The notes beneath the pieces are model-generated. The model was not told the DNA's origin and did no database searches. It saw only the letters and a list, made by a program, of their open reading frames with translations. The translations under genes were made by a program, and so were the position numbers. This document shows positions 1-64,000 of a DNA stretch of 64,000 nucleotides, piece after piece (the stretch's first letter is position 1; every line of letters begins with the position of its first letter). The stretch is from positions 17,208,483-17,272,482 of the forward strand of contig OY987249.1 of assembly GCA_963920765.1 (NCBI GenBank), written 5' to 3'. This stretch comes from Ulota crispa (Eukaryota > Streptophyta > Bryopsida > Orthotrichales > Orthotrichaceae).

Positions 1-424
1 ATCTTCGACCCTTACCCACGCTCCATCCCATACGTCCCCCTCCCGATTTCTGCAAGCGGGTTTTGCAATCTGTTCCCCTGTTACTGCTCAAACCACAGCC
101 TATCACTACTTTGATGTGTAGCCATGTGCATAGCCATACGCAGGGGAGCCGAATGAAGGGTAAAGGACTGGAGGATAGACGGCTGGAGAATAGACGGTTG
201 GAGGGTAGCCCAATGGAACAGTATGCACCGGGTTTTGGCCTTGCATGACTACTGGAGCCTGAGCAGCGTTCATATTGTGATGAAGGGGACATGCAACGGT
301 CACCTGCAGGCACAAAAAACCAAATGCATCGTTAGCAAGACACTACTGGCACAACTTACAGGTATCACACTTTGACATTTCGTTTACATTGGATATAAGC
401 CATTTTCGGATATAAACACTTCTA

Positions 425-685
425 TCACATCATGTAAGCACTTGTATAAATTGGCACAATAAACACCTGTCTAGATGTATATGTAGCCACGTAAACCTTT
501 GTTTCATTCAGTTCGATTTTTTTTCCAAAGGCTGTCCAAAAGAAACCCATTTGGATACCATTTAACCAAAATTCAACATCCATATAGACAGGTGTTTTGA
601 TTCTGAGTCCCAAGTGTTTACATCCGGTATAAACAACAATCTTATTCCATGTACAGTGTGTACACGATTTTTGACAATCGACCTT
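425..685 (-). CDS. Last exon of unknown minus-strand gene, copy A
   Basis: The function is not recognised. On the minus strand a good splice acceptor (tttttag) precedes 86 codons ending in TGA. The exon starts with a Cys-rich stretch (KVDCQKSCTHCTWNK) and continues through a hydrophobic and aromatic region containing DVEFWLNGIQMGFFWTAFGK and ending in SAYMM. An identical exon lies at 13,727-13,987. It sits downstream of the helical exon at 1,301-1,882 on the same strand, so it may be the end of the same gene, but the join is inferred. Known: none. The identity to copy B covers introns as well as the exon, so it reflects recent copying rather than selection on the protein. Confidence 0.5.
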   Translation of the reverse strand, partial: KVDCQKSCTHCTWNKIVVYTGCKHLGLRIKTPVYMDVEFWLNGIQMGFFWTAFGKKIELNETKVYVATYTSRQVFIVPIYTSAYMM

Positions 686-886
686 CTAAAAATCTGACAC
701 TCCCTAAATCTAATGGTAATTGGCCACAAACGTTTCAACTTTCAATGGAAATTCTTATGTAGTCAGAAGCACTTTACTTGAACTTAATGAAGTTGGTTTT
801 AATGCCTAAAGTGGATATCTGCATGAACCAATACGGGTCTCCTCAAAATCACAACTCAGCATGCAGACATTGAAATGAAGTGCATA

Positions 887-1274
887 AGGTAGGGTGCTGT
901 AAATGCGACCCTCTCTCGTAAACCGTAAACCGTCCCATACGTTGATGAAGAATGGTGAAGAATGGTTATGAAATGGTCCTTGAATGAATCTCTTCAAGTC
1001 ATAGAAGAAGAGGTGTATTCTATTGTAAGAGTCAATCATATTCCTTGATTTCATTCATCTCTTCACAAGTTATAGAGGGACGCTTCATGGGAGACCTAGA
1101 CTCTAGAGTCACAAACAAGTGTCTACTACAAAAAAACTTTGAAAATTCATCACCAATATAATAACGCTTCAAAAAATGTGAAAAAATTGTGTTACATTTA
1201 GCATCCATTTCTCTTTGACTGAAAATTAGAAAAGAAATCTTCCCTTAAAGTGACGGTTTAGGAGCACCCTACCT
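887..1274. mobile_element. MITE, AGGTAGGGTGCT ends, TA target duplication
   Basis: The left end AGGTAGGGTGCT and right end AGCACCCTACCT are inverted, and both are flanked by TA. It is 388 bp with no coding capacity. The same insertion is at 14,189-14,614, so it predates the duplication or was copied with it. It separates the helical exon from the last exon of the minus-strand gene. Confidence 0.75.
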
Positions 1275-1300
1275 TAACGTACCTAGAATAAAGAGGCCCT

Positions 1301-1882
1301 CTATGCACAATGGACTAAGAGTAGTACCTGTATGAACGGTCCACCTGGAGCTGGAATTGAAGATGAAGCTGGGGCTGACGCCAGGAGGTGCTGCTGGGAC
1401 AGTGCAAGGCCGGCCTGGTACGAAGAAACCTGAGGTGCCAGCGGTAGGAGGGTGTTGCGAATGTCGGCAATTCCGGTGCGCAGTTCGCCAATGCGGGTGT
1501 TGAATGAGCCGTGGGCAATAGCGCTCACCACCCTATGTGGCAGACCGTACGAAACGCTCTTCAACAACTTCTGAGCCTTCAGTTCCAACCTATTCAGGAC
1601 CTCTACAACGGCGGCCGGCGTGGGTATGTTCAGAAGATAGCAATCCCGGGTGGTGGATTCAAGCTGATCTACCAACAAACGGACGTCGCCCTTCTTCTTG
1701 GACTTCACATCGCTAACTTTGTTCAATAGTTTCAGAAGGTTTGCCAAAAGCCCTGCTGCGGCGGCCACGATGCTGATGGTTTCAGCAACACCAAATCTGG
1801 GAATGTGAGTATCCATGTCAGATGTTCTCCTGCAACGCATGCACCGAGGCCTTGATAGAGCTCCTGCACAGGTTGCACAGGC
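1301..1882 (-). CDS. CxxC knuckle plus HeLo-like helical region, copy A
   Basis: This reading frame of about 194 codons opens with ACATCAGALSRPRCMRC, a CxxC-x9-CxxC metal-knuckle pattern. DMDTHIPRFGVAETISIV follows, then long amphipathic helices rich in Leu and Ala up to about residue 130, and last a Ser/Ala/Pro-rich tail. The pattern (GVAETI, hydrophobic Ala/Gly/Leu segment, helical bundle) recalls the N-terminal HeLo or MLKL-type four-helix bundles of plant and fungal immune proteins, but this is inference from composition only. It ends at a TAG at 1,301. Paralogous fragments lie at 14,641-14,910 and 17,880-18,351. The first CxxC is preceded by an exon with a different frame (1,822-2,117), so either a splice or a frameshift joins them. 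Confidence 0.55.
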   Translation of the reverse strand, partial: ACATCAGALSRPRCMRCRRTSDMDTHIPRFGVAETISIVAAAAGLLANLLKLLNKVSDVKSKKKGDVRLLVDQLESTTRDCYLLNIPTPAAVVEVLNRLELKAQKLLKSVSYGLPHRVVSAIAHGSFNTRIGELRTGIADIRNTLLPLAPQVSSYQAGLALSQQHLLASAPASSSIPAPGGPFIQVLLLVHCA

Positions 1883-2117
1883 TGTTACTTAAGTTACTGA
1901 AACCCCGCCTCCTGTGTCTCCAAAGCAGTCGTTTCGCACATTCCTTCAGGCATGCATCTGGGCAGGCATCAGTCAACAGGCTCTGTACTTCTATCCATTT
2001 GTTACACAAATAACTTGACCAACGCTTCCAAACTGATTCCCTTGTCAAGTAAGGCCCTAAATTAATCCAAGCTCTTGTCACGACAAAGCCCCCATGCCAC
2101 TTCCCGTTTTGCTTAGT
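1822..2117 (-). CDS. Cys-rich exon of the same minus-strand gene, copy A
   Basis: A splice acceptor (ttttttgtgtctag) precedes an open frame containing GFVVTRAWINLGPYLTRESV, then a Cys-rich run (DACPDACLKECAKR) and a basic stretch (RHRRR). A diverged copy is at 19,988-20,126, where the phase from the acceptor is clean; here it seems shifted by a small indel. Function unknown. Its end overlaps, in another frame, the CxxC start of the helical exon, so one of the two frames is probably broken or an unrecognised intron lies between. Confidence 0.45.
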
Positions 2118-2203
2118 TTCTTCTAGACACAAAAAACTTCGTACATAAAGAACTGAACTGCGCGTGTCGCTTAACCCAAAACGGCAAAAAAGAAGCTAAA
2201 AGC

Positions 2204-2413
2204 TCAAACCTTTACCAGTCGGCTCTGATCAGCGTTGTCCCTCCGAGAGCGCACCAGAACATCGATCCCAGAACGAGAACAAAATGGACACAGACCTAGT
2301 GGATGTTTCAGCACTTCATCACAAACAAGCGCTCTGCAGAGCACACAGTGTTTGTACAGACAATCTACGCATTCCTGCAGAGCACACAATGTCTGTACAG
2401 ACAATGTGCGCAT
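2204..2413 (-). CDS. RING-like Cys/His cluster exon, copy A
   Basis: This open frame ends in TGA and contains Cys/His spacing typical of zinc-binding RING-type domains: CVLCRALVCDEVLKH followed by LCPFCSRSG. The tail SRRDNADQSRLVKV is strongly conserved in copy B (20,200-20,400), while the Cys cluster is degraded there. A possible donor (CTG then gtaaag) lies just before the stop, so the exon could instead splice to the one at 2,117. The upstream part consists of a short tandem repeat (2,335-2,440), so the original N-terminal part of the domain is lost or scrambled. E3-ligase-like activity is only a possibility. Confidence 0.4.
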   Translation of the reverse strand: MRTLSVQTLCALQECVDCLYKHCVLCRALVCDEVLKHPLGLCPFCSRSGIDVLVRSRRDNADQSRLVKV

Positions 2414-2440
2414 TCCTGCACAGCAAAGTACTGTATCTGT
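2335..2440. repeat. Tandem repeat of about 44 bp, 2-3 units
   Basis: The units share gcagagcacaca, tgtacagacaat and cgcattcctgca. On the minus strand each unit contains tgtgctctgcag, which resembles a splice acceptor. In copy B the same place holds a different short duplication (tttaccgacaattgcg twice, 20,350-20,385). Confidence 0.65.
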
Positions 2441-2473
2441 ACAGACAACGTGGACTTTTCAAGCGGTGTGCCA

Positions 2474-3631
2474 CAGCGTATTTCTTTCTGGCTAAAAACA
2501 GCCAAAAAGCACCAGGACTTGGCTCTGGCGATTATGCCCTTGGAAAAAACTGGTCAATTTTTTTTATATTCAGCCAAATTATCTCCCTCCATGACGGATT
2601 AATCGCTACATAGCTTTGCCTGTAGCTCGTATTGTCGCCAAAGTTGGTTTTGCAAACAAGATTGATGCGTTGCAAGTGGCTTTGCCACTTTGCATTAGGG
2701 TAAAGCGCATTGTTACATGTCGCTTATTTCTCTTTGGTTGTCACTTTCATGCAGGCTCTTAAGTGCACTTCAGGTCTAAGTTATGGATTTTTTTATATTA
2801 AAGCAATCTCTGCAAATTGCCTTGTTACACTTGCGTGATAATGTAATTGCCAATTTTGTAGTTGTGCTAGATACTTGTTGCGTTAAGATTTATAACAATG
2901 AACGCCATATTCATTAAATTGGGAAAAAGTGACATTTTGAGACTTTTGGATTTTGTGTTTTTAAAAAAAAACTCATTGAGTTCTCTTTAAAAAACATAAA
3001 ATCCAAAAGTCCCAAAATGTCACTTTTTCCCAATTTAATGAATATGGCATTAATGGTGATTGGTGACTTTGCAGCAAAAGGGCAAGACAATCTTTTATAG
3101 TAAAACTTTGAAGTTGTTGTGTTGTCATTCATCAGAAGCTTACGGAGCTACAATGTGCTAATTTTAGGGTTTAAGTGCATGCTTGTTGATGAGAGGCTTA
3201 CAAAATTATAGTGTGTTGGTTTAGGGTTTCTGGGTGTGTTTATTTGCTCATTTTTGTTTTTTTGTGCAATAACAATATTATGTAGAGAGATTGTCATGTG
3301 TCTTGGGTCTTTGAAGTTATTGTTTTTTGTTAGGAACTTTGAATGTAAGCCCTATCACAAGTAATAAAAATACGTTGAAAGTTGTATTACTATAGCCATT
3401 AAGGAGCAAAAATACGTTGAAAATTTTATTATTGTAGGCATTGAAATTATACTCCTCATCAAGACATTTTGCATGTACTTGTATTCAAATATTTTACTTT
3501 GTCACGAGCTACACTTTTCACTCAATACCATATGTTTTCTCCTTGCAAATAAAAACAGTCTCCTGTTAGGCTTTGTATTTTTCAAACAAGGAGCCATAGT
3601 GGCTGACCACCAAAAACGAAAAGAAATGCTT
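2474..3631. mobile_element. Insertion flanked by a 9-bp duplication, Mutator-like
   Basis: This 1.16-kb stretch is absent from copy B, where the sequence runs straight through at 21,310-21,335. It is flanked by GGTGTGCCA at 2,465-2,473 and 3,632-3,640. A 9-bp target duplication is typical of Mutator-like elements. The terminal inverted repeats are weak (agcgtatttcttt against agcatttctttt). It contains the small element at 2,901-3,051 and no recognised transposase. Confidence 0.5.
2901..3051. mobile_element. MITE of the CCATATTCATTAAATT family, 4-bp duplication
   Basis: Near-perfect inverted repeats (AACGCCATATTCATTAAATT and its complement) of about 65 bp surround a short AT-rich loop. It is flanked by AATG on both sides. 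It is the smallest hairpin-like member of the family in this window. Confidence 0.8.
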
Positions 3632-3907
3632 GGTGTGCCATGGCTTCGTGCACAACACTACAAAGGCAGGACTCACAATGGAGTTCAGGAGTTCAGGGAT
3701 CTGTTAGAGTGAGTGTTCTGCCTAGCAATGTTCATGCTAATATCCAGCATTTCCCATTTTCAACGGGTTATTTTACTTTCACGCGGTTGCACCTGATATT
3801 GCCTTTCTTTACACTAAAATCAAACTATTTGAAAAATCTGACAGGTCTTTTTGTTCTTTCCTGTGTTCAACAGGTTTCTAAGTTTCTTTACATCTCAACC
3901 GGGGCAA

Positions 3908-4618
3908 TAGTGGGTGTCAAACTTGGCCTTTTGGAAGGTTTTGGGATAACTCTATCCTGATTTTTTTTAAGTTACGAGATGGTGGCAGAATCAAATTTTG
4001 TAAAGTTATCATTCTTGCAGAGCTTCACAAACTATTTGATAAAAATTTCAATAAATCTTCTTAACATATGTATGGGATAATAACATAGAGATTGATGTGT
4101 GATATAAAAGAGGTAGGGTGTGATATTAAAAAGAGAGAGTGTGACATTAAAGAGGGAGGGTGTGACATCAAAGAGGGAGGGTGTGACATCAAAGAGGGAG
4201 GGTGTGACATCAAAGAGGGAGGGTGTGATATTAATGAGGTTAGGATGTGATATTACAAAGGTAATTGAGATTTTAGTAGTATAATTAATAGTAACACTAA
4301 CCTCTTTGATACCACACCCTCCCTCTTTAATGTCATACCCGCCCTCTTTAATATCACATCCTACCATTTTAATATCACAAAATTGCATAAATTTGAATTT
4401 AGGATTTAGTAGTTAGAGGAGGTTAACGTGCTAGAAGAGAGCTACAAAATCACTTGATAACTTTTATAAAGAGAGGCCATAACTACTTAGAGTTGTCAAC
4501 CACCTCTAGAGGTGAGTGATAAAATTATCATACTTGATAACTAGCAAAAGTGATTGAGTTATGGGATGGTCAGAGCCAAAGTTATCAAGTGCCAAATGGC
4601 TAGGTTTGACACCCACTA
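3908..4618. mobile_element. Foldback element with minisatellite arms
   Basis: The ends TAGTGGGTGTCAAAC and GTTTGACACCCACTA are inverted. Inside, 4,095-4,257 holds about seven copies of a 21-bp unit (gtgtgacatcaaagagggag) and 4,300-4,380 holds inverted copies of the same unit. Copy B lacks it at about 22,785, where caaggcaatggcatgg is continuous. It has no coding capacity. Confidence 0.7.
4095..4257. repeat. 21-bp minisatellite
   Basis: About seven head-to-tail units of GTGTGAYATYAAAGAGGGAG. The central three (4,140-4,215) are nearly identical and the outer ones degenerate. Four degenerate units occur in inverted orientation at 4,300-4,380. Confidence 0.85.
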
Positions 4619-5187
4619 ATGGCACGGTTAGCATATCCCAACAGACAAGCTAGAAGTGGTTTGCCATGATTTTATAGTATGAATTATTAACATTTTGGTA
4701 AGTTTGAAGTGAGAAACAAGTATATGTCCATTTTGCCACTTGGATAAGTAAAATTGTAATTCTTTGATGCTCCAAATTGGGTGGTATAAACTCACATTAA
4801 ATTATTTTTCAAATAATCCATAACAACTCATCTAAGTAATTTATGAATTAACACAATTCTAGTTTAATAACTATATTTATTTGTACACCTATAATTCCAT
4901 TTTTCCAAATCCTATCAAAAAATTTGTAATCCAAATGAATCCTTTACTAATTTACTTCATTTTGTTGAAACAGGACAATATTTCCATAAATTACTTACAA
5001 AAGGAATCATCTATACATAATATTGTTTTCTATTTTTAGTAACACTTTTGTTTTCTACTAATCTCCAAGTACAAATATGTTGATTTGAAAATGCTAACAA
5101 CACAACACTATATTATGGTCATGGTTGTTACTTGTTACTCTAGGTGAAATTTGACCAATAGACAAGATAAGCAAACAAGCAGTCTAG

Positions 5188-5442
5188 AACACAATATTCA
5201 TTAAAGTGGGAAAATGCAACTCCCAAGTTGTACTTCACCTAAATCCAAAAATGTCACCTTAAATCAAATTTGAAGGTATCAAATTTAGTTTGAGCCACTA
5301 AGATTTTTTCCCTTGCAAATTCCTCCTCTCAGGTGAGGGCACGTGTACCCAAAAAAATGTTGAACTTGGTTTAAGGTGATCACCTTAAACCTTCAGAAGT
5401 CCAATATTTGGCCAAAGTTCCCACTTTAATGATTATTGTGTT
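5188..5442. mobile_element. MITE of the CCATATTCATTAAATT family, 255 bp
   Basis: The ends AACACAATATTCATTAAA and the inverted copy are flanked by CTAG (5,184-5,187 and 5,443-5,446). The inner part contains the family's common body (gagccactaagattttttccc, then ggtgagggcacgtgtac). Confidence 0.8.
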
Positions 5443-5601
5443 CTAGACAACACAAGTGCACATTGTCTATCCAATCACAATGCTATTGTTGCAGTTGAGA
5501 AAGTAGAGAGTTGGATGAAAGTTATTTATGCTCCTCGGTGCCCTACCATTGTCTCAAAGTTGGTATAATCAATCGATACTAGAATTGATAGAATCGATAT
5601 A

Positions 5602-5820
5602 AAGTAGGAACACCCAATGGCATGAGTGTACTTAATGGCGCTCATATGTGTGTCAAGTTTAGATTTCTGACCACAGATCTAGGCCCTCTGTAGATGGCTT
5701 ATCCTCTGAGACTTAGAAGATAAGCCATCTACAAAGGGCCTAGATCTGTGGTCAAAAATCTAAACTTGACACACATATGAGCACCATTAATTACACTCAC
5801 TCCATTGGGTGTCCCTACCT
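5602..5820. mobile_element. Palindromic MITE, TA target duplication
   Basis: This is a 219-bp near-perfect hairpin with ends AAGTAGGAACACC and GGTGTCCCTACCT. Copy B lacks it at 26,580 (gaatcgatatatgcgtg), which shows a TA duplication directly. Confidence 0.85.
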
Positions 5821-6683
5821 TATGCATGTTTTGAAGATTCCTACAAAATTTGCTTTGTATTAGAAAGTGGACCACGATTCTACACAGTTAGCATTTAAGG
5901 TAGACATACTTTTCTCTTATTGGTCTCCAAAGTCGACCTCTACTTTTGAGGTATTCACCACTTATTGTGAACCCAAAGTGGAGCAGTGAGCACTACTTGC
6001 ATAAACAAATCTTGTTAAATGTTAATTTCTAAATTGGTTTGGGAGGGTTATGATTAGGATTGTAAAATGCCATTATAGGAACACGTCCAAGCAATTTCAA
6101 GGTTAATCTATAGTTGTTTTTAGGGACCCTATGAGTTGTAACTTTGTCCTTTAATATAAAATATTCTACAATACATTTTTCCACAAAATTGACTTTCCAT
6201 GATAGCTTGTTGAGAGACTAATCCTACATATTTTTTACCTGAATTTTTTGAGACCTTGCGGTACCCCAAACCCTTACACTCTCAGGTATGGGTCTGTCAG
6301 TCTGTCTACCTTATGTTTGCCGATGTTGAGTTTCCTTAGCACTTTGCCACACCTCCATTGACTCTGAACTTTACGTTAAAGCTGGATATGACTTTGTATG
6401 AGTCTATGAGCTAGATTGGTAATTGTCGGTTTTGTTAAATTGGTAGAATTCATGCGCAAAAAGTGGTGACATATAATTATCTTCCCAAAGGTTAAATTTC
6501 AGTGTAGAAAATAGGCTCTGCATAAATTTTGGGTTATGCAGCTTGAACAGAGTCAAAGTAATAACATAAGGTAGTCGGCTCTAAAAGCGTTTGGTCATTT
6601 TGAACCAATCATGTAGGGTCACAAAAATAGTGTACAGATGTTCTTGAATGGGTCACATTTTTTTATGTTCAAAAATTGTACTT

Positions 6684-7854
6684 AATGTCATATTAGGTAA
6701 ATTGGAAAAATAGTACATTTTGGGACTTTTGAAGGATTAAGGTGATCACTTTAACCCCTAAATGTACAAGGGTGTTTTTTTAGTTTTTGGAAGGTAGTTA
6801 TGAAGTTTTTGAATTGTCCTTATAAAATTATTATTAAACGTCATAACAAAATTGTAACCGTTGAATCTTGAACTCCAAGGCTTCTAGATAGCGCTACCAA
6901 AAAAAACCCAAATGGCCACGTGCATTTTAAAATATTTGTGATTGACTGATGATGAGTATAGACTTTTTTGTTTTTTTTGGAGCTGCCCAAAACTTCTACT
7001 ACAAATTGGTAACTTTTGGATACAAAATTGGGAAGCAACCACGTAGGATGCTTTAGTGTTTGTTGTTGTTTTTTCAAAACTAATGCCCCCCCCTTCCAAA
7101 TCCATGACCATAGTTTCACAAATGAGCTTGTAACGCAACTATCAAAGTGCAAACATCCAATACAGAGAATTTTTTTAGCTTCAATTATTGATCAAAAATC
7201 AATTTGCATGAAAGAAAATTCAACGGTGAATGAATCCTAATTTCTATAACAAATACATTCCAATTGAAATTAGTCCAAAAGCAATTTTAGATTTTGTTAG
7301 ATGTCAAAATTTTAGTAAAAGAGCCCTTACTGCCTAAAGGAGTGCCTAAAAGAAATCTTCACCTTTTGCTCAACTTGATGCTTGTCTTTTCAACGTGGCA
7401 AGTTCTCATAGGCTTTGTGACACTATTCACAACACTTTTCATGACATTATTCATGACATAAAATGTATGCTTGCAGTTAACCTTCCACCAAAAACACTTG
7501 GAATAAGATATGGAGGAAGTTGAGTTTGAACGGTGAAGCTAACTTCAACGCACAATTTTTCCAAAAAAATAAACCTAAAAAAAATAAAATATGTGCCCAC
7601 AACAAGTTTTGAAAGTTTCTTGAAGTTTTTTGGACACCAAAATTTGGTGCCTTGGGCATTTAGGGGTTAATTTGAGCTCTAGCATTTTTTTGGTACACAT
7701 GCCCTCACCTAAGAGGAGGAATTTGGGAGGGAAAAAATCTTTGTGGCTCAAACTAAATTTGATACCTTCAAATCTAGTTTAAGGTAACTTTTTGGGTTTA
7801 AGGTGGAGTACAAAATGGTACCCCTATTTTTCCCAATTTACCTAATATGGCATT
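6684..7854. mobile_element. CCATATTCATTAAATT-family MITE split by a TTAA element
   Basis: The ends AATGTCATATTAGGTAAATT and complement are flanked by ACTT on both sides (6,680-6,683 and 7,855-7,858). The family body resumes at 7,671 (gagctctagca) after the inserted element. Confidence 0.85.
6755..7666. mobile_element. piggyBac-like non-autonomous element, TTAA duplication
   Basis: This 912-bp element has ends CCCCTAAATG and CATTTAGGGG flanked by TTAA on each side. It interrupts another MITE whose TTAA-containing site is known from relatives (23,325-23,350). It is about 85% similar by eye to 18,570-19,482. No open frame resembles a transposase, so it must be moved in trans. Confidence 0.85.
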
Positions 7855-10800
7855 ACTTGTGCATGCATGGTTTTAGAACCTCAAGAGAGTGACATGGGCT
7901 ACCATTAAATATGCTTATTGGCCATGATTGTGTTGAGTTTTGTTTTTCAATAAAATATAGATATATGTCATACTAAAATAAATGAAAACATGTTCTCAAT
8001 CATGATTTGAGCATTGGAAAATGGAATGGGTGCTTGCATGCTTTAAGAGCCTTATTGGAGCATGCTTGATTTTGTAGTGGTAATTTTAGGACTCATGTGC
8101 TTCATTTACAAACCGTCTTTGCATCGTAAAGGCTACCGCCTATGATCAAGAATAGATACCTATGCACTTTTTGCTTTGATAAATTGTAGCTAATTCATAC
8201 CAACTCAAAAACTTTCAATTTAAATGGCCATAAAATTGTTTCTTCTTTGACTTTCCATCAAAAATATTTCCACATTGCTAATCTGACTTTATTTTAATAA
8301 TGACGTCATCTTTCCCTAGATGGTCGGTTTATGAGCCGACTACCTTACCGCCATTTTAATGAAATTGAAGTTGAAATTAGCAAATTACCTCAAGTATGGA
8401 TATTGTGGATATTAACAAGGTGTAAAATTGAGGATTGGTTTATATTGTGGTACGGTGCAGATTTTTCTAATTTGCAACAAAGCTTATGGGAGGTCATTAT
8501 ATTATAATGAAGGAAGTTGCACATAGTGGTCCTCCCAATAGATCGAAAGACCAAGAGTAGAATTATTTAGGCAAACAAAGAGTATGCAAATTCCAACATT
8601 TGGAATGTTTTTCTTCTTGTGCATAACTTTCATGCAACTTAGTTCCCATATGTGAGTAGAAGTACCTAATTGTGACACTCAGCATAATTTGCTACACAAA
8701 ATATGATGATTATAAGAATTCAAATTCAAATGAAATATAGTCCTAGGTCTAACTGTATTACTCCGTATATCAGTATTCTTTAAAATGTAAAAAATAGACG
8801 TAGTTACCTTACTTGAATTCCAATTTGATCTAACTTGTGTACATCTCAAATCCGCTCACAAGTTGCAGTTTTGCAAGAATCAAGAGTTTCAGTTTACGAG
8901 TAGATATGGTGTTAAATTAATTGAAATCAAATGACTAAAAGCTTCCCTTGTATATATGAATATATAGAACCAATTTCAAAAGAAAAAAAAAAAAGTTATT
9001 TTTAAAGAAGTTTTTTGAGCAGCTTGAGCTACCCAATGAATGAAGGAAACAACATATTATGCAATAGCTTCTGATCCAAGAAGTCAAAAGTTATGAAAAT
9101 TGTTGGACCTTAAAACTACTACTTGGACACATCATATGTGAATACTTCAAAGGAAAAAATTGAAAAGCCCATTTGTAGTGAGGTGCCCAAGATCACTATG
9201 TTGCCAAACAAAATTGTTCAAAATTTTAGGGATTAATATTTCAAATAACACAACCTTGTGTTTGCAAGAAACACTTGTACTATTTCTTGTCCCCTTCACC
9301 TCCCACAAGTGCTTTTTGGCTTTGAACTTTTGCTCAACAAGTTCTTTTGAGCTGAAATTTCAAAGGAAGATACATGTCATAGTTATAGACCTTCCATAAT
9401 TTTTGAAGTTTTTAAAAAATTATTTTACTATTTTTAAACAACCCCCAAATAGGTGTCTACTTTGGCCATTTTGGAGGTTTTAGTACTATTTTGGGTCAAG
9501 AAAAACTTTTCTAGGGCTATAAATCAAGGATGTTGTTTATGGAGCATGCTTGCATGCATTTATAAAAGGGTTTTGCAAAATTATAAATTTCATGGCATCT
9601 ACATTGTCTCAAAGTGGGCATCCTATCTCCTTTCATTGGCAAAATACAAAGAAATTCCTCAGCAAAGCAATTGTACCATGTGAATGTGTTTAATGGGTTC
9701 TTAAATGGCCAATTTTTATTTTATTTCTTTGAATTATTTACTGTTTTCTAAAAAACAAGAAATAAATTGGCTTTTTGTTGGTGATTTTGTTTTGCTCATA
9801 ACTTTTAGAATAAAAAAATTCTAAGTTTGAGTTTTCACAAGTATGCTATTTTAAGTGCTTTACAAATTGTTCATATTTTATTTTAAAAAAAATTATTCCA
9901 AAAGCTCAGTAGTACTACTAGTACTAAGAGTACTAAGGGTGTTTGAGACAAAATTGTGAAGTGTTTCTTGCAACTACCCTTTTGGGTATATTTGATATTT
10001 CAAAATAATAGAGGGGCATATTTTATATTCTTCCAAAAAAACTAGGGGTGTTAATAATATTCTCAAAGATAACCATGGATATAATTGATGTTTCAAAAAA
10101 AAACCAAGGGTATTTTTGATATTCTCACACAAAGCCAAGGGTATTTTTTATATTTCAAATCTTTGAGAGTTATATTTGATATTTTTGAAGATTTGGGGGG
10201 CATTTTTGATATTTTCCCTAGATTTTTCAATTGGAAAGAAATGAGGTTGTGTATTTCTTCTCTCTAAAGTGGTCCTTCTTGTACCCAAAGTAACTCACCC
10301 CTAGAGCCAAACAATGTAGGAAAACCCCCCACTCTTCCTTACAAGTTATTTCTTAAATAAAATTGGTTCGGTGTATTGTGCAAGATGCAAAATGCAAAAT
10401 GCCATGTATTATGCAAGACACAAGATGCATGATGAAGGATGCAAAATGAAAAACACATAATGCAAGACAGAAAATGCAAAACTCACCAACAACAAGGTTG
10501 CAGGCCGGGCCCATTCTCCACCCCTTGTGCCACGTCAGGCAAGGCCCACTTTGATGGACGGGTTTAGCGTCCGCCCCTAAACCCTCTGCCAAAACTCCAG
10601 CTCTGTCACAAAATCGCTTTGTGAATGTGAGCAAGTGTTGTGTTGACGTTGAGATTGCTGTCAACGTCAAGCTCCACACTCTGTCAGGGGCAAATGACAC
10701 TAGGTTAGCATTTAATCTCTTGATAAAATTTGCCTAAATCTTACCTTGACAGGCGGGTGGCGACAGATACACTAAGAAATTCCCATGAAAAACTGGATGA

Positions 10801-11134
10801 AATTGCTAGATCCTTACTTGAATGAAAACATAGTTTGCTAACTTTTGGATGAAAGTATATTAGTAGTTTTTTGGATGAACTTTTGATTACCATTCATTCT
10901 TTCCAATTTAACCCTTAAATGATTAAAAGGCCCTTTGCGACCAGTACAATACAGGGTATTTGTCTTGTATTTGGAATGGATCCACACCTTTACTAAATTT
11001 GAGACCAACAAAGAAGTTGGAGAATAGATCAATGCGGTTCTAGTGAGCTACTTGAGATCCCAAATTAAAATTTCTTATTGGTAGCAAATGACAATCATAC
11101 ATCAATGTATATACTATGCCCTATGTTTGTTTAA

Positions 11135-11362
11135 CCCTTGAGCGCTCGGTTGACATTATACTGTCAATGGGGCCCACAATTTATCTCACTTTTTCTCTTA
11201 ATCTATATAGTGAAAACAGTCATGGCTAGTCCCCATCAGCAAAGAAGGTAGTCCTTTTTCAAATCTTGCGATCCCTTTTCCTGAATGTAATTTTCCAAGT
11301 TGTGGTGGCCATTAAACCCCCATTTTCTCTTAAATCTTAAAATAACTCTAGACGCTCAAGAG
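11135..11362. mobile_element. piggyBac-like MITE, 228 bp, TTAA duplication
   Basis: The ends CCCTTGAGCGCTCGG and cgctcaagag (incomplete terminal Gs) sit between TTAA copies (11,131-11,134 and 11,363-11,366). The left flank (11,033-11,130) recurs at 62,853-62,940, where this element is absent. Confidence 0.65.
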
Positions 11363-12316
11363 TTAAGGGTGAAGCCAAAATTTCCTTACCTGCATGTATT
11401 CTAGGGTGCGAGTCGCTCTACCTTGAAAAAAACAAAAATTAAACCCTGTGCTGGGTGCGCAGGACAGAAAGAGTAGAGAGAGGGCAGAAAGAGTAGAGAG
11501 AGGGCAGAAAGCAAGCAGTAGGGCAGCAGGGCATGGGAGCCGGGGCGGGGCCTGACACACGAGCCACATCGGCTTGGGAGGCTTTTGAATGCCTTGTTTA
11601 ACGTCCCGCCAGACAGACCAGGGTAGGGAAAATTTCGAGAATGTTCGCCACAAACTTACTCCATTTTGACATTGGCTACTATAACATTAAAAAAAATGGG
11701 TGAAAAAATGGATGAAAAAATGGGTGAAAAAATGGATGAAATTGTCAGATCCATTCCAAACAAAAACCATATTTATCAAAATTTGAATGATAGTTACGTG
11801 TATTAGAAAAAATGTCCACAAATGTGCACAAACCAATGATTCTATCCACTTTTTTCTTACTTGCTTGCATTCTTGGGTGCATGTTGTGCAATCAACAAAA
11901 AACAAACAAACAAACAAAATTCCCTAAACCAAGCCACCAACTCACCAAGGTACTCAAATGTGGTTAAATGCAGTAAATTTGCTACCAGATTTTTTCCAAC
12001 TAGAATCTTGTACAGAAATTTGTAGTCTTTTTTTTATAAATTTCTCACGTAATTAATACTTTACCAAATCCAAAGTTAACTACATATTTGAAAAGCTTAG
12101 AAAATTGAGCAAGTTCTATTAAATTGTGATGCAAATCTAATTAGGAGAAGTGCTAGAAAAAAAAATATTTGAAAATTTTATCCAATTATAATTTAAATGC
12201 TTTTAAAATCACTACAAGTTTGTCAATAATTTACCACCAAAATATTCTCAATCTATTCCCAATGTATAACAGGCTTGCTTGAGTTGAGACAATTTCAAGT
12301 TTCAAAAGGTTGTTAA

Positions 12317-12697
12317 CCCCTAAAACTCCTTCGTGCTGACATGCTCAAATAGCTTGAAATTGACCTCTCTCAATAAAGTGATTAGTAGATCAACGTTTTG
12401 AATTTTTTTCAATAATTCAATCATAAGATCTAGTTTGTTGCTTACTTATGTACACCTTCACACAACTTTAGACTTTGTACATGCATCTTTCATTAGATAA
12501 TAACTCTCAAAGTAGGATCAAAAGTTTTTTTGAAGCTTCTCTAAAATGTCAATTTTTATTTTGGTCATCAAATATGATATCTTCCACTTCATGAATTTCT
12601 TGTGCGATTTAAATTTCTTGTAGAGCATGAAGTCGGCCAATGATGCAAACGTTTCACCACTGAAGCAATTTGGTACACAGTCATGGGAGAGTAAGGG
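12317..12697. mobile_element. Possible TTAA element, diverged ends
   Basis: TTAACCCCTAAAACTCC at the left and gagagtaagggTTAA at the right match only loosely. Called by analogy with the other TTAA elements. Confidence 0.35.
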
Positions 12698-13060
12698 TTA
12701 AGCCTGAAACTTTAGACCAAGCAACTCGGGCCAAAACTTACTCAAGTGTATCTTGAAAACCAGCGAGTTCACATATAAAAACAGTAATCCATTCTGTCAA
12801 ATTACAATATGTTGCATATGAGCACTGCAACATCCATGCCAGAAATTCCCATCACCGTGGGCATATTCACAAATTCATTTAGGACATAAAACAAAAACTA
12901 GAAAAGATATTCATGTGCATCTAAAACTATAACATAAAACTTGACCTTTTCCCCAACTTTCTTCCTTTGTCTGCTGTGAAAACATTTGTGATAAGAATCA
13001 GTCACTGAAACTACATAATTGGCTGAGTCTGGTTTTTACGAGCGGGTTTTGCAAGATCTA

Positions 13061-13414
13061 AGGTAGGAACATCCATAAGCGTGAGTGTCCCCATAATCGT
13101 CACTTCTGAAATCTTGAAAAACCTGTGAAAGTGAATAAATGTAATGACAAGGATGTACAACATGTGAACATGATATCTTAAAAGTGGTTATGAGTACAAT
13201 GGCAGTTTGTTCTTTAAAAATTCACAACTTATTCTCACAATATCCAAATAATACATTTGATATCCAAATAATACATTTGATATCCAAATAATACATTTGA
13301 AAGTACAAACTCATGTTTTTTCTGTTTCTAATAGGATCCTATAATTTTCTCGTTGTTTATTATTAGTCATCATGTTCAAAACCCTTCGTTTGATGTTTAT
13401 GGGTGCTCCTACCT
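13061..13414. mobile_element. TA element, AGGTAGGA ends, 354 bp
   Basis: The ends AGGTAGGAACATCCATAAGC and GGGTGCTCCTACCT are flanked by TA. Copy A reads through at position 75 (gcaatctgttcccc). It contains a 20-bp unit (atatccaaataatacatttg) repeated three times at 13,240-13,300. Confidence 0.75.
13240..13300. repeat. 20-bp tandem repeat, three units
   Basis: Three consecutive identical copies of atatccaaataatacatttg, inside the TA element at 13,061-13,414. Confidence 0.9.
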
Positions 13415-13726
13415 TATTCCCTTATCACTGGTCAAACCACATCCTATCACTACATGGGTGTATAGCCATATACTGCAGGGTAGCCGGCTGGAGGGTAGCC
13501 CAATGGAGGAGCTGGCAACGCAATCTAACCTTTCATAACCCCTGGAACCTGGGCAGGGTCCATATTGAAATAAATGGGACTTGGCTGATAGTTTATAACG
13601 TTCAGCTGCAGGCACAAAAAACCAAATGCATCGTTAGCAAGACACTACTGGCACAACTTACAGGTATCACACTTTGACATTTCGTTTACATTGGATATAA
13701 GCCATTTTCGGATATAAACACTTCTA

Positions 13727-13987
13727 TCACATCATGTAAGCACTTGTATAAATTGGCACAATAAACACCTGTCTAGATGTATATGTAGCCACGTAAACCT
13801 TTGTTTCATTCAGTTCGATTTTTTTTCCAAAGGCTGTCCAAAAGAAACCCATTTGGATACCATTTAACCAAAATTCAACATCCATATAGACAGGTGTTTT
13901 GATTCTGAGTCCCAAGTGTTTACATCCGGTATAAACAACAATCTTATTCCATGTACAGTGTGTACACGATTTTTGACAATCGACCTT
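13727..13987 (-). CDS. Last exon of unknown minus-strand gene, copy B
   Basis: Identical in sequence to the exon at 425-685, including the flanking acceptor and TGA stop. See that entry for domain notes. The nearest minus-strand helical exon upstream is the partial copy at 14,641-14,910. Confidence 0.5.
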   Translation of the reverse strand, partial: KVDCQKSCTHCTWNKIVVYTGCKHLGLRIKTPVYMDVEFWLNGIQMGFFWTAFGKKIELNETKVYVATYTSRQVFIVPIYTSAYMM

Positions 13988-14188
13988 CTAAAAATCTGAC
14001 ACTCCCTAAATCTAATGGTAATTGGCCACAAACGTTTCAACTTTCAATGGAAATTCTTATGTAGTCAGAAGCACTTTACTTGAACTTAATGAAGTTGGTT
14101 TTAATGCCTAAAGTGGATATCTGCATGAACCAATACGGGTCTCCTCAAAATCACAACTCAGCATGCAGACATTGAAATGAAGTGCATA

Positions 14189-14614
14189 AGGTAGGGTGCT
14201 GTAAATGCGACCCTCTCTCGTAAACCGTAAACCGTCCCATACGTTGATGGAGAATGGCTATGAAATGGTCCTTAAATGGATCTCTTCAAGTCATAGAAGA
14301 AGAGGTGTATTCTACAAGTAAGAGTCAATCCATACTCCTTGATTTTGTTCATCTTATCACAAGTTACAGAGGGATGCTTTATGGGAGACCTAGACTCTAG
14401 AGTCACAAACAGGTGTTTACTACAAAATAAGCTTCAAAAATGCATCACCAATTTGATAAGGCTTCAAAAAATGAGAAAAAAAAATTGTGTTACATTTAGC
14501 ATCCATTTCTCTTTGACTGAAAATTAGACAAAAAATCTTCTTATCTTTAAAAAGCCCATGACAATCTAGACCTGCTCTTAAAGTGACGGTTGAGGAATGA
14601 GGAGCACCCTACCT
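14189..14614. mobile_element. MITE, AGGTAGGGTGCT ends, copy B
   Basis: Same ends and same site as 887-1,274, but 426 bp because of a small internal insertion near 14,540-14,580. Flanked by TA. Confidence 0.75.
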
Positions 14615-14640
14615 TAACGTACCTAGAATAAAAAGGCCCT

Positions 14641-14910
14641 CTATGCACTATGGACTAAGAGTGGTACTTGTACAAACGTTCCACCTGAAGCTGGAGTTGA
14701 AGATGAAGCTGGGGCTGACACCAAGAGGTGCTGCTGGGACAGTGCAAGGCTAGCCTGGTACAGAGACACCTGAGATGCATGATAAGGAGACTCGTGAGAT
14801 GCAAGCGGTAGAAGGGTGTTGCCAGTGTTGGTGAGTGTTGTGCGCAGTTTCCTGATGCAGGTATCCAATGAGCTGTGGGCAATAGCACTCACGTACCGCG
14901 CCTTTGTCAT
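14641..14910 (-). pseudogene. Partial helical-region paralog, copy B
   Basis: Corresponds to the C-terminal half of 1,301-1,882: shared VSAIAHSSLD, NTLLPLA, LALSQQHLL and the Ser/Ala/Pro tail ending in LVHSA. It is cut off at about 14,905 by a foldback element. An overlapping part of the same region appears again at 17,880-18,000, so this is a separate, truncated copy and not the 3' part of that one. Confidence 0.6.
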
Positions 14911-14911
14911 T

Positions 14912-15590
14912 GTTTTTGTTCACCATGTTTTACAGATTCAAATTCTTTGGCATTTTATAAAATTAAATCAGCATTTTAGTATCTTGGTCACTAATTTTCA
15001 ATTTTTATGCAATCTCAATCAAGCATACCAGTTTTAAGTTTCAAAAAACCAAAATCGTATTTTTGGTGACTTATTTTACATGATATTTTTGGTTTTACTT
15101 GATAATTGGTCTAAAAAATATGATGATAGATTTTTGAGATTTGATTGCATGGATGCATAGGAAACATCCATAAAATCATCTTTTCTTTTAATAAGCATCT
15201 CCAAAAAGTTATAAAATTCTTTCTATGTAGCTTTTAATGTTGAAGTGAACATGATCAAATCTTGTAAAATAGATATGTCTAATTTTTTAACCATTTTTTT
15301 GACAAAATAACAATACCATTATGTTCAAAGATTCAAGCCTTATCATATTTATAAGTCAAATAGCAAAATCTAATTATCAGAGTGAAATATCAATTTTTCT
15401 AAGATTTGGTTGTGGTTACCCAACATTAAAATATATATAGAAGAAATTTTATAACTTTTTGGAGATGCTTATTAAAAGAAAAGATGATTGTATGGATGTT
15501 TCCTATGCATCCATGCAATCAAATCTCAAAAATCTATCATCAATTCTTTTTAACCAATTATCAAGTAACACCAGAAACATCATAAGACAC
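14912..15590. mobile_element. Large foldback element, degraded copy
   Basis: The arms at 15,045-15,240 and 15,430-15,590 are inverted complements (agatttttgagatttgattg against caatcaaatctcaaaaatct). The left flank matches the arm of the complete element at 20,411-21,290. The outer right end is not found. Confidence 0.7.
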
Positions 15591-16648
15591 CTTCTTCCAA
15601 ATAGGGTTTTCTCTATATACTAAAGAGAGAAGATGTAAAGTAAAAGTCCTTCTCTACCATTGGTTCTTGAATTATTTCTCTAAAATAAACTTTAGTGACT
15701 TTAGTTAACTAATGCTTCTAAACAGTTGTTGCCTCATCAAAACCTTATCCGGGAAAACCTTGTTAATCAAGGGTAAAACCGCAAGTAAAGGGAAAAAAAT
15801 ACAACCTCACACAAACTATAATTTAATCAAATTTTACATATTTATTATATGCCGTGATTTACATCACAACACCGAGAATCTAATTTTTTTGTCATTCTGA
15901 CATTTGACAAAGAAGATATGCAAGAATTTCTGCTGCCCAAGGGAGGGAGGGCAATCCGAGCAACCCAAAAACTTCTTAAAAATTTGTATTTTCTAAAAAT
16001 AGAAATCTAAAATTGGTTCTTTTGATTTTTTCATATGTGGGAAGCTTTGAATCATCAACGTCAATTGATGAGATGAAAGTTATGAGATATTTTAGTTTGT
16101 GGGCAATTATGGATTCTCTACTCTAAAATAAACTTTGAAGTCCTTTATTTTCCACAATTTTTAATATTTTGGAAAAAAAACTAAACCTAGGGAAGTAGAT
16201 AAGTAGATTGTTTATCACAACATTATCACTGTTGGGATTTTCATTTTTCATTCTAATAATTAAATTCTTAACAATTTAGTGATTTGACTCATTCTCTACT
16301 TCTTTTTACTTACTACTTTCCCCCATCTATTGTATAGTTCCAATTGATTTGAAAATTCTCCAACACATACCTAACTTGGTTTGCTACATGGAAAAATTAA
16401 ACCTCAACTTTATGTAGAGTAATTTTTTTCATATAAGTGTGGACAAAAGTTTCTAAAATTTTTTGGAGAGCACAAAAAGAAACATTTTTTTGCACTTTAG
16501 ATGTAAATATCTCCCTCCTCTCCATCTAGAATGACTTGATTTTTCCCAGAGGTACCTCTTCTAGTCTAAGGCAAGATCCTATGGTTGGATTTGTAAAACA
16601 AACTTTATTTTCTACTTTTCTACTCATTCCTCCCAAAGTGGTAGTTAA
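15590..16648. other. No gene seen; repeat related to 16,850-17,560
   Basis: From 15,945 on, the sequence is a diverged direct copy of 16,845-17,560 (shared ttgatgagatgaaagttatgag and tctactcattcc). It therefore looks like a body of the TTAA family without recognisable ends. 15,600-15,940 has a 62-codon open frame with no recognisable features. Confidence 0.5.
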
Positions 16649-17597
16649 CCCCTAAAAGACCAATTGTCCTGTCGAGGGAGAAATGGATTTCAGGCATGTA
16701 CCTATAGCTAATTTACTATTTGTGATTTTTTGAAACTTTTATTGAAGATGGGGAATTCAAAGATCTATGTGGACATGTAATTTTTTCTTCATTCCAACAT
16801 TTATTGAAGAAGTTATGCATGAATTTTTGAAAAAGGGCATGGGCAGGCAGCCCAAAAAACAATTCAAAATTGTATTTTTTTAAAATAAAAATCTGAAATT
16901 GGTTCTTTAGATTTTTAAATACGTGGAAATCTTTGAATCATTCAATTTTGATTGATGAGATGAAAGTTATGAGAAATTTTAGTTTGCGGGTAGGTATGGG
17001 ACTCCCAAACCTCCATTATTTTTGCCCCTTGTAAACTCTGTTACTTTACTTTTTTGAGTTCTTTGTGTATAATTTTTTGACTTTTTTTTTTCCAAGTTGT
17101 AATAGACTAAGATTCAAGGATTTTACCATTTGGATGAAAGTAATTTAGATTTCTCAATTTTACATAAATCCTCCAACTTTGCCTAGTGCATATGCAAATT
17201 TCATGGCCTTACGACATTGTAGGATTTTACAAAGTATGATGCACAACTCCAATTCATTTGAAAATTCTCCCACATTTACCTAACTTGGTCTTCTACATGG
17301 GAAAAATAAACCTCAACTTTGTGTAGAGCTTTTTTTTTGATATAGGACCCGCCAAAGGCTTCCGAAATTTTTGGGCAGCAAGGAAAAAAACTTTTTTTTC
17401 ACTTCAAATGTCAATATTTCACTCCTCTTTTTCTAGAATGAGCTGAAATTTTTCCCACTAGTACCTCCCATAGTCTAGGGCAAGATCTTTTTGTTAAATT
17501 TTCAAAAAAAAAAAAAATTCCTACCTTTCTACTCATTCCCCCAAAAGTGGCAATTTTCAGTGATTTTCAAAAAAAAAAAGGCTTGGTCCTTTAGGGG
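16649..17597. mobile_element. piggyBac-like element, TTAA duplication, about 950 bp
   Basis: The ends CCCCTAAAAGACCAATTG and CTTGGTCCTTTAGGGG are flanked by TTAA. The first 200 bp resemble one arm of the hairpin element at 63,230-63,826. A second right end (ggcctttaggggTTAA) follows at 17,632-17,646 without a visible left partner. Confidence 0.7.
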
Positions 17598-17644
17598 TTA
17601 ACACTGACTTTCACTAGAGGAAACTGCTTAGGCCTTTAGGGGTT

Positions 17645-17870
17645 AAATTGGGACAAAGAGGTGTCCCACTTTGTTTTCCCCTCAAACCCAAAAAGTTACT
17701 TTAAATCAAATTCAAAAGTATCAAATTTAGTCAAAGCCACTAAGATCTTTTCCCTCGCAAATTCCTCCTCTTAGGTGAGAACATGTGTACCAAAAGAATG
17801 TTGCAAGCTTGGTTTGAGGTGATCACCTCAAAGTCCCAAAATATACTTTTTTCCCAATTTAATGAATATG
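17645..17870. mobile_element. CCATATTCATTAAATT-family MITE, left end lost
   Basis: The body and right end (cccaatttaatgaatatg) are typical of the family. The left end begins at the TTAA of a neighbouring piggyBac-like end, so insertion there removed or displaced the first bases. Confidence 0.65.
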
Positions 17871-17879
17871 TTGATTTCT

Positions 17880-18351
17880 CACCATGGCCAGCAGTCTGAG
17901 GGTGTTGCCAATATCGGTAATTCCGGTGCGCAGTTCCTCGATGCGGGAGTCGAATTTGCCGTGGACAATAACGTCCTTCATGCGACCTAGTGTACTCGAC
18001 GAAACGCTATCCAGCAACTCCTGAACCGTCACCGTCAACTGCTTCAGACGGGCGTCAACGTTAGCGGGCGACGTAGGACAGTTCGAAAGCTTAGATTCCT
18101 GAATCAAGCTGATCTGCCAACATGCCGACAATGGTCTTCCTGTTCCTATTCCTCGCATCACACAGATGAAAAATCAGTTGCCGAAGCAGTTCCGCAAGCC
18201 CCACTGCGGACCCCAAGACGCCGATGGTTTCAACCACCCCAATTTTGGGGGTGTGGGTATAATCCATGTCAGCCATTCTCCTGCAACTATTGCACCCCCG
18301 GGCCTTGATATGTAGAGCTTCTGCACAGGTCGCACAGTAAGGTAGGCGCAC
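17880..18351 (-). pseudogene. CxxC knuckle plus helical region, second copy-B fragment
   Basis: On the minus strand, CATCAEALHIKARGCNSC is followed by RRMADMDYTHTPKIGVVETI and a Leu-rich helical region. The frame breaks near 18,091-18,110, where SG is followed by another frame (ESKLSNCP...), and ends in RTGITDIGNTLRLLAMV. It aligns with 1,437-1,882. The CxxC-x11-CxxC knuckle and GVxETI motif are better kept here than in copy A. The frame break suggests a dead copy. Confidence 0.6.
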
Positions 18352-19652
18352 TCATAAGCGTGGAAATAAGGGTTTTGGAGTAGGTAAAACAATTTACTAA
18401 CTTTGAAAAGAATACTGTAAGTTAGGAAGTGGAAATCAAAAATATTGGCATCAATTTCAAGGTTTCAACTGCAAGCATTTGTTCACAAAGATTTTTCAAA
18501 GTCCAAAATCACTGAAATTGTAAGAACCATGTATAAGAGATGCTAAAAACAAGGTTTGTTGGTTCTTAACCCCTAAATGTCCAAGGGTGTATTTCTTGTT
18601 TTTGGAATGCATTTTTGAAGTTTTTGATTTGTCCTTGTAAGATCATTATAAAACATCAAAACAAAATTGTAACGGTTGAATATTGAACTTCAAGGCTTCT
18701 AGATGACGCTATTTAAAAATAACCCAAAATGGCCATGTGGATTTTCAGATATTTGTGATTGAATGATGATGAGTATAGAATTTTTTGCTTTTTTTGGAGC
18801 CGCCCAAAACTTCTAACGCAAATTGGCAACTTTTGGATACAAAATTGGAAAACAACCACTTAGATTGCTGTAGTGTTTATTGTTGTTACTTCAAAACAAA
18901 TGCCCCCCCTTCCAAATCCATGACCATAGTTTCACAAATGAGCCTGCAACGCAGCTATCAAAGTACAAACACCTAATACAAAGAAATTTTTTAGCTTCAA
19001 TTATTGACCAAAAATCAATTTGAATGAAAGAAAATTCAACGGTGAATGGATTCTAGTTTATATAACAAAGATATTCCAATTGAAATTAGTCCAAAAGCTT
19101 TTTTAGATTTTGTTGGATGTCAAAATTTAAGTAAAAAGGGCCCTTATTGCGCAAGGGAGTGCCCAAAGGAAATCTTCACCTTTTGCTCAACTTGATGCCC
19201 ATTTTTTCAATGTGGCAAGTTCTCATAGGCTTTGTGACACTATTCACAACATTATTCATGACACTATTCACCAACCAAAATGTATGCTTGCAATTAACCT
19301 TCCACCAAAAAAAATTGGAATAAGATATGGAGGAAGTTGAATTTGAACAATGAAGCTAACTTCAACACACAACTTTTCCAAAAAAAGAACCTGAAAATGA
19401 TAAAATCCGTGCCTTCAACATGGTTTCAAAGTTTCTTGAAGTTTTTTGGACACCCAAATTGGGTGCCTTGGGCATTTAGGGGTTAAATAGTGAGATGGGT
19501 ACTCAAAACCGTCATGCAAGTCACCCACAACCATCACTTCATCACCCATAACCATCACTCAATCACCCACAACCATTGTTTTTTTTTTTCATTAGCCCCT
19601 GCCACTATCAGGTGACAGCCATGGGACACAACGCTTATGGATGCTGCTACCT
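18340..19652. mobile_element. TA element (AGGTAGGCGCAC) holding a TTAA element
   Basis: The ends AGGTAGGCGCACTCATAAGC and CTTATGGATGCTGCTACCT are partly inverted and flanked by TA. Copy A lacks it at about 1,878. The inner 18,570-19,482 is a piggyBac-like insertion. Confidence 0.75.
18570..19482. mobile_element. piggyBac-like non-autonomous element, 913 bp
   Basis: The ends CCCCTAAATGTCCAAGG and CCTTGGGCATTTAGGGG are flanked by TTAA. Same subfamily and length as 6,755-7,666. Confidence 0.85.
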
Positions 19653-19737
19653 TACAGGCTGGTTAATGAAACCCCATCTCTTGTGTCTCCAAAGTAGTCG
19701 TTTCGCACATTTCGTTAAGCATCAGTTAACAGGTTCT

Positions 19738-19983
19738 AACACGATGTTCATTAAATTGGGAAAATGCAACTCCCTCACCTAAAACCAAAAAAATTACCTT
19801 AAACTAAATTTGAAAATATCAAATTCAGTTTGAGCCACTAAGATTTTTTCCTTTGCAAATTCCTCCTCTTAGGTGAGAGCACGTGTACCACAAAAAATGC
19901 TGGAACTTGGTTTAAAGTGATCACCTTAAACCTTCAGAAGTCCCAAAATGTACTATTTTCCCCAATTTAATGAATATCGTGTT
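19738..19983. mobile_element. CCATATTCATTAAATT-family MITE, TTCT duplication
   Basis: The ends AACACGATGTTCATTAAATT and complement sit between TTCT copies. The corresponding place in copy A (about 1,985) is empty. Confidence 0.8.
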
Positions 19984-19987
19984 TTCT

Positions 19988-20126
19988 AAACTTCTACCCT
20001 TTTGAGGGCCTTTTTGTTACACAAATAACTTGGCTAATGCTTCCAAACTGACTCCCTTGTCAAGTAAGGCCCTGGCCTAGTCCAAGCTCTTGTCACCACA
20101 AAGCCCCTCTTTCCGTTCGTTACCTT
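19988..20126 (-). pseudogene. Cys-rich exon of the minus-strand gene, copy B
   Basis: An acceptor (ttttttttgtctctag) precedes KVTNGKRGFVVTRAW and GPYLTRESVWKH, matching 1,822-2,117. One TAG stands where copy A has TGG. The downstream Cys-rich part is separated by the MITE at 19,738-19,983. Confidence 0.5.
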
Positions 20127-20199
20127 CTAGAGACAAAAAAAAACTTTGTACACAAAGAGCTCAACTGCGTCCCCAAAACCCCAAAAAGATGCTAGAAGC

Positions 20200-20400
20200 T
20201 CAAACCTTTACCAGTCGGCTCTGATCAGCGTTGTCCCTCCTGAAGTGCACCAGAACATCGAGCGCAGAAGGAGGACCAAATGGACACAGGACGTGTTCGT
20301 TTCACCATTTTATCCCGAGAAGCATTCTACAGAGCAAAATGTCTGTACAAAGTTTACCGACAATTGCGTTTACCGACAATTGCGCATTCTGCAGAGCAAA
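20200..20400 (-). pseudogene. RING-like exon, degraded copy B
   Basis: The C-terminal tail RRDNADQSRLVKV with TGA is conserved with 2,204-2,413. The preceding Cys cluster has lost several residues (LCPFGPPS where copy A has LCPFCSRS), and the frame contains a stop. Confidence 0.45.
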
Positions 20401-20410
20401 GTACGGTACA

Positions 20411-21290
20411 GTGGCCTACAAACTAGTTTCGTTCACTCTGTTTTATATTTCAAAAACCTTGGCATTTTAGAGTAAAATTATTTATTTTAAATCTTGTATC
20501 AATAGCCTTTATTCTTTAACTCTTACTCAATCAGTCAATCCCAATTAAGCATACTAGATTTTGAGTTTCAAAAAATCAAAACCCTATTTTTGGTGAATTA
20601 TTTTACAAAATATACATGATTTTACATGATAAATGATTAAAAAACTATGGTGATGAATTTTTGAAATTTGATTGCATGGATATAAAGGAAACATTCATAC
20701 ACACATCTTTCTTTCTAACAAGCATCTCCAAAAAATATTAAAATTTCTTCTATGTAGATTTTAATGTTGGAGTACTCATGATCAAATCTTGTAAATTAGA
20801 TATTCATGTATTTTTAACTAAATTTTGGCAAAATAACCATACCATTATGCTCAAAGATTCAAGTCTAATCATTCTATTTGAGTCAAATAGCAAAATCTGA
20901 TTATATTATAGAAATATCTAATCTACAAAATATGGTCATAATCACCTCAACATTAAAATCTACATAGAAGGAATTTTAAATTTTTTTGGAGATGTTTGTT
21001 AGAAAGGAAGATGTAAGTATGAATGTTACCTACATATCCATGCAATCAAATTTCAAAAATTCATCACCATAGTTTTTTAATCATTTATCATGTAAAATCA
21101 TGTATATTTTGTAAAATAATTCACCAAAAATAGGGTTTTTGTTTTTCAAAACTCAAAATTTGGTATTTTTGATTGGAATTGCGTAAGAGTTAAAGCTAGT
21201 GATACAAGATTTTAAAAATGATAATTCATTCTAAAATGCCATGGTTTTTGAAATGTAAAACAAAATGAACAAAACTAGTTTGTAGGCCAC
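20411..21290. mobile_element. Large foldback element, arms about 400 bp
   Basis: The ends GTGGCCTACAAACTAGTTT and AAACTAGTTTGTAGGCCAC are exact complements, and the arms stay complementary almost to the centre at about 20,850. It interrupts the tandem-repeat zone of copy B. It has no coding capacity. A transcript would fold into a very long hairpin. Confidence 0.85.
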
Positions 21291-21396
21291 TTTACAATAT
21301 CTATACAGACATGGCTTGGGCTTCAAGCAGTGTGCCATGGCTTCATGCACAAGACCATAAAGGCGGGACTCAAAATGGAGTTCAAAACGGTATTAA

Positions 21397-21867
21397 TCCC
21401 TAAAGGTCCAAGCACTATTTTTTGGCAAAATAGTGATTTTAGGCAGCTCACTACAAGTGGATGTTTCATCATTTTCCTTTGAAAATTTCACACATGATGT
21501 ATCCAAGGAATGGCTTTATGGTCCAACAATTTTCATAACTTTTGACTACATGGTTCAAAAGTTATTGCATGATATGATGTTTTTTTTGAATCCGGACAGC
21601 CTAGGCAGCTCAAAAAAGTTCAACACAAATTATTTTTTAAAGAAGTGTTTTGGGCTGCCCAAGCTGCCTAGATTTTTAAAAAAACATCATATCATGCAAT
21701 AACTTTTGAACCATGTAGTCAAAAGTTATGAAAATTGTTGGACCTTACAGCTACTCCTTGGATACATCATGTATGAAATTTTCAAAGGAAAATGATGAAA
21801 CATCCACTTGTAGTGAGCTGCCCAAAATCCAATTTGTCCCTTGAAGGGACAAGTGGGCTTTTAGGGG
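21397..21867. mobile_element. Palindromic piggyBac-like MITE, 471 bp
   Basis: Flanked by TTAA, with ends ccctaaaggtccaag and gcttttagggg. It is almost completely palindromic (cactacaagtggatgtttca against tgaaacatccacttgtagtg). Single arms occur at 8,990-9,200 and, more diverged, near 61,250-61,460. Confidence 0.8.
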
Positions 21868-23276
21868 TTAAGTTAGAGTGTTTTGCCAAGCAATCTTCTT
21901 GCTAATATCTAGCATTTTCCATTTTCAACCGGTTATTTTACTTTCACGAGCTTGCACTGGATATTGCCTTTCTTTACACTATAACCAAATTGCTTGAAAA
22001 TGTGACAAGTCTTTTTGTTTTTAGCATCTCAAGCCACCCGCTTAAAGAAGCCCTTGGAAATTAGGCTTGGAGGGGATTGGAGCAAGAAGTAGCCCAAGAC
22101 ATGGTGTGAAGTTCCCTTGCAACATGGCCTAAAGTTCCTCCAATAGTGTGACAACAACATCAAGGAGTTCTCCCACCCTAATTTCCTTGTTTTTGCTTCC
22201 ATGTGCATGATAGGGGTTGTGAAGGGGACTTGTACAAAGTTGGAATTTGCCTTGAATGTGGCTCAACTTGAATGGCCCCACGCCTACACATCAACAAGTA
22301 CAGTGCTGTTGGAGACTGGAAACGAAGAAGCCATTACGGGTTGAGTCCATGGTTGTTACTTCGGGCATGTTTTAGCTATCGAAGAGCAGAGGCAGATAGA
22401 CAAAAAATATAGCACACGGGACCTAATTTGCCTGCTTGTATTTTTTTGGGCATTTTAGAGTCTTTGACTTAAAAACAGAAGAATCAATTTGTTATTTAAC
22501 ATTTTAACTACGTAATATAGCTTTAAATCCATGATTTGACTTCATGTTGGCAACAATGAGTGTCACCATCATGTATGAAGTAAGTTTTTTAATCATTTTG
22601 TTAGTACCATTTTTTGAAGTCAACTTTGGTTTGACTTCAGTGGACAAACTATGACATTAATCGGGCACTTTGGACATACAGGTAGATGGAGAGGCGGTCC
22701 AATGTGATAATCATGGTTGAGTCTGCAGGGCTCATTTGGCAGGTGGCAAGAGATGCTCTTACATCTCAATCAAGGCAATGGCATGGTTGGGATATCCCAA
22801 TAGACAAGTTGGATGTTCAGACAATTTGGAACTCTAGTATATTTTAAACATTTTTTTTCTGAACTTGTGGTTTCTCAGGATTTTATAGTATGAGTCATTA
22901 ATATTTTGGTAAGTTTTTCCTTTTGTACACTAAGAATCAAGTATGTGTGCATGCTTTTGCCACTTGATAATTAAAATTATAATTCTTTGAAGCTCCATAT
23001 TGAATTGTTCTTTATATTATTTAAAACAACTAATTTTAGTAATTTATGGGTTAATACACTTTACATTTATGACCATATATATTTGTACACCTATAATATC
23101 ATTTTTTCCCAATCCTATTGAACAAATTTGTAGTTCAAATGATTGTATTATCTTATTTTGTTGAAATGAAATAGTTCCAAAACTTCTTACAAACGGACTC
23201 ATTTAGACATAACAACATTTTACATTATTAAGAACATTTTTATTTTCTACTTATTTGTAAATATAAAATGCCATAT

Positions 23277-23535
23277 TTGTTAATTTGGGACTAATCGCCC
23301 ATTTTGGGACTAAACTAGGTTTAAGGTAATCACCTTAAACCGAGCTCTAGGTTTAAGCAGCGTTTTTTTGGTACACGTGCCCTCACCTAAGAGGAGGAAT
23401 TTGCGGGACAAAATCTTAGTGGCTCACACTGAATCTGATACCATCTGGCATTTAAATGGTTTAAGGTAACTTTTTGAGTTTAAGGTGAAGTGCAATTTGG
23501 GAATTGCTTTCTTCCAATTTAATGAATATGGCGTT
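23277..23535. mobile_element. CCATATTCATTAAATT-family MITE, ATAA duplication
   Basis: The ends AATGCCATATTTGTTAATTT and AATTTAATGAATATGGCGTT are flanked by ATAA. A TTAA element (23,547-23,785) starts only 11 bp downstream. Confidence 0.8.
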
Positions 23536-23546
23536 ATAAGCTTTAA

Positions 23547-23785
23547 CCCCTAAGTGCCCCAGTGACCACCATGTGGTTGCTTAGTTTCGAAAAATGTCCA
23601 TGTTTGACTCTTATCCTCTTCTTAATGGTAAAGTCAAAGGACTTGTACTTTTTCATGTACCTCCAGGCATGTGTCTACTACCACTCAAAAAAATTCAAGC
23701 TATTTGACTTTATTTAGGTAATACTTTTATTGGACTAAGTACACAGGGTATGGATTTGAGTGAATATGGCATGGGCGCTCAAGGA
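23547..23785. mobile_element. piggyBac-like MITE, 239 bp
   Basis: TTAA flanks, ends CCCCTAAGTGCCCC and GGGCGCTCAAGGA. Belongs to a short subfamily with 24,996-25,235. Confidence 0.7.
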
Positions 23786-24433
23786 TTAAGGTTGTTGTTT
23801 TCAAAACGCCAACAATGCAACACTAATACACTATCTAGTAGGGCTTAATAAAAAGTTATGATTTTCCCACCAAACTTCTTCTTAAAGAAGACTAGCTTTG
23901 GTATGTGGAAGACCAATGTGAACAAAGAAAAGCATATATTAGTTTAGAATGATGCAACTATCTAACACTCATAGTTATGGTCTTTTAGATGGCTTCCATC
24001 CTTGAAGCCTATGTTTAAGAAATTCTTTTTGACAACACGGTTATTTGATCCCACCATAGTTGGGTGTATTATGATGGTAAACATCCTATCAACACCCAAG
24101 TTTGAATTTAGAACCACCTCATTAGTTTGCCAAAGCCAAAGCCACAAGTGCCTCACCAATCTTCAAATTCAAACATATGTGTAGATTCTAGAACACTTGC
24201 TTAAAAAGAAAATTCAAGAGATAGGAAAATTCATGTGGAAAAATGTAAAACTCACAATGTAAAATGTATGCAAACTATCCACAAGAATCTACTATGGCAC
24301 CTTAGTGGTAGCCTTATCAATCCTAACTCATGACCTAGCTCTCTTCTCTACCATATACCAAACATAATTTGCCACACCAGCAAAACTTGTTGGCATTGAT
24401 AATATGGCGTAGGCAACCTAAAAGGAGAGAATG

Positions 24434-24876
24434 TGTTATTCATTAAATTGAGAAAAAATGTTTTTCCAAATAGGGAATGCTGTTTCAAGAGCTGGGATCA
24501 GTGAGCCGTGCACCGTGAGCCATGACCCAAGATTTTATGTCAAAATAGTAAATTCCACCTATAACTGCGTATACACGGCCTTGTAATTGTGCATTTAAAA
24601 GTAACATCCCTTGAAAAGTTGCTTTTTTTATTGATTTTGAGTTGAGAATTAGTTCTTGCTCACAAGAGTTTGAATCCTCGCTCATAGCTCACCGTTTTAT
24701 GTTGATGAAATAGCATCACCCCTCTTGTAAGGTATTTCATCATTGATGTAAGGTCTTGAAGAAATCATCATAATGTTTACTCTAAATCACCTAAAAACTC
24801 TTAAAAATGAAAAATTCAAAAATCCCAATATGCAAAAGATTTCCCAATTTAATCAAGAATTTAATGAATAACGCTC
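24434..24876. mobile_element. Inverted-repeat element related to CATTAAATT MITEs
   Basis: The ends gtgttattcattaaattg and aatttaatgaataacgc are inverted. The interior is unlike the other members. No clear target duplication is seen. Confidence 0.5.
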
Positions 24877-24995
24877 TAAGCCTTTGTTTGTAAGAGGTAG
24901 CATGCAGAGCCTTGGAAGCTTGGCAAGTGAAGTTATATTTTCACAATAGAGGTTCTACTTTCACTTTTCTAAGCATAGAAAGTCAATTTAGTTAA

Positions 24996-25235
24996 CCCCT
25001 GAGCGCCCAAGGGGCTAGAATATGGCCTCTCAGTTTTGAAAATTTTCAAGATTTGACCATTCTAATCTTTTCAATGGTACCGTGTAAAGACATGTCCCTT
25101 TCTGTGGAGCTCCAAACATATGTTCCCTACCAATCGGTACAATTAATTTATGTGGATCTCTTTTATGTGAAAGTTTGATTGAAATGAATTCCAAAGGGTT
25201 TAGGTTTGAGCAAACTTATGCTAGGCGCTTAGGGA
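24996..25235. mobile_element. piggyBac-like MITE, 240 bp, with extended flank repeat
   Basis: TTAA flanks, ends CCCCTGAGCGCCCAAGG and GGCGCTTAGGGA. The left flank agtcaatttag-TTAA recurs immediately after the right TTAA as agtcaatttag-TTGA. Confidence 0.7.
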
Positions 25236-26479
25236 TTAAAGTCAATTTAGTTGAATAGGCGGCAAGCAAGTGTATAAGATAGTGACGTAATCTTCACACC
25301 TAACTAATTTTAATCCACTAAGTTAATGAGATTGTGGATTAATCAAGTCATTAGGGTACTCCAAAAGGACCACCTAGACATTCAGAAGAGCTCCTGAAGG
25401 ACATGTGCGCTTATTGACTATTTGAGTCTCATTTTTTATATTTAGGGGGGAAATTTGAATGTGGAAGTGACAAGGTATTTTCTTTATGCTCTCCTTATGT
25501 TATGAAGTTTAGTTCAATTTTTTTTCCTTCATTGCAAATTTGCAATGACTATTTTGAGTCATTTTCACACCATACAAGTAATTAGATCCAAATGTCCTAA
25601 TCTAGACTTCTCTAGACTTGTAGTTTGTGATGGCTCCAAAATATTAATTTTTAACATTTTGACAATTTTGACCATACCTGCAACTAGAAACAAGTATATA
25701 AATGCATGTTTTTGCCACTTGAAAAATAACTGAATGCAATTCTTTGATATTTTATATTGGGTGTGGAAAGAGCAAATTTAAATTATCAATTAGATAATCC
25801 ATAACAACTAATTCCAATATACTTTACAAGCTGATTCACTTTAAATATATGAACCATAGTACCATACATGTTTGCAGTTTGTACAACTATAATTCCATTT
25901 TTCCAGATCTTATCAAACAAATTTTTGGTGGACTCTAGATGAGTCCTTTTTCTCATTTTATTGAAATGGGATAATTCTATAATTCCTTACAAAAGGACTC
26001 ATTGAGACGTGCTAGAGAGAAATTCTAGCATGCAAAAGTGATAGCTAGTGGAGTGGAGAGATCAATATACGTGCCATATTGAGATATGCGCCAATGACGA
26101 AGAGTGTTGGTAAACACCTCTCTTCCAAAAGTTGGTTCTGGAGGCTGCAACCAACCTTTAAAATTGGTTTTCGCGCAACATGCACCCGCCAATGCAAATG
26201 GGTAAGGAAGTATTGGATAGAAATGGACAGAGTCATTGAAGTGATAGAAGTGTGCACGTTCATCTATTAAATATATTAATATTAGCAGTTTCATCCAAAT
26301 TAATGGCTAACCTTGCACCTGCTTGGGGAGGACTTTGGCTATTTCATCCATTATTTCACCCAGGTTTTCCAGTGTTATAGTAGCCAGCAGCAAATTGAGG
26401 TAAGATTTTGGCAAAAATTCGCACACATTTTAAAGACTGGCTGCAACAGTGCTAATCTTACAGAGCTAAGTTATTGCTG

Positions 26480-26668
26480 CAATTGAGATGGGGGAGAGTT
26501 GGATGAAAGTTCATTATGCTTTTAGGTGCCCTACCGGTGTCTCGAAGTTGGTACAAATGTACAATCGATGGACAATGGAATCGATATATGCGTGTTTTGA
26601 AGATTCCTACAAAAGTTGCTTTGCACTGGAAAGTGGACCGCCATTCTAAACGGCCAGCATTTAAGGTA
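26480..26668 (+). pseudogene. Possible old exon shared by both copies
   Basis: A frame reading MRVLKIPTKVALHWKVD then RHSKRPAFKV is followed by a possible donor (aag-gtaaag). The copy-A counterpart (5,824-5,900) keeps much of the same frame but has TAG for TGG. Differences between copies are mostly non-synonymous, so this is not under clear protein constraint. No family recognised. Confidence 0.25.
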
Positions 26669-26885
26669 AAGTAGACACAATCAATCTGGAGCAAGGTCCT
26701 AATGTGGTGCATATGTACACACTTAGTACATTTCAGATCTGAAATCTAGGCAAGTCATAAATAACTTATTTTCTATAACAAAAAATAAGCTATCTATGAC
26801 TTGCCTCAATTTCGGATTTGAAATGTTTTGCATGTGTATATATGCACCACATTAGGACCATGCTCCAGATTGTGTGTGTCTACCT
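26669..26885. mobile_element. Palindromic MITE, AAGTAGACACA ends, TA duplication
   Basis: This is a 217-bp hairpin. Copy A is empty at 5,895-5,902 (catttaaggtagacata), which proves a TA duplication. Confidence 0.85.
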
Positions 26886-28016
26886 TAGACATATTGTACC
26901 TTTCTCTAACTGGTTGTCAAAGTTGATTTGTACCCATCTTTGAGGTGTTCACCACTCACTCATTGTGAACCCAAAATGAAACAGTCAAAGTGGAGTAGTG
27001 AACACTACTTGCATAAGCAAATTTTGCCACATGTCAGTTACTAAATTGGTTTGGGAGAGATGGGATCGAGACCATCAAGTGTCATTATAAGAACACATCC
27101 AAGCAGTTTCAAAGATTAATTTAGAGTTACTAATAGGGACCCTATGACCTGCAATTTTATCCTTTAATATAAAACATTCTACAATAATTTTTTCCACAAA
27201 AATAATATTCTATAATAGCTTGTTGAAAAATTAATCCTACTGATTTATTTCCTGAATTTTCTCAGACCTTTGCGGTACCCCAGACCCTTACACGCTTGGG
27301 TATGGGTCTGTCTACCTTATGTTTGCCGATGCTGAGGTTCCTTAGCACTCTGCCACACCTCCATTGACTCAGGACTTTATCCTAAAGCTGGATATGACTT
27401 TGTAAGAGCTAGATTGGTAAATGTCAATTTTGTTAAATTGGTAGAATTCATGCGCCAAAAAGTGGTGACATATATCTTCCCAAAGGTTAAATTTCAATGT
27501 AGTAGGCTCGGCATAAATTTTGGGTTGAGGTTATGCAGCTTGAACAGAGTCAAAGTAATGACATACCACCGTTTCAATGAAATTGAAGTTGAAATTAGCA
27601 AATTACCAGAAGTATGGATATTGTGGATATTAACAAGGTGTAAAATTGAGGATTAGTTTTATAATATTGTATGATGTAGATTTTTTTAACTTGCAACAAA
27701 GCTTATGGGAGGTCATTCAAAACAAATCATAATGAAGGAAGTGCCACATAGTGGTCCTCCCAATAGATTGAAAGACCTAAGAGAAAAATTAGGCAAATGA
27801 AGAGTGTACCAATTCCAACATTTGGAAAGTTTTTCTTCTTGTGCATAATTTTCATGTAGCTTAGTTCTCATATGTGAGTAGAAGTACCTAATTGTGACAC
27901 TTAGCATAATTGCTACATAAAACATGACAATTCTAATAATCAACATTTAAATGAATTATAGTCTTAGGTCTAACCGTATTATATCAGTATTCTTCAAAGT
28001 GTACATAATAGACTTA

Positions 28017-30085
28017 TAGTGACTCACAAAACCGAGTTAGTGTTTAGATGATTTTCAATAAATAATCAATATTAACACATGGAATGAACAATCTAATAGG
28101 TAAAAATTTGTTTTTGAAAGTAGAAGGTTTATTGATTATTCACATGGAAATTGAAAACAAAATACACATAATATATGGAAGCACTAAAATTCTGAAATCA
28201 AACCCCTCACTAACTCAATTTTGGACTTGTGTGTCTATATACACTCAAAAATCAATTTACTTGCCCTTTGCATAACTATTTGCCTATATTTTTTTGTGGC
28301 ATGCTCACGTAAAGGTTTGCACACTAAGTGGCAATGATAGAACGGAAAATCTCAAACCCACGCTCTCACAATTTTGAAAGACCCTTTGGACATATTGATT
28401 AATAATTGAGCTTCTGTTTTAGTGTTATCCATAGGCTTTTTATAGGGTTTAGGCCAAGTTATTGAGCATGTCACTTTAAAATATTGAAAAATTGTTTAAA
28501 TCATACTCTTTTATTTTTTTTGCTATATATTTAGGATTATTGTGGTGTTGAAAAATGACTCCATGCATCTATGCCATACTTCAAAAAAACAGCATAGGGA
28601 GATTGGTCTCTAATACTTCACAACAAATATATTGATTTACTGTACTTTCTATCTTGCAAATCAAACCAAGTCTAATTGCACTTATGCAACCCCAATATTG
28701 TGAAACCTTTTCCATGTTTAATAAGTTTTCTTCATTGTTCAATCTATAAGACCTTCTCTATCTCAATCCCAACATTATTAACAATCATCTAAGCAAAAAA
28801 GATTGACTTAGGACTCATCTCAAAAAATCACTTGCTTCCAATTTGCAATAGTCTAATTTTCAAGAGATTGGCAAAATATAAATAAACATAAAATATAATT
28901 TTATGGAAAAAGAGGTTTTTTCTTCTTCACGCAAGCCTTTAAACTTGCAAATTCAATACACATTGCATTGTGGACACTCATTATTTTCATTGTCAACTTG
29001 TTGCCTAACTAATTTGAATGCTATTTTAACAATAATAAATCTTCTACTTGTCATTGCTCTCACACATGCCCTCTTTAAGTGGTTTCAAATATTAATTGAT
29101 TATCCTTCTATAAACAGTTTGGCATCAAAAGACTTTTCTTTTGGATTCCCTCAACATTAGATTGACTAACAGCAAACCATTTGGCTACATTTTTGGTGAT
29201 TCACCCATTTTGTAGTAATGATATTACACTATTTTTCTTTTTGAAAAACAATGGGCTTATCATGTTATGAAGAAATTAAAAGGGCAATACACTATTAGAG
29301 GAGTAGAAACACTCTTTCCTACTTGCAACAATCACAACTAAAATCAATTTCTATGATATATTGTCAATATAAGGAGAAGATGGGAATATAGACATGCAAG
29401 ACCAAAATTGACTCAGTGAGTGACTCTCCTTTGAAATGAAATATCTCAAACACCCTTACCAATATTTTATTAAGGCTTCCATCTATTAATAAGTACTTGG
29501 ATACCTTTAATCTACTCTTTATGAGACCTAAAAACATTTATTAATGCAAATTGATATGACAAATTATATTAAGTAGGGGAAATTACAAATAGGGGCATGA
29601 AAACGTAAAATATTACAAATAGGGGCGTAGTTTCAAAATAATTACAAATAAGGGCATGATTTCAAAAAAAGTTGTAAATTTTTATATATATTTTTTGATT
29701 TGGACATTGGTTGACTTAGACATATCACATTAAATGTTAGCTAACTTCCAAAAAACTTAAAGGTCTCTCCAAATCAAGCTTAAATAAAGAAATTTTAGTA
29801 TAGGATATGGCAATTTTTGAGAACTTTTAATTTTTTTGAAAGTTAGTTAACATTTGATGTGATGTATCTAAATCAACTAATGTTCAAACCAAAAAAAAGT
29901 TACAAAAAACCAGTTTTTTTTTTGAAATTGTGCCCCTACTTGTAATTATTTTGAAATTGTGCCCCTACTTGTAATTATTTTGAAATTGTGCCCCTATTTG
30001 TAATATTTTATGTTTTCATGCCCGTATTTGTAATTTCCTCTATCAAGTAACAGTTGGTTTTCTAACTTGGTTTTGTGAGTCACTA
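28017..30085. mobile_element. 2.1-kb TA element, TAGTGACTCACAAAACC ends
   Basis: Exact inverted ends TAGTGACTCACAAAACC and GGTTTTGTGAGTCACTA are flanked by TA. Copy A is empty at about 8,808 (aatagacgtagttacc). It contains an 85-codon plus-strand frame at 28,903-29,160 with a hydrophobic centre but no transposase motifs, and a nested foldback at 29,577-30,042. Confidence 0.8.
29577..30042. mobile_element. Foldback with tandem-repeat arms
   Basis: The left arm has three units around attacaaataggggcatga; the right arm has inverted units around gtgcccctacttgtaatta. A related piece with its own inserted TTAA element lies at 62,990-64,000. Confidence 0.7.
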
Positions 30086-30186
30086 TACTTACCTTACTTG
30101 AATTCCAATTTGATCTGTACATCTCAAATCCACTCACAAGTTGCAGTTTTGCAAGAATCAAATCTTGTTTTACCTTCACAAATTAA

Positions 30187-30939
30187 CCCCTGAGCGCCCC
30201 ACAGCCAAGATCCTGTCGCTTGGGATTTCAGTGGGTGCTTTCGGGGCTGGATCTAATTTCTTGATTTAGTACTAAACTACAATTATCAAGGTATTTAAGT
30301 GGTCCTCATAAGTGAAGTAATGGCAAGTCAAGTCAAGTGTTGTACAAGTAGCTAGGGAGTCATGATTGCATGGAGCACCATAAGTGGCGAGGTGACAAGG
30401 AGCATCTTACATGCTGCAATCTATCAATATCACTTGCAAACTTGCTTGCAATGTATTTTGTGGTGGCAAGGAATTCACTGGCAAGGGTTCAAGCATGTTC
30501 TAGACCCTTTTCAAGGTAATTCTCACCGACTCTGCTGGACATTGTTTTCAACGCAATTGTGGTTTGAAGCCCTCAAACTTAGCATTCAAAGAAGTACAAT
30601 CTTTGATAATTTGCAAGTGTGTGCATTCACATCTAATCTTGCTACCCACAAAATTTGAGATGAATCAAGGGCTTATAGAATTTTGTAAAAATAAAAAAAT
30701 AGCAATTACATGCCAAAAAGTGAGATTTTGCCATCATGTGTTGTTTGATCAAATGTTATAATCTCCCATCTCCCATGGTCAATTGTTCCCAAACTTTGCA
30801 AGCCCTTTTTCAAGTAGGTATTCCACTATTTTCAATGGTCACTCTTAGTGGATCATCCAATTGACTCAAATATGATGTATCAAAATTGTAAATCTCTAAA
30901 AACCCTCATCTTGGTGAAAAAACTCTCGGCGCTCAGGGG
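30187..30939. mobile_element. piggyBac-like element, 753 bp, with small open frame
   Basis: TTAA flanks, ends CCCCTGAGCGCCCC and GGCGCTCAGGGG. A 98-codon plus-strand frame (30,362-30,658) is rich in Trp, His and Cys, but I recognise no transposase catalytic motif. Treated as non-autonomous. Confidence 0.75.
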
Positions 30940-30944
30940 TTAAG

Positions 30945-32130
30945 GAGAAGACCACTAAGATCTAATCTCTTAAAAATGCTTTCACTTTAAATTTGGAGCC
31001 CTCCTATGTTGTTGCTCAAAACAAAAGCTTCCAACATGTAATATGCTAGGAAATTTCCAACAGAAATTTCCAATACTCAACAGAAATCTATTTGCACCAT
31101 GCCTTTAAGTAAAAACAACACATCCCAAATCTACTTGTGATTCTGCATAGTTTAATACATAAAATTTCATATGGGCCGACTACACTTGTAATCCAATCAG
31201 GGAATTCCAGTTCCTAAGTAGTGCTAATTCGCATTAAGGGCTTTAAGGAAATTAATCCTTCCTTATCTATACAAGCCAATTTTATATGAGTTATCCAAGA
31301 AGTTTTAAGAAAGTGGAGTAAGATATCAAAAGAAATAACTCCAAAAAGTATCTCATAAAACTGTTTGGTAATAAGTATTTTTTCAGGATTGTCCTGTTCC
31401 TTACTACGTTTTTTCCAAAGTTTCAGGTAAAAGGTGGAGGTTATCAAAAAACTCAGCATTTATTTGAATGTTCTAACCATGCAACATTCACTTTTAAACA
31501 ACAAACTACACTACTCTTTCTATTTGGCACAACACATTATATTGAACACTAAAAGCTCCAGACAAATACCTTGATATCCACATATCTAGAAGCAAGCAAT
31601 CACTAAACCACTACCAACGTTCCTATGTAAGTAATGCCTTTCACCTGGACACTAAGCAGGGATGATACTAAATAAAACAAAAAAAGATTTGTGTTGGTGT
31701 CCCCCTACACACGAAATACAGTAAGTAGAATAAATAATATAGCTGGAAAACCAGAATAAACTGAAAGGCTCATACTTCAGCCTTCAGTCTTATAATAAAG
31801 CCAAATCTCTCTCATAACGCACTCCAAGACTCTTTGAACCACCTTTGAAGTATAGCATGTCAAGGAGCGGCAGGAGACTAAATTTCTGATACGTCCTCAA
31901 CTTTGTTGCCCGAGATGATTAAGATCAGAAGTAAGCAATACCCTACAATGGCTAAGAAAGCAACGAGGCAGTGTTCTCTCCTACACTAACATTTGATACG
32001 AATTGACTTTTCACTTGTCTCGCAATCCCAAATCAAATGTCTGGAGATGGTGTTGTGCTGTACCAGAAATTTGAGCTGATGCACAAAAGACATACTAAGC
32101 ATCAATGCTGCATAATTTTAATTAACAGAA
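30945..32130. other. No gene supported
   Basis: Unique-looking AT-rich sequence between mobile elements. An 81-codon minus-strand frame at 31,214-31,459 has no recognisable features. It may be flank or intron of the minus-strand gene at 32,951-35,847. Confidence 0.4.
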
Positions 32131-32133
32131 TTT

Positions 32134-32253
32134 AACACCATATTCATTAAATTGGGAAAACCAGATTCCTAAATTGTACCTTAATGGTCGGTTTAAGTTG
32201 GTCAACTTAATCCCAAAATGTTACAAAATTCCCAATTTAATGAATATGGTGTT
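32134..32253. mobile_element. Short CCATATTCATTAAATT-family MITE, ATTT duplication
   Basis: A 120-bp near-perfect hairpin with ends AACACCATATTCATTAAATT and complement, flanked by ATTT. Confidence 0.85.
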
Positions 32254-32950
32254 ATTTACTAGTACTAAAAATATGTGTGAATTCAGACAAGGCCCGAAGC
32301 CAAGCAGACCTTGGATATTCAACCTCCTTGACTCTGGATATATCTTATAATATAGAAATAAAAGGAAGTTACAATGTAATCAAGGCAAAAACAGTATGTT
32401 CATAAAATCATGCCACCTTATTTGCACCATAACCAAGACAGCAGGACAAATCTAACTCAATTTGAAACCACCACCAACGATGTTGCATATTTTCTCGCTG
32501 GTTAGAACAAACACAGCATTTCTTGTCTAGGACAGCACACCCCACAAATCTGACCAGAAATTTCGTTAGTTGTCTAATAGGCCTTTAAGATGTTTTGAGA
32601 AATGACATGAACAATTCAAACGTCATGGCATACTTAAATCTCAGAATACCCTCTTGAGTATATCATAAACACAATAAACACAAAATAAACAACAAATAAA
32701 TAAATAAAACCTTAATGATCATTGCCACATGCACAAGAATACACACCGCTGGGCGCTGGCAATAAAGGAAGCCAAGGAAATAGTAGAGCAAAACCTTCAA
32801 ATGTACGTGATACATAGCACCTTCAAAGGAATTCATGTTACGTGTACGTAGTAGGCCGGAACACAATGTGCTAACATTTTAAATCTCATTGTCTTTCAAA
32901 GTAGTCTAGGACGTGAGGGGCCAGGTAATCAAGATGTTCTAGGCTTTCCT

Positions 32951-35847
32951 TCACATGTAGTACACACACTGGAATGAAATAAAGCCATACCTGAAAAGAA
33001 TGTGCGTCTCTAGCTTGTCAAGAAGGACCGGATGATCACGAACCTGAACAACAGCAACTCTCAAATGACAAAATTGCCATTTACTTATTTCCAAACATGT
33101 CGAATTCATAAACCCAGCAATCCTGATGCCTCACGAAATTGATATAGGCTCTTGTAATAAATTGAATGAGAAAAAATAAATAAAGTTTTAGGAAAACTAC
33201 TTCCGTTCTTGAGCTAACTCCTAATCTCTTACATCATCTCGCAGCATACGCATTTGTACCCACGAGCTTCCTTTTTTTATTTTCAGAATTGTCAGCTTAC
33301 GGCATTGACCTATGATCCCAGACTTCCTGGTTTTACCTTTCCAGCTTAGCTTACAGAAATCCTTTACATGTATTTTTAAGTTATAACCTACTTAAATGAC
33401 AACTATGCACAAACATAACGTGGTAACGTGAGACCAAAGGACCCATTAAGCTATTTACATAAATCTGGGCAAGGCAGTCAATAATAGAATGTTCTCACCT
33501 GCTCTGCATAGTACGGAGCAAGAGATAACTTGACACTACTGCTGAGATCCAATGCCAATTGAAGACACTTGTAATTAACACCATATTAGATAAATTGGGA
33601 AAAACAGGGGTACCATTTTCAACTTCACCTTAAACCCAAAATGTCGCCTTAAATCAGATTCAAAGGTATCAGGTTTAGTATGAACCACTAAGATTTTTTC
33701 CTTCCCAAATTCTTCCTCTCAAGTGAGGGCACGTGTAATAATAAAAATGCTGGAACTTGAATTAAGTTGATCACCTTAGTTCTCAAAAGTCCCAAAATGT
33801 ACTGTTTTTCCCAATTTATCTAATATGATGTTAACCCCTAAAGGCCCAAGGAACCCACTTTGGGCTTTATGAGAACTCGAGCAAGCTCTATTGATTTCAT
33901 AATTTGAAAATTTTTCATGAAATTTTTAGGATGGATGCTACTCATCATAATCTACATGTGAAGCTTTATTTCATTCATTTGGATAAGTGTTGCAAAAGTT
34001 AGAAGGTTTTTTTCAATTTCAATGTCAAACCAGGTAGCAAAGAATATATTCTAAATTTTTTTATAATTTTTTTATAGAATTGTATAGATTGATACCTACT
34101 CAAAAAAAATTGAATCCCTCAATTTCAAATAATGAGGTAAGAGTTACAAGGAGTTTTCTTTTGCGGGCAATGAAGGTAGGAAGATGGTAGAAAAAACATA
34201 TAAAGTTTTCTTTTACTCTCAATTTTGAAAAATTACAAATGAAAATGAAAAATAAAGTTACTAATTGTCTGTTAGAGCATTCTCACCATTGGGATTAACA
34301 ATTTTCAAATTCTTCCAAAAGTTATTAGCATATTAGTTATATCTTTCATTCATCAATACTTTTCACTTTACAATTTTTGTAAAAATGAGTCCAAAATTTT
34401 TTTTTTGTTAAAATTTTTATATATGCTTTCAACCCATTTTCTAACATATTGCAAAAATTGCACAAGAAAAAAAACATATGTGTTTTTTTCTAAAAAGTTT
34501 GAAAATCCAAATTTCACCTTTTGGAAGGATTAGAAAAACCTACATTTTGAAATTTAGGCATATTGATCTTGCAATTGGTGGGGATATTCATTCTGAAATT
34601 TTGGGACAATGTACTTGTGCAAGTCAACCAAAGGATCCTATGGTTAGATTTGTTAAAAAATAAGTTTCAATGAAGATTTTGACCCTGGTTTGGAGACTAG
34701 TATTTTGAAGCAATTTTGGGCCTCTCAACACAAAAGAATTTTAAGGGTTAATTACTTCTTTCCTACGTAACCACAAAAGTCAGACAATGTCCTAAAGTTG
34801 GACAGCGTTAATTATTCATGCCGCTGCAGCAGGTCTAGGAACATGAATCCAAGCTGTAATATTTTCTGCAACTAACTTGAGGGAATTAGGAGGCGCCAGT
34901 AATACCAGGAGCAAGGAGTTATAATGTAGAACAAAAAGAGCTCTCATTCAGTATCAGCTCCTGATCCTCCAAGCCACTTTCATTGCAGTTGCGCTGCCTA
35001 AAACTCATATGTGATCACTAAACTAGCTTGCACCATCTCATTGAAGAGAGAATCTCATACGGGATCCTTGAGAGATAAAGCTAAACCTTCTACGTAAAAA
35101 TGCTCTGGTACTTAAATATCTAATTTCTCCATGAATTTATCCCGTCGTAGAAACTCAAGTCATCTTGAAATAATTCGAGATAAAATACTTCTAACTCAGT
35201 TAAGCAGGCAGGAAACGTCAGTTAAAAGGATGATTATTACATTGTCAACGGCTGATCAATTTCCGTAGGGAAATCTGAAGCCGCATCGTTATAGATGTCA
35301 CGGAGCTTTACAGGAATCGGCAAGGTGAGCACGTCGGCACAGTATTGGAATATTGTGTCAAAATGCTCAACAAGCAACTGCTGAGGCAAATCACTTATCA
35401 TGCGCATGCGCTTCCTAGAATTACTCAATAGGTTTCCTGGAACCCCTAAAGGATTTTGCAGTATTGTATACACTCTCTTTTGTGTTGTATACAAATGGGG
35501 TATTTGGACAGCACATGAAGCACATTGGAGCTATAAATTTTAAGCCAGGTCATAAACATACTATCGATCAACTAGGATATTTTGGGGAATTTTTTACATT
35601 GGTCATAAAGCCATTTTTTCAAATACTAAATGATCCTTGTATGAATATAGCGTGCACTTTTGGTAGGCAACATCCTTTAGGGGTTGTAGGAGTGAATTGT
35701 AGGAGTGAATGGCATCCATACTAAAGTCATTACTCAAGTCAGTGTCACGCCATTTCTCTCCGTAGTAGCTCGACCACTGCCAGATCTTGCTGTCCATTTG
35801 AAGGATGAATTCAAACATTCTTGTCTTTTTAGAAGGTGGAATGTAAG
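32951..35847 (-). CDS. Exons of an unidentified multi-exon gene
   Basis: I do not recognise the family. Exons supported by splice signals and protein-like frames, in gene order: 35,684-35,847 (AYIPPSKKTRMFEFILQMDS...); 35,034-35,442 (LPQQLLVEHFDTIFQY..., PIPVKLRDIYND); 34,906-34,997; 34,767-34,865 (KILQLGFMFLDLLQRHE, in-frame TAA, then LTLSNFRTLSDFCGY); 33,499-33,567 (CLQLALDLSSSVKLSLAPYY); and 32,991-33,043 (VRDHPVLLDKLETHILF), reading on to a TGA at 32,951. The last three join in phase 0. The overall look is alpha-helical and Leu-rich, as in HEAT-type scaffolds, but that is a guess. Several exons need TAA/TAG as sense codons, or else the gene is broken. The order and joining of the middle exons are uncertain. 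Confidence 0.45.
33577..33832. mobile_element. CCATATTCATTAAATT-family MITE in an intron, AATT duplication
   Basis: The ends AACACCATATTAGATAAATT and AATTTATCTAATATGATGTT. The right copy of the AATT duplication is split by the TTAA element at 33,835-34,747, inserted exactly at the MITE end. It lies in the intron between two predicted exons. Confidence 0.8.
33835..34747. mobile_element. piggyBac-like element, 913 bp, in an intron
   Basis: TTAA flanks (33,831-33,834 and 34,748-34,751), ends CCCCTAAAGGCCCAAGG and a degenerate ttttaaggg. Same length class as 6,755-7,666. Confidence 0.75.
35443..35683. mobile_element. CCCCTAAAGG-ended insertion splitting an exon
   Basis: The ends CCCCTAAAGGATTTTGCA and GGCAACATCCTTTAGGGG are inverted and match the TTAA family. 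The flanks are not TTAA (ggaa and ttgt). It separates two protein-like minus-strand frames that can be joined as SLLQ-VPGN if it is removed. Confidence 0.5.
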
Positions 35848-36007
35848 CTTTCACCAAACCAGCGTTTAGCACCAATCAATGGTTACGATGTGCACCAAAC
35901 AGGAAGAAATGCAAGTAAAACGGAAATGCTACGAATACCGCAAATAAGCTCAACTGCAGGGTTAATAACAAAGAAATTAAAATTTGGCAGCCGATGAAAC
36001 ACATTAA

Positions 36008-36095
36008 CCCTTAAAGGACGAGACAGACGTTTTTCGTCCCCAGCAAATACACGCAATAGCAACCAAACCACGGTTCCCGGCCCGTCCTTTAAGGG
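36008..36095. mobile_element. Very short piggyBac-like MITE, 88 bp
   Basis: TTAA flanks with ends CCCTTAAAGGACGAG and a matching GTCCTTTAAGGG. This is among the shortest members and defines the minimal ends. Confidence 0.8.
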
Positions 36096-36327
36096 TTAAG
36101 TAATAATAAATCCTTCCCCCTACAATGCATACTGCCTGTAATACCTACCTAATTTGGTCGCAGCAACAACTCTTCTATCCCAATCCACCAACTCTAGGCT
36201 CGATTTATACCTCGAGAGGCTGAAAAGGATTCTGTGACCTGAATAGAAAGATAGGAAACTGCCAAGAGAGGTTAAAGAGCAATCAACCACCAAGGGCACA
36301 ATTTCAAACAGGAATCCTAGGGATATA

Positions 36328-36729
36328 CTCCCTCTATTCCTCAAAAAGCGTCCAAAAAGCTTCCTTGTGAAGGATTAACTGTGTTTTCAGTCTGTGCTAA
36401 CAAATGCATTCTAGAATCAATACACCATCTACTAAATGTATGTAAAATCTTTGACTTTGATGTTGTTGTTTGGACACCCAAATTCCATGCAAAAAGTACC
36501 ATATTTGTGCATATTGTCAACTCCTCATTATTGATGACTTAAAGATTAGTACCAACAGTGGTACCTCATATGACCAAGCCCAAGCATGCTACGAGAGGAA
36601 TGTTGCCCAATCTCTTAACTAGCCCTCATTTCTGAGCATTTGAAATCAACAAAATCAACAAAAGCCGGGAGCTCTTTTGTGGTACAAGAGATGTGTCTGA
36701 TTGAGACGTTTTTAGAGAGACAGAGGGAG
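36328..36729. mobile_element. Stowaway-like MITE, TA duplication
   Basis: The ends CTCCCTCTATTCC and the inverted agagacagagggag are flanked by TA. CTCCCTC termini with TA duplications are the hallmark of Stowaway MITEs and mariner-like elements of plants. It is 402 bp and non-coding. Confidence 0.85.
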
Positions 36730-36939
36730 TATCTCCTTACTTGAGAATAGCTCTAAATGGACATCTGTCAGTACCCTTTGTTTCGGCAGGTTCTTCAGTT
36801 AGCTTCAGCATCTCCGTTCCCCTGGAAAAAAACCAAAACACCATTTCTATGCTAAATATCCAGATTAGCACTAATAAGCACATTCTGAATTGGAATTATG
36901 TCTTCTTGATTAGCATTCCAAGGATACAGATGCCATCTA

Positions 36940-38400
36940 ATACTAGTAAACTATATAACAGAATACGATTAACCATTGTGGCGATCCTTTTACCTGCCGT
37001 ACCTCCCAAGTTTTACTTACCTTGGTAATACCAGTCAGCTTGATGGGTGACATGTTGCTTGATGTATGACATGGTTCTGAGTTGATCAGTCACGTTGATG
37101 ATTGTTGAGGACTATCACTTTGACGATTGTTGAGGATTGTCACTGACGCTTGCAATGACAAGCTCAAAGAGAGAGAAAATTTTGTTATTTGTTGCAGGAA
37201 GGGACAGATGCAAAAAATTGTTGGCAACAGAACTACTTTGGGATCGTCGCATGTGCAAGAGAGTTGCTGCGGTGCATTTGGCGGAAGCAAATGCAGCAGA
37301 GAAGAAGCCGACCGCGCTGTGCAATACTTATGAGGCGAGCCTTTCCCCCTCATGCCGCAATTAGGGTTTTTGCATGTCTGTTGAGAATTTCCTAAAGGCT
37401 TTAGTTTAAACGGGGGTGGTCATTCATGTGCTTTATTTTTGGTCACGCTCACTTTGATGCAATTGCAACCCTTCAGCCACAAAGTCCAACGAGGGATGTT
37501 TGGAATCACTTCATATGAGCAGAAGTGAAATTTTCTTATAATACAGTGTGAATCTCTCCGAGCTTGCTGTTTTGCAGGACAAAGCTTCAGTCCCAAAGTT
37601 GTAACCTCTATGTGACTATTTGAATGCTGATTGAGTATCTTTCACCTCACAGTACTTTCCATTTGCATAGAAAAAGATACAAAGAACTCTGCTTACGAAC
37701 CTGCAGATGTGGCAGGATCAAGCATTTCGATTTATGGTTAGGGTTTTTGCATCCAAGGTTACATCGTTTTTAAAGATTGTTGCTTGCTTATATTTGAAAG
37801 ATTGGTGCAGAGGAAATAGGTGGATGACCTTTCTATTGAAACGTGCAAGTCAAGAATCAAAGGCATTGCGAGCACCGGCCAAAGGGAAGTCCAGTTTCAT
37901 GGTTTGATGCCCTCTTGAGGATTGCAAACAAAAAAAACGAGGTATTTTGCTTTTTCTATATTCAGGTTCTGTTTCAATAGTAGAAATTTGGTATTGTTTA
38001 TTGGCAAGGCAGAGGTAAGATCCCGCTTACTCTCTCATGCAATGTGCGCCAATATTCATGCAATGTGCGCCAGTAGAGTAAAGTATGAGATGTTAGATTG
38101 CATTTTTTTGTGCAATGAAATGCGCTGGAAATCTGCTAATGAAATGCGCCTGTAATTTGCTGAATTTGTTGCTCAAATCTTTGTGCATCGGTTTCTCCTG
38201 TTTTTTCTTTTTCAGGTGGTCGGTCCTTTCCTTAGTACTGTAATTTGCTTTTACATCTTGCTCTGGATCTTGTGCATCCGGCAATCAGTGGAATTCTAGC
38301 TTGCTTATTTACCTGCTGCACAATCATTCGGGTTTCTCAAGTGAAGAATTTACCGGATTGTGTGATTTTGGAGGATTTTAGGTATTCAAGCTTTCTAAAT
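36940..38400. other. Mosaic upstream of the eL28 exons
   Basis: 36,943-37,330 is related to 45,714-46,110 (shared gtaaactatat, gttgatgattgttg, and an exon-like stretch after ttgttgcag). Short exon-like pieces with acceptor and donor signals occur at 37,197-37,330, 37,843-37,903 and 37,969-38,017. None matches a protein I know. They could be captured gene fragments carried by the Helitron. Confidence 0.4.
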
Positions 38401-38419
38401 TTTCTTTTTTGCCTTACAA

Positions 38420-38989
38420 GTATTGCAAAGGATAAAACTTGAACACCTTCAAGTACTCAAGTACTACATTTGTTGTCATTATTAGGTTACCTTGAGTCTC
38501 TTTTGAAAGTTGTATGAAATTGTGTAGTAAAAGTACTTGATTGATCGATTAGGGTTGGCGAACAGAAAAAATGTGGGTATTGCATCCGTTGAAGGTCTTT
38601 CTGTGGTTTTGACCACCTCGAAGACCAAGAAGAGGAAACAGTCCGTAAAGTCGCGTCACAACTCTCACTTGAAGGAGGATTTCCGCAAGATGGTTAAGAT
38701 TATTGTCAACTAGGTATTTGCATTTTATTAGACTGTTGAATATAATTGTATTTCTATATGATTATTCTTTGCTTTGCAGCTTTTTTTTATTAGAGCTTCA
38801 AGAGAAACACTATTTTAATAGACACCTTTGCTGCTGAGTGTTAACTTGCTAAAATGTTCATTGATGTAGGTTGCCACTAACGGTTACATGGCTGATTTGA
38901 AGGCTGCCTCTCTAGCCCGGTTGGTTGCTATTCACAAGAGCTTGCGTGTGATCAAGGCCGGTGCCACCAAGAAAAAATCAAAGACTTGA
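38420..38989 (+). pseudogene. Ribosomal protein eL28 (RPL28) C-terminal exons
   Basis: The exon 38,553-38,713 reads LANRKNVGIASVEG and TTSKTKKRKQSV, then HLKEDFRKMVKIIVN followed by TAG at the conserved Gln. The intron 38,714-38,869 follows. The exon 38,870-38,989 reads DLKAASLARLVAIHKSLRV and ends in TGA. These align with the eL28 core (LANKKTV, TKTKR, VANQV, RPDLKKAALARL). A further piece, NLNTFKYS, at about 38,430-38,458 matches the preceding exon. The N-terminal part (VWEIVKKN) is not seen. eL28 is a large-subunit ribosomal protein. It lies 50 bp upstream of the Helitron Rep start, which suggests a captured fragment. The single in-frame TAG either breaks it or encodes Gln. Confidence 0.75.
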
Positions 38990-39039
38990 ACTTTGGCAAG
39001 ACAGTGAAGTAGTTGTGCCTTCTATTTTGGATTAGTCTC

Positions 39040-42000
39040 ATGTCCAAAAGTCCACAATCCCGCAAAAATAGACTTGCACGCAAACGTCGTGCAAAGCGCA
39101 CATATGCTGAGCGTGATGCAGAGAACGCAACGCGGCACGCCAGACGTGTAAATCGCTAGGAGTTGGAAGCTGCACGAGAAAATCTGCCCGAGGCTCGCGT
39201 AGATGATCTCAACGAAGATGATGAGTTCCACGCTGTCCAACTTGGTGCTACAATCAAAGAGGAGACAATGGTAGTTTGCAAACAAAATCGGCAAGTGCTG
39301 CAAGCACTGACGGAGGTACCATTAGCGCGACGTGTGGTGGATGGCCTGGTTGGCAGTCTTCGACATGCTTTTGGGCGTATGAACAGTGTCTGCATTGCAT
39401 GCAACGCTTTACATTGGGTTGAGGAGCGAGTCATTAGACGGGGCTCTACTTTGGCAAACCCAATCTTCACCATGTGTTGCGAGCATGGGAAAGTTAGCCT
39501 TGGAGCATTGAGCATAGCTCATGAGCCGTTGCAAAGTTTGCTGTTGGGTGGCACACAAGAGGCAAAGAAATTTTGTGATTCCATCAGGGCTTACAACAGT
39601 GCTTTGGCATTCACGTCCCTTGGAGCAAATATAGATCAACGATTCTCCCAAGGTGGTAACTACACCTTCCGACTACAAGGCGCGTTATATCATTGCATGG
39701 GTAGTCTTTTGCCAGCCAAAGGGGACAACCAAAAATTTGCGCAATTGTATACTGCGGACAATCAAGCTGCGCTCAACGGTCGAATGGCGGCCTTCGAAAA
39801 ATGGACTAAAACTTGATGGAAAGACTTCAAAATATGTTAAGTTAGCACAATCCAACTTTTTGAAAATGTACGTGCACGATTGGCTGTGCAACCGGTAATC
39901 AATTCGGAACTTCGTCTCTTAACTTTGGGATCTAAGGACATGCAAATGTACAACACTCCAACGGCAAATGAGGTAGGCGCTATTATGGTTGGAGATGGCC
40001 ATGATGCTAGTATATCCGAGAGAGACATTATTTTGAAGAGGATAATCGGGCCTCTTCAGCGGATATCCGCATTGCATTTTGCTTATTCGCCCTTGCACTA
40101 TGTGCTTCTTTTCCCCTGCGATGTCTAGGGTGGTCTCCAAGCATCCCCTTCCGAAGCTTTGATGAAGGATTTGAGGAAGTGAATTAGATTGATGTCAGGG
40201 GCAGAGGTGGGTCACATAGATTAATACAGATGCAATTTTATGCACATGTGCTCCACCCACGCAATCGGCACGACCACATTTTCTATGCAAGTCGCCTCTT
40301 ACAACAATATATGGTTGACGCATGGGCTTGCGTTGAGCAGAACCGACTCAAATTCTTCCAAGACAACCAAAGGGACCTCCAATGTGAGCTATATAGTGGG
40401 GTCATGGATGCACTCAACGCTGGCGATCATGATGCATCGCAAATTGGTCAAAAATTCATTTTGCCATCATCGTTTGCTAGAGGCAGACGTCAAATGAATC
40501 AATTATACCAAGACGCAATAGCCATTGTGCGTATGCGTGGACGTCCCCATCTATTCCTAACATTTACATGCAATCCAAAGTGGGCAGAGATTACAACTGA
40601 ATTATTACCTAGGCAAAATGCAAAAGAGCAACCAAATTTGGTCACGAGTGTATTTGAGATGAAATTTGAAGAGCTAATGACAGATTTGAAAGACCGCAAG
40701 ATTTTTGGGACGGTGATGGGGCAGATTTGGGTGATTGAATTTCAAAAGAGAGGCTTGCCGCATGCGCATATCTTGCTGATCCTTAACGAGCAGTCACAAT
40801 TGAGAACTATAGATGAAATTGACTTGGCTATATCTGCAGGTAAGTTTACTTGTTTTTCTTTTCACTATGTTTTATGCAATAGGATCATTATTTTTAGCCC
40901 AAATTTTGTAGAGTAGCTAGAGTATCTTGCTAAGCCATAGGCTCTGATATTAGAGAAGATGATATGATTATAATGTTGGGTATGTGCAAATATAGAAGGT
41001 TACATGAAAATGATTAGATTGTAGACTACTAAGCTATTTTGAACCTCAATCTTCATGGCAAAATTGTCACTAATTTTTCCAATTCATTATGTTATTTTTT
41101 GTGGTTGGGGATCTAGCAAGTGAGAGAACATTGGACTTCACATCAACGTGGGCTTTGTGTTCATCTTGATATCCATAGCTGTGGCGCACAATTTGCACAT
41201 TCTTGAACAAGTATGTTTCATCTTTCTAACTCAATGATTAATAGTTTCAACAAATAAGTTGTGTTTTCAATTATGATGCATCTACTTGGCTATGTGTGCA
41301 GAAATCCCAGATTCCGTTACCCATCTGGAGGCGTACGAGACAGTGACACAATGCTTAGTGCACAATCCTTGCGGCGCATTCAATCCAAACGCCCCCTGCA
41401 TGGAGGATGGTAAGTGCACAAAGCATTATCCTCATAATTTTGCCAGAAAAACAAAAACAGACAACAATGGCTACCTTGCGTACAAGAGAAGAGATAATAG
41501 ACACTTTTTTGTGGATAGCAAGGGCAATTCAATTGATAACCAATGGGTTGTACCGCATAACGTTTATCTAGCAACTAAGTATAACGCCCATATAAATGTA
41601 GAGGTACAATGTTGTTTTATCACACACTTTTTATTTCATGTGAAAACATTCATTTTACAGTGTGGCCATGTCTACTTTAGTGACGGTGTTTGTTGACGTT
41701 TACCGGATTGATTGTTATAGAAGGAGCTCCAAATATACATGCAATGGATCATCTACCAATTTGACCACAAGGCTGTGCTTTATGTGCATGACAACAAAGA
41801 GTGGCCAAGATCAATTTTGTTACAAACATTGGACGATGAGATCAAATTTGTTAGAAACTTTGGAAAAAGAGACTTTGGACAATGAGACTTTGGACTCTAT
41901 TGGGTGGTTTCTTCTTGCTCATTGTACAAAAAACAACTATCATCATGTTTGATGTCCTCTTGAGAAACAACGTGGCTCTATAAAGACATCAAAAGGCTAC

Positions 42001-44604
42001 TTGGCACTCTTGGTGTTGTCCACATGATTGAGTCAATCAAACTTGCATACATTTGGCTCTTTGCTTTTTATGCAAATGAGATGTGTTTTCTTCACTAGCA
42101 TAGCAAGTTCATGAATGATGCTATAGCTCTTATGGAAATGCTATAGATTCATTGAAAGGTTAGCTGCTATTTTATGTATTTTTTTTTCAAAATACCTCTT
42201 TTTTTATCTAAACTCATTTTATTGTGCGCAGGTTTGCTCATTCTTTACAGTTGTGAAGTACCTCTTTAAATATGTTTATAAAGGTCACGATTGTACAAAT
42301 GTGGTTTTGCAAAGTAATGATGAAATTCAACAATACATTGACGCACGCTACATCTCTGTGTCTAAAGCAGCTTGGAGACTTTTTGGGTTCAAAATGCATG
42401 ATCAATCTCCGCCAATTCAATGTCTCCAGGTACATTTGTCCAATCAGCAGCGTGTGACATTCAATATAGATGGTAGTTTGGCGGATATTGTTGCTGCGGA
42501 TCAAGCTAGAAAGATAATTTTAACATAATAGTTTGAAGCAAATCAAACCATTCCATTGGCCCAAGAAATGTCCTATTTGGACTTTCCTTCACACTTTACT
42601 TGGCAAGCCACTGATAAAAAATGGGTGATTTGAAAAAGAAGATACTCAATTGGTCATCTGTATTTTGTAAGCCCTTTGGCAGGCAAGAGGTATTTCTTAT
42701 GCACGTTGTTAACCGTGGTAAAAGGTGCTACATGTTTTGAAAGTTTGCATACCTTCAATGGCAAAACTTTCAACTCTTTTAAAGCTGCGTGTATTGCACG
42801 TGGACTATACAAAGATGACACAGAATGGGAGCGTTGCTTAGGAGAAGCAGCAAGGATGCAATTTGGCTCTCAACTCCGATCCCTTTTTGTGACCATCTTG
42901 ATACATGGACCTCTAGCAAGTCCCTTAAAGCTTTGACAAGACCTTTGTGAAGACATGTCAGATGATTGCTCTCACCAACTGCGTCAAATCGGAGTCAAAC
43001 AAGCGTCATAAGACTAGATACATAGTCTTGCTTTGAACCTCATTGCTCAACTTCTTGCAACTTATGATAAGTTGTTAGAGGATTTTAATCTGCCACAACC
43101 TGCATTTTTGTTGGAAGAATTGCAAGGAATCAAGTTCATTTTTGAGGAGCTTGACAGAAAATGTGGAAGAGTTGAGAGAAAAGATTCAACGGCAAATTCC
43201 CACTTTTAACATGGAGCAGCGCGACATTTATGACAAAATCATGCAATCGTGTTTACTTGACACATGTGATAAAGTTTATTTTATTGACGGTCCTAGAGGA
43301 ACCGGCAAGACCTATTTGAAAAATCTTCTCTTGAAAAGTATACGGTCACAAAATCAGATTGCATTGGTTCTAGCTTTGTCTGGCATAGTTGCACTGCTTC
43401 TAGAAAAAGGACAGACTGCACATTCGCGTTTGAAAATTCCACTGGAGCTAAATACAATGTTTGTATGTAGCATTCAAAGGCAAGGTGAGCTTGCCAAACT
43501 CATCCGTTGTACCAAATTTATCCTTTGGGATGAAGCATTGATGGTGAACAAGTTGGCATTTGAAGCTGTTGATTGGACTTTACGTGACATCACTAGGAAA
43601 CATGTGACGTTTGGAGGAATTGCTTTTGTAATGTGTGGAGACTTTAGACAAGTCTTGCCTATTGTTCCAAGAGGACTACGTCCAAATATTGTTGCGGCGT
43701 TGATTAAAGAATCATACCTCTGGAGGCATGTTGAGGTGCACGCACTACGTCAAAACATGCGTGTTATGGGACCGGCTTTGCTTCATGATGACCTTGGGAA
43801 TCGCACTTTTGCTAATTGGCTTCTAGCACATGGTGAAGGCAAGCTTGACATGGTCAAAAAAGAGTATGTTTGTTGCCCAAAATTGGTAGTATTACAAGAC
43901 CAAAGTTTGGAGGGTTTGATCACTGCAGTTTACTCAGGAATTGCAAATAGACAACATGGACAAGAGTATTTTAGTAGCCGTGCCATTCTTGCCGCTTGCA
44001 ATGATGATGTGGCAACAATCAACGCAGTTGTGCTTGATAGAGTTCATGGGCAAGCTCAACAATTTTTGAGTGCTGACAAGGTTAACGATGCCGAGGGCAA
44101 GAACATGGTATCAACCAAATATTCAAATACCCTAGAGGTTAGCAGATGGCCACCACATAAGCTCACAATAAAGGTTGGAACTCTTGTGATGCTACTTCGT
44201 AATCTAGATCCATCGAATGGGTTGTGCAATGGTACCAGATTAATTGTGCGGCGTTGGTCTCCTCGGGTTTTGGAAGCTAAAGTCCTTACAAGATATCATG
44301 CAGGATACATTGCATTTATTCCTCAAATTCCCTTGATCACCGAAAATTCTGGATTGCCTTTTGCAATACGTTGCAGGCAATTCCTAGTTTGCGTTGCTTA
44401 TGCAATGACAATAAACAAATTGTAAGGACAAACACTCATGAAAGTAGGAATTTGCCTTACAAAGGATATTTTTTCTCATGGCCAATTGTACGTGGCTTTT
44501 TCACGTGCAACTACTCCAAAAAATATTTTGGTGCTTTTTGGTGCACAATCAAATCCAAATGAGCCATTGATGCAGAATGTTGTGTATAGCAAAGAGCTTA
44601 GTTA
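39040..44604 (+). pseudogene. Helitron RepHel transposase (HUH Rep plus Pif1-like helicase)
   Basis: The frame starts at ATG 39,040 with a basic N-terminus. The Rep part has FLTFTCNPKWAEI (about 40,550), the two-histidine motif GLPHAHILL (about 40,757) and the tyrosine region YLFKYVYKG and DARYISVSKAAWR (42,256-42,380). A donor at 40,840 and acceptor at 41,301 join as ISA-EIPD, a conserved Helitron sequence. The Pif1-like helicase has Walker A GPRGTGKT (43,289-43,312), ILWDEA (about 43,525), and the C-terminal GQLYVAFSR. Together these nick and unwind DNA for rolling-circle transposition. In-frame TAG/TAA occur at 39,157, 39,843, 40,183, 42,526-42,531 and 44,423; TGA at about 42,632 and 42,915; and there are single-base frameshifts near 39,810, 39,861, 40,128 and 43,163. 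The frameshifts alone make it inactive. Confidence 0.9.
41604..42250 (+). other. Intron or insertion inside the Helitron Rep region
   Basis: Between the exon ending in HINVEV (donor at 41,604) and the exon starting at 42,251 (acceptor tctttacag), the sequence does not encode Rep. It includes a 96-codon frame at 41,662-41,952 with no known motifs. A small Rep exon is probably missing here, because the phases do not join directly. Confidence 0.5.
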
Positions 44605-47600
44605 AGTGTGCAAGGTTTTGAAAGTTGCACTTTTTTTTGATGATTGGTTTTTGTGAGGTTGATTAGCCCATTGCAATGGAGCTTTGGAATTTTTGTGCAA
44701 GGTGGTGGCAATCCATGGCATGCGACTTGCCTCAACTAGGTAAATAGCCTTAACACTCTTCTACAATAGCTTTTTTGGTGATCCTGTGCAGAATAAGGTA
44801 GAGGATATTTGTTGCTTAATGTTTATAGAAGTTTGCTTTTTGAGACATGTGTGAGAATATCTTTGGGCATGGCAAGCATGATGATCCAAGTCATGTGTCT
44901 TTAGGCATCCGTCAAACTTGGCAACTAGTTTCTTTACATGGTTGACAATATGCAACAACTATATTAAAATTATAATCACGGTATTTGGCAATTGCGCACT
45001 TGCGGGCTGGAGCTATACATTAAACAAATTCATGAAAATGTGGAGAGTGCTAAGAGCAAGCTAAATACTCTCCATGAGGATATGGAGTAGACACTTAAGC
45101 TGCAGCGTTGGTTGGCTCTAAGGTATAGCAGCAATCTCATATTAGATTCCTGGAAACTACCAGTCAAAATATTGCTTCAACTGGTGATTTTTTTCCATTC
45201 TCACTATCTACTTTTTAGTTTTTACTTAATATGTGCTTAACAAGCTTTGAAAGTTCGTGTCCACAACCTCAAATTGCACAAGCAGCTCAAATATGGTGAT
45301 AAAAACTCAATCAGACACTTCTAACCAAAGTGATATCGATGCTTTTGAACAGCCCTCATAGACATCATATACGTGGTCACGGTTAAGAAGAGGTATCCCG
45401 CAATGGAATGTGTAGCCACGTTAAATTTGACCCACAGCAAGATCTCAAAAGTGTAGTTTGCACAAGTAAAAAAGAAACCCTTCTTCATGTGAGGCTCTTA
45501 ATTTGAAAGTGAACTCTGTAACCCTAACTCTAGGTTTTTCTCTTTGGTTATGAAGCCTTTTTAAATAAAGTTGATGCTGGTGGGAATGATATTTCATGGT
45601 GTTGGAGGGTGACAGCTGCTGGAAGAATTAGAAGAGCCTGTGGAGTGACCTTTATAAATGATTTCTCTAAGCCCCAAGGAAACCCGTCGGAATGACAAGT
45701 AGCGTTACTAGTAAACTATATCACAAAATACAATTCATGTTTTTGGTGATCCTTTCTACCTACCATGTCTACCTACCTGCTATGTCTTACCTACCAAGTG
45801 AGCTTGACGTGGAACATATTGTCATCAGTCATGTTGATGATTGTTACTCACACTTGCAGTGTGACATGTTGCTGAGTTGTTGATGATTGTCACTCACACT
45901 TGCAGCCAGAGAAAGTTTTGTTGGCAAGAGAAAATTGTCGGAGCAAACAAGATTCGTAAATGCAATGGGGAAGACAGATAAACACGGCAATCATCGTGAC
46001 GCTCATAGCGAGAGAAAATTTTGTGGGCAAGAGAAAATTGTTGCAACAAGCGAGAGATGTGCAAATGCAGCGGATAAGATAGATAATGCCAATGTTTTGG
46101 AAAAGAAGCTAGCTGTGAAGGGTGTCTCTATTGAAGTTGTCCTACTTTGAAACATGGTATGTCTTCACAGCAAGTCCTCTTCTGTTTTTTGGTTGCCAAT
46201 GCTTAGAGCCTTAACCCCCAATTGCAATTTATCATATTTTGAAGATTCTAATTTGGACAGAACCAAATTTTGCATCACCAACACACTTCTCCGATGATTC
46301 ATTTCTCATTGCATGCACAATAAAATCCTTGGAAGAGCCACAGTAAGTAGTTTGGTGTGTTTGTAAAGTACTAATTTTTTTTTTAATGTCATTGGTGCAA
46401 AGTCTGCCTGTAAAGGCACTGACATTGGTCCTTAGGGCAAACATGCTGCTATTCTTTAGCATTGACCTTTTGCATGCGTAGGAGTGATTATACTTGTGGT
46501 CGCAGAATTAGGGTTTTGATTATTTTGAGGATTGTTTTGGGAGATTGTTGAGGAGATCGTCTTATGGTGACTATAAGTTTTAATCTCAATTGTGCACTGT
46601 TGTTGCTGTTGCTGTAACTAAGGCTGCAAGGAACCACTACGGTGGTGCAAAGTCCAGAGTCGGCTACATGCCATCTGCGTTGTGGCCATGGACCACTTAT
46701 CTCCCCAATAAGTTGTTGATGCTCTTGCATGATTGTTGCTTTGCAAAAAATTGTTGTTGCTCTCCTAGCCGACCCCTAGCTTACCAGCTTTTGTTTTGAG
46801 CAACCTTACTAAAGAAGAGATTTTGGCTTTTCTCTTCAAGTCTTCAGAGGCACCCAGTGTAGCATCAATAGCATCAAGATTCAAATCTTGGCTAGAGTCA
46901 AGTCAGTAGATTTCTGCTCTTCTCCGTTGGACCTTTTTCACATCTTTAGTATACAAAAATTACTTCTTCAAATCTATTTTGTGTCGTACACATGGTTCTT
47001 TGTTGCTGCAATGTTGACTTTCTTTAGCAATTGGTTTGCACGATAGTAAACAAATTATAATTGAGTTGCTTCTTTCAATAAGTACTTGCATATTGTTTTG
47101 TATCTAGCCAAACAAGCGTGGAGCTACGCCATAGAATTAAAGCAGGCAAGTAGTAATGCATCCTCATGAAGGCATATACACTTGATTCGCCGCTTAACTG
47201 AAGTCGCGCACTAAGCGGATCTCTTTTCTCAGCTTTGCACCAGCAAAGCAAATCCTCAGACAGCACTTCAGGCAGTTGTGAATTAAACATTTGGACTCTT
47301 GATATGAAATTTTGCGATTAGATCAATTGTATTGCATCTTCACTTCTATCAATTTTAATCTCAGGAAAGAAATTCTAATGCACAATCAATTCAAAGTTTC
47401 TGGCCAACTCCAAGCTTTTGTCAGCTTCTACATGCAATTAGGGTTTTAAGTCAAAATTGGATGAATATTTGCCATATTTTGTTTGTTGCCCGCAATACAG
47501 AGAATAATTAATTTAATGAGATTTGTACATTGCCATTTTCAACTGTAAAGCAAAAAATGTTGATTTAGCAATGGCTGCAGATTTTTGAAACTGAGGCAAG

Positions 47601-49078
47601 TTTTCCATCTTGCTTTTTTTATTTATTTCAAGGTTTTGTTGTTGCAGTTCTCATCTCTCTCCTTATGAAGAACCTTTGGTGTTGAGATTGATTTTGAGAT
47701 ATGTGGTGGAGAGAAGAACATGGAGTTGCTGTCGTTGAAGCAGCTCTTTCACCAACTCAACAAAGGTGGATATGTATTTACTGGGCCTAGGCTCAATCAT
47801 AGATTCTGATGATGTGTGAATTCTTGTCTTTTTTTGTTAGACATTTGCTGTGAATAGAACAACTTATCTTTTGGGTTTGCAAATGTGTGTTGGAGTTGTT
47901 TGGATTGTTTAGGGGTTTGCTAGCTTGGTGTGCAAGAAGGCCAATGTTGACATGAGCAAGAGGTGCTTTTTTTTATGCTCCTTATACAATGCAAAGGAAC
48001 TTAGCCTTGAGCTTGGTGCTATATTTTGATATTTGTTAATTTTGGCATCAAGCTGAATGCTGATCTTGCCAATCTAGCTTTTTAAACAGACTACAGCAAA
48101 AAGGGAGGGAAGCACAAATTTCATACTCAACAGGGAGAAAGTAATAACTTTCATTTTAAATTTAATTCTTTGTTTGTCTCATCTACTGATAGCCGGAGAT
48201 TAGAATAATCCGCAATGTTTTGATCTCTTAGAGATGAGCTAATTCTATATTACAACACTTTGAAGCTTTATTTGGCCTTTGTTTTCTCTTTTATCTGAAC
48301 AAGCATTAATAAGCAGAGGCAGTGTCAGTGATGTGTAATTGGTAATGGCTTGCACAGGTGAGCCAGATCCCAAAGGCATTTCATGTTTTTTGGTTGAAAA
48401 GATGTGCATTAATTTCTCTTCACATTCGTGAACCTTTTTCTACTTTTGTTATTAGGCTTGCTTCAATACTGTGTTGCATAGTGTCAAATACACTACAAAT
48501 GCCCTCTTGGTATTGCTTTATTAGAACCGGAGTATTGATTTGTGTATATAGTGGTTGATGTAGACTGTAGTTTGGATCATAATATTTCACTTGCGGTGGC
48601 TCTACAACACAATAGTCGTGCGTGATAGGTGTATGACAAAGAGAAAACCAAGACAACCACCTTGCCCCAAGGGAAACCTGTCGGAACAATGGGTAGCTCC
48701 ACTAGTGGTGCATAAATAAATCAACAATGAATGCCACCCGTTGAGGCAATGCAATCTGGACAATGACATTCACATAAGCATATGAGTTATTTATTCTTGA
48801 TGCAAGATATAATCTTTGAACAAACAATGGTGTCAAGAGGTGGAACACTGACCTAAAAGATCAACAAAAGCACTTAAAAAATCCTCGTCCACAATCAATC
48901 ACAATTGCATGCGCTGCTGAACGGCTAAGTTAGAATCCAAGCTGCAAAAACTTGACTGAAAGGTGAGAAAAGAAACAGAGAGGTAGGCAAGATTGGAGTG
49001 ACAATTGATGATGTACGGCCACTGGTTTTACTGTAACTTATCAGCTTTGAAATCAGAGGAGCTGCAAGAGGTAGGACG
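44605..49078. other. Helitron 3' side, mosaic without a recognised gene
   Basis: Contains diverged copies of upstream pieces (45,714-46,110 resembles 36,943-37,330). It also has a repeated stretch ending in ACTAGT at 45,672-45,714 and 48,665-48,705 (gccccaagg, aacc, gtcggaa). Exon-like frames occur at 46,590-46,790 and 47,650-47,770. The Helitron end (CTRR after a hairpin) could not be fixed; the two ACTAGT stretches are candidates. Confidence 0.4.
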
Positions 49079-49082
49079 TTAA

Positions 49083-49412
49083 TCCCAAAGGGCCCTTGGG
49101 CTCTAGAGATACGGTACCAAATACGGTTGCAACCAATATTCAGAAGTTTGAATCAACTCAAAATTAAGTATTACAACCATAGGTGCAAAAAAAAAATTGG
49201 AAAACTCTTAGAGCAGCTCAAATACGTCTATACATATGGTCATATGTATAGACATATTTGAGCTGGTATGAGGGGTTTCCAAATTCTTTTATGCACCCAC
49301 CTTCATACAACCCTTCAATATGTATGGTTGTAACACTTAGTTTCTAGCTGATTCAAACTTCTGAATATTGATTGCGGTATTGTATCTTCAAAGCCCAAGG
49401 GCCCTTCAAGGG
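49083..49412. mobile_element. Palindromic piggyBac-like MITE, 330 bp
   Basis: TTAA flanks, ends tcccaaagggcccttgggc and gcccaagggcccttcaaggg. The arms are inverted over about 140 bp around catatggtcatatg-like centre sequence. Confidence 0.8.
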
Positions 49413-49984
49413 TTAAAAAGTGAGTAAAGTACAAGTGGCGGAGAAAAAAATTTGGAGAAGGCCGCGCTCAAATTTAAAAAGTGGGTAAAGTACAGGTGGT
49501 GGAGGAAATTTTTTGGTGAAGGCAGCGAGAGTTGAGCCTGCCACCTGGCAACCTCTTGGATAATCCTTCAGGCACCCCTGATTTCCAGGTCCGCAGCGCG
49601 TGCCGATCCCCACTATTGTCCCTGCCGCGAGTTTCGATGCACGCTGGACCTGGTCACGCCGTGCCTTCCGCCTACAAGTTTAGGATATGGATCCGCGCCC
49701 GGTTTTGGCTAAGTTTGAGATATTGTTGCGGCTGACTGGTCTTGCAAGCGAGCATCCTATAGAACATGTGTTTTTTTTTAACAAGAAATAAGTGAACATA
49801 CGGATTTTTTAGTGAAATATATGGTGTATTGGTTAGCATATTCTTCTTGAAGCAAAGACCAATTTCATTATTCACATATTAACATCAAATGTTTTCTTTT
49901 GGCTTGTGATTACTAGAGTTTCACTTAGCAGTGTAGACGGATTTACCCACTATTCAATGTCATTGCATTACAATTGCAGTATCC

Positions 49985-50155
49985 GTAGCAAATTCAGTTT
50001 GAGTTACTAAGATTTTTTCCCTCCCAAACTCCTTCTTTCAAGTGAGGGCATGTGTACCAAAAAAAATGTTGCAAGCTTGGTTTTAGGTGACCACCGAAAA
50101 CTTCTGAAAGTTCCAAAATGTATTCTTTTTCCCAATTTAACAAATATGGTGTTAC
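49985..50155. mobile_element. CCATATTCATTAAATT-family MITE, left end truncated
   Basis: The family body (agtttgagttactaagatttt, agtgagggcatgtgtacc) and the right end (cccaatttaacaaatatggt) are present. The left end is missing, so the element is a fragment. Confidence 0.7.
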
Positions 50156-50424
50156 TCTTCTTTCTCTCAGAATTTATATTTCCCCGCTACTCCTTTGCCT
50201 TGGACATTTTTTATTTTGTCTACAAGCTTGCTCATTGCTCTTCTCATGATTTGCTCTGGCTTCCAACTCGTTATTTGTTGGCTTGGATTTTGCTAAATGT
50301 TGGATGCAATTGAATTGGCTCTCTTGTTTCTCGGATTTCTAGCATTGAAAGCTTCAGTTGGGCATCATTAAGGTGTGTTTTCAGTGGCCATATAGACGAT
50401 GTATCTTAGACTTGTTTCTTGCAG

Positions 50425-50573
50425 TATAAGCGAGTAAAAAAGCTCCATTGGAAATCACATACGCATTACTATTATTATGAGGCTACTGTTGGGGCTGGGA
50501 TGCCTGTAATTAGCACCTTGCGCAGTCTCGTCAAAATTGGTGTCAAGATTGTGAAGGTGGAGGGTGTTTTGAG
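50425..50573 (+). pseudogene. Orphan exon of homoserine dehydrogenase (AK-HSDH type)
   Basis: The exon is bounded by an acceptor (cttgtttcttgcag) and a donor (gag-gtcagt). It encodes YKRVKKLHWKSHTHYYYYEA then TVGAGMPVISTLRSLVKIG and VKIVKVEGVL. This matches the catalytic homoserine dehydrogenase core (YEATVGAGLPIISTLRGL, ILRIEGIFSG), which reduces aspartate semialdehyde to homoserine. The open codon AG would become Ser on joining the expected next exon (SGTLSYIFN), which I cannot find downstream; nor can I find the Rossmann-fold exon upstream. Some core positions are changed (ETGD to KIGV). It is most likely a captured, decayed fragment. One exon cannot tell a bifunctional AK-HSDH from a single enzyme. 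Confidence 0.8.
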
Positions 50574-50579
50574 GTCAGT

Positions 50580-52179
50580 AAATTGAGAATATATATGACT
50601 CTTGTTATTAAGCCTTCCTAAATTAACAACTTTTGGCCATTTGTATATTTAGTTGACCTAAGCCTTACAAGGAATCATGTTGATGTAGCGGCACTCTTTG
50701 CAAAACTTTAGTTTAATCTTTGTTGCTACGGAGTTAGTGTTGCTACATCCATCCACAGCTCATCTCTGCACCCTTCTTCCGTAGCACAATCCAAGATACA
50801 CATGGTAATGAAATTAGTGTTTATACAGCTTTTGTTATTTTTGAAACTCATTACAGAGAAAATTTTCCACTTCCAATAATTGCAATCACATGATATTGTA
50901 AGTTTAAGATGTCTTCACAAAATAATCAAGGTTATTTTTACTGAACAAGGTTGAGATAGTTATTTCAGAATCTTATCATTGAAATTTTCTTTCAAGAGCT
51001 CAAGTCAAAAATTGAACATGCTATTGAAACTCACCTCCCTGCATTGTCTTTGTTGTTCCCTTCTGCTCCCTTGTAAGTGTTTGTTTTTTGTAAGCATAGG
51101 CAAATAGTTTGAAGCATATTCAGATTTCATTGACAGAACAAGCTGGCTTTCTGGTTGGATTTTGGGAAACCCACGATGAACATGACAATCACAAATATTG
51201 CGATGATTGTTTAGGAAGCCTCATTGAGTACACACAACTACATCCCTCTTGTTAAAATGTGGAGGTACATCAAATCCTTTATACCTCTATCTCAATGCTA
51301 ATTCAGATGAATTCATATACTCCATCGGTTATTTTGTACATGTCTTACATCAGCTGTTTCTTGTCCTATAGTAGATGCACTTGTTGCGCCCAACAATTTC
51401 CAAAGGCTTCTAGATAAACCATGATTTACGTAGTTGTATTGAGTTGCAAGAGAGTTGAGCAAGTACTAATTACTTTACATGAAACCAATGGTATGAATGA
51501 TTAAGAAGTGCATCTTTACTTTTTGAATCCATGAATGTCTACGCAAAGCAGTGAATTGGTACTTGTACAAAATTATTGAAACAACTTTCACAATAAATTA
51601 CACAATTGATATATACATACTGTAGGAACATGTATAAAATGCAAATTACTTTATTATACTCAGGTCAATGAAAACTTGATGGTTGATTTGAAGAGGCTTT
51701 GATCAATGGATGTTGTGAGTTTATTTACAACACCCTGTACTTTGAAGCCTCTTTAAAATTTGCTAATCATTTAAAATGTAAACCAAAGTTGTGTTTGGGC
51801 TTATGGTTTGATGCACTAGTAGGATATGAAGGAAAAACAACTGCCATTTCATGACTCCTTAAGAGTTGTATGGGACATGGCATGACTGACAACAATTGTA
51901 CATAGTTGTATAGGAGTTGCAGTTGTCTTTAAGTAAAATCTTAGTCTTTTTGTGAGTTATTTTTATGCAGTCACATTCCTACAACTGCAGTTTTTTTATC
52001 CACATGAAGATCATCATTTGCCCTTCGAAATTTTTATTGCCTCAGCCTTAGTCTCTTGCCCTTTTTTTTTCCTCTGGGACAAGATATCTTTAGCATGGTT
52101 CCCAATGATGCATTTAATTTTTTCTAACATATGCTTGTCAAAGCAAGCCATGCAAGGCTAAGTGTCAAATTTTCATTTG
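50580..52179. other. No gene recognised; short exon-like frames
   Basis: Frames with splice-like borders occur at 50,995-51,065 (ELKSKIEHAIETHLPALS) and 51,138-51,265 (AGFLVGFWETHDEHDNHKYC), of unknown family. 51,665-51,780 is repeated at 57,265-57,390 (gttgatttgaagaggctt, gttgtgagtttatttacaa). They may be more captured fragments. Confidence 0.35.
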
Positions 52180-52183
52180 TTAA

Positions 52184-53090
52184 CCCTTTAAGGACCACGC
52201 GACCATATTTTGGTCTTTGGGGCTGGTTTTTGGCTTGTAGGTTGAAATCAATCAATAATTTGGAATTTGGTTTTGAAGAACACATGTGATTACAAGAATT
52301 TCACATTCATCTAAAAAAATAACAATGCAATCGGCTATGAGAGTTGACAAATAATGGTATTTATACGACATGGCTTCAAAATACATATCCTTTTTTTGTC
52401 AAAGATGGATCAAATCAACAACACAATACATCAAGTATGCAAGAAGAATGTCAAATTTCAATTGCACAATTCTAAAAAAATTCAAACTGCTTAAGAAATA
52501 TACTTGTATTGTTTTCCTATACGATAGTAGTATAATTGTAGTATTTGAAGATTTACTAAAATGGTCTTGTCATTTTGGCTTTAAAATTTGTCATCCAACA
52601 TTTAAGGCCAATTCTTGATTGTTTTCACCAATTGGATTTTCCAGAATAATTATCAAGTTTCTTGTAGAACCGTTTTAGGGTAGCAAAGAAAGTGGGATTT
52701 TTGACCATTTTTGTCCACTTAGCTACACCTTGTGATTGCTATTTTTGTCTATTTTGTGTGAAACCAGTCTTATTGTAAAGGTGGGAAACCTTGCTTTCTA
52801 GAAATGTAAGGCTCTTTTCAATCAAAGCTTGCATGAAGCGTTAACATTCAAAACCACATAAGCATGAAACACTAAAGATTTTCCACATACAACTCACTCA
52901 ATCATTATAATGTTTCACCTCCAATGATAGATCTAGCTGAAATTTTGGTGCTTTATAATAAACAATGTGTACTTCCCCTTCGTACAGTTGGATTACTAAA
53001 AGTAGGTTCATGTTTGAATCAATTGCACATCTAAACTTACATCCCTTGTTTTTAGTGGATTTTGTGAAAATTAGTGTGGTCCTTAAAGGG
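52184..53090. mobile_element. piggyBac-like element, 907 bp, extended flank duplication
   Basis: The left end TTAA-CCCTTTAAGGACCACG and right end GTGGTCCTTAAAGGG-TGAA. The left flank tcaaattttcatttg-TTAA recurs 6 bp beyond the right end. Encodes no transposase. Confidence 0.75.
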
Positions 53091-53164
53091 TGAAGATCAA
53101 ATTTTCATTTGTTAAGATCAATTTTATATAATTCTATTTATTTGACTTTTTTTTTAATATGTCA

Positions 53165-53460
53165 CATGTCTGCCACAATAGTAAGGCAATTGTAGTGCAA
53201 TCATAGCGCAATTGTAATGGAGTTGTTATACACTTGTAATAAATTATTTTGTAGCTGTAGTCAAGTTGTAGTTTGGTTTTTGTGTAGATGATGATTAATT
53301 GCAATGTAGTTGTTGTGTAATTGTAATATAGTTGTAATATGGTTGATATATAGTTGTAATGTAATTGTTATGTAGTTGTAGTGTATTTGTTGTGTGATTG
53401 TAGCACAGTTGTAGTGCAGTTGTAATTTAATTGGGGTGTATTTGTACTATGGTTATTTAC
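53165..53460. repeat. Degenerate minisatellite, about 10-11 bp period
   Basis: Some 25 or more units of a TTGTAGTGYAA-like word (agttgtaatg, tagttgtagtg, attgtagcac) run through this stretch. Related words recur more loosely at 53,280-53,340, 55,080-55,260 and 57,000-57,160. Confidence 0.75.
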
Positions 53461-56400
53461 TCTAATTTTGTAAATATTGATATCTGTCTATTTTAACATT
53501 CATTCTACATTTGTTCTTTACTTGTTTTGTAGTTATTTTGTAGTAAATTTTCAAGGTGATTTTTTCCTTTTTTAAATAAACTCACCATATTTTAAATTTC
53601 TTACTATCAATTTATCTTTCAAAAATCCAATTGACATTACTATTTTCAAAATTGAGATTTTCAAAGCTTCATACTAATAAATTTAACAAATAAAATTGTA
53701 TAATTAAATAATAGTGTTCTTGGTGATGTTTTAATTTATATTTATGGAAATTTATTAATATGCAAAAACTTCAATGTAAATTTTAGATCATAAGCAAATG
53801 TTAGTGATGATGATTTTTATGAAACAAACTACTTCAAAACAAGTAGTTTAATCTTAACCCTTAAATTTTTAATCAACTAGAAATGGGTCAATTAGTTTTT
53901 AGCACTTCCATTTATGAACTTAGGAATGTAAAAAGTCACTTGAACTTTGACTCATTTGAAAGATAAGATAAACATGTTAGCTTTGTAAGGGTGTTTTCAA
54001 ATTTAGAAGAAGAGTCACCATTGAATTTACAAAAAAATTCAAACCATGGGTGGTCATGGAGTTGTAGTGTTAAATTTTGGCCCTAGATTTGTAAAAGTCT
54101 TCTATTTTACTCACAATTCTTGAAATTGAAGGGTGAAGTGGTCACTATTGCAAGACCATTTTCCCACTCATTTTTTACCTTAAAAATACAAGACTTGTTT
54201 CTATGCATGTGGAACTTGATTACCTTGAGAATGAGCGTAATATGCCAACTTTTTAAAATGTTCTGTGTCCAAATGAGCCAATCAAAGCACAATTTCAAGT
54301 ACTCCAAAGCATCGGTTTCCTTGTAGTACCCTTTACATTTTTGTTATAATCTTCCAATCAAACCCTTGGATTGAAACCAAACTTTGCAGAGATGATAAGG
54401 ACTTGGCTTTTTACGAGATCTTACATTTACTTTGACCTAAAAATGACTCATTGTTCTTTAAGCTTCACCCTTTCATAACTTACAAAATTGAGGTCCAAAA
54501 CACCTTCAAAATGGCTGAAAATTTTAAGGGTTAAAAAACTATATGATATTTGTATGAATAATAACTTCTATTGAAAATGTTAAATATTATTAAGTTGTGG
54601 TTAATTATAATGCAATTGTTTGCATACCCGGGGTTGATATATGTACACCTAGAGAGGGGGGATAAATTTTAGATATTTATCATCAACAAGCTGAGTTTAA
54701 AAAGTTTAAATTTAGATTTTGACTTAGAGATCTTGATTTTGCCTAGAACCACAAAGAATGATACAATTGAACAATGCCCAGTGGAAAAACTTCTTTTTTT
54801 TTTACAAACAAAGGTAAAGATAATAATTTGCCATGTAACTAAGCTTTTCCATTAGACAATGTTCAGTTGTATCTTTCTTTATGGATCAAGACTAAATCAA
54901 AGTTTCCAAATTGAAATCCGAATTCAAACTTCCTAAATTCAGCTTGATGATGATAAATATCAAAAATTAACCCCCCTCAAGCCCTCATGTGTGCATATAT
55001 TAAACCATGGATGTGCATATATCAATTCTCTTGTTTATATGATTGCATTTTTATTGTTACTTATTTACAATTGTAAAATAATTAGAACATAGTTGCAATT
55101 ATGAATATTGCAATTGATTACAATTTTGGTGCAATTGTGTAATTAATTGAATGTTTGTCACTTTACATTTGCAATTGAAAATAGTTATAACAAAATCATA
55201 TTAATGGTATTGAAATTGATTGCAATTATAAAGTAATTAGTATTGGCAATATGCAATGATGTTTGCGGTGCTTGACTTTGTAAACAATGTTTTTAATCAA
55301 TACCATCACACATTATAAATTATAAAAGTTGAAAATGGAAACTAATCTAAATAATGAATTTTTTTAAATGAAAATTTTTAAAAACAAAAAAGCGATTGAC
55401 ATAATAAATGTTAAAAACATGAATTGTTTATGTTTATTAATATGTAAAAACTTCTTCAAAAAAACAATATGGTATTTGGAAAATAAATTTTTTGAAAGTT
55501 TTTCAACAAATGATTCATTAGCTTTGAATTTGCAAATATTTGTTAAAAAAATTGTTTTTATATTTGACATATTTTTGTTAGTTTTTAGGAGTATAAGTTG
55601 TATAACAATAATTTGTATGAAAGTTTTAAAAAAATCTTAATATTAGACTACAATCACTAGCAACTTTGATCATACATCTTTGATGCAAATCAACAACACA
55701 AAACATTGCAATGGACATTATTGCCTTTGGCAACAAGATGTGAAGAAAATTTTACTTGGACAAAAGATAAAAAAACATTGTCAAAAGTATGAGTGTCAGT
55801 CATGATATTGTTTCATAGTGATATATTAGTAATAAATACAATCCAAAAACAACTAGGATGCAACTACAATACAATTACTTTAATAAAACATATTACACCA
55901 ACATCAAAAAATATATTTGCATTAGAATTTGCTATCTAAGATAGCAAAAAAATGTCAATAAAATTTTACAAGAATAGAAATTTTAAAATATTTTTTTCAA
56001 AAAAACTGGCACTCATAGTCTAGTTGTGTTTTAGTAGTACAGCAATAGCAAAAGTAGTCTAGGAACAATCAAAACTCAAAGGCAATACAACTGCTCTAAA
56101 AGAACGCATTCACACTAACATCAAAAGACATTATTGCAGCTGACCTTGTTGCCCATGGTAATAAATAATGCTATGAAGATTTTGGAAGAGCGTAGAATAA
56201 AGAAAGTTTAAAAATAAAATTGAGTGGCATTCGTGATGCGGTCGTCTCTAAGTAGTAAAACATTAATAGGAAGACCCAAGAACAACTAAGATGCAACTGC
56301 ATCACAAATGCCCTAAGAAAATGCATTCACACTAATGTCAACAAACGTAATTGCACCTGATATTGTTGCCCATGACATCCATGAAAGTCAAAAATAACTA

Positions 56401-57545
56401 ATAAGTTACTTAAACCAAATTTAAAAAGAAAAACAGTTGTATTTCAACCGTTGGTTAGTTGTTCCACAGTAGTATAAAAATGCTATAATAACTACATTGC
56501 GACTGCATCAACAATGTCCCAACATAATCCATTCTCATTGACTTCAAAAAGGCGTTATTGCACCTGACATTGTTGTCCAAGACATCTAAGAATGTCAAAA
56601 ATAAATTAATAAAATCAAATTTAAAAATTATGGAAATTTAAAAAAATATACTCAATCATTATTTGATTGTCCTATAATAGTATAGAAATGCTAGAACAAC
56701 TACATTGCGACTGCATTGCCAATGACCCGACATAACCCATTCACATTGACTTCAAAAATGTCAATCTGAGCATAAACAATTGCCCAAGGCAGAAAGAAAT
56801 TGCAAAATCATTTCTTTTACATGAGTGAAATATAAAGAAGGTAATAAAAGAAATGAAATGCAGTCATGGCACATTTGTTAGTGAGTAGTATTGCAGTAGA
56901 ATCAAAACCAAGACACAACTACTGACCACTATGATGAAAAATATGGACTGCATCCCTAATTTTCATCCGCAAACTCACTGAAATCATTTGTGAGGGACGA
57001 AATTGTTAAACTCAGTTGTATCATAGTTTTGCGTAGTTGTAAATACAAGTGCAATACAACTCAAGAGAGTCCACGTTAGCATTTTTACTGTTCAATTCTC
57101 TTTTTAGTTGCCATGCAGTTGTTTTTTATAAGGAGTTGTAAAAGTGCAGTTGTGTTTTGCCCCATTTCCTACTAGTGATGAGAGTGAGTTTAAGGTTTCC
57201 CAAGTTATTTTGTAATGCTCATGTATTTGTACCTTTATTACCTAACTTCATTTAGGGACTTAAATTAATGAAAAATTGATAGTTGATTTTGAGGGGGCTT
57301 TGGTTAATAGGTGTTGTGAGTTTATTTACAATACCTTGTACTTTGAAGCCTCTTTAAAATTTGCTAATCATTTAAAATGTAAACTGTAGTTGTGTTTGGT
57401 CATTATGATTTGATGAGAGTGAATTTGAGTATCTCAAGCTGTTTTGTATTACTATTGTGTCAATACTTTGGAACTTTGTTGTTTTTTTTCCCGGCAATAT
57501 GTATGCAATGTTTGTATTGTTCTTACTTGGTTTGGTTTGGGCATT
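53461..57545. other. AT-rich, no gene recognised
   Basis: Short open frames at 54,107-54,326 and 55,364-55,640 have no recognisable features. 56,030-56,780 contains four loosely repeated blocks of about 150-200 bp (aactacattgcgactgcatc, cattcacattgacttcaaaa), probably an old, diverged tandem array. Confidence 0.5.
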
Positions 57546-57550
57546 AGGAC

Positions 57551-57824
57551 AAATTTGAGTCCAAGAGAAGGCCCTTAGAGTGCATGTGAAATGTGCACAT
57601 AGAGAAAATATCAGCTACCAGAAATGCATAAGGTGAGCAATCAGATCATGTGCCTCGTTGAATTTATAATAAATAAATTTTAAAAAGTTATTATTATTAT
57701 TAATTATAAATCCTATGGTGCACATAGTCTGACTGCTCACCTTACACATTTCTAACAGCTGATATTTTCTCTATATGCACAATTTACATGCACCCTAAGG
57801 GCCTTTTCTTGGGCTCAAATTTTT
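57551..57824. mobile_element. Foldback MITE with AAATTTGAGTCCAAGAGAAG ends
   Basis: The ends AAATTTGAGTCCAAGAGAAG and CTTTTCTTGGGCTCAAATTT are inverted. The arms remain complementary for about 100 bp (agagaaaatatcagct against agctgatattttctct). The element touches the next exon, which starts at about 57,831. Confidence 0.7.
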
Positions 57825-57830
57825 CTTAAA

Positions 57831-58336
57831 GTTATGTGCTTTAGAATGATGCATAAAACTAAGATAGCAAGGAGGAAGAAAGCAGCTTTGGAAAAGAAGA
57901 TGAAGAAAGTAATTTGTATACAAGTGAATGTCTGTTATGTAAGCACCAAGTACCAAATAGTGGAGCAGGTCTTCATGATCATTATTCTGGTAAGAAGCAT
58001 CAGCAATTGGAAAAATTACAACTTTACATTCCATTTTCCAAGAGCATGACATTTTTCCTAGTATTAGGGGAAAAGACTTATGAATGCAAGAAGCGCAATT
58101 GTAGTGGGTTTCTTGCTAATCATAAAGGGCTTATGTCTCATTTGAATCAGTATCCAATGGGGCCTAAACAAATATGTATTCTTCTAAAAACATAATTGTG
58201 GTATACAAGAGAAGCAAAGCTTAATGTGGTTGAGAAAGTACAAATAGTCAGGCCCAAATGTTATGGGACCTTAGAGTTTGATATAGAAATAAAATCAAAG
58301 AACTCTGGTTTAGTTTTTTCTCCAACACTATATTGA
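57831..58336 (+). CDS. Unknown protein exon with matrin-like C2H2 finger
   Basis: The frame reads DSKEEESSFGKEDEESN (acidic), then SECLLCKHQVPNSGAGLHDH and YSGKKH, a matrin or U1-like C2H2 zinc finger (C-x2-C-x12-H-x5-H). A second, looser Cys/His motif follows (YECKKRNCSGFLANHKGLMS). Under the standard code the frame stops at TAA 58,193. Read with TAA as Gln it continues for 46 more codons (LWYTREAKLNVVEKVQIVRP...) to TGA at 58,334. TAG/TAA also occur at 57,842, 57,854 and 57,860 in the acidic stretch. Such fingers bind RNA or DNA; the protein is otherwise unknown. Confidence 0.5.
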
Positions 58337-58659
58337 TGCCACGAGTTTAGGGTTTCACTTTCTTTATGTGAATGCCCGATTTAGTTGTGAGATGCTTTCT
58401 TCCATAACAAAGTTAATAATGTTTTTAGAATCTCATGGAAATCCAAAAAAACATGGAGTGCACAAGACTGCAAATAATCAATCTCGAATGGTCAATTTTA
58501 GATTTCATCATTTTCTTGGTGGCATTGGAATGTGAATATATTAATCTTTGATTGAACATATAGCTTTACATTATTAAAAAAAAATTAACATACTAACATT
58601 GTACTTATTGATTTTGCAAGTTTCAGCACAAAGATATATAATATCACTGCCAAGTAGAT

Positions 58660-59224
58660 TTATTGTGTTCTGTAATCAATGTAAAACTAAAAAAGCAATT
58701 TTCAAAAGTTTTTAAACATTTGAAAAATGTTATAGTAAATGAGAAGATCAAGGATGGCAATGTAGTTATTATTGGGAATTCTCTCTTTACAATGATGAGC
58801 ATTACAAAGAACTACAGTTGTAATGTTTACAAAGATGAAGATGACGTATCATATGTTTTCTTTGTTTGGGTTAGTGTAAATGGTATGTTTTATTTTTGAT
58901 ATTTTATATTTTATTTATTTATTTATATTTTATCTTTTGATGCATTGAATTGTATTTAATTCACTAATTTTTTTTGTAGGTTTCAGAGATGAACAAGGAA
59001 AGCAAACGTGTTTTGATATGTCAGTGATCAAGTTATTTACAATACCACATATTAATGATGTGTTATTTTGCAAAGCTTCAAAGATTTTGCATTGTATACA
59101 AGGTGTGGGCAAGATAGGGCAATTTGGCATTGCTCTATATTAGAAGACCTTAATTTTTAGGTGGTATAGTAAAATGAGAGTAAGACCCTCAAAAAATATT
59201 AGTGATAAATTCACTCTGAGTTGA
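58660..59224 (+). CDS. Two further exons of an unknown protein
   Basis: The exon ending at 58,882 (IKDGNVVIIGNSLFTM, YKDEDDVSYVFFVWVSVN, donor g-gtatgt) joins in phase to the exon starting at 58,980 (acceptor ttttttttgtag), which reads FRDEQGKQTCFDMSVIKLF, then LHCIQGVGKIGQFGIALY. A TAG at 59,141 is followed by 26 further codons (KTLIFRWYSKMRVRPSKN...) to a TGA at 59,222. The 5' limit of the first exon is uncertain, because two frames look protein-like around 58,625-58,700. It may belong with the C2H2 exon at 57,831. Family not recognised. Confidence 0.45.
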
Positions 59225-59487
59225 CTTTGTAGCTGCAATTTTTGATATTAGAGTTCTTCATGATAATATTATATGAGTGCTATTTCTTGGATATATTTTG
59301 ATTTCATATATGCTAAAATCTTATTACAAGTTGCATTTAACAACTAATAGAACATTATACATGTTTAATGTAATGTCTAAGTTCAAAGTTCTGATTTACA
59401 GTATACAAATATTGAACAATTATGAAAGCATGGAAGAAATCTTATAAGAATTTGATATTTATGAATCTAGGGGTAATTTGGTGCATT
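59225..59487. other. AT-rich, nothing seen
   Basis: Probably the 3' flank of the preceding exons. No motif or repeat recognised. Confidence 0.4.
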
Positions 59488-59642
59488 CACTAGTAGAAAA
59501 TTGCGTTGAAACTCATGTTTTCATATCATATAGTTTATGTTAAGTTCTTTGTTTCCAACGCAAAATTTGCGTTGGAAACCAGAATCTCAATTAAAACTAT
59601 ATGATATGAAAACATGAGTTCCAACGCAGTTTTCTACTAGTG
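59488..59642. mobile_element. CACTA-type MITE, ATT duplication
   Basis: The ends CACTAGTAGAAAATTGCGTT and AACGCAGTTTTCTACTAGTG are inverted and flanked by ATT. CACTAGTAGAAAA-type termini with 3-bp duplications are typical of plant CACTA (CMC) elements. It is a 155-bp palindrome. Confidence 0.9.
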
Positions 59643-59645
59643 ATT

Positions 59646-62600
59646 AATTAATATTCTAGTTTTTTTAATAGACATTTTATATTATACTTTCAACTCTTCT
59701 ACAAAATTTTGTAATAACATTAACATGATCCATAATATGTGTAGTGTGATAAAACGATAACACATCATATTTGTTACTAAAACTATAAGAGTTGTGTTTT
59801 TGGTGGAATATACTTATTTTAAAAAATAATAGATAATTAACTTTTAAACGTTTTTATTTCATTAGAAATACAAAATTTAAGCGTTTCTCACAAAGTTTTC
59901 TATTACATATTCTTATTTGTCAAATTTATCTATGACCTACATTATATGTAATAAAATAGAACATAACTTCATTTCAATAATGATAGAAATTATAGTTTAT
60001 TAGAGATAGTGTCATTTTTAATAATCATAAATACTTAAATTTAAGGAAAAAATAAGATTCTTTTTGTATTTTTTCATTTAATTTCAAGTATATAAAAAAT
60101 ACTCTGCTCAAAATTGATATTTATCAGTTCCTATCAATAGGGCTGAATATGATCTACAAAATATAGATACAGTGAGAAAAAATCACAGCAACCAAACTAA
60201 TTGTACAAGTCACTCTCTTGTTTAAGGGATTTATTTATAAACTAATATGAAAAAAAAAATTTCAAGCTTTCATGTGTCATTAGAATTATTTGAATATAAG
60301 TTTCATACTATACAGCACATTTGCATACCCTAAACCATACAAAAATTATATAGTTAGCTATATAAAAAATAGTTGTTAAATAAATTCAAATATCAATAAT
60401 GTCAATCTCATGGAAGCTAAAAAATCCAAGATATTTAAAATTTCCATAACTTTAAAATGTGTACTTCATAGATTTGTAACTCTTTAAATGCCGGTACCAC
60501 TTAACTTTCATGCTTGTAATGTTATACATGTGATTGCTCTTCAACAAGATTTTAAGTAATTTGAAAAAATAGGTGATTTGTAAATATATTTTGACATATT
60601 CATAAGTTAAATAAATTATTTGCAAATTCATAGATTTTTGTGTCTATACAATTATGTGGAACATGGTTTATTATATTAATACTTTTTTTGTTTTTTTGTT
60701 CTTGTCTCTCTATTGATTTATTTGCAATACTTCTATATGATTTTTAATGCAAAATTTTTATAGCTTCCAAGTATTATAAGCTCATTTATTTCTAAAGCTC
60801 AGCACACAATATTCTCTTATGATTACCCTAACATAAATTTAAATCATTATTTATTTCTTCATTGAGGTGATACTCTGATTTTAACATGGTACTTTAATTT
60901 ACTATTTTTGACTTTTCTACATATTCATTTATTTTATCTTCATGCATTATTATAAGTTGAAACCTTAGTCATTAAACAATGGTCTTGTTTTTAACTCCAA
61001 TGCAATATATTGCTTAAAATAAAATAAAAAACATACTTTTTAAAATTTCATATGGACCTAAATTGTATATTTTTTGTTTATAGAACTAACCTACCTGCAA
61101 ACCCTAAACTTCTAATAACTCTTTTTTGTTTATAGAACTAACCTGCCCGCAAACCCTAAACTTCTAATAACTCTTAGCTCATTTGTAAAAATAGAATGAT
61201 TCATAGCTTTTCACATGTAATTAAAATTTGAAGAACCACTTCTCTTTAGAAAAAAATGGAAAAACGTGAATTTCAAAAAAGCTTTATGAGTTACGCCTGC
61301 TTGGGCTGCATGTATATCCAAAACAACTACATATCACGCAATAAGATTTCAACCACGTAGTGAAGTGATGTATAAAAATTGTTTGGATCTAAAGCATGTT
61401 CCCTAACACTTTATGTGTGTAAATTTGAAAAAAAAAAATCAATAAATTCATTTATATTGTGTCGCCCAAAATCCAATTTGTTGCCAAAAAATATGCTCTA
61501 GCCTTCAGGGCTTATTGAAGGTAGAAACTAGTTTGATCAAACCTGTGCTTACAAATGTTATCCAATGGGTTACATTTTCTAGCTATTTCAATACGTAAAT
61601 ACAATATCATAATATATTATATATATGAATATGATGCACAGTTTATTAAAATGTTGCAATTTTGCTTTAAAGATCCAAATCCACACTCTACGGAATATTA
61701 TGCAGTCAAATAAAATATACAAAATTCATTGTATATCCTAAATCCAATCTACACACTTAAAGAAGTGTGCTATTATGGTATTTCTTCTTTCATTATTAAA
61801 CTTTCCAAAAGGAAAATAACATTGTTTTTTGATAAATATTACTGTGTACCTAAGGTGCAAGTAGACCTTTTAGATATTTGAGGAATACCTAAAGGAGATG
61901 TGCAAAGAAAAGAATTAGATGCTTGAATGTATTATGTATAATCGACATTCATATTGCAAATGCAAATTCTGCAAACAAGAGTATATATAAAGAAAAAAAA
62001 TCAGATGCTTGATTGTACTATGTGTAATTGACATTCATGACTATGTATGAATATGTGATCAACATTCACATTGCAAATATGAGTGAATATTTGTCTTTGT
62101 TCACATATGATTTCCTATTGCTAAAAGTTTTGTTACTGTTTAGGTGGTGCAATTTTAGAATGATTAGAATCTATCACATATATTATCAGTAGAAATATTG
62201 TTGTATGCAATTATAGTGAGTTCCACTATTTATAGTAGAACATGGTGCAACGTACTCCATATTCTTCATGTCTAAACCAGAGACTATCACACTATTATTT
62301 GACTTCTTTAAACATGATTATGTATTTTATAATTTCCATAGACATAATACTTGCCAAGACAACGACAATGTTCCCACAACGTAAAGAATAAAGACAAAAT
62401 GACTGAAAATGACAATACAGGACAAGACACCGTGTGAGATAGAACATAATATTTGCTACAAAGTACTTGAATGACACCCAATCATCCAGTCAAAAGCTAT
62501 TAGCATAATATCTACACATCATTTTCAATATCTAGAAATTTCTAGGTAACAAAGCTAGAGGTCTTGCACAAACATTGGTCAATGAAGAGGTTGCCGCAGA

Positions 62601-62850
62601 ATAACATATAATGGAGTTCACACAAGGCAATTAAAAATATAACATTAAATTGACATAGCTAGAGTTTTCCATATGCCAACATGTTTAGGAGTAGCAAGAT
62701 ACGCATGAAGACAATGACTGTGGCAAAAGAAAAGTTAAGAATAACAAGTCAAGCAAAGCAATCTTGCTTTTGAAGTACTTCAAATGAAGTGTATTACGTA
62801 ATGTCACCTCGGTATAGTAGCATTTTATGTAATAAGAAGCATAGAACATA
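59646..62850. other. AT-rich, no gene recognised
   Basis: Contains a direct duplication of about 52 bp at 61,072-61,177 (tttatagaactaacct, gcaaaccctaaacttctaat twice) and a diverged arm related to the TTAA hairpin family at 61,250-61,460. It also has paired short repeats near 61,920-62,060 (gcttgaatgtatta, acattcat). No supported exon. Confidence 0.5.
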
Positions 62851-62989
62851 CGTTCTAGTGAGCTATTTGAGATTCCAAGTTAAAATTTCTTGTTGGTAGC
62901 AAATGTCAAATATACGGCAACATATATACTATGCCCTTGGGACGATTAAGGGTTAAAATAAGGCAAAATATAAAAAATGGGCTTGACAA

Positions 62990-64000
62990 TTGGCCAATTT
63001 TCAAAAACATGCCTGACAATTAAAAAATATTGAAAATAGGCCTCATCAACTAAGGGCAGTTGCAATGCACCTAGCAATAGTCTTGGTAATTAAGTTTGGC
63101 TTTTTATTAGATAGTGAATTTACCATAGATTTTTAATGATTTGAAGGACATTAAAAATCTTATTGTGAAAAAGTAATAAAATTTGGACTTGAACATTGAC
63201 TAATTTAGATACATCCCATCAAATGTTAACCCCTAAAAGCCCAAGGGCCCTTTTGGGGGACAAATGGGATTTTGGGCAGGTACCCATGGCTAAACTACTT
63301 TGCGTGATTTTTTGAAACTTTTATGGAAGGTGAGGAATTCAAAGATCTATGTGGGAATGTAATTTTTTGTTCATTCTAACATTTATTAAAGAAGCTAAAA
63401 ATGAACTTATGGAAAACAAGGGACTCCAGGCAGCCTAAAAACTTCTATAAAAATTGTGTTTTTTTCTCAAAATCACACCTACACGCAAACTAAAACTTCT
63501 CATAACTTTCACCTCATCTATTAAAAATGCATGATTCAAAGCTCCCCACGTCTATATAAGTCTGAAGTACCTATTTCAGATTTTTATTTGGAAAAAACGC
63601 AATTTTTACCAAAGTTTTTGGGCTGCCCAGAGTCCCCTATTTTTCAGTTATTCATTTTTAGCTTCTCTAATAAATGTTAGAATGAAGAAAAAATTACACC
63701 TTTCACAAAGATCTTTGAATTCCTCACCTTCCATAAAAGTTTCAGAAAATCACACAAAGTAGTTTAGCCATAAGTGCCTGCCCAAAATCCCATTTGTCCC
63801 CTGACGGGACAATGGGCCTTTAGGGGTTAACTAGCTTCCAAAAAAATTAGAGGTCTTTCCAAATCAAACCCAAAAAAGGAAAATTCAGCCAAGGAGACGA
63901 TAATGGGGTGTCACTATACCAATCCCTAACTCCATTTGGCTAAATTTTCCTTTTATGGGTTTGGTTTAGAGAGACCTCTAATTTTTTGGGAATCTAGAGG
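62990..64000. mobile_element. Foldback repeat carrying a TTAA element, cut by window end
   Basis: 63,160-63,225 and 63,831-63,860 match the interior of the foldback at 29,577-30,042. 63,835-64,000 has its own inverted arms (ttagaggtctttcc against gagagacctctaa). The piggyBac-like element at 63,230-63,826 interrupts it. Confidence 0.6.
63230..63826. mobile_element. Palindromic piggyBac-like element, 597 bp
   Basis: TTAA flanks, ends CCCCTAAAAGCCCAAGGGCC and GGGCCTTTAGGGG. The arms are complementary over almost the whole length (gaggaattcaaagatct against agatctttgaattcctc). The diverged relative at 16,649-17,597 keeps only one arm. Confidence 0.85.

Follow-up and report, generated by a model that had tools for sequence, protein, structure and literature searches.

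A decayed Helitron and its gene fragments

The 64,000-nucleotide stretch of Ulota crispa DNA analysed here (the window) lies on C8 of a 274.8-Mb genome. Its central feature is a decayed Helitron of the RepHel type on the plus strand (~36942..45711, 8.77 kb), delimited by comparison with a second copy on C5. The two copies are 94.8% identical across 8784 aligned columns, an alignment that stops at 36943 and 45712 of the window, and their flanks do not align. Both end in CTAG followed by T at the 3' side, while the 5' end is TC preceded by A in the C5 copy and AC, not TC, in the window; taken from the two copies together, the ends thus show the 5'-TC and CTRR-3' termini and the A/T insertion of a Helitron. 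A subterminal hairpin with a 5-bp stem lies 12 bases from the 3' end of the C5 copy (9 of 200 shuffles fold equally well), and its counterpart in the window is weak and not distinct (67 of 200 shuffles). The 5'-TC of the C5 copy, the CTAG-3', the insertion before T and the C5 hairpin are all as described for plant Helitrons in the Lolium study (PMC2702305).

Rep (HUH) and Pif1 helicase parts lie within one coding region, all on the plus strand, as judged by PF14214, PF05970 and Helraiser. The Rep part (Helitron_like_N, 39040..41603) matches PF14214 (E 2.1e-57) and Helraiser (PDB 7lcc); inspection by eye places an intron at roughly 40840-41301. It is followed by the middle part of the protein (42232..43161, Helraiser alignment E 1.5e-44) and the Pif1-type helicase (43160..44605, PF05970 E 1.5e-66, Helraiser E 5.2e-80). 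The Rep and helicase parts align with Helraiser, an animal element, across most of their length; unlike Helraiser, the window Helitron is broken and apparently intron-bearing. Relative to the C5 copy it lacks bases near 39802, 39853 and 40120 in the Rep part, and the frame changes near 43160, where no indel separates the two copies.

Two pieces of host genes travel within the element. The first, a fragment of the gene for 60S ribosomal protein eL28 (38434..39010, plus strand, ends approximate), was placed by alignment to the intact gene (C8:13708786); it begins near codon 42, within exon 1, runs a little beyond the old stop and retains its introns. It is a 5'-truncated gene fragment carried in the Helitron and no working gene. 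The same fragment is present within the C5 copy; an N-terminal eL28 query gave no significant match in the window, and the window's own fragment is not among the loci listed by an L28e family search of the genome. The second (45333..45491, minus strand) resembles the enoyl-CoA reductase gene ECR/TSC13 (PF02544 E 9.9e-8), and tblastn with an Arabidopsis ECR sequence aligned 54 residues at 50% identity, with one gap of 3 residues. The Lolium helitron likewise carries host gene fragments, a ribosomal protein gene among them next to GIGANTEA, but is described as non-autonomous, whereas the Ulota element also has the Rep/Pif1 coding region (PMC2702305). The Helitron and eL28 had both been correctly recognised in the preliminary description.

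Stop codons in the element and in intact genes

Within the eL28 fragment a TAG (38711..38713) occupies the glutamine at an exon end. The codon is CAG in both the intact gene and the C5 copy, and the residue is Gln in 5/5 plant-type eL28 chains compared (10 matched in all). A second conserved glutamine is hit in the Pif1 motif INKxQGQT, where the window reads INKL-stop-GQT (TAA 44423-44425), Helraiser reads INKSQGQT, and every other genome locus aligned there has CAA. Both sites were listed in the preliminary description, which offered a reassigned code as one of its two readings. On that reading TAA and TAG would mean glutamine in the nuclear genome and TGA would be the sole stop, as in some ulvophyte algae and ciliates. 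Such codes are known from Dasycladales, Cladophorales, Trentepohliales and Blastophysa, where TAA and TAG also stand at positions conserved as Gln (PMC2984419).

Along a Helitron frame path chosen by hand there are 12 premature stops: TAG 39157, TGA 39814, TAG 39843 (the LS-stop-HNP site already described), TAG 40126 and TAG 40185 in the Rep part; TAA 42526, TAG 42529, TGA 42631, TGA 42934, TAA 43009 and TAG 43015 in the middle part; and TAA 44423 in the helicase. The stop previously placed at 40183 is real, and its position is 40185-40187. At these 12 sites the C5 copy has Gln 5 times, Trp once, Lys once and the same stop 5 times, and it bears 4 further stops absent from the window; stops private to one copy are thus directly observed. 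Seven of the 12 are TAA or TAG where the C5 or some other copy has CAA or CAG, so glutamine sites are really over-represented. Among the 9 premature TAA/TAG, 5 are CAA/CAG in the C5 copy and a sixth (43015) is CAA in four more distant copies, a point for the recoded reading. The earlier statement that the stops stand at Gln holds for several but not for all of them, as Trp and Lys sites are also affected. TAG 42529 is Trp in Helraiser (TGG 3, CAA 1, TGA 1 and TAG 2 in other genome copies), TGA 42934 is Trp in Helraiser and TGG in two other genome copies, and TGA 39814 reads TGG in the C5 copy whereas two more distant copies have CAA. Against C-to-T decay, 40126 (Lys in the C5 copy) is no such change, and the discordant sites 40185 and 44324 require two changes each. 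In-frame TGA in the element itself argues against recoding, as does codon usage along the path, where CAA:CAG is 71:12 and TAA:TAG is 3:5 (Fisher p 0.005), unlike a single Gln codon family. The genome has 53 stretches that match the helicase, counting the one in the window, and the stops inside them are TGA 69, TAA 26 and TAG 24.

The statement that natural ends are TGA was not confirmed. The TGA closing the eL28 fragment (38987..38989) is itself premature, since Arg occupies that place in the intact gene, whose TAA end comes further on, and the C5 copy has the same TGA; the Helitron frame terminates at TAA 44603, with TAA likewise in 3/3 other copies aligned there.

A further alternative is rescue at the protein level: a glutamine tRNA would partly read through TAG/TAA, and the Helitron would be leaky yet functional. 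This could draw on the long open stretches between stops and on the reading of TAR codons through wobble by ordinary tRNA-Gln, which is mentioned in PMC2984419. Read-through cannot pass the missing bases in the Rep part or the frame change before the helicase, and stops are found at Trp and Lys sites too; we regard it as most improbable. The Helitron copies are presumably not translated.

The test of the code rests on histones and eL28 among the intact genes of the same genome. Six full-length H3 genes have a stop directly after the universal C-terminus GERA (TAG 3, TAA 2, TGA 1), and their glutamines are written CAA or CAG in 48/48 cases, with no TAA or TAG. Over 15 H3/H2B loci (10 H3 and 5 H2B ends) the final codons are TAG 8, TAA 3 and TGA 4, so TAA or TAG closes 11/15 and termination is not by TGA alone; reading through those 11 ends would append between 2 and 157 codons. 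At the contested site the intact eL28 gene carries CAG, and its end codon is TAA. The preliminary description had named, as what would refute the reassigned code, single-copy housekeeping genes that end normally in TAA/TAG and have no in-frame TAA/TAG at Gln sites. By this test the TAA/TAG = Gln code is refuted, as intact genes end in TAA and TAG and encode Gln by CAA/CAG, and we give it next to no chance. In PMC2984419 TAA and TAG occur within intact genes, and the Cladophora and Acetabularia sequences quoted end in TGA only; the intact Ulota genes examined do neither, and Streptophyta are listed there under the standard code.

A pattern search for tRNA-Gln that allowed TTG, CTG, TTA and CTA gave 3 matches, all CTG, with a narrow pattern built from one plant tRNA-Gln that would miss others. 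An eRF1 gene match at C1:7849049 has no stop within it; a second eRF1_1 match (C1:18435831) has one internal TAA, a possible point against the standard-code explanation. An H3 pseudogene shows the same CAG-to-TAG change as the Helitron, and the TAA of another H3 match (L049) and the TGA of a further family match (L065) are at exon edges on our reading. The TAA of an L28e-domain match at C8:3657480 falls in intron-like sequence that follows the exon of a Mak16-like gene. It is almost certain that the odd stops arose as loss-of-function mutations, in a Helitron that is dead and in gene fragments, and that the genome uses the standard code.

Substitution context and history of the element

The preliminary description had also raised C-to-T decay, and the C5 copy bears this out: several of the stops are CAG or CAA there, and the substitutions between the copies follow sequence context. 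Counted directly from the alignment, they comprise 338 transitions and 83 transversions (ti/tv 4.07), with C/T or G/A discordance at 95/349 CG (27%), 79/346 CHG (23%) and 90/2497 CHH sites (3.6%). Against this stands the weaker context effect in older repeat pairs within the window (CG 24%, CHG 16%, CHH 10.5%, or 13-14% for CHH under a looser rule). The CG/CHG bias supports a plant-type pattern of methylcytosine deamination, with methylation as its probable cause. Cytosine-methylated transposons of the Welwitschia genome have likewise lost C to T with age, and in Ulota we infer such methylation; the Welwitschia abstract emphasises CHH methylation, whereas the window/C5 pair changes most at CG and CHG (PMC8275611).

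Decay by random point mutation and indels with no effect of methylation, Gln being the commonest source of TAA and TAG, would explain part of these data. A single-step model using the window repeat-pair rates predicts that 38% of new TAA/TAG arise from Gln, with Arg (39%) and Trp (22%) as the chief sources of TGA, and transversions and indels both occur. Yet between the C8 and C5 copies C/T changes are in 6- to 8-fold excess at CG and CHG over CHH, so a context-dependent cause is needed, and we consider purely neutral decay unlikely.

In the favoured account the Helitron picked up the eL28 and ECR-like pieces, and this loaded element is the ancestor of two or more copies, those on C8 and C5 among them; that both copies share the load is a direct observation. 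Each copy then decayed separately, mainly by C-to-T at CG and CHG on either strand, as expected if silenced transposons carry plant-type methylation that deaminates. Since CAG belongs to the CHG sites and one coding-strand C-to-T turns CAA or CAG into TAA or TAG, such decay places many TAA and TAG at Gln; the other-strand version of the process turns Trp into TGA and TAG, and indels build up in parallel and break the frame. Gln-site discordance between the copies is higher for CAG/TAG (4/13) than for CAA/TAA (3/65; Fisher p 0.013). We tentatively suggest that in this genome CHG methylation may make CAG-to-TAG the main route of frame loss in silenced transposons and captured fragments, a possibility rather less probable than not; if true, TAG at Gln would date the silencing of a copy.

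With its two copies the element provides a clean example of a Helitron that holds ribosomal-protein and enoyl-CoA-reductase gene fragments and has a measured CG/CHG/CHH decay ratio, and it closes a tempting false lead, that of TAA/TAG at conserved Gln in repeat-rich DNA. As CG/CHG deamination yields such codons, claims about the genetic code should be based on genes that are intact.

Other parts of the window

Three further stops had been cited outside the Helitron. The TAA in the open stretch RHE-stop-LTL (34812..34814, minus strand) is present in the letters as described; its exon has no Pfam match and no meaningful PDB match (two of three minus frames, 34700-36100), and a DNA search of the genome found no second copy among 40 candidates scored of 2152. 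TAA 58193 and TAG 59141 are also present, although the open runs that lead from them to TGA are unremarkable: a six-frame count of the window gives 4950 TAA/TAG codons, of which 96 precede a run of 46 or more sense codons closed by TGA, and 333 such a run of 26 or more. Long open runs up to TGA, being common in the window, were rejected as coding evidence. The exons at 57863-59224 have no convincing match in Pfam or in the genome DNA search, and Pfam returned nothing convincing for the exons around 34812, 58193 and 59141 (one match below cut-off, E 0.039).

Pfam scans (E limits 0.01 to 0.1) covered six frames of about 1-34500 and 44701-60000, the minus strand of 34501-37500, the plus strand of 34501-39000 and the chosen plus frames of the Helitron in 39001-44602. 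ARAGORN and Rfam found nothing over the window. Searches for relatives of the Helitron outside this genome found none in viral_contigs (protein/alignment and DNA pattern), genome_contigs or phages (tblastn), and a plasmid search returned 5 records with distant helicases. Outside the Helitron, on the plus strand, lies an SRP68 pseudogene fragment (47059..47274, PF16969 E 1.7e-10; best PDB SRP68 chain E 2.4e-9), which contains an in-frame TGA and TAA.

Stop codons of intact genes

The 274.8 Mb genome (157 contigs, with the window at C8:17208483-17272482) uses the standard genetic code, as tested on its histone and eL28 genes. Six full-length intronless H3 genes of 136 codons each stop directly after the universal GERA, three with TAG, two with TAA and one with TGA; they contain 48 Gln codons, every one CAA or CAG. 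TAG also ends four further H3 last exons, one of which (L052) reads RRIIGERA, and of the five H2B loci one stops at TAA, one at TAG and three at TGA. TAA or TAG ends 11 of the 15 H3 and H2B loci counted. The remaining 14 of the 29 histone-family loci found lie outside this count; we read them as two loci of H2A type, each with a TGA stop, the H3 pseudogene L048, partial exons and other histone-fold proteins. Were TAA and TAG read as Gln, the 11 histone proteins would carry tails of 2 to 157 codons. In the intact eL28 gene (L003, C8:13708786) the exon-end Gln is encoded by CAG, and the C-terminus is TPARQ followed by TAA. The preliminary description had proposed either a code with TAA and TAG as Gln or C-to-T decay; the first is contradicted, on that description's own terms, by the intact H3, H2B and eL28 genes.

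A code of this kind is recorded in PMC2984419 for some ulvophyte orders, whose sequences quoted there end only in TGA, and the same account gives Streptophyta the standard code. Unlike those ulvophytes, this genome shows neither of the two features decisively tested, TGA-only ends and TAA or TAG at Gln positions of intact genes. A narrow tRNA-Gln pattern, open to the anticodons TTG, CTG, TTA and CTA, matched three genes, all CTG, and a family search of the genome located an eRF1 domain-1 match without internal stops. A second, weaker eRF1_1-domain match (G000:C1:18435831-18436166) has one TAA inside and may be a pseudogene, contain an intron or belong to a paralogue.

A Helitron carrying gene fragments

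From its sequence, we define the element at 36943-45712 as a Helitron because of its ends, hairpin, Helitron_like_N (E 2.1e-57) and PIF1 (E 1.5e-66) domains, and the alignment of both domains to the Helraiser transposase. A second copy on contig C5 shares 94.8% identity across 8784 aligned columns, beyond which the flanks no longer align. Both copies end 3' in CTAG followed by T; their 5' ends differ, being TC after an A in the C5 copy and AC in the window. The C5 hairpin, a 5-bp stem 12 bases before the end, was equalled by 9 of 200 shuffles, and the window hairpin is indistinct (67 of 200). The Helitron frame terminates at TAA 44603, found in all three other copies aligned there. Just past the 3' end, 45706-45764 resembles the element's own 5' end (36941-36998; 81% over 59 columns), as if a second related Helitron lay head to tail downstream.

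The element holds an eL28 gene fragment with introns (about 38434-39010, plus strand), whose best solved-structure matches are plant 60S eL28 chains. Relative to the intact gene it begins near codon 42, within exon 1, and so lacks the first ~41 residues; an N-terminal eL28 query gave no significant match anywhere in the window. The piece also lies inside the C5 copy, and therefore moved together with the element. An ECR-like gene fragment is recognised on the minus strand of the Helitron by domain and protein matches. Gene-fragment capture is known in plant Helitrons, and the Lolium case described in PMC2702305 likewise has a ribosomal protein gene fragment aboard. Outside the described Helitron, an SRP68 gene fragment (47059-47274, plus strand) with in-frame TGA and TAA is possibly cargo of a neighbouring element.

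Elsewhere in the window, three related minus-strand open frames (1301-1888, 14641-14919 and 17859-18173) share an ELRTGIxDIxNTLLPLA-like stretch and have no Pfam match, and 183-1528 and 13473-14892 form a duplicate pair (86.7%).

Premature stops in the Helitron copies

The stops first described are present at TAG 38711, TAG 39843, TAA 44423, TAA 34812-34814 (minus strand), TAA 58193 and TAG 59141, and a TAG placed at 40183 lies at 40185-40187. The core observation of stops at Gln positions holds, with several falling elsewhere, such as at Trp sites. TAG 38711 occupies the conserved Gln of eL28 (Gln in all five chains with printed alignments, of ten matched) a site at which the intact gene and the C5 copy both have CAG; TAA 44423 occupies the Gln of the Pif1 motif (INKL-stop-GQT against INKSQGQT in Helraiser). 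The TGA taken for the natural eL28 end is in fact a premature stop common to both copies. The exons at 34812, 58193 and 59141 had no convincing match in Pfam, nor had 34812 in the PDB, where two of the three minus frames of 34700-36100 were compared. The stretch with TAG 59141 (58456-59227) has an 81% identical copy at G000:C10:9035678-9036452, and a dispersed repeat of ~245 bases lies at 35441-35685; of 2152 first-look genome candidates 40 were scored, and nearly all of these fall on this repeat, with 80-86% identity.

Along a hand-chosen frame path, the window Helitron has 12 premature stops (TAA 3, TAG 6, TGA 3), at which the C5 copy has Gln five times, Trp and Lys once each and the same stop five times; the C5 copy has four private stops where the window has sense codons, three at window Gln codons. 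Two shared stops are Trp in Helraiser: TAG 42529 (TGG in three other genome copies) and TGA 42934 (TGG in two), with CAA or a stop in other copies at these places. At TGA 39814 the C5 copy reads TGG and two more distant copies read CAA, and the TAA 42526 site has mixed codons among copies. A single C-to-T change does not account for 40126, which lies next to an indel and is Lys in the C5 copy, nor for 40185 and 44324, each of which needs two changes. Near 39802, 39853 and 40120 the window lacks bases that the C5 copy has, and near 43404, 43876 and 44471 the C5 copy lacks single bases that the window has; either copy may be the one that changed. The frame also changes near 43160, with no indel between the copies there. 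Across 53 helicase-matching genome stretches, the window's included, internal stops number TGA 69, TAA 26 and TAG 24. Comparison of the copies argues that the stops in the Helitron and the eL28 fragment are damage.

Substitution pattern and decay

The C8 and C5 copies differ by 338 transitions and 83 transversions, and C/T or G/A discordance affects 95 of 349 CG, 79 of 346 CHG and 90 of 2497 CHH sites. This bias is the pattern expected from deamination of CG and CHG cytosines, presumed methylated, and agrees with the C-to-T decay that had been the other initial proposal. The CHG signal and the plant matches of the eL28 fragment hint that the genome is plant-like. The trend is weaker in older repeat pairs of the window (CG 24%, CHG 16%, CHH 10.5%; under a looser rule about 23%, 18% and 13%), and CpG depletion in the window brings it to 0.42 of the expected level. 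CAG belongs to the CHG context, and Gln sites are discordant as CAG/TAG in 4 of 13 cases versus CAA/TAA in 3 of 65 (Fisher p 0.013; small counts). Even under plain rates taken from the repeats of the window, Gln supplies more new TAA and TAG than any other residue (38%), and new TGA comes mostly from Arg and Trp. Methylation of CG and CHG cytosines, followed by deamination, would produce C-to-T stops in the Helitron copies.

For Welwitschia, PMC8275611 reports that methylated transposons deaminate over the long term, and the window Helitron resembles those transposons in its apparent decay by deamination of cytosines presumed methylated. In view of these comparisons the finding is an ordinary one: the Helitron adds a copy to an element type already described, and its mode of decay is familiar too.

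The intronless H3 pseudogene L048 (G000:C6:21032288-21032656) has a CAG-to-TAG change at the Gln of RFQSS, and its 32 differences from L046, the nearest of six intact H3 genes compared, include 11 C-to-T and 5 G-to-A.
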